From a virus, in the IMG/VR virus record IMGVR_UViG_3300036715_003261, positions 40,692 to 104,691 of that record: 64,000 nt of DNA, one strand, 5' to 3'. Positions 1 to 64,000 of this stretch are shown piece by piece. Positions within the stretch are counted from its first letter, which is position 1; the number at the start of each line of letters is the position of its first letter. Made by a program: the position numbers and the translations under genes. The notes beneath the pieces were generated by a model. That model was not told where the DNA came from and searched no databases. It saw only the letters and a program-made list of their open reading frames with translations.

Positions 1-472
1 TGTTGAACCGGCTCACGTTGCGATACCCAGAACCCAGGGTCGCATACGCGCTCTCCATGTTGTTCTGTGTCTTCACGCCGCGCGTCAGTTCATCCCACTC
101 GCCCTTGAGTTGTTGTGCGAGTTGCGCGTAGAGCGCAGCCTTGTCAGAAATGCCGATCGGCGAGATGTCGCCATCTTGCACGGTCGCCTGGTTTCTGACC
201 TGCATGAACGACTCGCTCATGAGCAGAAAGCGGGTCGTGCCCACAAGCAGCAGATACCGTAGATGTGTAGGGAACGACGACGGCGTGAAGTTCGTCTGCG
301 GCGTCACCGTATTGAACGAACTCACCGTCATCTCGAGCGCCAGGTTCAGTTCTGCATCCGTGAACTGTACGTCATCCAACAAGATGTTGTTGTTCGCGTA
401 GTCGCGCATAAACATGCGGACTTGGTCTTTGGAGACCACTGTCGGCGTTGTGGGTGTGCCGACGATCGGCAT
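1..472 (-). CDS. Partial gene, possible neck or head-completion protein
   Basis: The gene is cut by the left edge; about 157 N-terminal residues are visible. Its ATG shares a base with the stop of the gene before it (TGATG), so the two are probably translated in a coupled way. The visible part looks soluble and largely helical, with no signal peptide and no motif I recognise. Its place a few genes after the major capsid gene suggests a neck or head-completion protein. That is inference from gene order only. Confidence 0.75.
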   Translation of the reverse strand, partial: MPIVGTPTTPTVVSKDQVRMFMRDYANNNILLDDVQFTDAELNLALEMTVSSFNTVTPQTNFTPSSFPTHLRYLLLVGTTRFLLMSESFMQVRNQATVQDGDISPIGISDKAALYAQLAQQLKGEWDELTRGVKTQNNMESAYATLGSGYRNVSRFN

Positions 473-978
473 CAGCGCACGTACGTCTTCTCGAGGCTGG
501 CCACGACCTGCGCGATTTGTGCGCCCGCAGTCGCCGTCGTCACGATCTGGATTGCTTGGTACGGCAGGAGGATCGTCTTGAAGCGCGCTTCGTCGAGCGC
601 GATGAAGCGCACGCCCGTCGATTGCTCGATGATGATCGACTCGCCCGCCAGGATAGCGGGCTGGTCATCGTTGATTTTCGTCGGATCGAGGTTCACGAGC
701 GACACGGTGATGTCCCCCGCAGCACCCAGGTCCACATGGATCTGGCTGCAGACCAGGGACTCGACGTTGTTCCAGAAGAACAGCCCCCCGCCGTCTGCTG
801 CGAGCGACGCGTACTTGTAGCAGCTGTTGCCGGGCTGCACGGGGCTGTCCGCGCGCACAGCACCTGCTTGCGGCAGTACCCCCGTGAACTTCTTCCCGGT
901 GGCGACCTGTTGTTGGATCGCCGTCGAGATGGACTGCGCGGTGCGCGACGTGACAACGGTGATCGAAGGGGAAGCCAT
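472..978 (-). CDS. Probable virion protein of unknown function
   Basis: The 168-residue product begins MASPSITVVTSRTAQSISTA. The ATG follows a GAGG ribosome-binding sequence at suitable spacing. It is rich in beta-branched residues, with short hydrophobic strands and no membrane segment, as expected of a beta-rich structural protein. It lies between the proline/glutamate-rich gene and the truncated gene at the window edge in the capsid operon. I do not recognise the family. A head-tail joining or minor capsid role is possible but rests on position alone. Confidence 0.8.
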   Translation of the reverse strand: MASPSITVVTSRTAQSISTAIQQQVATGKKFTGVLPQAGAVRADSPVQPGNSCYKYASLAADGGGLFFWNNVESLVCSQIHVDLGAAGDITVSLVNLDPTKINDDQPAILAGESIIIEQSTGVRFIALDEARFKTILLPYQAIQIVTTATAGAQIAQVVASLEKTYVR

Positions 979-1007
979 GGGGTGCCTCTATTGTAGCGGC
1001 TCGAGGA

Positions 1008-1433
1008 CTACTTGCGGGACTGGCGGGGCTTGGAGGACGCGGACGTCTCCGTCGGTGCAGGCACGGGCATGGGCTCGGGCACAGGCTCGGGCGCGGGTTC
1101 GGCTTCGATCTCAGGCTCAGGCTCGTCCTCGACAGGTTCGGGGGCGGGGGTGGGCGCAGACTCCACGGTCGCCGCGACGGCCACGTTCTCGACAGGCGTA
1201 CGGGGGACCTCGGTCGGCGCAGACGGTGCGCCCGTGTCAACCGCTTCCAGCGAGACCCAGCGCGCCTTCATCACACGCTCGACGATCTCGTGGCTTGCGG
1301 TCTCCTCGGAGATCTCACGCGAGTCTCCCTTCGTTCCCGCAGGCCGAAGCACGACGATGACGTCGAACACGTCGCGCATCGGCGTCAGATCGAGGGTGCT
1401 CGCTTGCGTGTTCTTGATGATCAGATTCGACAT
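1008..1433 (-). CDS. Virion-operon protein with Pro/Glu-rich C-terminal tail
   Basis: The 141-residue product starts at MSNLIIKNTQASTLDL. I chose this ATG over one 51 bases upstream because GGAGAA sits just before it. The first 70 or so residues look folded. From about residue 75 the chain is a low-complexity tail of Pro, Glu, Ala and Val ending in a basic stretch (KPRQSRK). The gene directly follows the major capsid gene and the hairpin at 1460-1498. A small capsid-associated protein is likely; the family is not recognised. Confidence 0.75.
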   Translation of the reverse strand: MSNLIIKNTQASTLDLTPMRDVFDVIVVLRPAGTKGDSREISEETASHEIVERVMKARWVSLEAVDTGAPSAPTEVPRTPVENVAVAATVESAPTPAPEPVEDEPEPEIEAEPAPEPVPEPMPVPAPTETSASSKPRQSRK

Positions 1434-1459
1434 GGTTCTCCAAGGGTGAAACGACGAAA

Positions 1460-1498
1460 GCCTTCTTCCTGAATCCCCGAACAAGGGAGGAAGAAGGC
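1460..1498 (-). terminator. Hairpin downstream of the major capsid gene
   Basis: A perfect 11-bp inverted repeat (GCCTTCTTCCT / AGGAAGAAGGC) has a 17-nt loop and lies between the capsid stop at 1528 and the next start at 1433. On the minus strand it is followed by TTTCGTCGTTT, a poor U-run. It could be a partial terminator or an mRNA-stabilising hairpin that raises capsid mRNA over the distal genes. Confidence 0.55.
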
Positions 1499-1527
1499 CT
1501 CAGCCTACCCTGGGGCAGGGATGTTGT

Positions 1528-2466
1528 TCAGGCGAACGGCAGGTCGATGCGCTGGGTCGCCAGCGTGTTGCCGATGCCGATGCCCGGCGCTGCGTAGCTC
1601 CAGAACTCGATGATGTCGGCTTCCTGCTTGATGTACAGGGTCGCATCCTGCAGGAGGAAGAACACGCCGAGGTAGTTCTGCGGCGCGAACACGTAGACCG
1701 AGCGGCGAGTCGAACCGGCGACGTCGTCGACGATCTCGCGCTTGATGGTCGAAACCACGGGGATGCCCCACAGCTTCTCCTCGGCCTCGATGCCCATGTC
1801 GTAGTGCCGCGACGCCACGTCGTTGCCGACGGAGGTCGCCGGCAGGTCGAGGGCCTCGTAGTACGTCGACTTCGACATCAGGAGCTTGCCGATCGGCTGG
1901 CGCCGGTTGACGAGGCCCTGGAAGCCGAGCTTGAACGCGCTCGAGTTGAACGCGCCCGCGAGGGTGCGTTGCGTCGCGAGGTTCAGCGCGATGATCGCGT
2001 TGATGGTGTCCAGGAACTTCTGGTCTTCCTGGTCCGCCATGTCCTTGACGGAGTTGTCCGACAGGATCTTGCGGATGTCGTTCTGATACGTCATCAGCTC
2101 GAACTTGTTCTTGGTGTACCGCTGCGACTCGGTCTTGCCGAAGTAGACCGAGAAGCGCTTGCCACGGAACCACGTACGCTGCGCCGTGCCGTTGAACGGC
2201 ACGAACGTGGCGACGGAGTCGGGCTCCTTCTCGACGATCTTCTTGGGCTGGTCGGTGTTCTCGTCACGGTCGATCTCGTCGTCCGCCAGCATGACGGGCT
2301 CGATGATCTCGCGTGCGAAGGACTCCTGACGGAGCTTCTGGCGAATGAACGCCGTACCCTCGGCCGCTGCCTCCTTCGTCCGCCCGTCTTCGACCTTGCG
2401 GACGAAGTTCGAGTTGATGAACTGATTAGAAACCTGCTGGGTCTGTGTCTTGTACGCTGCCGACAT
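1528..2466 (-). CDS. Major capsid protein, HK97-fold type
   Basis: The 312-residue product has the expected size and lies in the usual place after the protease and decoration genes. The N-terminal third is charged and helical, like a scaffold or delta-type region. The C-terminal half carries the signature seen in many HK97-fold capsids: a conserved 'GIPVV' strand, a 'VYVFAPQNYLGVFF' strand and a final 'FWSYAAPGIGIGN' segment. It would form the icosahedral shell. A strong hairpin follows the gene, as is common for the most highly expressed phage mRNA. No intein or truncation is seen. An encapsulin-like or other HK97-fold protein is less likely given the portal, terminase and protease nearby. 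Confidence 0.85.
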   Translation of the reverse strand: MSAAYKTQTQQVSNQFINSNFVRKVEDGRTKEAAAEGTAFIRQKLRQESFAREIIEPVMLADDEIDRDENTDQPKKIVEKEPDSVATFVPFNGTAQRTWFRGKRFSVYFGKTESQRYTKNKFELMTYQNDIRKILSDNSVKDMADQEDQKFLDTINAIIALNLATQRTLAGAFNSSAFKLGFQGLVNRRQPIGKLLMSKSTYYEALDLPATSVGNDVASRHYDMGIEAEEKLWGIPVVSTIKREIVDDVAGSTRRSVYVFAPQNYLGVFFLLQDATLYIKQEADIIEFWSYAAPGIGIGNTLATQRIDLPFA

Positions 2467-2493
2467 TGTGTGGTTCTCCTTGACCCAGGTGGA

Positions 2494-2958
2494 CTAGAAC
2501 GAGTTGGCGTCGCCGCCGGTGTAGAAGACGACGATCGTGCCGTCCGTCGCGGTGAGGTCCTGGAGAACCTCGCCGATGATCTGGTTGCCGGCGACAGCGG
2601 GCTGCCACTTGCCGGAGACGAACGTCAGCTTGACGCCCGGGGTGTACGTGCCCGCGTTGAAGTTCGCCGGGTCGAGCTTGAACTCTGCGTTCGAGCGGAG
2701 ACCGACGACCTTGTGGACGAACTGCGACGAGAAGTCGTCGTTGCCGGCGACCACGACCCAGGTCGCGACGGCGTTGGCGGCCGCGCGGTTCGGGGTGGAT
2801 GCAGCCTTGGCTGTGCCGTCGGTATCGACGAACACGACCGTGCCCAGAGGCAGGGCGTCGTCGGTGCCGGGCACCGTCTGCTTGATGGTGAAGGATTCGT
2901 CGATTGCACCTTCACGGGGCCAACCGCGCAGAACGTCGAACTTGCTGTTCAGGATCAT
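2494..2958 (-). CDS. Capsid decoration (cement) protein, probable
   Basis: The 154-residue product lies immediately upstream of the major capsid gene in the transcription direction. It is a small beta-rich protein with strands such as 'PLGTVVFVDTDGTA' and 'GVKLTFVSGKWQPAV', few charges and no membrane segment. Phages commonly encode a trimeric head-stabilising protein of this size directly before the capsid gene, and composition and position fit. No specific family motif can be confirmed by eye, so the call rests on context and general fold character. Confidence 0.6.
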   Translation of the reverse strand: MILNSKFDVLRGWPREGAIDESFTIKQTVPGTDDALPLGTVVFVDTDGTAKAASTPNRAAANAVATWVVVAGNDDFSSQFVHKVVGLRSNAEFKLDPANFNAGTYTPGVKLTFVSGKWQPAVAGNQIIGEVLQDLTATDGTIVVFYTGGDANSF

Positions 2959-2981
2959 CTGAGTCTGCCTCCGGGAATGCG

Positions 2982-3338
2982 CTACGAGGAAACGATCCAG
3001 CTGACGAATCGTTCGTCCGCCGCATCAGCTGCTTGCTTGGGGGTCTTGGGTTGGAGATCGTCGTCGGCCGAAACGCCGCCGCCGAGGGGAGTGACGACGC
3101 CGGCTTGCTTGGAGAGCAAGTCCTCGACCACATCGAGAGTCGCGTCGTCGGCCTTCGCGAGCTTCTGCCGGGCGATGTCCGGCAGCTCTTCTCCGTGTGC
3201 CACGGCGTGTGCCGTGGCGATCTTGTCGAGACGCACCTGACGTGCGGCTGCGACCGATGAGGTCTTCTCAGTCTCGACCTGGTCGACATAGTCGGCCATG
3301 GCATCGAAGACCGCCGCGAGCTTGGTGTGATCAACCAC
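2982..3338 (-). CDS. Small helical virion-operon protein
   Basis: The 118-residue product starts at a GTG that overlaps the end of the preceding 51-residue gene. The N-terminal half is helical and charged (VDHTKLAAVFDAMADYVDQV). A glycine-containing turn and a Lys/Ala-rich second half follow. There is no membrane segment. It sits just upstream of the decoration gene, so a scaffold or internal head protein is plausible. Not recognised. Confidence 0.7.
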   Translation of the reverse strand: MVDHTKLAAVFDAMADYVDQVETEKTSSVAAARQVRLDKIATAHAVAHGEELPDIARQKLAKADDATLDVVEDLLSKQAGVVTPLGGGVSADDDLQPKTPKQAADAADERFVSWIVSS

Positions 3339-3486
3339 GAGCGCCTCCGAGCTTGGAACGCAGCATGCCGAAACCCGTCGCTGCGACGAGCACGCTGGCC
3401 GCCTTGATCTTGCGGTCTTCGGCTTGCTTCAAGCCCTGCGCACGCAGGTCACTTGCGATCGTACGAAGCATCTCGGATTCCTTCAC
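3331..3486 (-). CDS. Very small basic virion-operon protein
   Basis: This is a 51-residue gene starting at a GTG that overlaps the previous stop (GTGA) and ending in a TGA that overlaps the next start region. The translation begins VKESEMLRTIASDLRAQGLK and ends GGARG. It fills a stretch that would otherwise be empty between two tightly packed genes. An amphipathic helix is followed by an Ala/Val/Gly hydrophobic patch (AASVLVAATGFGML). Function unknown; a head-internal or ejected peptide is possible. Confidence 0.6.
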   Translation of the reverse strand: MKESEMLRTIASDLRAQGLKQAEDRKIKAASVLVAATGFGMLRSKLGGARG

Positions 3487-3698
3487 AGGGCCCCCATGAG
3501 ATCATCGTACGACACGTCGCTCGATGCGGTACGAACTTCGTCGGCGAGGGCGCGCAGACCGCGCGCCGTCTCGGTCTTGGGTTGTGCCGCTGCGACTTTG
3601 ATCGCATGCGTCTCGGCCGTCTTGCGATGGGACGCGGCGTTCGCTTCCGCGAGCACCTCGTCCACGACGAGCGATAGGTGTTGATGCGTGCGGTTCAC
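3483..3698 (-). CDS. Small helical virion-operon protein
   Basis: The 71-residue helical product (MNRTHQHLSLVVDEVLAEAN) overlaps both neighbours by four bases. It is rich in Ala, Lys and Thr with repeated 'KTAE' and 'KVAA' type segments, similar in composition to the other short proteins of this operon. No cysteine pairs or membrane segments are seen. Unknown function; probably a head-internal component. Confidence 0.65.
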   Translation of the reverse strand: MNRTHQHLSLVVDEVLAEANAASHRKTAETHAIKVAAAQPKTETARGLRALADEVRTASSDVSYDDLMGAL

Positions 3699-3967
3699 GG
3701 CGCGCCTCGATGCATCACGGCGTGCAGCGCGTCGATGATCTGCGGCCCGGCCATGCCAGTCGCAATCCCTGCGCCGAAGCCTGTGTTCTTGGCGCGTTCG
3801 CGCGCGGCTTCGTCATGGGCATGCATGAGGCCGGCGCCAAGGGCACCGCCGCCAAGCAACGCACCACCACCAAGCAACGCCTTGACGAGCGCGGGATCCG
3901 CGGCCGTCTTCGCTTCCGCTGCCTGCTTGAGGCGAGCGAGCGCGTCGATGTGAACCACGTCAGCCAT
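3695..3967 (-). CDS. Small glycine-zipper protein
   Basis: The 90-residue product starts MADVVHIDALARLKQAAEAK, which resembles the A-x-x-x-G-x-x-DAL-x-RF motif shared by other genes of this operon. Residues 33-48 form a glycine-zipper (ALLGGGALLGGGALGAG), a pattern found in membrane-inserting or oligomerising segments. It overlaps its downstream neighbour by four bases. A virion protein ejected into the host envelope is one reading; a scaffold peptide is another. Confidence 0.65.
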   Translation of the reverse strand: MADVVHIDALARLKQAAEAKTAADPALVKALLGGGALLGGGALGAGLMHAHDEAARERAKNTGFGAGIATGMAGPQIIDALHAVMHRGAP

Positions 3968-3970
3968 GGC

Positions 3971-4543
3971 TCAGCGAGCGCCCTCGATCAGCTGAAGAGT
4001 GTCACGGAAGCCGGCGACGAAGGACTCGCTCGCCACCTTGTGGATCTGCTCGACCGTGTCGTTCCAGCCCTTGGCGTACGCCGACTCGGCCAGCTTTTCG
4101 AGCTGACCCATCGTGGACGTGTAGCCGAGGGTGGCCGCTTCCTTCACGAGGTCCGGGTTCTCGGCAGCGAACTTCTCGAAGTCCGATGACCCTCCTGCGA
4201 CTGCGGCGGTCTTCGCGAGGGGCGCGGCCTTGTCGGCCGCCTCCTTGTACTGAGACGCGCGAGCCATGAAGCCGTCGCACATGGCGGCGCCATAGAGCTG
4301 CGCCTCCTTGGCGAGGGCCTCGTGCTCGGCCTTGCTCAGGTCAGCCGCGATCTTGGTGAGGTCTTCGATCGGCGAAGTCTGGCTCGCGGTCTTGGACTGC
4401 ACCGCCGGAGCGGTCGCTTCCTTGAGCGCTTGCTTCAGACGCTCGCCGGCGTCTGTGGTTGGAGACGCAGATCCGGTGGGCGCAGACGCGCTCGCGGTCT
4501 TCTCGCCGCCTTTGATCATCCCGAGTGCGTTTGAGAGCTTCAT
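3971..4543 (-). CDS. Helical internal virion protein with repeated G-x-x-D motifs
   Basis: The 190-residue product is almost entirely helical and rich in Ala, Lys and Glu. The C-terminal third holds tandem versions of a short helix (AYAKGWNDTVEQIHKVA and SFVAGFRDTLQLI) that look like the motif at the ends of other proteins in this operon. It is the first gene after the protease gene and has its own promoter-like element at 4570-4575. A scaffold or internal core protein cleaved by the neighbouring protease would fit. Family not recognised. Confidence 0.7.
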   Translation of the reverse strand: MKLSNALGMIKGGEKTASASAPTGSASPTTDAGERLKQALKEATAPAVQSKTASQTSPIEDLTKIAADLSKAEHEALAKEAQLYGAAMCDGFMARASQYKEAADKAAPLAKTAAVAGGSSDFEKFAAENPDLVKEAATLGYTSTMGQLEKLAESAYAKGWNDTVEQIHKVASESFVAGFRDTLQLIEGAR

Positions 4544-4569
4544 GGATTGCCGTCTCCGTTACGGTGAAA

Positions 4570-4598
4570 ATGATAGTGGGCCGTGCGCGGAAAAACAA
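4570..4598 (-). promoter_or_regulatory. Putative promoter for the 4543 gene
   Basis: On the minus strand TTGTTT (4593-4598) and TATCAT (4570-4575) are 17 bases apart in the 57-bp gap before the ATG at 4543. The -10 hexamer is preceded by CAC and followed by TTTC, as in other CTATMAT elements of this window. Confidence 0.5.
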
Positions 4599-4600
4599 AT

Positions 4601-7438
4601 TCAAGTCAAGACGATGGAACCGAGAGCTTCCGCCACCTGATCCAAAGTTGCCAGGGACGAGATCTTGATACTCGAGAAATCGAACCCGCGCGCCTTCGGT
4701 TGCGCGCATTCGATGAGATGGACGATCGCTGCTTGCGACGCAGTCTTTGCTGACAGCTCGGTGATGTCGGGGATGTCGTAGCCTTCGTCAGTGCGCATCG
4801 TTCCACCTGGGCGCTTGCCCAGCGTTGCTGCACCGAGAGCCGTCGTACCGACGGCAAGCGGCACCTTGAACTTGCGCATCCACGGGAACGCGGTGAGCGC
4901 CTTGTAGCCGCCCAACAGCAAACCCGTTCCACCGAGAACCTTGCCGACATGCGCACGCGTGACCGCGTCTTGTGCATCGATCGCAGCACCGCGTGTGGTG
5001 TCACCGTACGGCGTGTGTAGCACGTCCGTCGTCGGCGCCGCATCAGGACGAAGACCGATGCCCTCGGGCACGAGCCGTCGGTAGAGCATCTCGCCAGCGT
5101 ACGCGCGCTTCTCGCGAACGTTCGCGAAGAACGGCATCAAGGTGTTCGCGATCTTCGACGACTCGAGCGCGCTACTCTCGATCAGCTCGTCCAGAATCTC
5201 TGGACGGTCAGCGAATATGTTGAGCGACCAACGCGCGGCTGCAGCCACCTTGGCAAGCGTGTACGGAGACAGCTGCAATATCTGACCGGCAAGCTTGGTA
5301 GATGCAAGCGCAATGAACTCGGCGTCCTTGAAGACAACGCCGTTGGTCGCTGCAGCGCTGAGCACTTCACCAAGTGGGTACATGAGCAGCTGGTTTGTGT
5401 TGATGTTCTCGGACGACGCGAGCTTGGGGCCTGCGTGATCACGGAACTTCACGATGAACGACCGCTCGTCAGGCGTGAGCGTGCTCGAGGCGAGAGGCTC
5501 GGCGCGGATCACCTTGTCGATGTCGGAGAGTTTTTGCGATGCACCACTCTTGAGCGCGAGACGCTCCGCGATCGCTCCAAGCTCTGCGGAGAGCCGTACC
5601 TCGTGAACGTAGGCGACCTTCTTGAGCGTGTAGCCGGTGCGATCGGCGGGACGGAACACGCGCGAGATGTCGAAGAAGTCGGGCGAGGGGTTGTGGACGT
5701 AGTCCTTGAACCCGTTCTCGTCGACCTGGTTCATCGCGAACTTCACGTGATCGCAGTAGTCCGCGCGCGTGGGCGCTTCGTTGCCACAACGGGCGCAGAC
5801 ATCGCGCTTGATGCGACAGTTGTGAACCGCTAGCCCCTCGATGAGGTAGCTCTCGTCTTCCTCGACCTCTAGATTGTAGACGTCCGTCTCCATGTAACGC
5901 GCGTCGATCTCGCGGATGGGGGTGCAAACGTACTCGTCGACGATTTTCCGGCTTTCCTTCTTGGCCAGGACTTCGTGCGCCACCACCTTGGCGCAGACCC
6001 CTCGCAGTCGATGGGCCCATTGTGCGCCGATGTGGACGACCCATTCGTACGTGTCTGTCGCGCTGAAGCCGCTGCCCGCTTTGTGGGTGAGTTGATTGCA
6101 CGAGGCGAGGATGCCCAAACGCGGCAACATGCGCGTCCACTGCGCGGCGAGCGCGTCCGACGCCGTTGAAATCTTGAGCCACCCGTCACGTCCGCACCCG
6201 TCGCCGTTGGCGTACGCGCCGAACATCTCGCGCTGCATCGCCGTGTTCCACTGCATTGCCGCCGGTGACAACTGCTTGGTCTTCGCCAAGGCGCTGCCGT
6301 GCGTGTAACACAGGGCCGCAAGACGATCGTCACAGACCAGAATGCCGCGCGCCTCGGACGTGTTCTTGCGTTCGAACGTCCAGGGCGCGTTTCGTGTTCC
6401 GAACTCGGCGCACAGCGCAGCAATCTCGCCGTGGACCGCGTCGTCCTTGTGCGTTGTCAGCTCGATGGCGTAGGGCGCGCCGTCGCGCCAGATGATGTGA
6501 CCTTCGGCAAGGTAGTAGCCGAACAGGCGTGCGAACGCGCGGGTCAGGTACTCGGGCGACGTCTCTGTCCGATCGATGGGTGCAAGCAGGAGCTGGTCAT
6601 CGAGACAGTTCGCGTGCGTCCAATCACCCTGCACCTTGGCATCGTCCCGCCACTTCCACTTCGCGCCCCCAGGCTGAAAACGCTTGACGCTCTCGAGCGG
6701 CGTCGCGAAGAACGGATGTTCTTCGGTTGCGTTAATCTCCGGATGCGCTTCCGCACGGATCGTGTAGACGTTCCCGCGATACGGACGCTTGTGTGTCTCG
6801 AGTACGCGACGCACACGTCCCCGGTGCGTGACTACCTCGTCACCGACCAGCACGTCTTCGATGCACTTCTGGGTGCCGTCGGCCATCGTGACCTTGGCCC
6901 CCGCGAGGAAACAGCCCATGGATACAGGCACGAACTCACCGTCGCTGGCGCGCTTGACCCACTCGGGGTCCTTGTCGTTGTCGACCGAGACGAGCAGCTC
7001 CACGCGGTGCATGCGCGGGTTCCAGAACGCCTTCTTGACCACGCCGGACGCTTTGGACGGATCTCGGTTCACGTGGTGCTTGAAAGCGTGGGCAGGGTTC
7101 TTCTCGAACGACGCGTAGTGCTCGGTCAGCTCTTCACCGGGCGGCACGAACCAGCGGCGATCGACAGACGCGATCTTGCCACGCGCGGGAACAGGGAACT
7201 CGGGGAACCCGTCACCGTTGCGGTTCGGGCCGTAGGTCTCTTCGGCGCCGAGAGCGTTGAGAAGGAGCGACGTCTTGCCCGGTTCGGGCGCGACCGCCTT
7301 GATGTAGTCGAGCGCCTCGGACGCGTACTTCGTGATGCGGCTGGTGTCGACGCTGCGCCCGTTGTTCCAGGTGAGCACGGTCTGCACTGTCGGCTCTCCC
7401 GTCGGGAAGTAGTCGTCCAGCTCGATGATCTTCTTCAC
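4601..7438 (-). CDS. Putative prohead maturation protease interrupted by an intein
   Basis: The 945-residue precursor contains a 365-residue intein, leaving a 580-residue product. The N-extein carries 'PNRNGDGF' (71-78), 'FKHHVNRDP' (119-127), 'VELLVSVD' (146-153) and 'VPVSMG' (170-175). This order of an NxNGD segment, a His in a HHxNxD segment and a Ser in a VSMG segment matches putative head-maturation serine proteases of many phages, where His and Ser would be catalytic. After the intein a Cys-rich knot follows (C541, then CxxC at about 547-550 and a further Cys), possibly metal-binding. The roughly 250-residue C-terminal extension, with a hydrophobic segment 'VLGGTGLLLGGYKAL', is unusual and might be scaffold-like. 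The gene overlaps the upstream gene by four bases and precedes the capsid genes. The protease call is inference from motif order and context. Confidence 0.65.
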   Translation of the reverse strand: MKKIIELDDYFPTGEPTVQTVLTWNNGRSVDTSRITKYASEALDYIKAVAPEPGKTSLLLNALGAEETYGPNRNGDGFPEFPVPARGKIASVDRRWFVPPGEELTEHYASFEKNPAHAFKHHVNRDPSKASGVVKKAFWNPRMHRVELLVSVDNDKDPEWVKRASDGEFVPVSMGCFLAGAKVTMADGTQKCIEDVLVGDEVVTHRGRVRRVLETHKRPYRGNVYTIRAEAHPEINATEEHPFFATPLESVKRFQPGGAKWKWRDDAKVQGDWTHANCLDDQLLLAPIDRTETSPEYLTRAFARLFGYYLAEGHIIWRDGAPYAIELTTHKDDAVHGEIAALCAEFGTRNAPWTFERKNTSEARGILVCDDRLAALCYTHGSALAKTKQLSPAAMQWNTAMQREMFGAYANGDGCGRDGWLKISTASDALAAQWTRMLPRLGILASCNQLTHKAGSGFSATDTYEWVVHIGAQWAHRLRGVCAKVVAHEVLAKKESRKIVDEYVCTPIREIDARYMETDVYNLEVEEDESYLIEGLAVHNCRIKRDVCARCGNEAPTRADYCDHVKFAMNQVDENGFKDYVHNPSPDFFDISRVFRPADRTGYTLKKVAYVHEVRLSAELGAIAERLALKSGASQKLSDIDKVIRAEPLASSTLTPDERSFIVKFRDHAGPKLASSENINTNQLLMYPLGEVLSAAATNGVVFKDAEFIALASTKLAGQILQLSPYTLAKVAAAARWSLNIFADRPEILDELIESSALESSKIANTLMPFFANVREKRAYAGEMLYRRLVPEGIGLRPDAAPTTDVLHTPYGDTTRGAAIDAQDAVTRAHVGKVLGGTGLLLGGYKALTAFPWMRKFKVPLAVGTTALGAATLGKRPGGTMRTDEGYDIPDITELSAKTASQAAIVHLIECAQPKARGFDFSSIKISSLATLDQVAEALGSIVLT
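5819..6913 (-). mobile_element. Intein with LAGLIDADG endonuclease in the putative protease
   Basis: The 365-residue intein occupies precursor residues 176-540. It begins with Cys (CFLAGAKVTMADG, block A) and has a block-B-like 'EEHPFFAT'. Endonuclease motifs 'LFGYYLAEGH' (intein 130-139) and 'MFGAYANGDG' (230-239) follow. It ends with block F/G 'VYNLEVEEDESYLIEGLAVHN' residues and +1 Cys541. All splicing residues (C1, penultimate His, terminal Asn, C+1) are present, so it should splice. It sits directly after the VSMG segment that probably holds the catalytic serine, a typical choice of a conserved site. Confidence 0.9.
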
Positions 7439-8004
7439 GGCAGAAGGCTCCGCAGTAGGCTGGTCGCATCGCTGCGATGGCGAACGAGCTGGACGAGCAT
7501 CGCGTGCTTGAGGCTTGGGTCGTCGAGCAGATAGCAGCCGTCTTCAAGCACGTCATCGACCATGATCGCAGCCGCGAGCTTCTGCGCCGTCGTCGTGGCT
7601 GGCGACATTCCCGTGTCTACCATCGACCCCAGGCCGCTCGATTGCGACGGCTTGGGGCCTCCACGAAAGATGTCACCGAGGGCCTGCATGCTTCCGACAC
7701 CGGCGGCTGTCAGAAGCGCCTGGTTGCGTGCGTCACGTAGAACGTCGGCGCTGTGGCGCTTTGCATCGCCGAGCATCATGTGTCCGACGCCAAGCGCAGG
7801 CACGCCGAGACCGACACCCCATCCCAACCCCTTCTGCAACGCAGAGAGCGCCGCGGGGTCGAACGCTGCACGCTTGAACAACCCGAACGCGGCGAAGTCC
7901 GCCATCGCGAGCTTCTCACGCAGCGTGGCGCTTGCAGGACGCGCGGACGCGATCTTCTCGGCGAGGAAGACCGACGTCTCGAGGGCTTGTGTGAAGGGTG
8001 TCAT
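7435..8004 (-). CDS. Virion-operon protein with hydrophobic glycine-rich segment
   Basis: The 189-residue product overlaps the protease gene by four bases. It starts MTPFTQALETSVFLAEKIAS, continues with a 'FAAFGLFKRAAFDPAAL' helix and then has a hydrophobic Gly-rich stretch (GLGWGVGLGVPALGVGHMML, about residues 60-80) that could insert in a membrane. The C-terminal part is helical. Together with its neighbours it belongs to a run of glycine-zipper proteins. It may be an ejected virion protein; not recognised. Confidence 0.65.
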   Translation of the reverse strand: MTPFTQALETSVFLAEKIASARPASATLREKLAMADFAAFGLFKRAAFDPAALSALQKGLGWGVGLGVPALGVGHMMLGDAKRHSADVLRDARNQALLTAAGVGSMQALGDIFRGGPKPSQSSGLGSMVDTGMSPATTTAQKLAAAIMVDDVLEDGCYLLDDPSLKHAMLVQLVRHRSDATSLLRSLLP

Positions 8005-8006
8005 GA

Positions 8007-8453
8007 TCAGCGAAGCGCTTGCGCGACTCCCTGGCTGAGTTCCGGCGGGAGGCCGTGCATCCCAGAAGCGATGCCGGTCAGGCCGCCGAGCAGAGCGCCG
8101 AGAGCGCCCGCGGGGACCGCGCTCTTCTGCTGCTCGTACGGATCGCTCGACAGGAAGTGCGGTGCCATGCCGATGCCTGCACCGGCAGCAGCCGGCATCG
8201 CGGCACGGCGAAGCAGCGCCATGAGCGCGGGGCTCTCGGCGATCTTCTCGTTGGTGAGCGTGGCGTACGCGGCGATGCCATCTGCGATTGCGCGCGCTTC
8301 CTTGCGACGCACGAAGGCCTTCATGCCGATCGTCGCGACGGCTTCCTTGATCGTCAGCTCGGGAACGCCGAGCATCGCGCCGGCGACCTTGTGGAGGCCG
8401 AGGTCACGGACGGCGGAGGTGACGTGCGGAGGGATGAGGTCATCGAGGGTCAC
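8007..8453 (-). CDS. Virion-operon protein with glycine zipper
   Basis: The 148-residue product lies between two similar genes, with two bases separating it from the next and a four-base overlap upstream. The first 80 residues are helical with Lys/Arg. The last 50 contain 'AAMPAAAGAGIGMAPHF' and 'GALGALLGGLTGIASG', glycine-zipper segments of the kind found in membrane-associated proteins. There is no signal peptide. Unknown function; candidate ejection protein. Confidence 0.65.
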   Translation of the reverse strand: MTLDDLIPPHVTSAVRDLGLHKVAGAMLGVPELTIKEAVATIGMKAFVRRKEARAIADGIAAYATLTNEKIAESPALMALLRRAAMPAAAGAGIGMAPHFLSSDPYEQQKSAVPAGALGALLGGLTGIASGMHGLPPELSQGVAQALR

Positions 8454-9730
8454 GAGTTGCCTCCAGGCAGTTGCAGTTTTTCGAGGTCGCGCGCGAGATC
8501 CTGGACGGGAGGCGTCACCCAGCGATGGTTGTCGGAGTGGACCTGTCCGTCGTACTTCAGGTTCTTGAGGTCACCGCCGGTGTTGCCTGCTGGATAGGGG
8601 TGCAGATCGCGGAGCGCAGTAAGGGGCCACTCCTCGCGCGGTTGTCGGTTGGGAACCACGCCGCGAGCGTAGCCTTGATGTGTCGACGCTTCAGGCGCCT
8701 TGTTCATGTGCGTGTGCAATGCGCCGCCGAGCCCGCCCGCGGCTGCACCGCCGAGAGCGCCGCGCATCGCGCCGCCGGCTCGGTCGTCCTTGTCAGCAAG
8801 CGCACCGCTGATTGCGCCGACACCGCCGCCCATCAACGCTCCTCGGCCGAGCGAGGGAAGCAGTTCGGCGAGCGCGGGCGGCAGCACCATGGCGCGCTTG
8901 TCGTTGCCGCCGGTCACCGCGCGTTCCGAATCCGCGAGCAGCTTGATCGACATGTAGTCCGGACCCGAGCCCGACATCACAGCCTGACGCAGGAACGACC
9001 GTACTGCATTCTTGTCGGTCGAGAGCACCGGCGCGAAGCGAGACATCGTGTGGTAGGCCTCCATGAGCGTCTTGTCGTCCGCGTTGGCGAGGACCGAGTC
9101 GGTCTTCTTCAGCTCACCCAAGATGGCTTGACGTGCGGCCTCGTCTCCGGCATGGCTTGCGGTCTCCATCGCCTTGTTGGCCATGTCGCGCAGGAGGTTG
9201 GCGCCGGTGGTGCCCATCTCCTTGCCGAACGTCTGGATGGCCGCGCCCGCTCCCATGGAGAACGGATCCTTCTTCTCACCGAATTCGCGTCCGGTGATCT
9301 TGCGTTTGATGAGGTCGCCGATGCCGCCCGAGATGCCTTGTGCGACGCCCGTTACGGGCGATGCCCCGAGCTGTCCGAAGCTGCCCTTGAGGCCGCTCGC
9401 ACCGCCAGCTCCGAACTCGGCGCCCTGGCCTGACATCTCGCGACCTGCGTGCGCGATGTTGCCTCCGATGGCTTGTCCTGTCGCACTCGCGCCCTGACCG
9501 AGCATGTGTCCGAGGATCGCTGACCACGGGTTCGCCGCGGCCGTCTTCATCGGGTTGTACTCGGCGCGGTTGAGCTGTTGCTCCGTCGAGTGTGCACGAT
9601 CGATCGCCTTGTGCACGATGCCCGGGATCATCGCACCCACTGCAAGAGGCAGCATGACGCCTGCGCGCTTCTCGACGAAGCGACCAACGCCGTGACGCAC
9701 GGCCAGTTCGAGCACGTCCGCTAGCTGCAC
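8450..9730 (-). CDS. Virion-operon protein with two membrane-like segments
   Basis: The 426-residue product most likely starts at a GTG (VQLADVLELAVRHGVG) that overlaps the preceding stop. A longer upstream open frame exists but is the shadow of the gene before. An N-terminal hydrophobic stretch (GVMLPLAVGAMIPGIV, about residues 24-40) and a long Gly/Ala zipper (ALMGGGVGAISGAL, then GALGGAAAGGLGGALH) near residues 310-360 are the main features. The middle is Gly- and Ala-rich and helical. It is reminiscent of phage internal proteins that build a channel through the envelope, but no family is recognised. Confidence 0.65.
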   Translation of the reverse strand: MQLADVLELAVRHGVGRFVEKRAGVMLPLAVGAMIPGIVHKAIDRAHSTEQQLNRAEYNPMKTAAANPWSAILGHMLGQGASATGQAIGGNIAHAGREMSGQGAEFGAGGASGLKGSFGQLGASPVTGVAQGISGGIGDLIKRKITGREFGEKKDPFSMGAGAAIQTFGKEMGTTGANLLRDMANKAMETASHAGDEAARQAILGELKKTDSVLANADDKTLMEAYHTMSRFAPVLSTDKNAVRSFLRQAVMSGSGPDYMSIKLLADSERAVTGGNDKRAMVLPPALAELLPSLGRGALMGGGVGAISGALADKDDRAGGAMRGALGGAAAGGLGGALHTHMNKAPEASTHQGYARGVVPNRQPREEWPLTALRDLHPYPAGNTGGDLKNLKYDGQVHSDNHRWVTPPVQDLARDLEKLQLPGGNS

Positions 9731-10650
9731 TGGGACCTCGCGTGTGCGGCACCGAGACGGAGCCGGTTGGCCTCGACGGCGATCTTGACCAGCGTGGCGA
9801 ACGTTCGGTTGGCGTCGGTCTCGTCGACGAGATGACGATCTGCGAGTGCCGCGACCTTCGCGTGCGCGTCGTCGAAGGAGATCGGCGCGAGGCCCTGGCT
9901 CTCCTTGACCATGTTCAACACCACGAGACCGATCTCGTGGTTGTGCAGCGCGAGCGCGTCCTTCTCGAACGCAGCCGCGGTGGGCGCCCCCGATGCGCGC
10001 TTGAGCAACGTTCCGAGGTTGGTGAACGCGTCTTCGAACGCCCACTCGGCCTGCTTGTACTGGTCCTCGAGGACCGCTGCCAGCTTCATGATGCGGCGAT
10101 CGCGGAACGCCGCCTCTTTGGCTTCGTCCTTCTTGGGCGGGAACGGCGGCGCCTTCTTCTTCGGCTTGTCCTCGTCGTCCTTGGCCTTCTGCTTCGGTCC
10201 TTTGGGGAACGGACCGTCGTTGTCGTCAGCGCCGTCGTCGTCGTCAGCAGGCACCGCAGGTTCGTCGCCCGCGAGATCGTGGCGCTGCATCTCGTTGGGC
10301 AGCGGCCCTTCGTCGCCGTCGGGCTCCGCGTGGGGCATGCCCCCAGCGTCGCCACCAGGAGCCATGTGCGGAACGTCGACCTGCCCGATGAGCTGTTGAA
10401 CGATCTGACGAGCGTCGATCGGATCGAACTCGTTCGTCATGTCCGGCTGTCCTTGGGCCTTCTGCTGGTCCATGAGACGCAGGAACGCCTGCGTGTTCGC
10501 GGCCTGGACCATGCGCGCGATCTGGTCAGGGTTCAGCGAACCTTGTGCGGCCTCAGCGGTCGCAGCATCGGCAAGCTTGTCACCGTTCATGAACCGATCG
10601 ACGACCCGCTCGGCCATCTGATCGAAGTCTTGTTCGCGAAATGCACGCAT
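9721..10650 (-). CDS. Virion-operon protein with acidic/basic low-complexity linker
   Basis: The 309-residue product starts at MRAFREQDFDQMAERVVDRF; the ATG overlaps the preceding stop (ATGA), which rules out the start 45 bases upstream. N-terminal and C-terminal helical domains flank a low-complexity centre (about residues 125-180) of Asp, Lys and Pro that includes DKPKKKAPP. The same nine residues occur in the linker of the 1051-residue protein two genes away, suggesting related linkers or recent duplication. Function unknown; probably a structural or scaffold protein. Confidence 0.7.
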   Translation of the reverse strand: MRAFREQDFDQMAERVVDRFMNGDKLADAATAEAAQGSLNPDQIARMVQAANTQAFLRLMDQQKAQGQPDMTNEFDPIDARQIVQQLIGQVDVPHMAPGGDAGGMPHAEPDGDEGPLPNEMQRHDLAGDEPAVPADDDDGADDNDGPFPKGPKQKAKDDEDKPKKKAPPFPPKKDEAKEAAFRDRRIMKLAAVLEDQYKQAEWAFEDAFTNLGTLLKRASGAPTAAAFEKDALALHNHEIGLVVLNMVKESQGLAPISFDDAHAKVAALADRHLVDETDANRTFATLVKIAVEANRLRLGAAHARSQCS

Positions 10651-11321
10651 CAGTGAAGGATCTCCCCGTGAGGCACGATGTCCTCGACATGCCACGTCAC
10701 CTCGCGGTGCTTGAGCTTGAGCAGCGTCTCCGCCATGTTCGGCTCGCCGCGGTTTGCCGCCGCTTGCGCAGCCGTCATCGCCGTCTTCATCAGCTGGTGA
10801 GCCGCGAGCGCATCCGGGCCTGCGATGCTCGAAGCACGCAGCGTGCTGATGCTGCGGAAGTATGACTCGCGCATGGCTTGTTCGTTGACGTGGTCTGGTG
10901 AAAGCACAGTCTTGCGACCGCTGAGGTGTGCGATCGCCTCGATGCCGTCGAAGTGCAGCGCGCGCTCGAGCATGACTTTGCCCGTTCGCGAGCCCTTGTA
11001 CATGTTGACCCAGCGCATCATCTCAAGTCGATCGCGGAACGCGGCAACGTTGCAGCAGAGATGGCGATAGGGCGAGAGAAGTTCAGGAGGCACGCCGCCC
11101 CGTGTGCTGATGTCCTCGTCAGACGCACCGGCGATGATCCACGCTTGAAGCAGCTCGCGTTCGAACGCGTCTTCGTACACGTCGACCACGCGTTCGATCA
11201 CGTCGTCCGCAACGCCTTGGGTCTTGAAGTTCCAAAGGGCAGCTTCGTACGCGTGTGCAGGCGCGTGCGGCGACCGCATCACCGCTTGGTAGCGGTCGTC
11301 GGGGCTGCGTTCACGACGCAT
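10650..11321 (-). CDS. Helical protein of the virion operon
   Basis: The 223-residue soluble product has several aromatic-containing helices (AYEAALWNFKTQGVADDVIE). It overlaps both neighbours, by 11 and 1 bases. The repeated helix-turn segments and 'SYFRSISTLRASSIAGPDAL' give no family I recognise. The tight overlaps indicate translation coupled with the 1051-residue and 309-residue structural proteins, so an assembly partner of those is the simplest guess. Confidence 0.7.
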   Translation of the reverse strand: MRRERSPDDRYQAVMRSPHAPAHAYEAALWNFKTQGVADDVIERVVDVYEDAFERELLQAWIIAGASDEDISTRGGVPPELLSPYRHLCCNVAAFRDRLEMMRWVNMYKGSRTGKVMLERALHFDGIEAIAHLSGRKTVLSPDHVNEQAMRESYFRSISTLRASSIAGPDALAAHQLMKTAMTAAQAAANRGEPNMAETLLKLKHREVTWHVEDIVPHGEILH

Positions 11322-14300
11322 GGTCGTCCGGCTCCTTGACGGCCTGCACCCCGCGGCTCAAGCGCAGGACCAGGTCACCAAGCCCCTTGAACGTCGACTG
11401 GAGGTTGTCCTCGAGTCCCGAGAAGGTCTGCTCACCGATCTGCGGCTTGAGGGCGGACTCCTGCATCCACAGCGTCAACATGACGCGCGCGAGGTTGTCG
11501 ACCGCCTTCTCGAGGTTCGGCAGGTACTGGCCCACCACGCTATGAAGTGCCGGCGACTGCGCGAGCGTTGCCACAGCAGCTGCGTCGAACATGTCTGCCG
11601 AATGCAACTGCGCGGCTTGATCGAGGAAGTGCGGATTGACCTCCTGCGGAAGCGTCTGCGCGTTCGGGCCGTCTGGCGGCATCGTCGCGTTGGGCGGCTG
11701 TTGCTGCTGACCCATCGACGGATCCATGCCGGGCTGTCCGCCCATGCCACTCATCATCGATGGGTCTTGTCCCATGCCGGGCTGTCCGCCCATGCCCATC
11801 GACGGATCCATGCCGAGCTGTCCGCCCATGCTCATCGACGGATCCATGCCGGGCTGTCCGCCCATGCTCATCGACGGGTCCTGTTGCGCCTGGCCACCCA
11901 TCATCGACGGGTCACCTGCAGCCGGCGGGAACGCGCCGCCCGGCGGCATGCCCGGCGGAACAGCGGCACCCATCGACGGGTCTTGGGGCGGTGCACCCAT
12001 GCCTGCCGTCATGCCAGGCGGCATGCCGGGTTGCCCCGTCGCGAGATTCATCGAAGACGGAGGAGCGCCCATCGCCTGCGTCTGCACGCTCGGCGCAGGA
12101 GGCGCGCCACCCGCGATCTCGGACGAGCGCTGGAGCAGCATCTGGATGGTCTGCTGCTTCTCGACCAGCTTCTGCATCTCCTGCTGGATGTGCTGGTCCA
12201 TCTCCATCGCCGCGAGGTCGAGTGGAGCGGGCGGAGGCGGGGCCGGAGGAGCCTGGCCCATGGCGGCCATCGCCGCGTCCTGGCCGAGGTTCGGGTCGCC
12301 GCCCATGCTCGGGTCCATGCCGGGATCGCCGCCCGGAGGTCCGTCGCTCGGGGGCGCCTTCTTCTTCGGCTTGTCGGAGTCGGACTTCTTCTTGTCGTCG
12401 TCCGCCGCGCCTTTGAAGTACGACTTCAACGCTGCCGACTTTTCGTGACCGATCGAGAAGTGATGTCCGGTGGATGTCACGATTGGAACGCAACCACGAT
12501 CATGGTCGTAGGGCAGGATCGCGATGCTCTCACCCTTCTGAATGACGTGACCGTCCGGCAGGCGCATGTCGGCGTGCGCGTCATGCATCACGGTTGCATG
12601 TTCGGCGTGCGGCGCGTACTGACGCCACCAACCGGGTGTTTGATCCGCAAGCTTGTCGAGGCGCATCTGCACCCGCGCGAGCTGTTGGCTCGTCGCAATC
12701 CACGCAGTCGCCTTGTGGTCTGCTGCCGTCTTGACGAGCAACGCCTCGGCATCGACGACCGAGATGTTGCACGCGAATGCGAGCTTCTTGAGCGCGGGCA
12801 CGAAGCTCAGCGGTGCCATCCCGTTGATGGAGAACTGCTTGGCGCCTGCGTCCTTGATCGAGACCTTCTTCGCGCCGACCGCGGAGAGCATGTTCGAGAC
12901 ACATGCCTGTAGGTCGAGCGCTGACTGGAACCAGCCGCGCTCGTTGAGGCGCACCTTAAGCGGCACCCAGATGAAGTCCGTCGGAAGGTAGACGACATCG
13001 GCGCCCTTGGGCATCCAGATCGTGTTGTACGGATACGCTGCGTCGGTCGAGAGCGTCTTCTCGGGACCGAAGTCTCCAGGCGTCGCCTTGATGCGACGGA
13101 CGCCATCCGACCCCGTCGAGATCGACTTGATCGTGACGGGACCCGTCGCTTGGAACGTGGTGCCGCGCTGGCGGACGAAGAAGCCCTTGCCCGCCTTGGG
13201 CTCACCACTGACGTCCGTGAACATGCGGGCATGCAACGAACCGCCGACACCGTCCGCGATCGAATCACGGCCCACGAGCCTGTTCGGCTCGATGTAGTCA
13301 CCGTTGTCGAACACCGCGAGGAACGGCTTGGCGTCATACCCACGGCGCGTGGCGTAGCTGCCCTCGTCTGGCCGCCCGTGCGGGTAGACCTTGTTCGAGC
13401 TGCCGTGCGTCTCGGGATCGGTGTACGAGTTGTCGACGAGTGGGTTGTGTGCGGGAACGGCCGGACGTCGGCCGTAACGCGTGCCCTCATCGAACAGATC
13501 GATCGGGAAGGGCATCACGAACGCGGTGCGCTCCTTCCCGTCCGATGCGTAGAGCGTGTAGATGCCGGGCTGCTTGGGCTCGACCCAGTGCTCGTAGGGC
13601 TGCTCTTGCACCGCCATGTTGCGGTTCAGGCGCTCGTCCTTGGCGGCGAAGCCCTTCTTGCGCACACCCGTGTACGCCTCCCCGGCCTTGTCACCGAAGA
13701 TGCGCTTGAAGTCGGTCGGTGTGTTGTCGGCGTCGGCGATCCACAGCGCACCGCCATGTTGCTGCCTGGCCGCGACCTTCTCGAGGCGGGGCTGAAGTGC
13801 GGCCGCGAGCGTCTTCATGCCGTACGTCGACGCCGCCTGCTTGAACAGCGTCGGGTTCCGTTCGAGAAGTCGGACGTAGGCAGCCTTCATCGTGTTCGGC
13901 GCGGCCGAGAGCAACGACGGGAGCATGAGGTCTGCTTCGCTCGCGACCTTCTCGAGCGTCTCCACCGTCATCACCCGTGCGACGTCGATGAGCGCCTTGG
14001 GCACCCACGAGGCATACGAGAATCGGCCGGTGATCGGCGGCACGACGACGTTGCGGATGTCGACGTCTGTGTAGAGCGTCTCGGGCGTCTTGACACCCGC
14101 GCCCAAGGACGCGAGTCCGGTCTTGTCGATCTCGTCGAGCCAACCCTTGGAGAGCGGCAGGAAGACGTTCAGGGCCTTGTGATAGAAGACCTCGAGCGGC
14201 TTGATGGCGTTGTCGACCATCACCACCGGAACGTAGATCGGTTGGTTGTGGCGCAAGACCACGAACGACCCCACACCTGACCCTTTGTCGATGTCGACAT

Positions 14301-14466
14301 CGAGCACCTTGAAGGTGACGACGTCTTGCATCAGGTCAGGCATACGCGTCGACAGCAGGTTGTACGCCATCTCCGACATGCCCTGTTCGAACAGGGCTGT
14401 CTCTTGGTCGGGACCCGCGTTCATGCCGGCCTGGAGCTGTTGAGTGCGGGGCGACATTGCCGGCAT
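11311..14466 (-). CDS. Large virion protein with Met/Gly/Pro repeat region
   Basis: The 1051-residue product is one of the longest in the operon. Residues 1-700 look like an ordinary folded protein, with an N-terminal helical part and a long beta-rich middle. A Lys/Asp linker (DKPKKKAPP) follows. From about 710 to 950 the chain is low complexity, with repeats of 'GGQPGMDPSM' and a coiled-coil patch (EMQKLVEKQQTIQMLLQRSS). A final helical domain of about 100 residues closes it. There are no catalytic motifs I recognise. The context, between internal-type proteins, points to a structural protein of the head interior or a vertex. Confidence 0.75.
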   Translation of the reverse strand: MPAMSPRTQQLQAGMNAGPDQETALFEQGMSEMAYNLLSTRMPDLMQDVVTFKVLDVDIDKGSGVGSFVVLRHNQPIYVPVVMVDNAIKPLEVFYHKALNVFLPLSKGWLDEIDKTGLASLGAGVKTPETLYTDVDIRNVVVPPITGRFSYASWVPKALIDVARVMTVETLEKVASEADLMLPSLLSAAPNTMKAAYVRLLERNPTLFKQAASTYGMKTLAAALQPRLEKVAARQQHGGALWIADADNTPTDFKRIFGDKAGEAYTGVRKKGFAAKDERLNRNMAVQEQPYEHWVEPKQPGIYTLYASDGKERTAFVMPFPIDLFDEGTRYGRRPAVPAHNPLVDNSYTDPETHGSSNKVYPHGRPDEGSYATRRGYDAKPFLAVFDNGDYIEPNRLVGRDSIADGVGGSLHARMFTDVSGEPKAGKGFFVRQRGTTFQATGPVTIKSISTGSDGVRRIKATPGDFGPEKTLSTDAAYPYNTIWMPKGADVVYLPTDFIWVPLKVRLNERGWFQSALDLQACVSNMLSAVGAKKVSIKDAGAKQFSINGMAPLSFVPALKKLAFACNISVVDAEALLVKTAADHKATAWIATSQQLARVQMRLDKLADQTPGWWRQYAPHAEHATVMHDAHADMRLPDGHVIQKGESIAILPYDHDRGCVPIVTSTGHHFSIGHEKSAALKSYFKGAADDDKKKSDSDKPKKKAPPSDGPPGGDPGMDPSMGGDPNLGQDAAMAAMGQAPPAPPPPAPLDLAAMEMDQHIQQEMQKLVEKQQTIQMLLQRSSEIAGGAPPAPSVQTQAMGAPPSSMNLATGQPGMPPGMTAGMGAPPQDPSMGAAVPPGMPPGGAFPPAAGDPSMMGGQAQQDPSMSMGGQPGMDPSMSMGGQLGMDPSMGMGGQPGMGQDPSMMSGMGGQPGMDPSMGQQQQPPNATMPPDGPNAQTLPQEVNPHFLDQAAQLHSADMFDAAAVATLAQSPALHSVVGQYLPNLEKAVDNLARVMLTLWMQESALKPQIGEQTFSGLEDNLQSTFKGLGDLVLRLSRGVQAVKEPDDHAS
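11712..11935 (-). repeat. Imperfect tandem repeats inside the 1051-residue gene
   Basis: A unit of about 36 bases reading, on the plus strand, CATCGACGGATCCATGCC then GGGCTGTCCGCCCATG recurs about five times with shorter variants in between. It encodes Met/Gly/Pro repeats (SMGGQPGMDP). Frame is kept in all copies, so this is a protein repeat rather than a CRISPR or origin. Confidence 0.75.
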
Positions 14467-14478
14467 ATGGGACCTCGT

Positions 14479-14646
14479 CTACGAACTGGGGAAGCTGACG
14501 ACTTTGGAGAGATTCGCGTCAGGAAGACCGCCCAGCTGCTTCGTCTTCTGCGCCTTGAGCGAGCCGAGGGTCGGGTTCAGGATCTCAGCAAGCTTCTCTT
14601 CGACGACGAGACGCCCCATTTCGCGGATGTGGCGCGGAAGGCTCAC
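14479..14646 (-). CDS. Small protein between two large structural genes
   Basis: The 55-residue product (VSLPRHIREMGRLVVEEKLA) starts at a GTG overlapping the stop of the 439-residue gene (GTGA) and ends 12 bases before the next ATG. It fills a 176-base gap. The sequence is a helix-rich, lysine-containing peptide with 'AEILNPTLGSLKAQ' in the middle. An internal Met at position 10 is an alternative start. The function is not recognised. Confidence 0.6.
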   Translation of the reverse strand: MSLPRHIREMGRLVVEEKLAEILNPTLGSLKAQKTKQLGGLPDANLSKVVSFPSS

Positions 14647-15962
14647 GCGCGCTGTGCCGCGTCGATGCGACGGAAGAAGTCGCGAAGCGAGGCCTCCTTG
14701 TGCTCTTCCTTCTTCGACTCGCCTTCCTCGTGCTTCTTGCCCTCGATCTTCTCGCGGATGAAGTCGGGCATGCCGCCCTTGTCCTTCTCCTTGTCGTCGT
14801 CCTTCTTCTCGTCCTTCTCGTCCTTCTTCATGAAGGGCGGGAGGTCGTCGGCCTGCTTGGTGCCCTGGTTGCCAGAGCGGCCATCGTAGGCGCCGGGCCG
14901 CGAGTGCGTCGCGTCCGGGTTGTGCTCACGGTAGCGATCACCGCGCGAGCCCGGCGGCAGGCTGGAAGAACCCGTCGACGCATCCGCCGCCTCCTTCTGC
15001 AGGCCGCGGAGGTAGTACGCCTTCTCCTCGGTCGTCATGCCCATGCAGGCGCGGACCGCGGCGATCTTGGCGTTCTCGTGGAGACCGCCCGGGAGGTACT
15101 CGTGCACCTCGGCAGCGACCTTCTTGAAGAGCGCGATGTACGGGTCCTCGGCAGCCGCCTTGGCGGACTGCTGGGTCACCGAGTTCGAACCGCTCGGCGA
15201 CTCGCCGGGCTTGTTCGGCTGCGCGGTCTCCTTGCCGACGACCGCGGGGCCGCCGACGAGGTTCATCATCGCGCCGAGTGCACCCTGCGTGGGCAGGACG
15301 GCGTAGCCTGCGGGACGTTGTGCCGCGTCCATCTTGGCCTCGGCCGACGACATGGCGGTGTTGCCCTTGTCGCCACCCATGATCGTCGAGCCCTCGGCCG
15401 ACTTGCGGAAGAGGTCAGCGAGCGACGCGGTGCGCGAGTGCTCCTGCACCGAGTTGTCCTTGGAGTCGGTCTCCTTGGGCTTGTTCGGCTGCTCCTCTTC
15501 CTTGCCGACCGTGCCCGGCCGGGTGTCGATCTCGGTCTTGCCGCGGCTGTCCTCGGCATAGCCGGGAGGACGCTGCGAGGCGTCCATCTTGGTCTCGCCC
15601 GCGGGCGCCTCGGCTTGGGTGTTCCCCTTGTCGCCACCCTCGATGGTCGAGCCCTCGGCGGCCTTCGTCATCAGCTGGGTCGCGTTGCGATCCGCGAGCT
15701 GCGCGACGTCTTCCCACGTCGCGAGCTTGTTGAAGCTCGCCGCCTTGAAGCCGGGCTGCTGCTTGATCCAGTCGGAGGCTGCGACCAGGTCCGTCCCGAT
15801 CTTGTGGGTCGCCTCGCGCGACACACCCTTCAGAGGGTCGATGTCGACACGGTCAGCGATGTAGTCCGCGACCTTCGCCGCGGTGGTCTCGTCGGGGAAC
15901 GCGGCTGCGCCGCTGTTGACCAACGCGGTCTGGATGCCACGGACGTACGCATGCTTGAACAT
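14643..15962 (-). CDS. Virion protein with internal duplication and tag-like N-terminus
   Basis: The 439-residue product begins MFKHAYVRGIQTALVNSG, a good copy of the motif shared by several neighbours. The middle has two imperfect copies of a unit of roughly 105 residues: each has 'STI-GGDKGNT', 'KMDA-QRP-GYA', 'GKE--QPNKP-E' and 'NSV---S'. The last 100 residues are highly charged (Lys, Asp, Glu) and end in 'LRDFFRRIDAAQRA'. It has its own promoter-like element upstream. A scaffold or internal head protein that is cleaved during maturation would fit; this is inference. Confidence 0.75.
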   Translation of the reverse strand: MFKHAYVRGIQTALVNSGAAAFPDETTAAKVADYIADRVDIDPLKGVSREATHKIGTDLVAASDWIKQQPGFKAASFNKLATWEDVAQLADRNATQLMTKAAEGSTIEGGDKGNTQAEAPAGETKMDASQRPPGYAEDSRGKTEIDTRPGTVGKEEEQPNKPKETDSKDNSVQEHSRTASLADLFRKSAEGSTIMGGDKGNTAMSSAEAKMDAAQRPAGYAVLPTQGALGAMMNLVGGPAVVGKETAQPNKPGESPSGSNSVTQQSAKAAAEDPYIALFKKVAAEVHEYLPGGLHENAKIAAVRACMGMTTEEKAYYLRGLQKEAADASTGSSSLPPGSRGDRYREHNPDATHSRPGAYDGRSGNQGTKQADDLPPFMKKDEKDEKKDDDKEKDKGGMPDFIREKIEGKKHEEGESKKEEHKEASLRDFFRRIDAAQRA

Positions 15963-15997
15963 TTTTGCCTCGGGGAAGCTGTGCAGAGATTGACGAA

Positions 15998-16026
15998 ATG
16001 ATAGGACGAGACTCTCAAATATCCAA
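15998..16026 (-). promoter_or_regulatory. Putative promoter for the 439-residue gene
   Basis: On the minus strand TTGGAT (16021-16026) and TATCAT (15998-16003) are 17 bases apart, in the 72-bp gap before the ATG at 15962. The -10 context CCTATCATTTCG matches the other late elements. Confidence 0.55.
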
Positions 16027-16034
16027 CAGTTGCG

Positions 16035-16271
16035 CTAACCGAGCGCGCGAGCCTTTTGAGCCCCCGCTGCCATGGGCGGCGCCGCGGATGTTGGAGCGGC
16101 CATCGCGGGAGGCAGTGGTGCTGCCATTCCCGCTGCGCCAGGACTGCCCGACGTGCCACCGCCGACGCCACCACCGACATTCATACCACCAGCACCCATG
16201 CCCATGCCTTGAGCGAGCTTGAAGCGGGTGAGTGCATCGGTACGGCCTTTATTATAGGCGTCGTTGATCAT
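16035..16271 (-). CDS. Short tag-like protein with Gly/Ala-rich tail
   Basis: The 78-residue product begins MINDAYNKGRTDALTRFKLA, one of the clearest copies of the shared A-x-x-x-G-x-x-DAL-x-RF helix. The rest is a Gly, Ala, Met and Pro-rich low-complexity tail. The start overlaps the end of the preceding 148-residue gene. Essentially the protein is the motif plus a flexible tail, which suggests that the motif itself is functional, for example for packaging into the prohead. Confidence 0.7.
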   Translation of the reverse strand: MINDAYNKGRTDALTRFKLAQGMGMGAGGMNVGGGVGGGTSGSPGAAGMAAPLPPAMAAPTSAAPPMAAGAQKARALG

Positions 16272-16714
16272 TGATAGAGGTCCTTCGGTTTACTGCCGAG
16301 TAGATGTCCGAGGCCACGTCCAGCTCGTGCGCCCGCTTGTGCGAGAAGAGGTCCGCCAAGCATGCCAAGCGCCGGGAAACCATATGCGCTCCCAGCGATT
16401 CCACCAAGCGCACCGAGCGCGTTTGATAGGTGGCCCTCTTGCGGGTTTGACCGCATGGCAGAGAGTGCCATGAGCGGTGCTGCGATCGTGCCAGCACGTC
16501 CAATCCAGTTCAACGGCTGGCCCTTGACGCTGGGCCACCATACGTTCTTGGTGGAAAGCATTCCACCCGGAGAGAACGTACGCGGTCCTTCCACGAAAGC
16601 ACGCCCAGGCTGTCCGATGAAGGTCTGCTTGATGCCTTCCATGATGCCCGCGTCTTTGACTTGGAAGCGCGCAAGGGCATCTTCGATACCCTTTGCATGT
16701 GCTCGAGCGATCAT
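16268..16714 (-). CDS. Tag-like virion-operon protein with glycine zipper
   Basis: The 148-residue product begins MIARAHAKGIEDALARFQVK, again the shared motif. The second half has a hydrophobic Gly/Ala zipper (ALGALGGIAGSAYGFPAL, MLGGPLLAQAGARAG) and a Lys-containing end. Its ATG overlaps the stop of the RNA polymerase beta-prime C-terminal gene (TGATG), so the two are probably produced together. Candidate internal virion protein; no known family recognised. Confidence 0.7.
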   Translation of the reverse strand: MIARAHAKGIEDALARFQVKDAGIMEGIKQTFIGQPGRAFVEGPRTFSPGGMLSTKNVWWPSVKGQPLNWIGRAGTIAAPLMALSAMRSNPQEGHLSNALGALGGIAGSAYGFPALGMLGGPLLAQAGARAGRGLGHLLGSKPKDLYQ

Positions 16715-18495
16715 CAGTATTGCCCCTCTTCACCAAGGCCAAACTCTGTGCCTGCAGCGTACGCTGGAACAGGGGACGCCCCGTGTAGGTTGGAGACATC
16801 GCCGCGGTGGATGCCTGTTAGCAATGACTCCTTGAGGTAGCGGTGTGCGAGGCGTGCCATCCAATCCGGATTGAGAAGAGGTGTGCGCGACGCCGGGCGC
16901 ATGAACGGCAGTGCACGCGGCCCCTGGCTGGACGTCATCACCGACGTCACGCCGTGGCGTACGAGCTGGTCTGCGATTGGCTGCGTCACGACAGTACCCG
17001 CCGTGTGGTGGAGGATGCCGTCCGCGAGCGTCTCGCCGATCGCGTCTGTCGTCGGGAGGCGTTTCTTGGATGCGGCCAGGGACGCATGGAACCGATTGTA
17101 GTCGACGACGTCACCCTTGATGAATGCGTCGTCGGGACCGGGATCAATGATCTGGACGTGGTTGAGCACGGACTTGGCGAGCGTCTCGAGGTGGCGCTTG
17201 TCGACCTCGGAGCCTGCGCGCTTGTAGACATCGGAGAGCGCGTCGACGAGGTAGCGTCGACCTTCACCGAGGCCTTTGTGTTGAACGATCTCGTCAGGCT
17301 TGGGTACGCCATCGGAGAGCAAGTCCCCTGCATACATCGATTGCCCGATGCCCACGACGACCTTGTGTGCGGGAGGCACGTAGTGGCTACCGTCGCCGAC
17401 GAAGACGTAGTGACCGCCCTGCGGAGCCTTGTCGATCTTCGTGATGGAACCGTCGCGGTCAGCAAGTACCGCCTTGTGTGCGAACGATGTCGGAATCTCG
17501 AGCAAGGCTCGCACGCCTTTGATGCCCTCGAGCCGCTTCTCGTCGTCAACACCGACGACGCGCCCGCCGTGCTTCGCGTTGAGGGCGAACTGCGTGAGCG
17601 GCTCGGCGAGCGCTTGAGCCGCGCGAACGCCAACGTTCGTTCCGATCGAATGCATGCCACCCGAAGACGACAGGCCTTGGCAGCGCTGACAGACGCCGTG
17701 CGCAGCTTCGCAGGTCATCGGAGAACGGACGATGACCTCCTTGCCTTCTTTGGCAAGGTGAGACGCGTACTGCGGCGTGATCAGCTTGTTCGTGCCCGCC
17801 TGGTAGCGGTCGATGAGGTGTGCGTCGGTCGGCAACATCGCGATGCCGTTCTTGGTGCCGCAGTCCACCGTCGTCACGAGCTGGTCGCCCATGTTGTTGA
17901 CGAGGATCTTCGCAAGGTCACCGGGCTCGACAACCGAGATGTTCGAGACCACCGCGTTGACACGCGCCTGACCGCCCATGATCCACGCATCCGCAGGCTT
18001 GAGCCCTTCGGAGAAGCTCTTGTCGACGAGCCACGGAATGACCTTGCCCTTGGAGTCTTCGGCGAAGACGGGTGCGCCCACGGTGCGCATGAGTTGTGCA
18101 GCATTGCCGCGACCGCCGGCGCGAACCATCTCGCCCATCGTGCCTGGGTGGTTGCGTGCCAGCATGAGCATCGCATTCTGTCCGCCCACGAGCGTCTTGA
18201 CCTTGTCCGCGTTGGTCGTCGCCTTTCGAAAGGCTTCGACGTGCGGCTTCAAGGCAGCGTCGCGTTCAGCAACACGGGGCGCGATGTCGTCGAGGCCGAC
18301 GGAGATGCCGTCGAGCGTTGCGACCTCGTCACCGAGACGCTTGAGCTTGGTCACGACGTCGGGGTACTTGCTCGGGTCCTCTTTTGCGACACCGAGGAGG
18401 ACCTTGTTCAGGTTCCCCTTGGTGAGCGCCCCCTGTCCTCGCCACTTCGATGGGAGGATGGAGTCGACGAGGTGCTGTCCGAGCGTTGTCGCCAT
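16714..18495 (-). CDS. RNA polymerase beta-prime subunit, C-terminal part
   Basis: The 593-residue product starts at MATTLGQHLVDSILPSKWRG; this ATG is preferred over one 51 bases upstream that would run into the J-domain gene. It continues bacterial beta-prime where the fused gene at 21010-26418 stops. Visible are a 'GRGNAAQLMRTVG' segment, a bridge-helix-like region (GLKPADAWIMGGQARVNAVV), the four zinc Cys of the C-terminal beta-prime site (VDCGT, MTCEA, GVCQRC) and the trigger loop 'ALAEPLTQFALNAKHGG'. In the loop the catalytic-type His is kept, while the Arg before it (E. coli R933) is Asn. The end is shorter than in bacteria and has a phage-type tail. Five bases separate it from the J-domain gene and its stop overlaps the next start. 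It would assemble with the fused subunit as one active centre. Confidence 0.92.
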   Translation of the reverse strand: MATTLGQHLVDSILPSKWRGQGALTKGNLNKVLLGVAKEDPSKYPDVVTKLKRLGDEVATLDGISVGLDDIAPRVAERDAALKPHVEAFRKATTNADKVKTLVGGQNAMLMLARNHPGTMGEMVRAGGRGNAAQLMRTVGAPVFAEDSKGKVIPWLVDKSFSEGLKPADAWIMGGQARVNAVVSNISVVEPGDLAKILVNNMGDQLVTTVDCGTKNGIAMLPTDAHLIDRYQAGTNKLITPQYASHLAKEGKEVIVRSPMTCEAAHGVCQRCQGLSSSGGMHSIGTNVGVRAAQALAEPLTQFALNAKHGGRVVGVDDEKRLEGIKGVRALLEIPTSFAHKAVLADRDGSITKIDKAPQGGHYVFVGDGSHYVPPAHKVVVGIGQSMYAGDLLSDGVPKPDEIVQHKGLGEGRRYLVDALSDVYKRAGSEVDKRHLETLAKSVLNHVQIIDPGPDDAFIKGDVVDYNRFHASLAASKKRLPTTDAIGETLADGILHHTAGTVVTQPIADQLVRHGVTSVMTSSQGPRALPFMRPASRTPLLNPDWMARLAHRYLKESLLTGIHRGDVSNLHGASPVPAYAAGTEFGLGEEGQY

Positions 18496-18500
18496 GTTGG

Positions 18501-19280
18501 TTAGAGACCGAAATGTTGTAACGCAGCCGCTTTGCCCATCCACCACGCTTCTTTCATGCTCGAGAAGTCAGGGTGTTTCCGTGCAGCGGCCCACTGTGCA
18601 TTCAATGACTGCATGTCGGCCGTGTTTCCGCCACGGTCTGGATGCATATTCATTGCTTGTTCTCTGAAGCGACTCTTCGCCTCCGCCTGTGTTTGCGCTC
18701 CGCTCATCCACGACGGAAGTCCGCCACTTGGCGCTCCGCGTGGAGCTGATTGTCCTATAACAGCACTTGGACCCGCACCAGCGCCCTGTCGCGCCTTACG
18801 CCAGTTGTTGAAAACATCTTCGTTCTGCGCACCCCAGTGCTTGTCCTCCGCTTGTTGACGGTATTTGAAACCGTCTTGTGCGGACTGGCTTTGTTGCGTG
18901 TGTTTGTACGCCTCTTCTTTGGCGCTCTGTCGTGCCTGCCGTGATGCGGACGCACGGGCCTCATCTTGCGCCCGCCACTGTTGTCGCATTCTGTCTTCCC
19001 AGGACGGACCTGCTGGACGCGGACCTGCGCTTGGACCAGGAGCACTTGGACCTGCTGGACGCGGACCTGCGCTTGGACCAGGAGCACTTGGCCCCGGAGG
19101 ACGCGGTCCTGCGGTGGGTGCCTGCTTACCAAGGTGGTAAAGGGCACCGCCGGCGCCTCCGATCGCTGCGCCTTGCAGCGCACCTTCTTCACGATGACCT
19201 TTTTCAGCGGTCAAGGCTCCGCCGGCTGTGCCGATCGCCGCGCCCATGAGGCTGCGCGCTAGTAGAGGGTTCATCGGCAC
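18501..19280 (-). CDS. J-domain protein of the virion operon
   Basis: The product has about 259 residues. A GTG at 19280 has GGAGG eight bases upstream; the ATG at 19274 is the alternative. The N-terminus is a glycine zipper (MGAAIGTAGGAL, GAAIGGAGGALY). Pro/Gly/Ala repeats follow (GPSAPGPSAGPRPA), then a helical Gln/Lys-rich part. The C-terminal segment is J-domain-like: 'EAKSRFREQAMNMHPDRGGN' contains the HPD motif that stimulates DnaK ATPase. The last 17 residues (KEAWWMGKAAALQHFGL) resemble the motif found at the ends of neighbouring proteins. The gene lies between the two RNA polymerase genes, so it may help that enzyme fold, thread through the tail or refold in the host. The role is inferred; the J-domain is seen. 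Confidence 0.75.
   Translation of the reverse strand: MPMNPLLARSLMGAAIGTAGGALTAEKGHREEGALQGAAIGGAGGALYHLGKQAPTAGPRPPGPSAPGPSAGPRPAGPSAPGPSAGPRPAGPSWEDRMRQQWRAQDEARASASRQARQSAKEEAYKHTQQSQSAQDGFKYRQQAEDKHWGAQNEDVFNNWRKARQGAGAGPSAVIGQSAPRGAPSGGLPSWMSGAQTQAEAKSRFREQAMNMHPDRGGNTADMQSLNAQWAAARKHPDFSSMKEAWWMGKAAALQHFGL
19006..19089 (-). repeat. Two exact 42-bp tandem repeats in the J-domain gene
   Basis: The unit beginning GGACCTGCTGGACGCGGACC on the plus strand is present twice in a row (19006-19047 and 19048-19089), with a partial degenerate third copy after it. It encodes a Pro/Gly/Ala/Ser linker. The exact identity suggests a recent slippage duplication. Confidence 0.85.
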
Positions 19281-19281
19281 G

Positions 19282-20007
19282 TCAGTATCCTCCACCCATC
19301 GACATGCCGCCGCCCATCATCGCGTGCTGCCGGGCCTCTTCCTCTTTCTCGGCCTGGTTGTGCTGGTGCAACATGTAGAGACCTCCGCCCGCGAGCAGCG
19401 TCGGTGCAAGGGTCTTGAGGTTGCCGACTGCAGCACCGCGTTGTGATGCACGCGCCATGTCCATGCTGTGCTCGGGTACGGCGCCTGTGATGAAGTTCGG
19501 GTTCGCCTTTCCACCCATGCCACCGCGTACATTCGCGGCGAAGTCTTTCGCGGCGCCCCACTGACCGGCTCCGAAGTCCTTGACCTTGGACGCGAAGCTA
19601 GGACCCGCAGCAGGGGCAGGCAGGGGAGCAGGGGCTGCGATCTTGAAACGCACGAGTGCGTCGGCAACACCCACACGATAAACCCCGGCCATCTTGGGAT
19701 TCCCGAGGGGGGCACGGTGCATGTTGTGGCGTTCGAATGTCGACATGAGGTCTCCGTGGAAAGACTCAGGCATGTCCATCCCTCCGTGCATGTTGGGGCG
19801 TCCCCCGAGCCCCTTCAGTTCTTCGTTCACTGCTAACTGGTCTGGCGTCAGTTGCCCTTGCATCGGCATCGCCATTTTTCCCCCGCTCAACAAAGAGTCG
19901 ATGAGGGAACCCGCTGTAGGTTTGGGGGCTTTACCTGTGGCTCGATCGATGATGTGGCCGATCGAGTTTTCAGAGGTTCTCGTCTCTTCACGGGGCATGA
20001 GTGACAT
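19282..20007 (-). CDS. Virion-operon protein with internal tag-like motif
   Basis: The 241-residue product overlaps its upstream neighbour by a base. Residues 1-95 are hydrophilic and partly disordered. Around residue 105 is 'AGVYRVGVADALVRFKIAAP', another copy of the shared motif, here internal and followed by a Pro/Ala linker as if a new domain began there. The C-terminal end is Met/Gly-rich. No known domain is recognised. If the motif marks a cleavage or packaging boundary, the N-terminal 95 residues could be a removable pro-part. Confidence 0.65.
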   Translation of the reverse strand: MSLMPREETRTSENSIGHIIDRATGKAPKPTAGSLIDSLLSGGKMAMPMQGQLTPDQLAVNEELKGLGGRPNMHGGMDMPESFHGDLMSTFERHNMHRAPLGNPKMAGVYRVGVADALVRFKIAAPAPLPAPAAGPSFASKVKDFGAGQWGAAKDFAANVRGGMGGKANPNFITGAVPEHSMDMARASQRGAAVGNLKTLAPTLLAGGGLYMLHQHNQAEKEEEARQHAMMGGGMSMGGGY

Positions 20008-20468
20008 CAGACGCCTCCAAAAGCAGTGTTCTGTCCCATGTCACTGAGCCGGCTCGCCGAGTCGCCGCCCGCAAGGTTCGAGGGAGATCCCCACGCAGTA
20101 GTACGGTCGAGTGGATCGCGGGCTGCAAGCTGTACATCAGGCGACACGTTCACGTCGATCTGCTTGAGCACGTCGGCGAGGTTGTCTGCGGTGCCGTCCA
20201 CATCCGCCTTCTTCGAGCCGCGGTTCGCTTCCGTCTTGTGAGCTGCATCGTAGCCGTGGAACGTGCGGCTTGGGATCTTCAAGCGCAGCTCCTCTGCTGC
20301 TTGCTTGAAACCGAACTGCTCGAGCGCGTCTGCGATGCCGCGCACGTGCGACTTCTTGACATGCTCGGGCAGCTTCTTGCCCTTGGGCGTCGCGTTCGCA
20401 AACTCGCGGGCGACATCCGGGTGTTGCGAGAACAGGTAGCGACGTTGAGCCTCGCTACGGAACGGCAT
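20007..20468 (-). CDS. Phage protein with MPFRSEAQRR N-terminus and tag-like motif
   Basis: The 153-residue product begins MPFRSEAQRRYLFSQHPDVA. That opening is common in small phage proteins of unknown function. The region 'SHVRGIADALEQFGFKQAAE' (about residues 42-61) is one of the best copies of the motif shared with at least five other genes here. The C-terminal half is hydrophilic. It overlaps the LAGLIDADG gene by 14 bases. A small internal virion protein is likely; function unknown. Confidence 0.7.
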   Translation of the reverse strand: MPFRSEAQRRYLFSQHPDVAREFANATPKGKKLPEHVKKSHVRGIADALEQFGFKQAAEELRLKIPSRTFHGYDAAHKTEANRGSKKADVDGTADNLADVLKQIDVNVSPDVQLAARDPLDRTTAWGSPSNLAGGDSASRLSDMGQNTAFGGV

Positions 20469-21003
20469 GGAGAACTCCTCGCTTCGTCTGCCACGTCAAG
20501 TGGCCCGCAACTGAACGGGTGCGCGCGACGATCCCTGACGTCCGGGGCCAGTACGCTACCGTTGCCGTTGATCGAGCGCCTGTCGTTCGCATGATGTCCG
20601 TGTACGACATTTTTTCGTCGACGTACATTCGTTGGAGATCCTCGAACGGAGGCCGTTTGGACGTTCGGTAGGATTGAATCAAAGTTTTGAGTCGCTGCTG
20701 TTTTCGAAGAGACCGCAGCGGAACTTGCGTCAATAGTCGCATGAGGGCTTCGCGATCTTGGATGGCGACGTCCCAAACTTGTTTCCAGTGTTTTGGACGG
20801 CCTGTACGTGGCCGTTCGACAACGCAACATCGAATGCCGAGAGTCTCGCAGCTTTCGACGGTAGCCGTGATGATGTCCCAGTCGGTGTTGCAAACCTTGA
20901 CCACGCGATTGCGCGATCGAGAGGTGAGCACCGCAACCGTTCCTTCACCGTCGATCATCGCGGCAAGGTAGTGGGCTGCGGCGGCCGGGGACTCGAAGGG
21001 CAC
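20455..21003 (-). CDS. Free-standing LAGLIDADG homing endonuclease
   Basis: The 182-residue product starts at GTG. It opens with 'HYLAAMIDGEGTVAV', a LAGLIDADG motif with the acidic residue in place. The remaining Arg/Lys-rich part fits a single-motif, presumably dimeric endonuclease that would cut an intein-less or gene-less allele. It lies six bases after the stop of the fused RNA polymerase gene and overlaps the next gene by 14 bases. By eye it is less GC-rich than its neighbours, as for many mobile genes. A TATAAT element (21009-21014) is directly upstream. Confidence 0.8.
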   Translation of the reverse strand: MPFESPAAAAHYLAAMIDGEGTVAVLTSRSRNRVVKVCNTDWDIITATVESCETLGIRCCVVERPRTGRPKHWKQVWDVAIQDREALMRLLTQVPLRSLRKQQRLKTLIQSYRTSKRPPFEDLQRMYVDEKMSYTDIMRTTGARSTATVAYWPRTSGIVARTRSVAGHLTWQTKRGVLHAVP

Positions 21004-21009
21004 GCTTTA

Positions 21010-24000
21010 TTATAGGCGCTTGGCCCTGATTTCGATGGGATCGTTGAGCGCGATGTCGCCCCGGTGGTAGGCCGCCATCGCCTCCTCCTGGGAGTCGTAG
21101 TGCCGCGTCTTCTTGCCGCTGGCCGCCTGCGTCGCACGGTGCAAGCCCAGCACAGCCTCCATGTCGGGCGCGATGTTCAGAACGCCTGGGCGCTTGTCGG
21201 CGAAGATCATGTGCGAGAGCGTCATCTTCTTGACGTCCTCGACACCGCCCGGTGTCACCGGGGCATGGATTTGAAGGGCGTCGCCGTCGTAGTCCGCATT
21301 CATGCCCTTCTCGGCGAACGGATTGAGCTTGAGCGTCTTGCCCTCAACAATCTTGGGGTATGCACCCACGATGTTGAAGCGGTGAAGTGACGGTGCACGA
21401 TTCACCATGACCGGACGTTCACGTGATTCGTTGACCAGCTCTTCCCGCGCGACGGGCGTGCGGTCATCCACCATCTTCTGCGCATCGGTCGCTGTATAGC
21501 CGCGTCGGACCAAGCGTCCGATCACGAACTTACTGTACATGCCCCAGAGCATCCCTTCGGGCACGCCGATCTCGTCCATCGACAATGTTGGGTCAGGTGC
21601 GATGGTCGCGCGACCGCTCACGTCTTGCTGCCGCTTCATGAGGCGCGACTGGAAGAAGCCGCTGCCTGGTCGCGTGCCCGTGATGGCCGCGAGGTACCCC
21701 TTCGCACCGCGCTTCTCGGCGCCAGGGCTCACAGGGTCGCCGACGCCGTAGAGCGCGCTCACCGCGTCGTACAGGTGTTGCCGTGGACCGGGCAACTCGG
21801 ATGACGGCAACGACTTGGCGGATGACTTGAGCTGATCGTTCGCGAGGAACGCGTCCTTGTAGAGCAGGTTCGCGTCGCTGACCTGCAGACGCCCGTCCTT
21901 GAGCGGCAGGATCGGACGAATCACCGGCGGCGTCACCGGCACCTTCGAGATGACGTAGGCGTCCGCAGGCTTGAGGTCGCGGTCCTTTAACGCCTCGAGG
22001 TACTTGATCTGCTTCACCACGCCGTCGAGTGCGGGTCCACGCGCCTTCTTCGATTGCGCCAGCAGATCCTTCAACTTGTCATCGATGTTGATCTCGCCGA
22101 GCGCCGTCTTGAACCAGCTCCCGCCCTTGCCCACACGCTCCGTGAACTCCTTCTGTGTCAGTCCGAGAAGGCGTCGCACGGGTTCCTCAAACACGGGGTT
22201 GACGATCGGCTCGTGCAGGTCGACGTGCGACCACTTCGTGCCCGACATGCCGCCGGTGATCCCTGGGTCGAAGAGGCCATCGGTCTCGGGGCGTAGGTCC
22301 TTCGCGCGGATCAACTTGCTCGGGTCCTTGAGCGCTCCTGAGGACATCGACTTGACGTCCGCGTCGGTGAGCGGACCAAGCGCCAAGCGTGAGCCGGTCT
22401 TCGTCACCTTGACGCCGGCGCCCGTGAGCATGCTCTGCAGCTTGTCGTAGGCGAATGGCGTCTTGGGCGAAGGCGTCGGCAGCCCGAGTTGGATCGCGCG
22501 CCAGAACTCGTCGTTGCGCTGGCTCTTGATGGACGCCGCTTCACGCAGCACGTTGCGTGCGTTGTGCGCGACGAGTCCATCGAATTCCATCTTGCCGATG
22601 CCCTTGGCACCTTCGTCACCACCACGCGCCGGTTGTTGGTTGTAGTCGTACTTCTCGGCGCCGTGCGCTGCCCAGTTGGAATCTGTGGTCTTGAAGAGCT
22701 TCAGGATGTAGCTCTTGCCGACCAACACGTCGGGAACCTTCTTGCCCGTGATAGGGTCAAGGACCGTCTCTTTGTCCGAGAGACCGTGTTCCTCGAGCAA
22801 CTTCTTTGCGAAGGCGACGTTGTCACGGCCTGGCATGTATTGCGGGATGACGATCGGCTTACCCGTCTTTTCGGCAACCTTTCCAAGCACCGTCTCGATG
22901 ACCTGCGCTGGGTTGATGCGCGAGACGATACCCGCCGACGTGAAGAGAAGATCGACAGGGCGCCCCTGCGCATCCTGGATCATCTGGTGGTCAGGGATGA
23001 TCTTCGCGATCACGCCTTTGTTGCCAAAGCGGTTGCACAGCTTGTCGCCGATCTGCAGTGTCTCCTGGGTGCGGATCGACGCAGCTGCCTGTCGGGCGGT
23101 CTTCGCCACGTCTACGACAATGCCGGGTCGATCGTGCGTCCAAGTCTCGACCACTTCTTCGTAGGGCTTGACCAGCGACTTGGACAGCTTACCCAGCAGG
23201 AGTGCGTCACCCGTCACCTTGTTCTCGCGGATGCCCGCAGCGATCAGGTCGCCCTTGTGAAGAGTGACCCCCGGCTTGACAACGCCGTCTTCGTCGAGCT
23301 TGTCGTACTGGTCCTTGGTGTAGCGGCTGCCGAAGTAGGTCCGGTGCTTCTCACGTCCGAGCTGCACGTCCCCTTCACGCGAAAGCGCGTGCTGGTACAT
23401 GTGTTCGCTCGTCAGCTTGTCCGCTGCGCCCTGCGAGACGACGATGCCGTCGTTGGTGTTGAGGCCGCGGTACGGCATGTATGCCACCCGCAGGTTCGTG
23501 CCCAACGCGAGCGTGCCGTCCTTGGTGAAGTTCGAGTCAGCGAGGAGCTGGTCCTTCTCGACACGGTCGCCGACCTTCACGGTCAGCGTGTTGTGCAGCA
23601 TCGTCTTGGCGGCGAGCGGAAGGTTGGTGTCGTAGTGGAGCTTCGTCGTGAGCGCGGCCGTCTTCGCGTCCGGCTCGATGTGGATCCAGTCGTCATCGAT
23701 CTTCGTGATCGTGCCGGCCTGTCGTGCGGTCGGGACGATCAGCTTGACCATCTCCCGTTCGACCGACGTCCCTGGCTTCCACGATGCAACCTGGACGAGC
23801 GGCGCCTCACGATGCGTCAACGGCAGTGCTTGGCCCTGGTGCTTGCTCGCCATGAGCACGCGGTTCGCCTGGATGCCGTAGAGCAGCGGCAGGAGGTTCG
23901 ACGTGGGCCCATACTGGTCTGCGACATGCTCCAGTTGGTGGGTCACGCGATCCGACGACACGCGCGATACGACGCCATGCGCCATCGCATCGACGATCTT

Positions 24001-31989: not shown

Positions 31990-32391
31990 ATGTTTATGAC
32001 GCAAGCACACACGAATCAGAACAAGCCGCTCGGCGTTCAGGCTGCGGCCGCCGCCACCACCTCCAACGCTGCGAAGCCGGACGACAAGAAGGCCGCGGAC
32101 GCCAAGGCCGCGGACGCCAAGGCCGCGGACGCCAAGGCCGCGGACGCCAAGGCCGCGGACGCCAAGCCGGACGCCAAGCCGGACGCCAAGCCGGATGGCG
32201 AGAAGGACGACGACGCTGACGACAAGAAGTCGCGCGTCTCACGCAAGGTCTACGTGGTCGTCGGCCAAGTCCACGAGTTCGACTCGGTCAACAAGGCCGA
32301 GAAGTTCCTGAACGCCGACGGAGCCCCGGCCGAGTACTCGGTGCTTCGCGGCAACCGAATCGGTACCAGCAAGAAGGTCTCCCTGCGCTAG
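31990..32391 (+). CDS. Repeat-linker protein with small C-terminal domain
   Basis: The 133-residue product has a Thr/Asn N-terminus, then a run of AADAK (five copies) and PDAK repeats, then acidic residues, and a C-terminal domain of about 55 residues starting 'RKVYVVVGQVHEFDSV' with 'KAEKFLNADGAPAEYSVL'. The linker and small alpha/beta end suggest a flexible DNA-associated or scaffold protein. The first codons ATGTTTATGACGC are also the start context; the second ATG is possible. Not recognised. Confidence 0.65.
   Translation: MFMTQAHTNQNKPLGVQAAAAATTSNAAKPDDKKAADAKAADAKAADAKAADAKAADAKPDAKPDAKPDGEKDDDADDKKSRVSRKVYVVVGQVHEFDSVNKAEKFLNADGAPAEYSVLRGNRIGTSKKVSLR
32092..32190 (+). repeat. Tandem 15-bp and 12-bp repeats
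   Basis: GCCGCGGACGCCAAG repeats five times in a row (AADAK) from 32092 to 32166, followed by CCGGACGCCAAG twice to 32190 and a third partial copy. All are in frame. Confidence 0.9.
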
Positions 32392-32400
32392 AGTAGCGAC

Positions 32401-32571
32401 ATGGAGAAACTTGGCGTTGATGTTGACCCTGAAGCTGTGAAGACAGCCGCATTGAAAGAGGACCCTAGGTGTCCGTTGTGCAGTAGCGCGTTGGTGCCAT
32501 CAACCAACGTACCGATGTGTCCACGGTGTGGTACCAAACCTTGGGAAACGAATCCGTGTGAGGAAAGCTAG
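32401..32571 (+). CDS. Small zinc-ribbon protein
   Basis: The 56-residue product starts MEKLGVDVDPEAVKTAALKE. It contains CPLC at 24-27 and CPRC at 40-43, a CxxC-x(12)-CxxC knuckle typical of zinc ribbons. It ends 'TKPWETNPCEES'. It begins nine bases after the previous stop and overlaps the start of the HNH gene. It could be a small transcription or replication cofactor. By eye the local base composition is less GC-rich than the flanks, as for the HNH gene that follows. Confidence 0.65.
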   Translation: MEKLGVDVDPEAVKTAALKEDPRCPLCSSALVPSTNVPMCPRCGTKPWETNPCEES

Positions 32572-33034
32572 GCCTAGTCGCACGCCTGAATACAGAGCCC
32601 GATACGGGCGTGATTCACGTTTGAGAAATGCAACGGCACAGGCACGATACCGTGCGGCAGGGCTATGTGCCCAGTGCGGACGCCGAGAACATCTAAGCAC
32701 GTCTGTGGTTTGCCAAGAGTGTTTGGAACGTACCCGTAGGAACGGGAAGGCGTATCGTGAACGTTTACGTGCAGAAGTTCTTAACGTGTATGGAGGTCCT
32801 GTTTGTGTGTGCTGTTTAGAAACTCAACTTGAGTTTTTAACACTCGATCACATCGGCGGCGGAGGGAGTGCTCACCGAAAGGAAGTTGGTACTGGAGACA
32901 AAATGTATCGTTGGCTTCGTGACCAGGGGTTTCCTCCGGGATTTCAAGTGTTGTGTTTCAACTGTAACTACGCAACATTCCGCTATGGGTGCTGTCCTCA
33001 CAGAAACAAACGAACTCACAAGGAAAAAACGTGA
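32528..33034 (+). CDS. HNH homing endonuclease
   Basis: The 168-residue product is built like phage HNH homing nucleases. An Arg-rich N-terminal region is followed by 'LCAQCGRREHL' and 'CQECLERTRRNGK', then 'CVCCLETQLEFLTLDHI', 'GGGGSAHRKEVGTGDKMYRW' and 'QVLCFNCNYATFRYGCCPH'. The His of LDHI and the Asn/Cys of FNCN fit the active site, with flanking Cys for zinc. The start is uncertain: the ATG at 32528 lies inside the zinc-ribbon gene, while a GTG at 32558 would overlap its stop. The coding sequence looks less GC-rich than its surroundings, as expected of a mobile gene. Confidence 0.85.
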   Translation: MVPNLGKRIRVRKARPSRTPEYRARYGRDSRLRNATAQARYRAAGLCAQCGRREHLSTSVVCQECLERTRRNGKAYRERLRAEVLNVYGGPVCVCCLETQLEFLTLDHIGGGGSAHRKEVGTGDKMYRWLRDQGFPPGFQVLCFNCNYATFRYGCCPHRNKRTHKEKT

Positions 33035-33273
33035 GTCGTCGTCGTGGAGGTCGGAGCGGAGTTAGCGTCCGCGTCGCCAACGACGTGGCTGGACGCCTGC
33101 GCGACATCCGCGCCGTCTGGTTCGCTGTGCAGAACGACCCCAACAAGACCGTGGCGGACGTCGCCGCGGAGTTCTACTACGCCGTGGGCGAGATCTTGGA
33201 GGGGCGGACCCTCCGCTCGCTATCGCTGCGCAACATCGATCGCGCGCGCGTCATCGCGCACGCTGAGGAGTAA
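33031..33273 (+). CDS. Small basic protein after the HNH gene
   Basis: The 80-residue product starts at a GTG that overlaps the HNH stop (GTGA), preceded by AAGGA. Basic N-terminus VSRRRGGRSG, then a helical domain 'VANDVAGRLRDIRAVWFAVQ' and 'TVADVAAEFYYAVGEIL'. The size and the basic helix suggest a small DNA-binding or recruiting protein. A longer upstream start would run inside the HNH gene and is less likely. Not recognised. Confidence 0.65.
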   Translation: MSRRRGGRSGVSVRVANDVAGRLRDIRAVWFAVQNDPNKTVADVAAEFYYAVGEILEGRTLRSLSLRNIDRARVIAHAEE

Positions 33274-33277
33274 CTCC

Positions 33278-33430
33278 ATGCGCATTGTAACGTCGGCACG
33301 CATGCGTGCCGTCGGATTCCTATTGCTCGAAGTGGCCGCGGTGGCCTTGTTGGTCGTTGACCGATTCGGGAAAGACCCCGCACTGCGAGCGTCCGTCTTG
33401 GGGCTGATCAAGAAGGCCCGTGCCTTGTGA
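33278..33430 (+). CDS. Small membrane-spanning protein
   Basis: The 50-residue product MRIVTSARMRAVGFLLLEVA has one hydrophobic segment (VGFLLLEVAAVALLVV, residues 12-27) after a basic stretch, and a basic C-terminus. It starts four bases after the previous stop, with its TGA overlapping the GTG of the next gene. It is a likely single-pass inner membrane protein. Function unknown. Confidence 0.6.
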   Translation: MRIVTSARMRAVGFLLLEVAAVALLVVDRFGKDPALRASVLGLIKKARAL

Positions 33431-33915
33431 GCAAGCTGACGCTCGAAGGGTTGGCGGCGTTCGACACCGACGAGGTGTTCGACCTGCCACTGCCCATCGA
33501 CCTCGAGATGCGGCTCAGCGAGCGTCCGACGCCGTCGGTCTTCAAGAACCTCGCTAAGCTGAAGAAGCTCGGCATCTGTACGCCCGAAGCAATCATGTCA
33601 CTGGTGGGTCAAGCCCCCATCGACCCCATCAACCTGATGGCCACGCTCATGCAGATGGCTCCTGACAGTTGGAGATTCTCTCCAATCGATTTCTCGATGA
33701 TGCGCGTGCTTGCACGTACCTCTAAGAAGACGGTTTCAGCCGCCCTCCATGTCGACCTCATGGGCGCGTCGATTTCTGGGCTCGCATTGAACCAGGCGGG
33801 TCGGCTGACGATCTTCAAAACGCTCGAGGTCAAGCCAGGACCTGACACCCTCAACAACATCCAAGCACTGTGCGACGAGACTGTCGCTGCCGCAGTACGT
33901 GAGACCAAACCATAG
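33427..33915 (+). CDS. Unknown replication-module protein
   Basis: The 162-residue product starts at GTG, overlapping the previous TGA. N-terminal helical and acidic region, then 'LAKLKKLGICTPEAIMSLVG' and a beta-containing second half (VSAALHVDLMGASISGLALN). No catalytic motif is recognised. It ends nine bases before the next gene. Confidence 0.65.
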   Translation: MSKLTLEGLAAFDTDEVFDLPLPIDLEMRLSERPTPSVFKNLAKLKKLGICTPEAIMSLVGQAPIDPINLMATLMQMAPDSWRFSPIDFSMMRVLARTSKKTVSAALHVDLMGASISGLALNQAGRLTIFKTLEVKPGPDTLNNIQALCDETVAAAVRETKP

Positions 33916-33923
33916 GAGTTCCC

Positions 33924-34391
33924 GTGATTCCAAAAAGGATCGACCACATGTTCAACTTCACGTTCGAGAAGACCACTGCCGAGATCGTCACCGCCTCCAC
34001 CAAGAAGGCGATGGAGACCCGCAACAAGATCGAAGAGCGCGGCCTGCGTATCAAGAAGATGCGTGACGAGCACAAGGTCACGGATGCCGTCCTGCTCGAC
34101 ATCCAGAACCAGATGCGGGCGCAGCAGAAGCGTGGCGTCGAGTCCCAGTCCTACACGTCGAACGCTCGCTCGAGCGGTGGCGGTTCGCAGGAAGAGGTGA
34201 CCGTTGGTGCCGGCGTCATCAACTTTCTGCTGACCGAGCAGGACTACATCGATGCAGAGAAGGCGGAGGTCGAGAAGCTCGACGCCATCAACCGCAACCT
34301 GAAGGACATCACGGCGTACGCACCGGACGGCACGGCGTACATCAAGAAGTTCACCATCGGCTACGACGAGCTGAAGTACCTGGGCTTCTAG
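33924..34391 (+). CDS. Coiled-coil-type helical protein convergent with sigma gene
   Basis: The 155-residue product begins at GTG 33924 (AGGAG six bases before), with an ATG at 33948 as an alternative that also has a ribosome-binding site (AAGGA). A long charged helix (TTAEIVTASTKKAMETRNKI) and a Ser/Gly linker precede 'KAEVEKLDAINRNLKD'. It is probably a small coiled-coil protein. Its TAG overlaps the sigma-factor stop on the other strand through a shared CTAG. Confidence 0.65.
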   Translation: MIPKRIDHMFNFTFEKTTAEIVTASTKKAMETRNKIEERGLRIKKMRDEHKVTDAVLLDIQNQMRAQQKRGVESQSYTSNARSSGGGSQEEVTVGAGVINFLLTEQDYIDAEKAEVEKLDAINRNLKDITAYAPDGTAYIKKFTIGYDELKYLGF

Positions 34392-35179
34392 AGGTACGCG
34401 TCTTCAGTCGACAGGCCGACACGCTGCTTCAGCTCGTTGTGCAGGAGCTGCATCCCGCTGAGCTTGATCTGACGGACGCGCTCGGGGCACATGCCCATGA
34501 TGGAAGCGATCTGGACCAGGTTCCGCGGGTCGTCTTTGACACCATAGAAGAGGTTGAGCACTGTCTGCTCTCGTGAGGGCAGGCGGCTGATGCCCTCACG
34601 CACGAGCGCACGCAAGCGGTCCGACCCATAGGTGGAGGTCGGCTCCGTGTCGGAGATGTCCGGCGTGTAGCGCGCCGCTTCGATCGGCATGACGATGCTC
34701 TCGGACAATCCCGGGTTCATCGCCTGCACGTCCGCGTTGTCCGGTCCGTGCTCTTGCACTGCCGCGCGATACTCGCGTGCGTTCCGGCGCTGCGCCTTCT
34801 GGCGGTGGGCGGGGACGTGCACGAGCGTCGCCGTTGTGTAGTCCTGGTTCGACATCTCTTCGTAGACCCACCAACCGGCGTACGTCAGGAAGCGGATGTA
34901 CGGCTTGCGAGCCCAGTCGAACTTGTCGGTGGCCTTGAGAAGCCCGAGGTTCCCGGCGGCGATGAAGTCCTTGACCGCCTCGGGATCCTTGCTGCGTTTG
35001 TGAGCCAGCTTGACGACGAACCGGAGATGCGTCTGCACGATGGCGTTGCGCGCCTTGACGTCCTTGCGCTGTTGCCAGCGTTGCAACAGGCGGCGCTCTT
35101 CCGCGGGATCGTCCACCAACGGCATCCGCGCAACTTCCGCGTAGTACGTCGAAGCGGTCCGAGCCTGAGGAATCACCAT
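34388..35179 (-). CDS. Sigma-70-family transcription factor
   Basis: The 263-residue product starts at MVIPQARTASTYYAEVARMP; a longer upstream frame lacks sigma features and lies in the divergent promoter region. It shows sigma region 2 'AGNLGLLKATDKFDWA' followed by 'YIRFLTYAGWWVYEEMSNQ' (about 75-112, RNA-polymerase clamp and -10 contact). A shortened region 3 follows, and region 4 'LPSREQTVLNLFYGV' with helix-turn-helix 'LVQIASIMGMCPERVRQIKL' (about 210-250). Length and layout are closest to heat-shock-type (RpoH-like) sigma factors. A phage carrying both a sigma and a multisubunit RNA polymerase may form its own holoenzyme, or the sigma may steer the host enzyme. The stop codon shares CTAG with the converging gene. 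Confidence 0.88.
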   Translation of the reverse strand: MVIPQARTASTYYAEVARMPLVDDPAEERRLLQRWQQRKDVKARNAIVQTHLRFVVKLAHKRSKDPEAVKDFIAAGNLGLLKATDKFDWARKPYIRFLTYAGWWVYEEMSNQDYTTATLVHVPAHRQKAQRRNAREYRAAVQEHGPDNADVQAMNPGLSESIVMPIEAARYTPDISDTEPTSTYGSDRLRALVREGISRLPSREQTVLNLFYGVKDDPRNLVQIASIMGMCPERVRQIKLSGMQLLHNELKQRVGLSTEDAYL

Positions 35180-35338
35180 ATTGAAGAACAACCTACCAAG
35201 CGCGCCACGTGTGATCAAATAGTTCCACGATCGGACGCTACCCGTTGGGTGTCGATCCCGACACGTACACCAGAAACGCTTGGGTGGGGTTCGCCTATAC
35301 ACCCCAGCCCTAGCGCGACGAATTTCGGTTCGCGATGC

Positions 35339-35368
35339 TTGCCAAACAAACATCGAAATCACTAGAGT
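35339..35368 (+). promoter_or_regulatory. Putative promoter in the divergent 224-bp region
   Basis: TTGCCA (35339-35344) and TAGAGT (35363-35368) are 18 bases apart, 35 bases before the ATG at 35404. The rest of 35180-35403 also contains minus-strand AT-rich sites (GTGTATAGG) that could serve the sigma gene; nothing else stands out. Confidence 0.4.
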
Positions 35369-35403
35369 GACTTCCCCTTTCTCGCATTCCAAAAGGACAT
35401 GAC

Positions 35404-36444
35404 ATGACCGAACCCACCAACGGAACCTCTGATAACTCCACCCAGATCATCCCGGCCAAGGCCTTGGTCACCAAGCCCTCGATGGGGGCACTCGCCGCTG
35501 CGCAGGATCCCGCCGAGCTGGAAGCGATGGTCATCAAGCGCCGCGATGCACTGAGCGCGCTGGCTGATGACACGACGCTGCCCGACGTGGCGCGTCAAGC
35601 GGTCCGCATCCTGGCCGCGCTCGCGTCGCCGAACAAGCCGGGCATGGAAGAGATGATCTCGGCCTGGAAGGTGCCGCGCATCAGCATCGTGCAGCCGACC
35701 TCGCAGTCGGAGGCCAAGCCGGAAGCCGCCAAGAACGGCGACCTCTACACCTCGGCGGGCCAGCTGCTCGAGCGCCCGTGCCCGGTCATCCCGCTCTACT
35801 TCTTCGAGGAGAACATCAACTTCCCGCAGAACGGGAAGAACCCCGCGTGCCAGGCGCCCGATGCGAAGCTCGGCTCCCCGTTCGGCGAGTGCCTGAAGTG
35901 CCCGCACCTGCCGTTCGGCAAGCAGAACAGCGGTCGCGGTGATCAGCAGCGGACGGACTGCCAGAACAACATCGTGGCCATCGTGATGTCGGCCGATCTC
36001 GCGAACCCCGCGGTCTACATGGCGCAGTTCGGCAAGACGTCGCGCAAGGCGGGCTCGGCGCTGATCTCGCTCGCGGGCCAGCAGACGGCTGTCTGGCGGC
36101 AGAGCTACATGCTCAACACCGAGAAGAAGACCGGCGATCTCGGCCTCTACTACGTCTACAAGGTCGAGCCCACCGGCAAGGACAACCCGGAGCACGTCAT
36201 GCGTCTCGCCGAGGCGCTCTACGGGATGTACGTCGCGGGTCGCAAGCTGTTCCTCGCGGACTGGTACGCGCGTCCGCAGCGGGCGCCGCAGGCTGCGGTC
36301 GAGGCCGAGGGCCAGTTCGCCGCGGGTGCGCTCGAGGCAGGCCTGGCTGACAACGCCGGCGTCGAGCCGGATCTGAGCCCGGTGGTCGAGACGGCCAAGC
36401 CGACGAAGGGATCGTCGGCGCGTTCGTCGAACAAGCCCATGTAG
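35404..36444 (+). CDS. Replication-module protein, possibly single-stranded DNA binding
   Basis: The 346-residue product begins MTEPTNGTSDNSTQIIPAKA. The centre has 'AWKVPRISIVQPTSQS' and 'GQLLERPCPVIPLYFFEENI', and a Cys-containing segment (PACQAP, GECLKCPHLPF, TDCQNN) that may bind zinc. The C-terminal 50 residues are Ala/Glu/Pro-rich and charged, like the flexible tail of many phage DNA-binding proteins. It lies just before the nuclease and primase genes. The ssDNA-binding suggestion is inferred from composition, position and the tail; the family is not identified. Confidence 0.75.
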   Translation: MTEPTNGTSDNSTQIIPAKALVTKPSMGALAAAQDPAELEAMVIKRRDALSALADDTTLPDVARQAVRILAALASPNKPGMEEMISAWKVPRISIVQPTSQSEAKPEAAKNGDLYTSAGQLLERPCPVIPLYFFEENINFPQNGKNPACQAPDAKLGSPFGECLKCPHLPFGKQNSGRGDQQRTDCQNNIVAIVMSADLANPAVYMAQFGKTSRKAGSALISLAGQQTAVWRQSYMLNTEKKTGDLGLYYVYKVEPTGKDNPEHVMRLAEALYGMYVAGRKLFLADWYARPQRAPQAAVEAEGQFAAGALEAGLADNAGVEPDLSPVVETAKPTKGSSARSSNKPM

Positions 36445-36562
36445 GGCAGCGAGACCAAGGAAACGAAGAGCCTCTGGATAGTTGATGCGGGTCGCACCCG
36501 TACGGAACAAGGCAATTGGTCGCCGCCAGGAACATTCGTGACGGTTGGAGAGACAACTGACA

Positions 36563-36588
36563 GCCGGAAAGACGGCACTTCTTTTTTT
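36563..36588 (+). terminator. Weak hairpin with T-run before the second nuclease gene
   Basis: GCCG-GAAAGA-CGGC (36563-36576) is a 4-bp stem, followed by ACTTC and seven Ts (36582-36588). The 157-bp gap 36445-36601 also holds a small hairpin CGGGT-CGC-ACCCG. Possible weak terminator or leader structure. Confidence 0.3.
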
Positions 36589-36601
36589 CAACTGAACAGG
36601 G

Positions 36602-37447
36602 GTGGATGTGGCCGCTTACGAGATCTCTGCACTCGCGCGCAAGTACGCCCCCTGGTCCTTCTCCAAGATGGAGACGTCCGAGTCCTGCCCCGCGCAGTTC
36701 GGACACAAGCACATTGCCAAGACCGCCGCGAGTGCCGCGCCCTCCGACACCAAGGTCGGGATCGTCGCTCACGCTGTGCTCGAGCACCGCGTCCTGGGCA
36801 AACCGGCAGAGGAAGCACGGAAGGTCGCCGTCGACAAGACGCCGCTGACCTCGTCCGAAGTTGAGTCACTGCACATGCTCAACGAGTGCATGGATGAGTT
36901 CCTCGCGCGCTTCGATCGTTTCTGCAAAACGCAGGGCGTGACGAAGGTGTTCGTCGAGGCCGACTGGGGCATCACGGACACGTACGAGCCCGCAGGCTTC
37001 TTTGCCGAGAATGTGTTCTTCCGCGGCAAGCTCGACCTAGGGGCGCTCACCCGCGACAACGACCTCTACTTGATCGATCACAAGTCTGGCGTCGCCAAGC
37101 CCCTCGAACGTGACCAGAAGAAGCGACAACAGCTTCAGGCCTATGGCGTGCTCGCGCTCCCCAACATGCCGGATATCGCCGGCGTGCGTGGGGGCATCAA
37201 CTTCCTACAAGGTCCGGCAGATCTCCGGCTCCAGTGGACGCCGTTCATCCCTGCAGACCGTTTGCGGTTGCAGTACGCGCCCTGGTTGTACGGTCGCATC
37301 AACGCTGCGGCGGACAACCTGACCGAGCCGTTCGAGGCGCGTCCCGCAGGAGGGCGTCGTCGCGACAAGAAGGTCGGCTGGCCGTGCGGTTGGTGTCAGT
37401 ACTCGGACGTGTGTCCTGCCTACAAGGAGAAGTTCGGTGGCGCGTAA
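36602..37447 (+). CDS. Second RecB/Cas4-like PD-(D/E)XK nuclease
   Basis: The 281-residue product starts at GTG 36602 and contains 'PWSFSKMETSESCPAQFGHK' (early Cys), 'KVGIVAHAVLEHRVL' (His of motif I), 'LDLGALTRDNDLYLIDHKSG' (motif with Asp and D-x-K) and 'QQLQAYGVLA' (QxxxY). The C-terminal 'CGWCQYSDVC' gives the remaining Cys of a probable Fe-S cluster. It overlaps the start of the primase gene by 11 bases, so the two are translated together. It is only distantly similar to the nuclease at 31033-31959. The pair could act on different DNA ends in recombination or packaging-linked processing. Confidence 0.85.
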   Translation: MDVAAYEISALARKYAPWSFSKMETSESCPAQFGHKHIAKTAASAAPSDTKVGIVAHAVLEHRVLGKPAEEARKVAVDKTPLTSSEVESLHMLNECMDEFLARFDRFCKTQGVTKVFVEADWGITDTYEPAGFFAENVFFRGKLDLGALTRDNDLYLIDHKSGVAKPLERDQKKRQQLQAYGVLALPNMPDIAGVRGGINFLQGPADLRLQWTPFIPADRLRLQYAPWLYGRINAAADNLTEPFEARPAGGRRRDKKVGWPCGWCQYSDVCPAYKEKFGGA

Positions 37448-40400
37448 AGCGAAGGGTGATTCGAAGGTCGCGTTCACGCGGCTCAACCGGGTCTGGACCG
37501 ACGTCCAGAACAGCGACTGGCTCAGTTGGCTTGCGGAGGCACAGCCCGAAGCGGCTTTTCATTCGTCGGGGCCACACATCAAAGGCCGTTGCCCGTTCCA
37601 TTCTGATGGGACGGCATCGTTCATCGTTACACCCTTCAAAGGGCTCGCGCGGTGTTTCGGCTGCCACAAGCACTTCGTCAACCCGATCCACCTCATCGCT
37701 GCGGTCAACAACACGTCCGTCTCCGACGCACTCGTCTTCGCCAAGAAGCGTTGGGGCCTCTCCGCGTCGATTCCCAAGGAGCTGTTCGAGAAGGTTCAGA
37801 GCCACGAGGTCTACCAGAAGAACAAGACCGCGCTGATGACGTTCTTCAGCACCTTGTTGTTCAAGGCGCTCGGCTCGTATGCCGCAGGCACGCTCGAGAC
37901 CGATCACCTGAACTGGACCAAGCCCACGCTCGACTACCTACTCGCACGGCGTCTGGGCGAGAGCGCGCCCAACGAACTGGTTGCAGAGAAGGACCAGTCG
38001 GATGGAACGTTCGATCAGTTCGGCGTCTGGGTGACGCTTTGCTCACGCGAACTGATCGGTATCTTCCCGCGCATCGTGGACGTCGAGAACCACTTCGGCG
38101 TGACGTCGGAGGAGTACAAGTTCTTCCGCAGCTACTTCGGCAAGTACACCGAGGGTCAGACGTATATCGGGCACCTTGTCTTCCCGTACGATGACACCCC
38201 GACGTCAATCTGTCGGTTCAAGCTACGCGAGCCTGCCAAGCCTTGTGTCAGTCAAGCCTGGGTCGAGGACTCCTACGAAGCCGAGATGGACGGGTTCCAC
38301 GGGTTCTACGGCCTGCGCTACTACCGCACGTACCTCAGCTCCGAAGACCACGGCATGGACGGTCCCGACAAAGGCTTCGTCGGGCACCTCTCCGAGGGAG
38401 AGTTCGACGCGCTCTGTTCGATCGCACAACAGATCCGGCGTCAGTCGGATGACTTCATCGCACTCGGTCTCAGCGGCAGCGGTGCCCAAGGCGTCGATCG
38501 CCTTCTGATGATGGGCATCAGCCGTGCGTGGATCGTCCCTGACCGTGACGGCGGCGGCGACAAGCTGGTCGCACGTCTCCTGGATCAGACGAAGACGAAG
38601 GCCCTCGCCTTCCGCGTTTTCACCTGGCCCGAGGAGTACGTCGATTGGCGTGACCCGACGCGTCCTGACGTCTGGATCAAAGACCCCGACGACGCCATCC
38701 GAGAAATCGGGTATCCGCGGTGGGTTCGGTACATCACCAACGAGAAGATGTACGAGTCCACCGATGTGTGGTGCTACGACCAATTCTCTGCGGAGATTGC
38801 CAAGAGCGGAACGACTGACGTTTCAACCATCAGCCAAGCGGCCAAGCGCTGGGGCCTCTATCTCAAAGACGAACATGTCTGCAATGCGTTCTGTGTTGCG
38901 GTAGCAAAAGACCACAACCTAGACGCGGTCATTCTTCGACACGACATCCTGGTCAAGAACGACAACGAGGAAGAGTTCATCAAACGCCTGCATACAGCAT
39001 TGCTGGACCGCTACCATCCGGTAGGCATCCAGAACGGCGAAGGACGTAAGCGTATCTTGTCACTCTGGAACAAGGCGAGCCGGACAACCGACACCGTCGT
39101 CTTGAACGACGAGCGCAGCGCGGAGACGCTTGTCTCGCGTCAGTACGGCCCGATCTACGACTTCATCAAGGACACTGTGGGAGATCCGCCGTTCATCGTG
39201 GGCGACGACCCCGAGGCGTCCCAGTTCAACATCTCGATGAAGTCCAAGAAGTACCGTGAGTACTTGAACTTCGCGTTTCTCATGATGGCAAAGGGGTTAC
39301 CTTCGATGGACCACGCACCGATCAAGAGCCAGGGCATTCACATGATCGAGTCTACGGAGACGCGCATGCGCTCGTACCTCGTGAACGGACGTGACGTGTA
39401 CTGCCTCACGCACGACGGTGCGAACTTCACCGCGACACCCCTCGACGGACCGCGTCACGAAGGCGTGATCTTCGACAACTCGGGAGCCGCCTGGATCGAG
39501 ACCGTCGTAGACGCGAAGGACCTGACCACGCCGGTTGACCTGGTCGACCTGTTCGTGCGGGTCAAGGACATGATCGAGACGGGGTGGGCCTTCCGCTATC
39601 AGCAACTCGACTGCACGTTCCTGGCGGCCTACGTGATGTGCTTGGCCATGATGAACGTCTTCACACGTCAGACCGCGGTCATCCTCAACGCCGAACACGA
39701 GTCCGGCAAGAGCAAGTTCACCGCGGGCTTCGTAGGCGGCGGAAGCTCGTCACGCATCAACATCGTGGCGCACGCGATCACGATGCAGGGCTACACGGCC
39801 GCGTCTATCCGCCAGCAACGCAACAACTCGAGCCTCACCCTGTGTCTCGAGGAGTTCGAGGACTACGGCGGCAACGACGCGAAGTCCATCGCGGTGCGCA
39901 AGGTGCTCGAGTTGTGTCGTGACTTGATCTCGGAGACCGCCGTCAACTGGTCCATCGGGACCACGACCGGCGAGAGCCGGACCTACCACCTACGCTTCCC
40001 GTTGGTGGCCTGTGCGATTCGACCGCTGCGTGACGCCGCGTCGCTGTCGCGCTTCGTGCAGTTCGAGCTGGTCAAGGACGCAAGCCACAAGGACCCCGTC
40101 CTGGCGCTCGCAGGCAAGTTCGGCGACCACCTGATCAGCAAGACCCGTCACGACATGGTGGTGGGCTTGCTTCCGTACATGCTGCGGCTGCGCCAACACC
40201 AGGCAGCGATCGAGCAAGAGTACGTGACAGGCAACAAGCTGCCCGCCCATGCGTCTTCGCGCTTCCGTGAAGCCATGTTCCCTGAGATGGCCATGCTCAA
40301 GCTGCTCGATGAACTGGCCAAGGAGCGCGGCGGTTCCAACCCCATCCCGAACTACCAGACGTTCGCGTACGACTTCGCGGAGTCCCGGCGGGAACAACTC

Positions 40401-40949
40401 GCGCGGCTCAAGACGACGTCGGAGAACGAGCAGATCTTCGAGACCATCCTGGGCTCGGCGATCCAAACGGCAACCGTCGGAACGCAGGACCAGATGTCCG
40501 GCATGACGACCATCCGCGTCATGCTTGGCGACTTGAACAAGCTGGACGACATCAACAAGACGAAGAAGGGCGTCTACCTCGACGTCAAGCAGGAGTGGTT
40601 GGTCGTGAACTGGGTCGAGGCCTCGCAGGGGCTTTTGGCGCAGACGCGGTACCGCACCGAGACGCCGACGTTCCTCAAGCAGGTGTCGGAGCGTTCGCCG
40701 CATCACATCGGCAACGATGAAGTGAAGCGTGCGCGGGTGCTCGAGCGCCTCGTCGACGTGATGGGCCCCTGTCAACCCATCGACCTGATCTCCGTGTTCT
40801 CGATCAAGCACTTGCTGGACGCGACACGGGCCCGTTATGCCGAAGGAAACGCTAAGGCACCAGCCCCTGGCGATCCCGAGATCAAGGTGGACGAAGACAA
40901 GCCGCAGATCATCGGGAGCGGAACGGACGACGACGACATCATCGTGTAG
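37437..40949 (+). CDS. Bacterial-type primase with C-terminal ATPase domain
   Basis: The 1170-residue product starts at GTG 37437. Near residue 49 is a CHC2 zinc finger 'GRCPFHSDGTASF' with 'LARCFGCHKHF'. TOPRIM motifs follow: 'LSEGEFDAL' (about 318) and 'IVPDRDGGGDKL' (about 367). The C-terminal half has 'LNAEHESGKSKF' (Walker-A-like, about 754) and 'LCLEEFEDYGG' (Walker-B-like), so it is probably a primase-helicase. Length is about twice that of DnaG. It lies in the replication block between the nuclease and the polymerase. The ATPase looks more like a D5-like or SF3-like superfamily member than DnaB; I cannot decide which. Confidence 0.85.
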   Translation: MARKAKGDSKVAFTRLNRVWTDVQNSDWLSWLAEAQPEAAFHSSGPHIKGRCPFHSDGTASFIVTPFKGLARCFGCHKHFVNPIHLIAAVNNTSVSDALVFAKKRWGLSASIPKELFEKVQSHEVYQKNKTALMTFFSTLLFKALGSYAAGTLETDHLNWTKPTLDYLLARRLGESAPNELVAEKDQSDGTFDQFGVWVTLCSRELIGIFPRIVDVENHFGVTSEEYKFFRSYFGKYTEGQTYIGHLVFPYDDTPTSICRFKLREPAKPCVSQAWVEDSYEAEMDGFHGFYGLRYYRTYLSSEDHGMDGPDKGFVGHLSEGEFDALCSIAQQIRRQSDDFIALGLSGSGAQGVDRLLMMGISRAWIVPDRDGGGDKLVARLLDQTKTKALAFRVFTWPEEYVDWRDPTRPDVWIKDPDDAIREIGYPRWVRYITNEKMYESTDVWCYDQFSAEIAKSGTTDVSTISQAAKRWGLYLKDEHVCNAFCVAVAKDHNLDAVILRHDILVKNDNEEEFIKRLHTALLDRYHPVGIQNGEGRKRILSLWNKASRTTDTVVLNDERSAETLVSRQYGPIYDFIKDTVGDPPFIVGDDPEASQFNISMKSKKYREYLNFAFLMMAKGLPSMDHAPIKSQGIHMIESTETRMRSYLVNGRDVYCLTHDGANFTATPLDGPRHEGVIFDNSGAAWIETVVDAKDLTTPVDLVDLFVRVKDMIETGWAFRYQQLDCTFLAAYVMCLAMMNVFTRQTAVILNAEHESGKSKFTAGFVGGGSSSRINIVAHAITMQGYTAASIRQQRNNSSLTLCLEEFEDYGGNDAKSIAVRKVLELCRDLISETAVNWSIGTTTGESRTYHLRFPLVACAIRPLRDAASLSRFVQFELVKDASHKDPVLALAGKFGDHLISKTRHDMVVGLLPYMLRLRQHQAAIEQEYVTGNKLPAHASSRFREAMFPEMAMLKLLDELAKERGGSNPIPNYQTFAYDFAESRREQLARLKTTSENEQIFETILGSAIQTATVGTQDQMSGMTTIRVMLGDLNKLDDINKTKKGVYLDVKQEWLVVNWVEASQGLLAQTRYRTETPTFLKQVSERSPHHIGNDEVKRARVLERLVDVMGPCQPIDLISVFSIKHLLDATRARYAEGNAKAPAPGDPEIKVDEDKPQIIGSGTDDDDIIV

Positions 40950-40984
40950 GATATGTTTATGTCGCCAACATCGGAGGACTTGTA

Positions 40985-43942
40985 GTGGCTGCCAAGAAAG
41001 ACAAGCCTCCGGCGATCTCCGTGGACGATCCGTCCCTGAGCCTGGAGGGTGAATCGAAACAGAAACCGTTCCCCTGCCGGGGCTGCGACCTGTTCGACAA
41101 GGCGTGTGTGAAGGGTCAGGGTTGGCGTGGCAGCGTGGACATCATGTTCGTGTCCGAGTCCCCGTCGTCCTGGTCCACCAACAACCAGCAGGTGTTCTAC
41201 GGGCGCGGTGGACGCATCATCCGTACTCTCTGGAAGGAGTTGAAGGAGCTGGACAAGCGCACGGGCGGAAACCTGCGCATGGAGTTCCTGACCAAATGGG
41301 ACACGTACGCCGTCAAGTGTCAGGTCGAAGACGGGCGTGACCAGAGCGCGACTGCGAGTGCCGCGACCATCAAACGCTGCTCGGACTATCTCCGCCGTGA
41401 GTTGAAGGACCACAAGCCGAAGATCGTCGTGGCGTTCGGAGCGACCGCTCTCAAGGCTCTCGGGTATCGCGACAACGCGTTCATGGAATCGCGCGGGCGG
41501 CTTCTCAACATCGAAATCGACGGCGTTGCGTACAAGGTCCTTCCAACCTTTTCGACTAAGCACCTGGTCTCCAAGACGGGCCTTTACAACCTGTTCTACG
41601 CGGACGTTGTACGCGCCATCCGCATCGCGGGTGGTGTTGATGAAGCGGGGACCAACGCTACGATCGAGGAGATCACCAAGGACTATCGGATTCCGCAAAC
41701 GGTTGCGGAGGTCAAAGAGGTCTGTGACACGATTATTGACCATGTAGTCACAGGTGCCAAGACCGCCGCGCAGTGTGCCATCGCGGTGGATACTGAGACC
41801 AACACCGTCAACCCGCATCGCAAGGATGCGAAGGTTCTGTGTGTCTCGTTCGCATGGGACACTGGGTGCGCGACTGCAATCCCATTGTTCCATCGGGAAT
41901 CTCCGTGGAGTCCCGAAGAGCTTGAAGAGGTCATCGGACATGTCAAGCGCGTGCTCGAGTGTCCCAAGCCCAAGGTCTTCCACAACGCCAAGTTCGACCT
42001 CAAGTTCCTCGAGCTGCGACACGGCTGGCGCGTCAACAACGTCGCCTGGGACTCGATGCTTGGGGAGCACTTGCTCCGCGAGGACATGACAGGCTCGTAT
42101 GGCCTCAAGACGTTGGGGCGCAGCTACTTCCCGATGTTCAGCAACTACGCTGACAAGGTGCAGGAGTTGGCCGAACAGCTCACCCCGGAAGAGGAGGGGG
42201 TGCGCACGGTTCTCGTCAAGGCGCGCAAGGGCAAGCCGAAGAAGGGCATCGCGGGCATCGAAGACGGCCTGACGATGGAGATGAGCAAGAAGGAACTCGA
42301 GGCCTACTTGTTCGGGACCAAGAAGGACCGCAAGAAGCAGGTCTTCGATGAAGGCTACGAGCGCGTGGCCCTCGATACGCTGCTCATCTACGCCGCTGTC
42401 GACACGGACCTGACGCGCCGTCTTCTGCGTCATCAGTTCGTGCGTATGCAACAAGAAGGCTTCCAGCAGCACGCGCGTGCGCTCATGGCCTCGCACTGTG
42501 TTCCAGCGTCGCGTGTGCTTGGGAGCATGGAGTTCACGGGCTTCCGTGTCGACCGGCCGTACATCGAGAAGCTCGAGATCGACCTGAGCAAGATCGTCGA
42601 TGAGAAGAAGAAGATCCTCGCCGAGATGTGGGATCCCGAAAAGGGGACCGAGTTCAATCCCAACTCGACGGCAGACATCGCATACATCCTCTACAACAAG
42701 GGGGTGCCTCAGCCAGACGGCACACGTGTCGCCTACGACAACGACTGGCTCGAGCGAAACAAGAAGTCGAACAAGTACAAGACCGACAAGAAGATGCTCA
42801 AGGCGCTCGTCGAGCGCATGAAATGTCCGTTCTCCAAGACGCTGCTCGAGTATCGGTCGGCACACAAAGCGCTGACCGGGTTCGTCCACGACATCAAGAT
42901 GTTGTCGGAGTACGACGGCTATCTGCACACCAGCTTCCACCTGCACGGCACATCGACGGGGCGACTGTCCTCCTCGAACGTCAACATGCAGAACCAGCCG
43001 AAGAAGCTGGCCGGCGTCAACATCAAGAAAATCTTCATCCCGGATGACCCCGAGGAAGAGCTGATCTTCAACGTGGACTGGAAAGGTGCGGAGATTCGCG
43101 TGTTCACGGCGTACGCGCCTGACCCGCAGTTGATCAAGGCGCTGAACGACGGGCTCGATGTCCACAGCTGGTTCACGCAGGAGATCTTCGGCATCCCGTA
43201 CGAGGAGGTCGAGGCACAGAAGGACATTAGCGACGAGATGGGCAAGACACGCACGACCGTGAAGCGTGTCGTGTTCGGCATTCTCTATGGTGCGATGGCG
43301 AAGAAGATCGCCGAAACAGCCGGCATCTCGGAAGAGGCTGCGCAGAACGTCATCGACAAGCTGTTCAACCGCTTCCCGTCCTTGCGCGACTACATGGACG
43401 AAGTGGTGTCGCAGATCCACTCGAAGGGCTTCGTCGAGACGTTGTTCGGACGCCGCCGTCGGTTCCCGCTTCAGACGGTCAACGGCTTCTTCCGGGGGCA
43501 GGCCGAACGTCGTGGCAAGAACATGAAGATCCAGTCGACGTCGTCGGATATCGTCGTGGCGCAGCTGATCGAGATCTTCGAGAACATCGGCCAGCTGGGC
43601 GGCCGTTGCTGCATCACGGTGCACGACTCGATCGTCGGCACCATCAAGAAGAAGTACCTCCCCCAGGCGCAGGCATTCTTCGACTACTACTGCGTGGAGC
43701 GTGTCAGTCAGAAGTTCCCCTGGCTGCCCGTCGCGTTCGCACACGACGTGAGCGTCGGTCCGAGCTACGGCGAAACGATCGCCCTGTCCGACTACATCAC
43801 CCGGAACCCTCAGAAGGTGATGACGCCCGACGAGGAGTTCCTGGTCGAACTGGACGAGGAATCCCTCAACGATCTGCGTGAAGACGACGAGGAGCGCAAG
43901 GAGCGCGAGGCGATCGCCGAGATTGCAGAGGTCGCGTCGTGA
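40985..43942 (+). CDS. DNA polymerase I family with N-terminal UDG-like domain
   Basis: The 985-residue product starts at GTG 40985 (GGAGG upstream). Residues 25-220 resemble family-4 uracil-DNA glycosylase: C31, C34, C112 and C132 match its Fe-S cluster and 'VVAFGATALKALG' its fold. The catalytic HPS segment, however, appears degenerate (PTFSTKHL). A 3'-5' exonuclease follows: 'AIAVDTETNTV' (DxE), 'HNAKFDLKFL' and 'YAAVDTDL' (YxxxD). Polymerase motif A 'DWKGAEIRV', motif B 'RTTVKRVVFGILYGA' and motif C 'TVHDSIVGT' complete a family A enzyme. SPO1-like phages also have UDG-like extensions on PolA, often with modified bases. It probably replicates the genome with the primase and helicase encoded just before it. 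The stop overlaps the next start. Confidence 0.95.
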   Translation: MAAKKDKPPAISVDDPSLSLEGESKQKPFPCRGCDLFDKACVKGQGWRGSVDIMFVSESPSSWSTNNQQVFYGRGGRIIRTLWKELKELDKRTGGNLRMEFLTKWDTYAVKCQVEDGRDQSATASAATIKRCSDYLRRELKDHKPKIVVAFGATALKALGYRDNAFMESRGRLLNIEIDGVAYKVLPTFSTKHLVSKTGLYNLFYADVVRAIRIAGGVDEAGTNATIEEITKDYRIPQTVAEVKEVCDTIIDHVVTGAKTAAQCAIAVDTETNTVNPHRKDAKVLCVSFAWDTGCATAIPLFHRESPWSPEELEEVIGHVKRVLECPKPKVFHNAKFDLKFLELRHGWRVNNVAWDSMLGEHLLREDMTGSYGLKTLGRSYFPMFSNYADKVQELAEQLTPEEEGVRTVLVKARKGKPKKGIAGIEDGLTMEMSKKELEAYLFGTKKDRKKQVFDEGYERVALDTLLIYAAVDTDLTRRLLRHQFVRMQQEGFQQHARALMASHCVPASRVLGSMEFTGFRVDRPYIEKLEIDLSKIVDEKKKILAEMWDPEKGTEFNPNSTADIAYILYNKGVPQPDGTRVAYDNDWLERNKKSNKYKTDKKMLKALVERMKCPFSKTLLEYRSAHKALTGFVHDIKMLSEYDGYLHTSFHLHGTSTGRLSSSNVNMQNQPKKLAGVNIKKIFIPDDPEEELIFNVDWKGAEIRVFTAYAPDPQLIKALNDGLDVHSWFTQEIFGIPYEEVEAQKDISDEMGKTRTTVKRVVFGILYGAMAKKIAETAGISEEAAQNVIDKLFNRFPSLRDYMDEVVSQIHSKGFVETLFGRRRRFPLQTVNGFFRGQAERRGKNMKIQSTSSDIVVAQLIEIFENIGQLGGRCCITVHDSIVGTIKKKYLPQAQAFFDYYCVERVSQKFPWLPVAFAHDVSVGPSYGETIALSDYITRNPQKVMTPDEEFLVELDEESLNDLREDDEERKEREAIAEIAEVAS

Positions 43943-44106
43943 TGTGGCTCATCGCATTCCTGGTGGTGGTGCTCCTCCGGATCCCGCCTGGGGTGTGTCA
44001 GGTATCGATCGACCTGGAGGTCACGTGCGGCGGAGACGGCTGGACGTGTGGTCACGAAAAAGATCTCCAGGACCGTCTTCCGCGCGCCGTCGTGCTTGCT
44101 AAATAA
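43942..44106 (+). CDS. Small membrane or secreted protein
   Basis: The 54-residue product MWLIAFLVVVLLRIPPGVCQ has one N-terminal hydrophobic segment (residues 3-12) and four Cys in all. The ATG overlaps the DNA polymerase stop (TGATG). It may be a single-pass protein or a cleaved signal peptide followed by a small Cys-rich domain. Not recognised. Confidence 0.55.
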   Translation: MWLIAFLVVVLLRIPPGVCQVSIDLEVTCGGDGWTCGHEKDLQDRLPRAVVLAK

Positions 44107-44120
44107 ACCTACCTTTCTGG

Positions 44121-44126
44121 TATAAG
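44121..44126 (+). promoter_or_regulatory. Putative -10 element before the exonuclease gene
   Basis: GGTATAAGATTT in the 39-bp gap before the ATG at 44146. The best -35 candidate, TTGCTA, is 19 bases upstream, so a weak promoter or none. Confidence 0.35.
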
Positions 44127-44145
44127 ATTTCGCAGAGGACCATCA

Positions 44146-44712
44146 ATGCCGCCACGCCCCGCCATGAAGGACTGCAACCTCTTCTTCTTCGACTGTGAGA
44201 CCGGAGGGCTCAACCCCGCCGTCGCTGACATGGTCGAGGTGGCCTGTATCGTGACGGACCCGTCAGGACAACATGTCCTGAACGAGTACTCCGCCAAGGT
44301 CATCCCGAAGAAGCCCGTCGACCCTGGGGCGGCACGCATCAACGGCTACACCACCGAGAAGTGGGCATCGGAGGCCATCGACCTCGACATCGCCATGGTG
44401 AAGATGTTGGGCTTGGGGCGCGACTCGGTGTTCGTCGCGCACAACACGCCGTTCGACTGGTCCTTCTTCGAGATGGCGATGGCGCAACGCAGCCAACGCT
44501 GGAACGGCGACTACCACAAGATCGACACGGTCGCGCTCGCGACGCCACTGCTCAAGGCAGGTCACGTTCCGAACCTCAAGCTCGTGACGCTGTCAGCGCA
44601 CTTCGGCATCGAGCACGAAGCGCACCGCGCGATGGGAGACGCTCGCGCGTGTCGCGAGGTCTACCTGAAGCTGATGGAGATGTACGTCTCCGTGTTTCCG
44701 ACCGTACACTGA
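44146..44712 (+). CDS. DEDDh 3'-5' exonuclease (DnaQ-like)
   Basis: The 188-residue product carries the DEDDh motifs: 'LFFFDCETGGLNP' (Asp and Glu at about residues 14-16), 'VAHNTPFDWSFFE' (Asp in motif II) and 'AHRAMGDARA' (His and Asp of motif III). The size is that of a stand-alone proofreading or repair exonuclease. It follows the DNA polymerase, which carries its own exonuclease domain, so its work may be in recombination, repair or RNA processing. It starts at MPPRPAMKD with GAGG upstream, and tRNA genes follow directly. Confidence 0.88.
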   Translation: MPPRPAMKDCNLFFFDCETGGLNPAVADMVEVACIVTDPSGQHVLNEYSAKVIPKKPVDPGAARINGYTTEKWASEAIDLDIAMVKMLGLGRDSVFVAHNTPFDWSFFEMAMAQRSQRWNGDYHKIDTVALATPLLKAGHVPNLKLVTLSAHFGIEHEAHRAMGDARACREVYLKLMEMYVSVFPTVH

Positions 44713-44719
44713 CGGCTTC

Positions 44720-44790
44720 TCGCGGATCGTTCAATGGCAGGACAACGGCCTTTGACGCCGTTTATGAAGGTTCGAGTCCTTCTCCGCGAA
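44720..44790 (+). tRNA. tRNA-Gln, anticodon UUG
   Basis: The 71-base cloverleaf reads by eye as: acceptor TCGCGGA / TCCGCGA (7 bp); D arm GTTC / GGAC; anticodon stem ACGGC / GCCGT with loop CTTTGAC (anticodon TTG); T arm GAAGG / CCTTC with loop TTCGAGT; discriminator A. No CCA is encoded; CC follows and the next tRNA begins two bases later. It would read CAA glutamine codons. Confidence 0.85.
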
Positions 44791-44792
44791 CC

Positions 44793-44865
44793 GGGCTCGT
44801 AGCTCAGCTGGGAGAGCGCTAGCTTTGCAAGCTAGATGTCAGGGGTTCGATCCCCCTCGAGTCCA
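44793..44865 (+). tRNA. tRNA-Ala, anticodon UGC
   Basis: The 73-base cloverleaf has acceptor GGGCTCG / CGAGTCC (one G-U), D stem GCTC / GAGC, anticodon stem CTAGC / GCTAG with loop TTTGCAA (anticodon TGC), T arm AGGGG / CCCCT with loop TTCGATC and discriminator A. No complete CCA is encoded. It ends three bases before the terminase stop on the opposite strand. Confidence 0.92.
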
Positions 44866-44868
44866 CCC

Positions 44869-46482
44869 TCACAAGAACTTGTAGTTCTGCGTCAGGATGA
44901 TCCACGCGAACCAGCCGAACAGCTGTGCATGCAGGCAGTCATCGGGCATCGTCGGAGAGTGGCGCCACACCTTGCGTCCTTGCATCGTGACTTCCTCGTA
45001 GACGTTGAGGATGTCGTTGATGGCAGGCTGGGCCTGTTTCAGCATCGGGTAGATCAGCTGCTTGTGCAGGAGCTGCCGTGCGAAGTTGTCGATCATCGTG
45101 GTGCGGTCGGCGTTGTAGACCATGCCGTTCGGGTTCCACTCGTAGGGCTTGGACAGCGCCATGTATCGAATGGAGGTGACGCGGTGGTCGCCGAGCTTCG
45201 CGCGCAAGAACGAGTTGCCGATGGCGCCTTCGCCGGCGTCGCCCACCACCATCTGGACTGCCCAGGCGTTGCACAGCTCGACGATCTCCTCGACCCACCC
45301 GATCGCGTGGCCGTTGGGGAAGATCTTGTAGAAGAGCGTCTTGAGCCGTCCATCGGCTTGCTGGCCCCAGATGTGGAGCACCGTGCGCGACTTGAACATG
45401 CCCTCGCTGCCCTTGATCTCAGCGCCACCGCCAGACCAGTCGACGCCGGCAACCGTGCGCACGATGCCTTCCTTCGACAACGGCAGCGGCAGACGTGTCA
45501 TCTCGTGCTTCTCATCACAGAGCGCCTCGAGGATCTCCTTGGTCAAGAGACGCACGCCTGTCGACGTGCTGACGCCGATGCACTCGTTCAGGAAGCGCGA
45601 CTCGCCGTAGAGGGGCGAGTCCATCTTGTAGAGCAGCTTGTTCCAGCGTTCGATTGCGGCTTCGTACCCTGACGTTCCGGGCTGCCAGGACGCAGGTACG
45701 TTGACAGGCATGATGGCCTGCGAGATGTGAAAACCTTTGATGCCGGCCGCCTTGTCCTTGGACATGTCGACCCACTGACCCTTACGCGGATCGAGGTACG
45801 TACCACAGCCAATACAGACAGGGCCCAGCTTGCCCAACCCCTTCACGCTATCGATGAACGTCCACTTGTTGCATGCTTTGCAGCGCATGCACCATTCGGT
45901 CTGTGATGACTGGGACCACAAGAATTCGATGGTGTTCTCCATCGTCTTGGGCGTTCCAGCGTAGGCCGAATACTGATAGCTCGAGTTGGCCATACATTCC
46001 TCGATGACGGGAATGACCGACTCGTAGAGAATGTCTTGCACCTCGTCGAAATTGCAACGATCAGCGGAGTACCCGCGTGCGCGATCAGGGTCATCGAGCG
46101 CATACGTGAACGCCATCTCGGACCCGTTCCTGAACATTCGCAGGAGCACGTTGTCAATGGAGTTCGCGTTGACGAAACCCTTCCGAAGGTCTGGGCTGTA
46201 GGCGAGAATCTTGGCGACGCGGGTGTGCGAGAACTTACGAGTCTGTTCCTGCGTCGGCGAGACGTAGTAGGACTTGAAGTTCGGGGTCGCGACGGCCTCC
46301 GCGATCATGAAGGCGGCGAGCGTGGTCGACTTGGTGACCTGTCGTCCCGTCTTCAAGAGCAGGCGCGGGTACTTGCCGTCGTACACCGCGCCAAACATCG
46401 GGTAGTCCTCGAGCGACAAAGGCTTGCCGTCGACGTAGAACATCCCCTGCGCGATGGTTGAACGATAAACCTCTTCCGACAT
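44869..46482 (-). CDS. Terminase large subunit
   Basis: The 537-residue product has the N-terminal ATPase with Walker-A-like 'KTGRQVTKST' (residues 44-53) and Walker B 'RCNFDEVQDI' (143-152, with the catalytic Glu after Asp). The C-terminal RNase H-type nuclease has 'VAGVDWSGGG' and 'MVVGDAGEGAIG', supplying acidic residues. A CxxC pair (WCMRCKACNKWTF and PVCIGCG, residues about 200-230) is an unusual zinc-like insertion. It is the motor that cuts and packages concatemeric DNA. The gene is convergent with the tRNA genes. No small terminase subunit is recognised nearby. Confidence 0.92.
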   Translation of the reverse strand: MSEEVYRSTIAQGMFYVDGKPLSLEDYPMFGAVYDGKYPRLLLKTGRQVTKSTTLAAFMIAEAVATPNFKSYYVSPTQEQTRKFSHTRVAKILAYSPDLRKGFVNANSIDNVLLRMFRNGSEMAFTYALDDPDRARGYSADRCNFDEVQDILYESVIPVIEECMANSSYQYSAYAGTPKTMENTIEFLWSQSSQTEWCMRCKACNKWTFIDSVKGLGKLGPVCIGCGTYLDPRKGQWVDMSKDKAAGIKGFHISQAIMPVNVPASWQPGTSGYEAAIERWNKLLYKMDSPLYGESRFLNECIGVSTSTGVRLLTKEILEALCDEKHEMTRLPLPLSKEGIVRTVAGVDWSGGGAEIKGSEGMFKSRTVLHIWGQQADGRLKTLFYKIFPNGHAIGWVEEIVELCNAWAVQMVVGDAGEGAIGNSFLRAKLGDHRVTSIRYMALSKPYEWNPNGMVYNADRTTMIDNFARQLLHKQLIYPMLKQAQPAINDILNVYEEVTMQGRKVWRHSPTMPDDCLHAQLFGWFAWIILTQNYKFL

Positions 46483-46507
46483 ATCAACGGGAACCTAGGA
46501 GAATGAA

Positions 46508-47794
46508 ATGAGTACTGCTGACACCAAGGCTTCGATGGAAGAAACCTTCGCCTCCAAGCTCGGCGTCGAGATGGTCACACCTCGCGTGTTCGAGGAGTTG
46601 ATCAATCTGAACGCCGGCACACGCACGGTGGTGTGTGCGATCGGTCCGTCGGGCATCGGTAAGACGGCCATCCCGACGCAGGTTGCCAAGCGCCGGAACG
46701 GCGGCAAGGGCGTGCCCTACGTCGCGTTGCACATGCCGACCGCGACCCAGGAGGGCTTCTTCATCCCGACCACGGCGAGCGACACGAAGCAGTACTTCGA
46801 CCAGCGCGTGCCGCGTCTGTTCCAGCCCATCATCGAGTGGGCTGAGCAGATGGGCAAGAAGTTCAAGGGCAAGGTCCCCAAGGACATGTGCCCGATCCTC
46901 TCGATCGAGGAGCTGAATCGTGCCGTCGACAAGTCGGTGACACGTGCGGCCTTCGTGCTGATCGGCGATCGCATGATCGGCGACATCAAGCTCCACGACT
47001 GCATCCAGATCGTGGTGACGATGAACCCGTCGGGCGGCGGCATGAACGTCAACGAGTTCGAGCGGGACCCGGCGATGCGTCGACGCCTGCAGTCCGTCGG
47101 CGTCGCCTACAACTACGGCGACTTCATGAAGTACGCGATGGACGCGAGCTTCCATGAGCACGTCATCGGACATCTCGGCGCGCAGCCCAGCCACGGGTAC
47201 GACGAGATGGCCGCGCTCGCCGGCAAGGCGTTCGCTTGCCCGGCCACCTGGGAGACCGTCTCGCGCATCTGCGTGCAGTTCGAGGAGGCCAAGGTCCCGC
47301 TGAACAGCTCCATCGGACGAGCGGCCATCGCAGGCGCGATCGGCTCGGCATCGGCCACTGCGTTTCTCGACTTCGTGCGTGACAACACGATGGTCGTCAC
47401 GCCGGACGACGTGCTGAACAGCTACGGCCCCGACACGGAGACGCGCAAGCGTTTCAAGAAGTACATCCCCAAGGAGGGTGAGGGCCGCCTGGACAAGGTC
47501 ACCGAGCTGTCGATGGGCCTGGCGACGCGCATCTTCGCGGATCTCTCCAAGAAGCCCGAGTCGATCGTGAAGCAGTTGTCCGTCTTCATCGGAGACCTGC
47601 CCGAGGAGATCCTGGTGTCGTTCATCCAGAAGCTCACCGATGAAGCCAACCGCATGGGCACCGAGGCCAAGAACTTCCTGCTGGTCCTGAATCAGAAGCT
47701 GGGACAGGAGCCCGTCTTCATGGACGGCCTCAAGCGTCTGCACCAGGCCAAGATCGCAGCACAGAAGGAAGCGCAGGCTGCGAGCCCGTCGTGA
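46508..47794 (+). CDS. MoxR-family AAA+ ATPase
   Basis: The 428-residue product has a Walker A 'GPSGIGKTAIPTQVAKR' (about residue 46), Walker B 'LSIEELNRA' (about 130) and a sensor-type 'VVTMNPSGGG'. These and the order match MoxR-type AAA+ proteins, which act as chaperone-like remodelers, typically with a VWA protein. The probable partner is the gene at 49462-50913, separated from it by two minus-strand genes. The TAGGAGAATG site before the start is good. The C-terminal 200 residues are helical and not recognised. Its stop is followed by TGACGTCA, which also supplies the stop of the minus-strand gene. Confidence 0.9.
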   Translation: MSTADTKASMEETFASKLGVEMVTPRVFEELINLNAGTRTVVCAIGPSGIGKTAIPTQVAKRRNGGKGVPYVALHMPTATQEGFFIPTTASDTKQYFDQRVPRLFQPIIEWAEQMGKKFKGKVPKDMCPILSIEELNRAVDKSVTRAAFVLIGDRMIGDIKLHDCIQIVVTMNPSGGGMNVNEFERDPAMRRRLQSVGVAYNYGDFMKYAMDASFHEHVIGHLGAQPSHGYDEMAALAGKAFACPATWETVSRICVQFEEAKVPLNSSIGRAAIAGAIGSASATAFLDFVRDNTMVVTPDDVLNSYGPDTETRKRFKKYIPKEGEGRLDKVTELSMGLATRIFADLSKKPESIVKQLSVFIGDLPEEILVSFIQKLTDEANRMGTEAKNFLLVLNQKLGQEPVFMDGLKRLHQAKIAAQKEAQAASPS

Positions 47795-47796
47795 CG

Positions 47797-48441
47797 TCAT
47801 GCAACGCGGGCCAGGTCCCGCTCAGCGCGTGCGTGGCGTTCGCGCACGTGGAGTTCAACCGCGGCAAGACGCGCGATCTGAACGTCGACAGGCGTCTCTT
47901 GCAGGCTCAACGCTGCCAAGTGATCCTTGTCGACACGTGCCCAACGCTCCTTGACCTCTTCGAAGAGGTGCGTGTGAAAGCGCTCGCGATTCAACGTAGG
48001 CTGCGCGAAGGCGAGCTGTTCGGGCGCGAGCACAAAGCCCGCACGCGCCAGGATCACGCCGGCGTAGGCGCGGGGCTCGCTGTTGAATTCCCACGTCGCG
48101 TCCTTCGCGAGACGGAGGATCCACGCAGCTTCGACCACGGCCCACGCGAGGCGTCCGGGCGACGCCTCTTCGAGGGTGTCGGGATTGGGCATGGCGCCGT
48201 CGAAGGCGATGGCCGTCTTTTCGAACGTGATCGCATCCCAGTAGAACGAAGGGATGAGGCGCAGCGTCAGAGCCGCCATGAGCTTGGCGCGGTTGCTCTC
48301 CGGCAGATCGATGCCTCGATGCTGCAGCTCGAGCCAGATCGACTCGGGTTCCCACGCGAGAAAGTCGCCCAGCCGTGCGTGCGCAGCCTGCATCAGGACA
48401 ACGGCAGCGGTGTCCGGATTCTGGAGGAGGTCTTTGCTCAT
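47797..48441 (-). CDS. Unknown protein between MoxR and VWA genes
   Basis: The 214-residue product is helical and soluble, with 'SIWLELQHRGIDLPESNRAK' and 'GRLAWAVVEAAWILRLAKD' segments; the rest is Ala/Arg-rich helical. There is no membrane segment. It lies directly downstream of the 329-residue gene (nine bases between). With that gene it separates the MoxR and VWA genes and runs on the opposite strand, which suggests a virion assembly role. Family not recognised. Confidence 0.7.
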   Translation of the reverse strand: MSKDLLQNPDTAAVVLMQAAHARLGDFLAWEPESIWLELQHRGIDLPESNRAKLMAALTLRLIPSFYWDAITFEKTAIAFDGAMPNPDTLEEASPGRLAWAVVEAAWILRLAKDATWEFNSEPRAYAGVILARAGFVLAPEQLAFAQPTLNRERFHTHLFEEVKERWARVDKDHLAALSLQETPVDVQIARLAAVELHVRERHARAERDLARVA

Positions 48442-48450
48442 GCAAGATCT

Positions 48451-49440
48451 CTAGCGCATCTGCGCGGACAACATGCGCTGCATGTCGACGGGCAGGGTCT
48501 CGAGCACCTGTGCGAGGCGCTGGGGGTCCATCTGGCCGGACATGTCCGAGGCTTCACGGACGATGTCGGGACCGAGGATGTCAGAGTAGAACGTCGAGGG
48601 GTAGGACGCGACGCGCTCGATCGGCAGGAAGCGTCCCGCGAGCGTGACACCCTGCCCTGCAATCTTGCTCGAGTTGAAGACCGTCATGAGCGGGTCGGGC
48701 AGCTTGCGGTCGTAGTAACGATCGAGGCCGGACATCTCGTCCAGCTCGCCGATCGCCTCGGCCAGCTTGATCTGCTGTTGACGGTCACGCAGCTCGGCGG
48801 GCATCCGCTTCGCTGCGTTCGCGAGCTTCTGGTAGCCGTCCTTGTGTTCGACGGGTGCGGCTTCGCGGCGAGCCTCGAGCCAGTCGACCAGCGGTTGACG
48901 GTCGGTGACCGTCAGGCCTGCCATCTTGCGGATCTCGTCACGAACGCCTGTGCCGAAGAATGCTGCCTTCTCGACGAGGCGTCGGCTGGCAAGAGCACGG
49001 TGCTCGATCGAGAGCTTACGACCCTCGGTGCGCAGCTTCTCCTCGGCCTCCTTGACGTGTCCGACCTCGGTGACACGCATCCGGCGGATGTCGGGCAGGA
49101 GGAAGGCGTCAGCGGACTCGGGAGCCGCTGCGACCTTGGGACGTGCGTAGAGCCCGTCGTCGATGCCGTAGACCTCGCACGCTTCCTTGAGAGCGCGGTC
49201 GACGTGTGCTGGCACGTTGGGAATGCCCTCACGGTAGACGCGCGAGAGCATCGTGTGCTCGCGCGTGTGCACAGGAAAGGCACGCTTCTCGGACCACGCG
49301 AACGCGGTCGCAGGAAGCGTGTCCTGTTCATCGCGGTCGACGTCGAAGTCCTGGATCGCTGCTGCGAGCTTCGGACGATCGGAGACGCGGCGCACCAGGT
49401 GCGCCATCACGGGGTCGGAAAACTGGTCCACAACGGCCAT
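48451..49440 (-). CDS. Probable virion protein with capsid-gene-like segment
   Basis: The 329-residue product contains 'FAWSEKRAFPVHTREHTMLS', which resembles a segment often seen in phage structural or head-associated proteins ('FA..EKR.FP..T..H'). The rest is largely helical with a basic middle. The stop is nine bases before the next gene. A CCCCTATAAT element ends only five bases before its ATG (49446-49451), so the transcript may be nearly leaderless. Structural role inferred from the segment and the late-type promoter. Confidence 0.7.
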   Translation of the reverse strand: MAVVDQFSDPVMAHLVRRVSDRPKLAAAIQDFDVDRDEQDTLPATAFAWSEKRAFPVHTREHTMLSRVYREGIPNVPAHVDRALKEACEVYGIDDGLYARPKVAAAPESADAFLLPDIRRMRVTEVGHVKEAEEKLRTEGRKLSIEHRALASRRLVEKAAFFGTGVRDEIRKMAGLTVTDRQPLVDWLEARREAAPVEHKDGYQKLANAAKRMPAELRDRQQQIKLAEAIGELDEMSGLDRYYDRKLPDPLMTVFNSSKIAGQGVTLAGRFLPIERVASYPSTFYSDILGPDIVREASDMSGQMDPQRLAQVLETLPVDMQRMLSAQMR

Positions 49441-49445
49441 GCTGA

Positions 49446-49451
49446 ATTATA
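49446..49451 (-). promoter_or_regulatory. Late-type -10 element directly before a minus-strand gene
   Basis: CCCCTATAATTCAGC on the minus strand, five bases before the ATG at 49440. On the plus strand the same bases contain AGGGG, the ribosome-binding site of the gene at 49462, so both uses overlap. Confidence 0.55.
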
Positions 49452-49461
49452 GGGGAAAAAC

Positions 49462-50913
49462 ATGAAGTTGAAGCTCAACGAGTTCTTCATCTACCTGATC
49501 CAGAAGAAGAGCTTCTACGGACGCCTGGCTTCAAGCCTGGAGCGGGTGGCACGGCCGGGCATGGGCACCATCGCGGTGGGCATCCGTGAGGGGCGCGCCG
49601 TGCTGTTCTACGATCCGGCGTTCCTCGGACTCCTCACGTTGAAGTCGGCGCTGTTCGTGCTCGAGCACGAGATGCTGCACCTGGTGCTCGACCACATTCC
49701 ACGCTACCTCGAGCTGCTGGCGCTTTGCCGGGACGAGCTGGAGCGCAAGAAGGCAGGCGCGGTCGCCAACATCAGCATGGACTGCGCGATCAACACAATG
49801 CTGCGAATGCATGAGGGTTTTCAGGAAACGGAAGACCTTGTGATCGGGCGGATCAAGGCGGCCAATCCGAGCGCTCCGGACGACCCACGGAACGGCATGT
49901 GCCTGCCCGAGAAGTTCGACCTGCCTCTCGAAAGGTCCTTCGAGTTCTACCAGTGGTCGTTGATGCGCAAGGTCAAGGTCATCGACCTCTCGAGTTTACT
50001 GGGCGGCACCGACCACTCGATGTGGACTGACGGTGAGAAAGAAGACAACGAAGAAAAATCAGCCCCCGGTGACGGTGTGGGTGACCAACCGGGTCAAGGA
50101 GGTGGCGACGGTGACGGTGAAGACGTGAAGAACCGAAGCTTCGGCGGTTCGACGTTCAAGGACCTGACGTCCGACGAGCTGCTGTCTCAGGCTCACCGCA
50201 TCCGAGAGCAGCTCAAGCAAACGATGCGTTCCGTCGTTCGCTCGATGGGTGGCATCGGGCGCGGCACGCTGCCCGGCGGTGTGGAGGAGTGGCTCGAGGC
50301 CTACTTGGCCGAGCCCATCGTACCGTGGTGGGAGATCTTCGCGACGCGCGCGAAGATGTCGCGCACGTCGAAGTACCGACGCAGCGTCGCTCAACCCAAC
50401 CGCATGCTGTTGGCGTTGGCTGAGGAGGATGTCTGCATCATCCCCACGCCGGGGCGTGTGCGGGACAAAGCATGGCGCGTGTTTCTCTATGTCGACACAT
50501 CCGGCTCGATGTCCACCGAGTCCCTGGAGATCGTCAAGAGCGAGCTACAGCACATGTTGGCCGTCGATGACAACATGGAAATTCGTTACATGCAGGGAGA
50601 TTCCGCAACGCACCTCGACGTGTTGCTGCGTTCGGGAGACGAGATCCCCAAGACCATAACAGGACGCGGAGGTACTGACTTCGATGCCTACTTCATCCAC
50701 ATGAAGCAGTACACCAAGGACGACAGCAAAGCACCCGACATCGTCGTGGTGTACACCGACGGCTATGCACCTGCGGTCAGCCCGTCGAATCATCTGCCGC
50801 ACGAAATTCCGGTGCTGTGGCTCGTGACGCCTCAGCACAGCGAGCACTTTCAGCAGGGGTATGGCGAGATTCTCGTCTGCGACCCTGCGCACAACGAGCG
50901 CTACAAGAGCTGA
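49462..50913 (+). CDS. VWA domain protein with zinc-metallopeptidase motif
   Basis: The 483-residue product has an N-terminal peptidase-like region with 'HEMLHLVLDH' (68-77, HExxHxxxxH zinc site), a glycine- and acid-rich middle (GGGDGDGED), and a C-terminal von Willebrand A domain with MIDAS 'DTSGSMS' (about 343). This combination is typical of the partner of MoxR-type ATPases in phage and plasmid operons. It could cleave or remodel a protein on instruction from the ATPase at 46508-47794. The plus-strand start has AGGGG just upstream. The stop lies three bases before the next gene. Confidence 0.88.
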   Translation: MKLKLNEFFIYLIQKKSFYGRLASSLERVARPGMGTIAVGIREGRAVLFYDPAFLGLLTLKSALFVLEHEMLHLVLDHIPRYLELLALCRDELERKKAGAVANISMDCAINTMLRMHEGFQETEDLVIGRIKAANPSAPDDPRNGMCLPEKFDLPLERSFEFYQWSLMRKVKVIDLSSLLGGTDHSMWTDGEKEDNEEKSAPGDGVGDQPGQGGGDGDGEDVKNRSFGGSTFKDLTSDELLSQAHRIREQLKQTMRSVVRSMGGIGRGTLPGGVEEWLEAYLAEPIVPWWEIFATRAKMSRTSKYRRSVAQPNRMLLALAEEDVCIIPTPGRVRDKAWRVFLYVDTSGSMSTESLEIVKSELQHMLAVDDNMEIRYMQGDSATHLDVLLRSGDEIPKTITGRGGTDFDAYFIHMKQYTKDDSKAPDIVVVYTDGYAPAVSPSNHLPHEIPVLWLVTPQHSEHFQQGYGEILVCDPAHNERYKS

Positions 50914-50915
50914 CC

Positions 50916-51086
50916 ATGAACTGGGTGGACGACAGCGGCATCGTTCATTACGGCCTCGGCATGGCTCGTGTAGACGGCCATCCGCGTGTGGGAAGAAAGC
51001 GCAAGACACACCGTTTCGTGACGTGCCTATGGTGCGTCCAATCAATTCACAAGAAAACACCAAGAGTTAGAAGGACAAGAAGATGA
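50916..51086 (+). CDS. Small basic protein between VWA and DUF932-like genes
   Basis: The 56-residue product MNWVDDSGIVHYGLGMARVD starts three bases after the previous stop and its TGA overlaps the next ATG (ATGA). It has a CLWC pair and a very basic C-terminus (KKTPRVRRTRR). The tight packing on both sides supports it as real. It may be a small nucleic-acid or protein-binding factor. Unknown. Confidence 0.6.
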   Translation: MNWVDDSGIVHYGLGMARVDGHPRVGRKRKTHRFVTCLWCVQSIHKKTPRVRRTRR

Positions 51087-52234
51087 TCCACCACAGCGAG
51101 AAGGACTACGACGTCGCCCTCGGCGAGGCCACGGCGGGCTTCAAGGCCAAGCTCGAGGAGATGATCCACAACACGCAGCAGAGCGCGATGACCGTCATCG
51201 AGAAGGTGCAGCGCGAGACGCCTGTCGACCGCATCGCGGACTCGACGACGCTCCAGTTCATGGTCAACGGCAACGACACCAAGACCATCGTGATGGGGCT
51301 GCGCAACAAGAAGGCCAAGAACTACTTCGAGGAGGGTCTCCACAAGAACGCGCTCGACCAAGTCTGCGAGCGCGCGGGCGTGCCCGGGACGTACGTCAAC
51401 CGGCTGCTCGAGCGGCCCTACGGCCGCGAGCTGATCGTCGAGAACCTGGCGCGCATCTTCAAGGAGGAGGAGAACAAGAAGCTCCTCGTCCGGTCGGTCG
51501 GGGACCAGGTGCGTGGCGTCCTGTCCAACAGCTTCAAGCGGATGGACTCGGGTCCCATCATCGAAGCGTTCGCGGCGGCGTGCAGTAAGATCGGCGCGGT
51601 GCCCGTCGAGGGTATCGGCGGAGACTTGCGCTGGGCGGTCAAGGCCATCCTGCCGATGGTGTTCCAGCCCTCCGCGAAGCGTGGCATGGAGGAGGTCCTG
51701 GCGTTCGGGCTGCAGCTCTCCAACTCCGACTTCGGCAAGGGCGTGCTCGGGCTCAACGCGTTCTGCACTCGCCTGGTCTGCACGAACACGGCAACGCTCG
51801 AGCAGGTCATGCGGCAGGTCCACCTCGGCAAGCGCCTGTCGGACGACATGGAGTTCAGCAAGGAGACCTACCTGCTCGACACCAAGACCCAGGTCTCTGC
51901 CATCCACGACATGGTTCACCAGGTGCTCGCGCCCGACAAGGTGAACACGCTCGTCGCGCGCATCGGCGAGGCGCTCGAGAAGCGCATCGATCCGAAGGAG
52001 GCGTGGACCGCGCTGCCCAAGATGGGTCTGCTCAAGGGTGAGGTCGACAAGGTCAAGGAGCTGTTCACCGACGGTGATGTCGAGATGCTCCCCCGGGGCA
52101 CGACTCAGGCACGGCTGTCGAACGCCGTGAGCTGGTTCGCCAAGAGCGCGGCGACGGCCGAGCGCCGCCTCGAGCTGGAGGAGATCGCCGGACAGTTGCT
52201 GCTGCCGCCGGCGAAGGTGAAGGCCGCTGCATGA
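51083..52234 (+). CDS. DUF932-like protein
   Basis: The 383-residue product has 'GVLSNSFKRMDSGPIIEAFA' and 'RLVCTNTATLEQVMRQVHLG', typical of the DUF932 group of phage and plasmid proteins of unknown biochemical role, often near replication genes. It is soluble, helical and charged, with no catalytic motif seen. It overlaps both neighbours by four bases, indicating coupled translation with the small protein before and the 140-residue gene after. The assignment is from the recalled family pattern. Confidence 0.65.
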   Translation: MIHHSEKDYDVALGEATAGFKAKLEEMIHNTQQSAMTVIEKVQRETPVDRIADSTTLQFMVNGNDTKTIVMGLRNKKAKNYFEEGLHKNALDQVCERAGVPGTYVNRLLERPYGRELIVENLARIFKEEENKKLLVRSVGDQVRGVLSNSFKRMDSGPIIEAFAAACSKIGAVPVEGIGGDLRWAVKAILPMVFQPSAKRGMEEVLAFGLQLSNSDFGKGVLGLNAFCTRLVCTNTATLEQVMRQVHLGKRLSDDMEFSKETYLLDTKTQVSAIHDMVHQVLAPDKVNTLVARIGEALEKRIDPKEAWTALPKMGLLKGEVDKVKELFTDGDVEMLPRGTTQARLSNAVSWFAKSAATAERRLELEEIAGQLLLPPAKVKAAA

Positions 52235-52653
52235 AGGACCTCGAGAACGTCACCATCGTTCAGGTGGCCTATCACCGCAACGGCGTCAGCGGTGAAGGCT
52301 TTCACGCGGTGATCTTCACGATCGACTACCAGTCCTGCGCGATCTGCGGCACGGCATGGGGTTGGACCCGTGGCGATGGCACCATGACATGCGACAACCA
52401 GCACGACGGCCCTCCCAAGACGGAGGCGCGGAAGATGGTGGCGAGCGTGTTCCCTTCGCCGGGGCACGTGGCGGTCTACGCCATCGCCGAGCTGTCGAAC
52501 CCGGAGATCGGTATCGCGTTCGGTGAAAACTCGTGGCGTGGCGATCGCTACGAGGCTCGCCTGCGTCAGGCGATTCGCGAGGAGCGTAGCGACGGTTCTG
52601 TGCAGGTCGGCCCCTTCGCTATCCCGACGAAGCGGAAGGTGAAGTCGACGTAG
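52231..52653 (+). CDS. Unknown protein with Cys pair
   Basis: The 140-residue product begins MKDLENVTIVQVAYHRNGVS. It contains 'CAICGTAWGWTRGDGTMTC', a CxxC plus later Cys that may bind metal, and a basic end 'TKRKVKST'. The ATG overlaps the DUF932-like stop. A terminator-like hairpin follows within about 90 bases, so it ends the rightward unit. Not recognised. Confidence 0.65.
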   Translation: MKDLENVTIVQVAYHRNGVSGEGFHAVIFTIDYQSCAICGTAWGWTRGDGTMTCDNQHDGPPKTEARKMVASVFPSPGHVAVYAIAELSNPEIGIAFGENSWRGDRYEARLRQAIREERSDGSVQVGPFAIPTKRKVKST

Positions 52654-52735
52654 TTCGATACGCGCCCGAAGCTGGAGTCCGCAAGGACGACGAAGGCCTG
52701 GGCTCGGATGCCGCGCGCGACCTTTGCGGACACTA

Positions 52736-52773
52736 CCCCCTCAAGCGCGCTGTAGAGGGGATGCGTTTTTTTT
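52736..52773 (+). terminator. Rho-independent terminator
   Basis: CCCCTC / GAGGGG stem with a 12-base loop, then ATGCG and eight Ts (52766-52773). It lies between the rightward gene ending at 52653 and the leftward gene ending at 52776, so it terminates the rightward unit. Confidence 0.75.
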
Positions 52774-52775
52774 GA

Positions 52776-53798
52776 TCAGCCTGGGACGTACGGGATCGAT
52801 GTCGGGTCGAAGTCCGGACACACCACGTAGACGGCGGCGAGTGCCGCGGCAGTCGTTGCATTGGCCGCCGTCAAGAGCTGCGCTTGAGTGATCTGGTTGC
52901 CCTGTGCAGTTCCCAGCGCCGTGGACGAGGTCGTGAGGTCGTTCTGCCGTGCGATCTGGTAGTTCGTCGCATTCGTGAGCGCCGTCTGCGCGTCGGTCAA
53001 GTACCCCGGCATCGCGCTCTGCTGTGCGGTGGCCGTTCCGATCGCAGCGTTGGCCGTTGCCAGCGCTGCGTTGAACGCGGCGATGCCGACACCTGCCGGG
53101 TTCGCTGATGCGAACGTCTGACCTGCAGTGTACAGCGACATGAACGCTGTGAGCTGCGTGCCGTACTGCGTGACCGTCGTCGTGAACTCGTTCTTGACGA
53201 GCGTTGTGTTGGTGACGAGCGTCGCGGCGCCCAGGACCAGGCTCGACTTGTACGTGTAGTCAGCTTGAGCCGCGAGGAGCGCGGCGTCCGCGGCGTTCTT
53301 CGTCTGCAGCTGCGTGTAACCTGCCTGTTTGGCAGCCGCGTACGCGTTGATGAGCGCGGTCTTCTGCGACGGGTCGACCGTCGGGAACGTGTAGTACGCC
53401 GGCGTCGGATCGGGCGCGTTGAAGTTCGTGCGGAACGAGATCCAGTCGGTGATGAGCGCGTTGACGCGGTCTTGGAACGCTTTCGCTGCGGCGTTGGCGG
53501 TCTCGAGCGTGTCGTAGCGATTGGTCGACGAGTCCGCAAGGTACTCGATGCCGTTGAGACCTGGTGCAGCGATCCCAGGGTTTCGCCCGATCGGAATCAA
53601 GGAGAGGTCCGCAAGGTTGGCGACCCGCGCAAGCACGTCTTGGGTTGGGTCCAGGGTGTTGGGAACCGACAACACGAAGACGTTCAGGTGCGGGAGCTGG
53701 TCGGGGATGATCGCCGAGACCATCCGGCTGGTGATCACGAAGGATTCATCAGCGTACGGGACCAGCTCGACATGCCGCTCTTGTTCGAAGACCGCCAT
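52776..53798 (-). CDS. Ala/Thr-rich virion protein
   Basis: The 340-residue product starts at MAVFEQERHVELVPYADESF (AAGGAGCC just before); a start 57 bases upstream is less likely. The N-terminal third is a beta-containing domain. The rest is a long Ala, Thr, Asn and Gln-rich helical region ('TTTVTQYGTQLTAFMSLYTA', 'NAALATANAAIGTATAQQ'), compatible with a fibrous or coiled-coil structural protein. It follows the 122-residue gene by one base. Tail fibre or baseplate component is the best guess, given late-type promoter and neighbours. Confidence 0.7.
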   Translation of the reverse strand: MAVFEQERHVELVPYADESFVITSRMVSAIIPDQLPHLNVFVLSVPNTLDPTQDVLARVANLADLSLIPIGRNPGIAAPGLNGIEYLADSSTNRYDTLETANAAAKAFQDRVNALITDWISFRTNFNAPDPTPAYYTFPTVDPSQKTALINAYAAAKQAGYTQLQTKNAADAALLAAQADYTYKSSLVLGAATLVTNTTLVKNEFTTTVTQYGTQLTAFMSLYTAGQTFASANPAGVGIAAFNAALATANAAIGTATAQQSAMPGYLTDAQTALTNATNYQIARQNDLTTSSTALGTAQGNQITQAQLLTAANATTAAALAAVYVVCPDFDPTSIPYVPG

Positions 53799-53799
53799 G

Positions 53800-54168
53800 T
53801 CAGGCTCCTTGAACCACGATGGTGCGGTCGATGACCAGGGCGTCCTGCTGGGCATTCAGCTCATCGGCCAGGAACTGCAACCTCTGAAGAGACATCGCCA
53901 AGTCCGCGTTCATCAACACCACGGTGTCCCACGTCCGAACCACGCTGGGCAAGCGATAGAACGCGGCCCCCGACAAGGTCGCCTTCTCGTAGCTGTCAGG
54001 CCACTGCACCATGTCGCTCGCGCCGGCGTAGTGGTTGAACACCTTGGTCGAGGTTTTGAAGACGTAAGTAGCCGTGCTTGCGTCCGTGGCTGCCGTGACT
54101 TCGTTGGTCACCTGGTACGCAGGACCGTCGACGATGGCCGTAACTTGGTGAAGCGTGAAGCTGACCAC
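53800..54168 (-). CDS. Small virion protein, first gene of a leftward unit
   Basis: The 122-residue product starts at GTG (VSFTLHQVTAIVDGPAYQVT) with GGAG upstream. It is beta-rich in the first half, with 'ATYVFKTSTKVFNHYAGASD', and helical at the end. A CCCTATAATTTC element lies 50 bases upstream (54218-54223). Function unknown. Its operon with the Ala/Thr-rich protein suggests a tail or baseplate partner. Confidence 0.7.
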   Translation of the reverse strand: MVSFTLHQVTAIVDGPAYQVTNEVTAATDASTATYVFKTSTKVFNHYAGASDMVQWPDSYEKATLSGAAFYRLPSVVRTWDTVVLMNADLAMSLQRLQFLADELNAQQDALVIDRTIVVQGA

Positions 54169-54217
54169 GAGATCTCCTCGGATTTCGGACGCGGTGCTTG
54201 CAACGCGGCGTGTAGAA

Positions 54218-54223
54218 ATTATA
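54218..54223 (-). promoter_or_regulatory. Late-type -10 element of the 54168 unit
   Basis: CCCTATAATTTCTACACG on the minus strand, in the 69-bp gap between divergent genes. No clear -35 is seen. Confidence 0.55.
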
Positions 54224-54237
54224 GGGTTTTCGTCCTC

Positions 54238-54786
54238 GTGTTCCTAGGCATCGATCAGTCGTTGACGGGAACTGGGCTCTGCCGCCTTTCGGACGTCGGC
54301 AAGCTGGTGTCGTCAGCCCTGGTCACCCCGGACTTTCTTCGCGACGGAAAGCGCCTGGTCTTCATCAAGACGGCGGTGGCCTCGATGCTTCCCGGCGTCG
54401 AATTTGTGGCCATGGAGGGCTACTCCTACAATTCTGTGGGCCACGTGTTCGAACTCGGCGAGATCGGTGGCGCCCTCAAGGTGCTCCTCGTCGAGCACGA
54501 GATCCCGTACGTCATCGTGCCGCCCGTGCTCGTCAAGAAATTTGCCACGGGCACCACGCACGCGGACAAGGACGCGATGCTCGCTGCGGCGGTTCGTCGC
54601 GGCCACGATTTCGGCAACAACGACGATCAAGCCGACGCCTTTTTTTTGGCCCATATCGCCCTGGCTTATGCGAAGAACACCGCACAGCATCGATGCGAGA
54701 TGGACGTGCTGCGAACGCTGCGAAGTCCTCCGAAAGACAAGAAGCCCAAGCGACGCGCACGCCGCTTGATCAAAAACGCACTCTGA
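54238..54786 (+). CDS. RuvC-like Holliday-junction resolvase
   Basis: The 182-residue product starts at GTG (VFLGIDQSLTGTGL). The acidic residues of the RuvC fold are visible: Asp in 'LGIDQS', Glu in 'FVAMEGYSY' and the Asp cluster 'NNDDQADAFFLA'. The C-terminus is very basic (KDKKPKRRARRLIKNAL), for DNA contact. It is probably a phage resolvase for branched DNA during replication and packaging. It is divergent from the gene at 54168 and ends 19 bases before the ribonucleotide reductase. Confidence 0.88.
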   Translation: MFLGIDQSLTGTGLCRLSDVGKLVSSALVTPDFLRDGKRLVFIKTAVASMLPGVEFVAMEGYSYNSVGHVFELGEIGGALKVLLVEHEIPYVIVPPVLVKKFATGTTHADKDAMLAAAVRRGHDFGNNDDQADAFFLAHIALAYAKNTAQHRCEMDVLRTLRSPPKDKKPKRRARRLIKNAL

Positions 54787-54805
54787 AAACCCAAGGAGCC
54801 TGACC

Positions 54806-57800
54806 GTGCAATCTGCCGACGCCCCGTTCAACCTTCCTGTCGTTCAACCAGTAACTGTTCGCAAGCGTGATGGGCAGACCACACAGCCGTTTGACGTCGG
54901 GAAGATCGAGAGCGCGGTACGCAAGGCATGGATCGAGGCCGAGGGCGCTGTCGATGAGGAGGGTCTTCATCGCGTTGCTACGTTCGTCTCCGCGACGCTG
55001 CGTGCTGACGTCGCGGACGTCGAACAAATCCAAGACGCGGTCGAAGTCGCGCTCATGCGTGCCAAGCAGTTCAAGGTCGCCAAGGCGTTCATCATCTACC
55101 GTCAGAAGCGGACCGAGGCGCGCACGGTTCGCAGGAAGCCCGACGCCTCGGCTGTCAGCGACTACATCCACGCAAGCAAGTACGCGCGCTACGTCCCCGA
55201 GATCCAGCGCCGCGAGGTCTACGACGAGACGGTCGACCGTGTGGAGGGCATGCACCTGCGCCGCTTCGCGCACATCCCTGAACTGCTCCCGCTCATCAAG
55301 CGCGCTCACGATCTGGTGCGCGAGAAAAAGGTGCTTCCGTCGATGCGCTCGATGCAGTTCGGCGGCAAGGCGATCGAGGCGAATCACAACCGCATCTACA
55401 ACTGTCTTAGCGAAGACACTGCGTTCATCACGAGCACAGGCGTCCGTCGGTTTTCAGATTTCGAGCACGGTGACCGTGTCACGGTGCTCACGCACGCCGG
55501 CAATTGGAAGCCGGCGAAGGTGTTTAGCTACGGCAAACAACAACTCTACAAAGTAGAGCTGCAGCGCGGCAGCGGGACACAGACCGTTCGCGCAACACGT
55601 AATCACCAATGGGTGCTCTCCGGCGGAGAACGGACCCGTGAACTTCAGGTCGGACAGGTTCTGGCCCGCCCTCCAACTATCGTTGGCGCGTGGCGTTACG
55701 AGGACGCGAACCCCGAAGAGCGCTGGTACTGGGCAATGGGGTACGTGTATGGCGACGGTACGTGCGTCAAGAACCGCGAAGGGCAGTATACGTACTCGAT
55801 GGTCCGCCTCTGTGGAGACGACGGCCGTTTTGTCGCTCGCTTTGAGGAACTAGGATTCAAAATCAGCCGTCCACCGTCTTGCAACGGTGACGCAATGGCT
55901 TACACGGGAAAGTACCTCAAAACACTCCCCACGCTCGAGACGGACGGACACGCGAACGTGGCCGCGTTTGTCCGTGGGTATCTCGACGCGGATGGTCACA
56001 AGAACGCGAACGCGAACAAAGACGAGACACACTTGTCTCCATTCGACGGTATCCAGACCAGCAACGAAGCCGCGATTTCCTTCATCCGGACTGTGTTTCC
56101 GACGGTGGGCGCGTATATAACACGCGAGCGTGACTTGACCGGCCAGACTACCAACTATGGTACGCGTCCAACGACGTCGATGTTTGGGTTGACGTTTAAT
56201 TTCGGGGTTGCCGGGCCCGCGACCTACAAGGTGAAGTCGATCGAGCCCGACGCTGAAGAGGTCGTCTGGTGTCTCGAAGTCGAGGACGACCATTCGTTCG
56301 TGCTCGATAACGGGGTTGTTACAGGCAACTGTTCCGCGACTCTGATCGATCGGCCGCGCGCGTTCGCCGAGGCGATGTTCCTGCTCCTGTCCGGCTGTGG
56401 CGTCGGCTATTCCGTGCAGTTCGAGCACGTCGACAAGCTCCCGCCACTCGCGGACATCGACGAGACGTTGGTCGTTCACCACGTGATCGAGGACACGATC
56501 GAGGGCTGGGCAGGCGCACTCGACGCGCTCGTCAACGGCTACACCCGTGGCTACCACGTCGAGTTCGCCTATCACCAGATCCGTGCCGCAGGGGCTGCGC
56601 TCAAGACCAGCGGCGGCCGCGCCCCCGGGCACCGCAAGCTCAAGCTTGCGCTCGAGCGCATCCGTGGCGTGCTCCACAGCGCACAGGGACGCAAGCTCCG
56701 TCCGATCGAGTGCCATCGCGTTCTGTGCCATGCCGCCGATGCGGTGCTCTCGGGCGGCATCCGGCGCTCCGCGATGATCTGTCTGTTCTCACTCGAGGAC
56801 AGCGAACTGATGTACGCCAAGTCGGATCGTGACTGGTACTCGAAGGAGCCGTGGCTCGCCAACGCCAACAACTCCGTCGTGCTCAAGCGTGACGAGGTCA
56901 AGGAGAAGCAGTTCAAGCGCATCTTCGGGATGACCAAGAACTACGGCGAGCCCGGCGTCCTGTTCGTCTCGGACTACAACCACGTGACCAACCCGTGTGC
57001 CGAGATCGGACTCGACCCACTTCTCCTCAACGAGGACGGCACCACCAGCACCGGCTGGGCGATGTGCAATCTCTGCGAGATCAACGCCGCCAAGCTCACC
57101 TCGTACGAGGACTTCTCCGAGGCCGCGTGGGCCGCCGCGCTCATCGGTACGATGCAGGCGACGTACACGGACATGCCGTTCCTGGGCAAGGTCACCGAGG
57201 CGATCGTTCGGCGTGATGCGCTACTCGGCATCGGGATGACGGGGATGCAGGACGCACCGCACATCGCGTGCAACCCCGACTACCAACGCGCCATCGCAGG
57301 CAAGGTCGTCGCGTGGAACGCGGAGTACGCCGCGATGATCGGCATCAACCAGGCCGCGCGCACCACGTGCGTGAAGCCGTCGGGCACGACGTCCCTCGAG
57401 CTGGGCAACGTGGGCTCGGGCATCCACCCGCACCACGCGCGTCGCTACATCCGCCGCGTCACCGCCGACGAGCTGGAGGTCGTGTTCCAGGCGTTCCAGA
57501 CCGCGAACCCGCACATGTGCGTGAAGAAGCCCGACGGCAAGTGGGTCATCGAGTTCCCCGTCGAGGCTCCCGAGGGTGCGGTGCTCAAGGAAGACCTGAC
57601 CGCCGAGGAATTCATGAACATGGTGCGGTCCACCCAACAGCACTGGGTGATGCCGGGCGCGACACGGCCGAGCCACATGCCGGGCCTCTCGCACAACGTC
57701 TCGAACACGATCTCCGTTCGTCCGACGGAGTGGGTCACCGTCGCGGACTACCTGTGGGACCACCGTGACAACTTCACCGGCGTGTCGCTCCTGCCAGACT

Positions 57801-57988
57801 CGGGCGACATGGTCTACGCGTTCGCGCCATTCGAGGCGGTGAAGACGGAGGCACAGGAGCGGCGCTGGAACGAGCTGATCGCCGGCTACAAGCCGATCGA
57901 CTACCTCTCGGTGTTCGAGGCCGAGGACGGCACGAACCTGACGGGCGAGGCCGCGTGCGCCAATGGCGCGTGCGAGTGGCACGCATAG
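54806..57988 (+). CDS. Class II ribonucleotide reductase (adenosylcobalamin type) with intein
   Basis: The precursor has 1060 residues, 751 after removal of a 309-residue intein. It starts at GTG with AAGGAGCC upstream. An ATP-cone-like region (RKRDGQTTQPFDVGKIESAV) opens the protein. Then 'PSMRSMQFGGKAIEANHNR', the intein, and 'CSATLID' with the conserved redox Cys as +1. 'NPCAEIGLDPLL' holds the thiyl Cys and the C-terminus is 'CANGACEWHA'. The mature length and layout fit the monomeric B12-dependent ribonucleoside-triphosphate reductase; no small subunit gene is seen. It would supply dNTPs for phage replication. The intein sits in a functional Cys context. A class I enzyme remains possible. 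Confidence 0.85.
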   Translation: MQSADAPFNLPVVQPVTVRKRDGQTTQPFDVGKIESAVRKAWIEAEGAVDEEGLHRVATFVSATLRADVADVEQIQDAVEVALMRAKQFKVAKAFIIYRQKRTEARTVRRKPDASAVSDYIHASKYARYVPEIQRREVYDETVDRVEGMHLRRFAHIPELLPLIKRAHDLVREKKVLPSMRSMQFGGKAIEANHNRIYNCLSEDTAFITSTGVRRFSDFEHGDRVTVLTHAGNWKPAKVFSYGKQQLYKVELQRGSGTQTVRATRNHQWVLSGGERTRELQVGQVLARPPTIVGAWRYEDANPEERWYWAMGYVYGDGTCVKNREGQYTYSMVRLCGDDGRFVARFEELGFKISRPPSCNGDAMAYTGKYLKTLPTLETDGHANVAAFVRGYLDADGHKNANANKDETHLSPFDGIQTSNEAAISFIRTVFPTVGAYITRERDLTGQTTNYGTRPTTSMFGLTFNFGVAGPATYKVKSIEPDAEEVVWCLEVEDDHSFVLDNGVVTGNCSATLIDRPRAFAEAMFLLLSGCGVGYSVQFEHVDKLPPLADIDETLVVHHVIEDTIEGWAGALDALVNGYTRGYHVEFAYHQIRAAGAALKTSGGRAPGHRKLKLALERIRGVLHSAQGRKLRPIECHRVLCHAADAVLSGGIRRSAMICLFSLEDSELMYAKSDRDWYSKEPWLANANNSVVLKRDEVKEKQFKRIFGMTKNYGEPGVLFVSDYNHVTNPCAEIGLDPLLLNEDGTTSTGWAMCNLCEINAAKLTSYEDFSEAAWAAALIGTMQATYTDMPFLGKVTEAIVRRDALLGIGMTGMQDAPHIACNPDYQRAIAGKVVAWNAEYAAMIGINQAARTTCVKPSGTTSLELGNVGSGIHPHHARRYIRRVTADELEVVFQAFQTANPHMCVKKPDGKWVIEFPVEAPEGAVLKEDLTAEEFMNMVRSTQQHWVMPGATRPSHMPGLSHNVSNTISVRPTEWVTVADYLWDHRDNFTGVSLLPDSGDMVYAFAPFEAVKTEAQERRWNELIAGYKPIDYLSVFEAEDGTNLTGEAACANGACEWHA
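55403..56329 (+). mobile_element. Intein with LAGLIDADG endonuclease in ribonucleotide reductase
   Basis: The 309-residue intein occupies residues 200-508, beginning 'CLSEDTAFITSTGVRRF', with 'TRNHQWVL' (block B), 'AMGYVYGDG' (intein 111-119) and 'VRGYLDADG' (190-198), and ending 'DDHSFVLDNGVVTGN'. The +1 residue is Cys509, itself the redox Cys of the reductase. The penultimate Gly replaces His, as in the RNA polymerase intein. Confidence 0.9.
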
Positions 57989-58245
57989 ACGACAAACGGT
58001 TCCGTTGGCGAGACGAACACGGCCTCGTCCATCGCATGGAAGACGACAAGGCGTCGGAGTACTACCCGCCTTTCACGTTGCTGATGTCGTGCAACGCTGC
58101 CGAGCGCTTCATGTCCGGGGAACGCGCTGAAACGGACATCGAGTTCGGGCACGCAGCCTCGGACGAGATTCGCGAAACGGACCTGCAGGATTGCCTGACC
58201 TGTCTCCAGTGCATCGCTATTGAGTCACGCTGGATTGCGCGGTAA
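57976..58245 (+). CDS. Small unknown protein after ribonucleotide reductase
   Basis: The 89-residue product likely starts at GTG 57976 (VARIDDKRFRWRDEHGLVHR), overlapping the reductase end by 13 bases; an ATG at about 58036 is the alternative. Acidic and basic segments alternate, and 'DLQDCLTCLQC' near the end has a CxxCxxC pattern that may bind metal. Function unknown; perhaps linked to the reductase. Confidence 0.6.
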   Translation: MARIDDKRFRWRDEHGLVHRMEDDKASEYYPPFTLLMSCNAAERFMSGERAETDIEFGHAASDEIRETDLQDCLTCLQCIAIESRWIAR

Positions 58246-58254
58246 ACATACGGG

Positions 58255-58479
58255 ATGCACACCTGCAGCAACTGCATGGCCGAGTTCAATGGCGCCAACG
58301 AAGGCGTCGTCGTTTCCTCCAAGATCCTACCTGTCACGGCCATCTGTGACGCCTGCATGACGAACGCACGGCTGATCAAGCTGGTGCTTCGCCGTGGTGA
58401 CATCGGCAGCTTCACCTACGAGCAGTTCTCGGTCATCGAGACGGTCGGAGGCATGTCCTCCGCCAAGCGGACGGCGTGA
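58255..58479 (+). CDS. Small zinc-finger-like protein
   Basis: The 74-residue product has CSNC (residues 4-7) and CDAC (about 32-35), a CxxC-x(24)-CxxC pair suggesting zinc binding. A basic helical segment with 'LIKLVLRRGDIGSFTYEQF' follows. Its TGA overlaps the start of the next gene. Possibly a small regulator or DNA-interacting protein. Confidence 0.65.
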   Translation: MHTCSNCMAEFNGANEGVVVSSKILPVTAICDACMTNARLIKLVLRRGDIGSFTYEQFSVIETVGGMSSAKRTA

Positions 58480-58763
58480 CCTCGAGGACTGACCACAAGC
58501 TCGGTCTGACGCCCATGCTTAAGCGCCGCGCCTTCCACTACCTCCTTCGTGGGGAGGGCCGCTACGCAAGCGACCACCCTGCCTACGACGCCGTGGTGGT
58601 GCGTTCGCTCTACGACTGGCAGACGCCGATGGACGACGCCATCCCGAGCCAGGGCGGCCTCGTGGTCGAGTTCCACAAAGACGGCAAGCGCGTGCGCTGG
58701 GTCGAGTTCGGGTGCCGCGTCATCGGTGGCGGCGGCGAGCCGATCGTTCGCGAAGTCCCCTGA
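58476..58763 (+). CDS. Small unknown protein
   Basis: The 95-residue product starts at GTG overlapping the previous TGA. It contains 'RRAFHYLLRGEGRYASDHPA', 'SLYDWQTPMDDAIPSQGGL' and 'RVRWVEFGCRVIGGGGEPIV', a small alpha/beta protein without recognised motif. Its stop abuts the stop of the convergent minus-strand gene at 58764. Function unknown. Confidence 0.6.
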   Translation: MTSRTDHKLGLTPMLKRRAFHYLLRGEGRYASDHPAYDAVVVRSLYDWQTPMDDAIPSQGGLVVEFHKDGKRVRWVEFGCRVIGGGGEPIVREVP

Positions 58764-59345
58764 CTAACGCATCGTTGGCAACGTTGCGCCATGTTGCGAC
58801 AACGCTTGCCACACCGCGGACTTGAGGTCGTCCAGAACGACAGTGTCGGCCTTGGTCTCAACCACTGCCGCGCACCGAGAACACCACCCTGCCATGACCG
58901 CCATGGCCGATTGAGTTCGAAGAGGGTCGATGGGCGTCTCGGCGAACTTGCCTGCCAGCGCTGCCGCAGCGTAGCCGACACCTGCCACCGCCGTGGCCAG
59001 CTCGTCTGCAGCGCTCACGAGACGGCGATCCGCCAGACGTGCGCCGAGCTGTGCAGCCGCTGCCGTACCTTGCGGCGCGATGACCAGTGTACGCAAGTCA
59101 GACTTCCAGGGCACTGCCTGGCCGGCGAGAGCGCGATCGAACCAACCCAAGGCCAGTTGAAGTTGGATGTTGGACGGCAGCAGCAGCACGGCCCACATCA
59201 CGTTGATGGGCTTGTCGCGTACCTGTGGGTAGAACGACATATCGAAGATGATCGTTCCGTCGGGATAGATCTCGCGAAGTGCAATGCACTCGCGTGCGCA
59301 AGCACCTTTGCTTTGGAGCAGGTCGATAGAAAGCGTGTTGGACAT
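58764..59345 (-). CDS. Unknown protein at end of tail operon
   Basis: The 193-residue product starts at MSNTLSIDLLQSKGACAREC (GGAG upstream). It is mixed beta and helix with an Ala-rich middle (TAAAAQLGARLADRRLV). No membrane segment of clear length is seen. It lies directly downstream of the 1099-residue structural protein. A chaperone or assembly factor for that protein is possible; tail-fibre assembly proteins often sit at this position. Confidence 0.65.
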   Translation of the reverse strand: MSNTLSIDLLQSKGACARECIALREIYPDGTIIFDMSFYPQVRDKPINVMWAVLLLPSNIQLQLALGWFDRALAGQAVPWKSDLRTLVIAPQGTAAAAQLGARLADRRLVSAADELATAVAGVGYAAAALAGKFAETPIDPLRTQSAMAVMAGWCSRCAAVVETKADTVVLDDLKSAVWQALSQHGATLPTMR

Positions 59346-59354
59346 GTGTGCTCC

Positions 59355-62300
59355 TTACAGACCGAAGTTGCTGTGGCCGCCAACCGCGACGCGGTCGAGA
59401 ACAACGATGCCGTTGCTAAGGGCTTCCGCACGGAAGACGCGTCCCGCCGTCGGGTTGACGATAGCGCCGCCTGGGTTGAACACGCCGGTTGCGGTGATCT
59501 TGCCTGTGATAGCCCAGTAGACACGCGACGTGGTGATGAGTCCTGTGCCGCCCGCACACCAGGCGCGGAGCAGGAACCAGTCGTCGAGTTTCGTCGACAC
59601 ATCGACGCCGGTGTCGAAAACTTGCAGACCGCCGCCTGTCCGAACGACGATGCGAAGCTTCTCGTCGCCGTAGGTTGCGCTGTCCTGTTCGAAACCGAAG
59701 TCATGTGCGGCGCCGCCATCGACGAGGCCCACGAACGAGGTGCCCGTCACGTTGGTCCAACGCATGATTGCGTTGAAGCATGCGTAGGCGCCTGGTACGA
59801 CGAAAGCGTTGGTTCGAACTGCTGCTGTACCAGAACCACCCGCCAGCTTGACGCGGGTCAGGTTCTCGAAGTTGAACGTGACAGCACCAGAACCCGAAGT
59901 CACCGTGGTCCAGCCGCTCGGTGCCGCCGTGTCCATGAACTCTTCGACGATGCGAGGGCCGCGTGGTGAGATGAGGCCGAAGCTGTCGACGACGTTGTAG
60001 ACCCCCGGCTCGATGAGGTCTCGGAACTCCATCCGCTCGTTGCCCGAGGCGATGGCGTCACCGAAGTCCGGGATCGCTTGAAGGATCGCGCTGGTGGGGG
60101 CGACGGTCGAGTTCGCGGCGCCGGCGATGACCTGTCCGGTTTGCAGTTGTCCGCCTGTCGACGTGATGGTCGAAGACGTTCCGACCGATGTCCAGTCAGA
60201 CTCGGGGAATGTATCGGTCGTCTTGCAGGTCTGGTAGCGGTAGATGAAGTTGTTCTCCCCCGCAGTAGTTCCAAGCGTGTTGACCAACAACATGCGTGAG
60301 GAGACTTTCCCACTCGTGTCCTTGACCCAGTTGGTCCCGTTCCACGCCGCGTTGAACGTCAGGTAAACGTCCGTCTCTGGCGCCGTGTTCGTTGCGTAGA
60401 GACGGATGGCAACACCTGTGAAAGTGAACTGCGAGATCAACGTCAAGTCCGTCAACGCGCCGTTGTAGAGTCCCGCCGAGATGCGGGGGGTCCGCGCGTC
60501 TGCCGCAGTCTCGAGCGGGTTCGTGATTCGCAGCGCGTCAGCCCACGCACCATCAGTCCACGCGGCGTCGGCCGTGCGGGTGAACGTACGCATGCCGTCC
60601 TTGGCGAGGCCCTGCTTCGTCGCGTTCTGGCCCGCGACGTCCTTGGTCCAGGTTGTGCCGCCCCAGATTGCGTTCGACGTCAGCACCCACTGCCCGTCGT
60701 TCGAGCTGTAGAGGCGCACGCACGGCTGCGTGTAGCCGCCGGTCGTTTCGCCGTTGCGTCCCGACTCCCACATGAGCGTGAAGTCGACGCCTGCGACGGA
60801 GCTGTAGTCCGCCGACACGCGCGGCAGAAGCGCGTGCGCTTCCGTGTTGAGCAGCTTCGAGCCGAGCTGGAAGAGCCGCCCGAAGTGCGCCAGCGCCGGC
60901 GGGATGTTGGCCCCAGAGTAGTCCTGGTCCTTGCGCTCGAGGATCACGCTTCCTTCGCTGGAAGGCGACGCCTTGTTCATGCGCAGAAGTGCCGCGAGCT
61001 GGCCGAGCGCGTACGTCGTCGGGTCTTCGACGATCAGCGCGTCGACGATCTCCGGCTTCATGTGCGTGTTGTCGACCGCCGGCGTCATGTCTGTCTGCGT
61101 CTCGACGGTGACCTGGAGGTCGTCGAAGAGAACCGAGACGCCAGGCGCCCCAAGCGTCACGCCCGCGACCTCGACGGTCACCAGCTTGAGGAAGCGCTTG
61201 GCCGCGGGAACCGCGACGGTCTGCGCCACGGTCCGATAGGCGACGTCCGTGGAGGCTAGGACCTGACATGCGACGGTCGTGCTGCCCGATGCAGTGCTGT
61301 CAGCATCACCCCAGTAGAGCACCACCGAGTAGGCCCCTGCGGTCGGCGCGATCAGCTGGCGAATCGCGATGCGGACCCGGATATCCTGGCCGGGATTGAC
61401 CGGGATCTCCTGAGGCTGTTCGATGCGACCTGTCGCCGCCGCGACGTTGGTCTGGTTGAACTCGAGCTGCTTGACGCCAGTGCTCGGCGTCGTGGTGTTG
61501 AGACGGAAGGCGCCGTTGACCGCAAGGTCTGCACGGTTCTCCCAGTCCGAGATCCCGAAGCGGACCGTGCTCAGCGTGATGCCGTGCTCGAAGCCGGGGT
61601 TGCGGATGATCGCCGATCCGTTGCTGACCGCGCTGAGCGAGACGTTGGCGTCACCCGCCAAGATCTCGATGCCGGTGCCGAACACGAGCGAACCGTTGAC
61701 GACCTTGCAGATCGGCAACGCGTTGACGAGGTTCTCTGGGTGAACGCGGCTGTTGAAGTAGGCCCCCGCAGGGATCGCCGTGTTCGAGTTCTCGGGAATC
61801 GCCTGGCGACGGCCGCCCGTTGAGGCAGTGTCTGTGACCATCGCGTAGTTGACGCAGAGCGTGTCGCCCTCGGCGAGGGCCTGCAGCGGGTTGCTCACGA
61901 AGAAGCTCGCGAGGTTCGCCGGCGTGATGGTGTGACCTTCGCCGTCGTAGTTGCCCGAGACGTACTGCTGTGCCTGCGACGTCAGGAGGAAGTCTCCTGC
62001 GAGCGCGCCTCCCTCGAGCACTGCGAGCACGAGCGGCGTGTTGTCCGGGGCCGACGGAGTCAGTGCCACGAGCGCCGTGATGGTCTGCGACAGCGTCGTG
62101 ACGCCGACTACGGCCGTGATCTTGATCGTGCGCTGGTACGTCATCTCGCTGTCGAGGACGCACGTGAACGCGAGCCCCGGCGTCACGGTGATGTTGATCT
62201 GGTCACCCGCGGCGTAGCTCCGACGCTGGCTGGTCACCAGGATCGAGTTCATGTTGTCGCTGGCGCGCTTGAGGTGGAGCGTGCCGTAGGCCGACGCGAC

Positions 62301-62654
62301 CGGAGGCACGGGCGCTGCCTGGGCGAAGCCCGGTGTGAGCATCGGCAGGATGTAGAGGTTGTCGCTGATGACGGGAATGCCGTTCGCGGCTGCTGTCGTG
62401 CTGCCCGGCCACGTGATCTTGCCGGGGCCGGACAAGATGAGCTGCCGGTCAGCGTCGCGGAGGTAGAGCGTGTCCATCTCGACGCTGCGAACAGCCTCGG
62501 TTCGTTGGCGGAGACTCTCGCTCGGGCGGTTCAGGACGGCCTGAACCACCGTCTCACCGTTCGCGATCGGCTGCACCGACGCGACGTTGTTCTCGCCCGT
62601 GTCGTTGTTCGTGTTGTTCGTGAAGTCGAGGAACTGCTTGACGGTGCCGGGCAT
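59355..62654 (-). CDS. Large tail-fibre or baseplate-type protein
   Basis: The 1099-residue product starts MPGTVKQFLDFTNNTNNDTG. It is beta-rich, Thr/Ser/Asn-rich and almost free of Cys, with several repeated strand modules. A segment 'NGSAIIRNPGFEHGITL' and 'GISDWENRADLAVNGAF' resembles carbohydrate-binding jelly-roll modules, and the C-terminal quarter resembles lectin- or laminin-type sandwiches (NFENLTRVKLAGGSGTAAVR). These features suit a fibre or baseplate protein recognising the host surface. The next gene (178 residues) has the common tail-fibre-associated type. Exact position in the virion cannot be told. Confidence 0.75.
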   Translation of the reverse strand: MPGTVKQFLDFTNNTNNDTGENNVASVQPIANGETVVQAVLNRPSESLRQRTEAVRSVEMDTLYLRDADRQLILSGPGKITWPGSTTAAANGIPVISDNLYILPMLTPGFAQAAPVPPVASAYGTLHLKRASDNMNSILVTSQRRSYAAGDQINITVTPGLAFTCVLDSEMTYQRTIKITAVVGVTTLSQTITALVALTPSAPDNTPLVLAVLEGGALAGDFLLTSQAQQYVSGNYDGEGHTITPANLASFFVSNPLQALAEGDTLCVNYAMVTDTASTGGRRQAIPENSNTAIPAGAYFNSRVHPENLVNALPICKVVNGSLVFGTGIEILAGDANVSLSAVSNGSAIIRNPGFEHGITLSTVRFGISDWENRADLAVNGAFRLNTTTPSTGVKQLEFNQTNVAAATGRIEQPQEIPVNPGQDIRVRIAIRQLIAPTAGAYSVVLYWGDADSTASGSTTVACQVLASTDVAYRTVAQTVAVPAAKRFLKLVTVEVAGVTLGAPGVSVLFDDLQVTVETQTDMTPAVDNTHMKPEIVDALIVEDPTTYALGQLAALLRMNKASPSSEGSVILERKDQDYSGANIPPALAHFGRLFQLGSKLLNTEAHALLPRVSADYSSVAGVDFTLMWESGRNGETTGGYTQPCVRLYSSNDGQWVLTSNAIWGGTTWTKDVAGQNATKQGLAKDGMRTFTRTADAAWTDGAWADALRITNPLETAADARTPRISAGLYNGALTDLTLISQFTFTGVAIRLYATNTAPETDVYLTFNAAWNGTNWVKDTSGKVSSRMLLVNTLGTTAGENNFIYRYQTCKTTDTFPESDWTSVGTSSTITSTGGQLQTGQVIAGAANSTVAPTSAILQAIPDFGDAIASGNERMEFRDLIEPGVYNVVDSFGLISPRGPRIVEEFMDTAAPSGWTTVTSGSGAVTFNFENLTRVKLAGGSGTAAVRTNAFVVPGAYACFNAIMRWTNVTGTSFVGLVDGGAAHDFGFEQDSATYGDEKLRIVVRTGGGLQVFDTGVDVSTKLDDWFLLRAWCAGGTGLITTSRVYWAITGKITATGVFNPGGAIVNPTAGRVFRAEALSNGIVVLDRVAVGGHSNFGL

Positions 62655-62669
62655 AGGAACCTCTTGGTC

Positions 62670-63206
62670 TCAGGGAACAGCGGTGAAGGCGATCGTCCAG
62701 GTGTAGTCGACCACGATGGCGATCGTCTTCGGGATGTCAGGGTAGACCTGACGAGCGAACATGCGGGTCACGCCGGGAGCGGTTCCAGGCGCGTTGCTGG
62801 TGCCAGGCGTTGCGCCCGCGGTGAAGAGACCCGCCTCACGCAACGTGAACCCGTTCGCGTCGGCAGCCTCGAGCGTTGCGATGAACTTGATCTCGCCAGG
62901 CGCCCCGGTGACCTTGCCAACATCCCCAATCACCTTGCCGATAACGAACGCGCCGAGGTTCGTGTCCGACCGAGCCGCCGCCGTGTTCGAACTCCCCATG
63001 CGCATGGAGTAGATGAGGTCTTTTCCAGGAACGGGGTCGGTGGCACGTTGTGCGATCAGCTCGACCAGAACATCGGCCGCGAGGTAGGTGATCTTGTTGC
63101 GGATCGTGATCCGCTTCTTCACCCTCCGCGTTGTCGCATCGCGGATGACCATGCTGATGGTCCCCATCATCGGAAGGCCCTCGCTCGTACGTAAGGTTTT
63201 GCGCAT
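62670..63206 (-). CDS. Tail-fibre-associated structural protein
   Basis: The 178-residue product begins MRKTLRTSEGLPMMGTISMV, with 'ATTRRVKKRITIRNKITYLA' and 'LIYSMRMGSSNTAAARSDTN', a pattern common in phage tail-fibre or baseplate proteins (R-x-x-R-T-x-x-N then a short G-S segment). It is beta-rich, ending in a hydrophobic strand. A CCCCTATAATTAC element sits 11 bases before the ATG (63218-63223). It is likely part of the adsorption apparatus with the 1099-residue protein. Confidence 0.7.
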   Translation of the reverse strand: MRKTLRTSEGLPMMGTISMVIRDATTRRVKKRITIRNKITYLAADVLVELIAQRATDPVPGKDLIYSMRMGSSNTAAARSDTNLGAFVIGKVIGDVGKVTGAPGEIKFIATLEAADANGFTLREAGLFTAGATPGTSNAPGTAPGVTRMFARQVYPDIPKTIAIVVDYTWTIAFTAVP

Positions 63207-63217
63207 GGTTCCGCGTA

Positions 63218-63223
63218 ATTATA
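63218..63223 (-). promoter_or_regulatory. Late-type -10 element before the tail gene
   Basis: CCCCTATAATTACGCGGAACC on the minus strand, in the 22-bp gap between two minus-strand genes; this places a promoter-like element inside what would otherwise be one operon. Confidence 0.55.
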
Positions 63224-63228
63224 GGGGT

Positions 63229-64000
63229 TCAGGGGTGGGCAGACACGATGAGGGCTCGTTCGACCAAGCCGATATCGCGTGGGGAAGTCGGCCCCTCTAT
63301 AACACCGTCCCAGCCCGCAGCAGAAGCACTGAACGCGCCTGTGATGAGCGCGGGATCGACCCCGTTAACCAAGAGCGGCATGTCACCGATGCTGACGGGT
63401 GCATCCGCCAGGTTCTCGATACTGAGCTGGGTGTACGTCACGTTCACGGTTGTTGAAATCCATGCCGTCAGACGTGTGATGGTGCGGTTGGCGTAGTCGA
63501 CGGTGTAGTCGACGTTCTCGACCAAGGCCACGCCGCCGACATTGCCTGCAACGTACGCACGAACCAACCGTCCATGTCGAGGAGGTGTCGGAGTGTTCGC
63601 TAGCGTCACAGGCGCGAAGAGCGCTGGAAAGGCTGTCAACGCAGTGAAGTACTCGTACTTGAAGTAGTCGCCCACCAACCAGATGCCTGCACCCACCACA
63701 GGCTCTGAATCGGCGAACAGCACCTTGTCTGGACCGTAGACGCGCGAACCGACTTGCCGCGCAAAATCGATCGGACCTTCCTCCACGTCGATGATGTCTT
63801 TGAACCCTGTCGTCGGCGTCGTGAACACGTACGTATGCGACGGCTTGGCAGATAGGACCAGCTTGTTGAGGTCCTTGAGGCTCTGTGCGAAGGCGGTACC
63901 GCCCGCAGCCGATAGCGCAAGCGCGTCGAATCGGACCGAGAACGTGTGGAACTTCAGGTAGCGATCCATCAACACGAACGCCATGCGGTGCCGATAGATG
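63229..64000 (-). CDS. Partial structural protein running past the right edge
   Basis: The visible part has about 256 codons. The frame is open to the window edge, with IYRHR before the first Met (MAFVLMDRYLKFHTFSVRFD, 63984), so it probably continues upstream of that Met; a short form starting there is possible. It is beta- and Ala-rich with 'GKSVRA'-free sequence and no catalytic motif. Segments like 'TALTAFPALFAPVTLANTPT' and 'NVTYTQLSIENLADAPVSIG' resemble the C-terminal part of baseplate or tail proteins. Position next to tail-fibre genes supports this. Confidence 0.65.
   Translation of the reverse strand, partial: IYRHRMAFVLMDRYLKFHTFSVRFDALALSAAGGTAFAQSLKDLNKLVLSAKPSHTYVFTTPTTGFKDIIDVEEGPIDFARQVGSRVYGPDKVLFADSEPVVGAGIWLVGDYFKYEYFTALTAFPALFAPVTLANTPTPPRHGRLVRAYVAGNVGGVALVENVDYTVDYANRTITRLTAWISTTVNVTYTQLSIENLADAPVSIGDMPLLVNGVDPALITGAFSASAAGWDGVIEGPTSPRDIGLVERALIVSAHP

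Follow-up and report, generated by a model that had tools for sequence, protein, structure and literature searches.

The internal proteins of phage T4 are diverse and have only a capsid-targeting sequence (CTS) in common, by which they enter the scaffolding core (PMC3012670, PMC5694885). In the giant phage SPN3US the propeptides of ejection proteins are cut at A-x-E by the prohead protease, the diverged paralogs gp53 and gp54 have an identical 15-residue N-terminus, and among giant phages of this kind (SPN3US, phiKZ) the virion RNA polymerase is packaged (PMC5694885, PMC10052503). The motif described here resembles the CTS of the T4 proteins IPI, IPII, IPIII and Alt in being a short common peptide on otherwise unrelated late proteins, and in that entry into the scaffold core and removal by the head protease (PMC3012670, PMC5694885) are proposed for it as well. 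It differs from the CTS in being a small-x3-small-x3-small helix carried by at least 14 proteins, in its N-terminal, internal or C-terminal placement, and in being followed by K-x-A rather than by a Glu-type site; since the sequence, the allowed positions and the proposed cut code all differ, membership in the T4 tag family is not claimed. The proposed cut at K-x-A also recalls the cargo propeptides of SPN3US and phiKZ, which are cut at a three-residue code, although the code of SPN3US is A-x-E and most of its propeptides exceed 100 residues, as compared with about 20 residues for the tag.

Among named phages, a related portal together with a related capsid protein, the latter with 38-41% identity, turned up only in Salmonella phage Arash and Vibrio phages D69, D181 and D148. 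These phages are similar to the record studied here in gene order (portal, RNA polymerase, protease, scaffold, capsid), in the K-E-A of the capsid protein, and in having scaffold candidates that are rich in K-x-A and contain repeats. In contrast, the tag was not found in Arash, where the unseeded search described below gave only paralogous N-termini of another kind, or in D69, for which the tag matrix was run over 41 kb. When the 439-aa and 153-aa carriers were used as tblastn queries against the named phages there was no match, and the tag was seen in no isolate. A literature search of partial coverage turned up no paper in which this tag, or K-x-A as a head code, is described.

Tag copies, their carriers and their dialects

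The window, which is the whole 64,000-nt stretch of DNA that was analyzed, corresponds to bases 40,692-104,691 of a 104,691-base virus record, the remainder of which was fetched as well. Relatives were gathered from a viral collection with the portal and capsid protein of the record as queries, the latter of which gave 219 capsid relatives. Eleven related phages were sampled, each by its whole record or its late region, and Arash and D69 were added. Gene starts were taken from a simple codon-usage caller.

A sequence-only reading of the window had described a helix motif ending in [RQ]F in proteins of 439, 148, 78, 241 and 153 residues and in a J-domain protein. All six copies were present at the described places (Table 1), although the copy in the 439-aa protein lacks the [RQ]F ending. 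The search over the whole record showed that the pattern A-[YFH]-x-x-G-x-x-x-A-[LF]-x-x-[FY] is present in 14 late proteins, and the same architecture was observed in relatives. Ten of the copies are at or close to the N-terminus, three are internal, including one with an uncertain start, and one is C-terminal. When each copy was scored by a matrix built without it and compared with shuffles of its own protein, the z values were 4.4-10.9, so that enrichment over shuffled proteins was seen for every one of the 14. Eight of these copies, such as MTLKQAYTKGRRDAFKKFALG, MLRTAFQRGREGALARFGVK and MTLVAAYTQGKNAALAHFKLA, lie upstream of the window, on the minus strand at record coordinates 25050-40687, and their carriers are 59-287 aa long; the 213-aa carrier in this region was picked up by the matrix although it was absent from the seed. 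All 14 carriers are inside the minus-strand late block, which accounts for 53 of the 121 genes of the record (hypergeometric 3e-6). For the carriers that were scanned, the family libraries gave almost no matches and no common domain; the J-domain protein gave a weak DnaJ match (E 0.014).

Table 1. Positions in the window of the tag copies and of the head genes discussed in the text
Feature	Position	Strand	Basis
Major capsid protein	1528..2466	-	Profile match to 6wkk_A (Gp27 major capsid protein), E 2.4e-05
K31-E32-A33 of the capsid protein, predicted end of the N-terminal propeptide	2368..2376	-	Invariance
Putative scaffold gene, between the protease and capsid genes	3971..4543	-	Helical prediction, K-x-A conservation, synteny
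Tag-like tandem 19-residue repeats at the scaffold C-terminus, AATLGYTSTMGQLEKLA / AYAKGWNDTVEQIHKVA / SFVAGFRDTLQLIEGAR	3974..4138	-	Column similarity
Putative head maturation protease	4601..7438	-	PHROG match, synteny
Tag, N-terminus of the 439-aa protein (gene 14643-15962), residue 5, AYVRGIQTALVNSG	15903..15950	-	Matrix score above shuffles
Tag ending in K-L-A, N-terminus of the 78-aa protein, residue 5, AYNKGRTDALTRF	16212..16259	-	z 8.0
Tag and K-D-A, N-terminus of the 148-aa protein, residue 5, AHAKGIEDALARF	16649..16702	-	z 10.9
Tag forming the C-terminus (last 15 residues) of the J-domain protein (18501-19295), AWWMGKAAALQHFGL	18504..18548	-	z 4.9
Tag and K-I-A inside the 241-aa ORF, residue 109, VYRVGVADALVRF	19636..19683	-	z 4.7
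Tag and K-Q-A in the 153-aa protein, residue 40, SHVRGIADALEQF	20298..20351	-	z 6.8

Two internal copies depend on what precedes the tag. The copy in the 241-aa product had been described as internal, which holds if translation starts at 20007, but the orthologs on other contigs begin at or beside the motif, with none or few of the 105 residues that stand ahead of it here, and an alternative start Met is present at 19692. The first ATG, at 20007, is preceded by GGAGG and overlaps the previous stop, which suggests that the internal position may be real. In the 153-aa protein the tag is preceded by an extra N-terminal MPFRSEAQRRYLF-type domain; the ortholog in G002 is without this domain, and its tag is thus N-terminal. 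As to two weaker copies that had also been proposed, the one in the putative scaffold gene is real in kind and consists of three tandem 19-residue repeats of tag-like shape, while the one at 3695-3967 was not upheld, as it contains no Gly and the G003 ortholog does not retain the pattern.

In a search in which the motif was not supplied, all 16-residue windows near N-termini were compared within each genome. The motif was recovered in G000 with a score of 176, as compared with at most 145 in nine shuffles. The more distant relatives G007, G008 and G009 showed the same architecture in other dialects, which were xYxxGxxxALxKLG in G007 (167 versus at most 140 in shuffles), AYxxGxxxAxx[DE]xG in G008 (161 versus at most 149) and AxxxGxxxA[FL]KxAG in G009 (163 versus at most 162, which is marginal when taken alone). 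Against eight further shuffles G000 and G007 were clearly above, G008 was above, and G009 only just. In G003, where low-complexity repeats dominate, the motif did not rise above the shuffles. Some matches in G007, G008 and G010 are on the strand opposite the capsid gene, and some of these are probably due to chance. The fact that copies within a genome have features in common, which vary from genome to genome, suggests that the tag has one binding partner per phage.

Conservation among carrier orthologs pointed to the same positions of the helix. The fraction of orthologs that retained Gly was 0.91-1.00, and that for the second Ala was 1.00 in every family but that of the 439-aa protein, where 16 orthologs have the Gly and 0.38 of them the second Ala, while the rest of the proteins was 16-70% identical. 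Synonymous codons at the fixed positions of the tag vary between copies, which makes recent copying unlikely and argues for constraint at the protein level; hence, the copies are unlikely to be recent duplicates. A DNA-level element was ruled out by the free variation of the codons of the fixed Gly, Ala and Leu, which points to selection on the protein.

K-x-A in head proteins and beside the tag

The capsid protein was assessed for HK97-fold membership, and it gave a profile match to a solved capsid protein (Table 1); major capsid protein is also the annotation of its ortholog in phage Arash. In all 83 aligned sequences, including that of Arash (LVKEAG), K31-E-A33 is invariant amid variable neighbors, and K-E-A is also present in the capsid protein of D69. 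The gene on the far side of the putative scaffold gene encodes a putative head maturation protease, with matches to phrog_18299 in seven of eight members (best E 1.5e-9), and it is interrupted by an intein right after VSMG|C. Its K274-V-A276, just past the conserved N-terminal part, is invariant in 28 orthologs. The model of this protein is of low confidence (pLDDT 66), and a fold search with it gave no PDB match at E 0.001; in the viral library it matched mostly unannotated phage proteins, and prohead proteases only at E above 0.06.

For the putative scaffold two long helices are predicted (residues 58-115 and 130-189), and in its family K-x-A ranked first among 1,600 gapped pairs (75 seen, 20.7 expected). 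The K-x-A sites at residues 15, 51, 64, 79, 124, 134, 150 and 169 were retained in 71-97% of 59 orthologs; they are largely located in predicted helices, while the K-T-A-S sites at residues 15 and 51 are in unconserved linkers of low confidence. In each genome K-x-A content was highest mostly in proteins of the head block, and in Arash it was highest in gp220, gp223 and gp225. K-x-A is distributed as would be expected if a head protease recognized it, and we infer such a code, which would serve in propeptide release, scaffold break-up and autocleavage.

The same three residues were enriched beside the tag. Among strong N-terminal matches K-x-A followed the tag in 41 of 66, and of 1,919 other proteins 118 had it at the corresponding position. 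With a core matrix that stops at the L of AYxxGxxxAL, and does not score the letters downstream, 63 of 130 matches had a K-x-A in the next 11 residues, versus 8/94 for weak matches and 7/166 for shuffled proteins. Some of the matches in these counts are orthologous to one another, so that the counts are not independent. In orthologs of the 14 carriers K-x-[AGS] followed the tag in 80 of 120 (61 of them K-x-A), and was found elsewhere in the same proteins at 16%; its middle residue varied freely. The 153-aa family had K-x-[AGS] after the tag in all 12 sequences scored. The 439-aa protein has no K-x-A in the 12 residues after the tag, and the same was seen throughout its family (0/17); the 103-aa family (0/3) has R-x-[AG] in its place, and the J-domain protein has no K-x-A downstream of the tag and a K-E-A just ahead of it. 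In G008 K-x-A was present in one of six strong N-terminal matches. An inspection of the carriers by eye for T4-like L-x-E sites gave none that recurred at a constant position. Taken as part of the head protease code proposed above, the K-x-A after the tag would be a recognition site of this protease.

The last third of the scaffold contains repeats that are similar to the tag. Column similarity was 0.37 at offset 19, while the other offsets tested (5-39) gave -1.13 to -0.14. When the tag matrix was run on the scaffold alignment, the three best placements were at residues 136, 155 and 174, in steps of exactly 19; taken alone, the top placement is weak, as 70 of 2,000 column shuffles equaled it. 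The consensus of the repeats, A-x3-G-[YWF]-x2-T-[VML]-x2-[IL]-x-K-x-A, resembles the tag plus K-x-A.

A probable two-part targeting tag and the alternatives

We consider it fairly probable that the motif is a portable, cleavable, two-part prohead-targeting tag, which is similar to the T4 CTS in its working and differently built. The first part would be a short helix in which the small residues at positions 1, 5 and 9 (A-x3-G-x3-A) make up a face for tight packing, with an aromatic residue at position 2 and hydrophobic residues at positions 10 and 13 on its flanks, and this helix would probably dock cargo proteins into the scaffold core during head assembly. The second part, K-x-[A/G/S], which adjoins the helix in most copies, would be the cut site of the head protease. 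Cutting after the start of maturation would free the cargo inside the shell, cuts at the same K-x-A would detach the propeptide from the capsid protein and take the scaffold apart, and the cargo would then be injected. What the sequences show is the recurrence of the tag, its dialects and conservation, its restriction to late genes in this record and its association with K-x-A; from these we infer the docking partner, the packaging, the cleavage and its position, and the injection. Against this reading count the copies that lack K-x-A, its rarity after the tag in G008, and the matches on the strand opposite the capsid gene. The sequence-only reading had offered a packaging tag like that of T4, or else a protease or assembly element; each of these seems to describe one half of a single bipartite element. 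The likeness to a T4 prohead tag fits best in view of the late block, the lineage dialects and the link to K-x-A, and it is a likeness of working and not of demonstrated sequence kinship.

It is unlikely, though worth weighing, that the helix is instead a non-cleaved docking element for a common partner, such as the portal, the capsid interior or the virion RNA polymerase, and that K-x-A is part of the helix surface. Such an element would be consistent with the mostly helical location of the scaffold K-x-A sites, with the N-terminal, internal and C-terminal places of the tag, and with the rarity of K-x-A after it in G008. On the other hand, the invariant K31-E-A33 of the capsid protein stands amid variable flanks and ends an N-terminal extension like a propeptide, the middle residue of K-x-A is free to vary, and the two scaffold K-T-A-S sites lie in linkers. 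Even less probable is that the tag sends proteins to the tail or baseplate rather than to the head. The carriers at 25-40 kb of the record are interleaved with genes whose Arash relatives form a tail and structural block, but other carriers adjoin the RNA polymerase genes and the head block, the linked K-x-A code belongs to head proteins, and tag-like repeats are present in the scaffold. That the helix is a functionless remnant of gene duplication, with the rest of each protein diverged, is very improbable, because, even though the carriers are neighboring, similar in size, and several of them short and rich in Gly/Ala/Pro, Gly and the second Ala are better conserved among orthologs than other parts of the protein, codons differ among copies, the helix is C-terminal in the J-domain protein and internal elsewhere, and the dialects shift together within a genome.

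Within the two-part targeting tag, we tentatively suggest, at somewhat less than even chance, that the tag is a single detached unit of the 19-residue scaffold repeat and that the cargo gains entry to the head as a mimic of the scaffold. Jointly with this, and with similar reserve, the scaffold, tag and protease code could be kept in step in each lineage as an evolvable, family-wide addressing code, by which many new cargo proteins could be recruited into the virion. Most late proteins of Arash-related uncultured phages have no known function. If the two-part tag is real, a simple sequence rule would pick out those that are packaged and probably injected, a testable cut-site rule would be available for the heads of these phages, and proteins could be loaded into phage capsids by means of a short tag; this would also suggest that cargo attaches to the head by borrowing a scaffold unit.

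The composition of the carriers was also compared with that of other proteins. The possibility that they are membrane channel proteins was rejected, as hydrophobic 19-residue stretches occurred in 3 of 66 strong N-terminal carriers, as compared with 237 of 1,970. Several carriers are short and rich in Gly/Ala/Pro, and Gly-zipper patterns were commoner in the strong N-terminal carriers (10.6 versus 2.6 per 1,000 residues).

The putative head protease and scaffold candidates

The putative head maturation protease gene is split by an intein immediately past the conserved VSMG|C, close to the protease's probable active site. This intein is not present in the relatives' versions of the protease. 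The scaffold candidates of Vibrio phage D69 and Salmonella phage Arash contain a distinct tandem repeat of their own, of the LIDNGIDFAEAVELVKEAS type, which also has K-x-A, the proposed head protease cut site, at its bounds.

A K-x-A-rich protein outside the head block

The 329-aa protein contains 10 K-x-A triplets versus 1.7 expected, which makes it as K-x-A-rich as proteins of the head; five relatives have orthologs that share this richness. Hence, its gene probably encodes a head or core protein, sited apart from the head block.

RNA polymerase genes and shared sequence elements

The RNA polymerase homolog at window 21010-26418 also appears, as judged by eye, to contain an intein-like insert. 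The adjoining ORF looks, likewise on visual judgment, like a small LAGLIDADG homing endonuclease. Small proteins carrying the helix tag are encoded between and alongside the polymerase homologs. A second short element, ADLFR, frequently preceded by K/R-T-A (RTASLADLFRKSA, KTAAANPLADLFRAIQK, GSGFADLFRHQG), is common to three tagged proteins. Upstream of the window, three neighboring paralogs share the N-terminus LPTVTQTWTxSFNNRY.

Coordinates of the features described (L065, D69 sequence; L123, Arash sequence)
Feature	Position	Details
Putative head protease gene, intein included	window 4601-7438	intein: Hint, LAGLIDADG_3
D69 scaffold candidate	L065 34777-35586	
Arash scaffold candidate	L123 8209-8976	gp223
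329-aa protein	window 48451-49440	replication region
Homologs of the beta and beta-prime subunits of multisubunit RNA polymerase	window 21010-26418 and 16714-18546	within late block
ORF adjoining RNA polymerase gene	window 20455-21003	AAMIDGEGTV segment at its start
ADLFR-bearing tagged proteins	window 14643-15962; record 40193-40372; record 38946-39809	
Three adjacent paralogs	record 4140-7279 (G000, the phage under study)	~350 aa each
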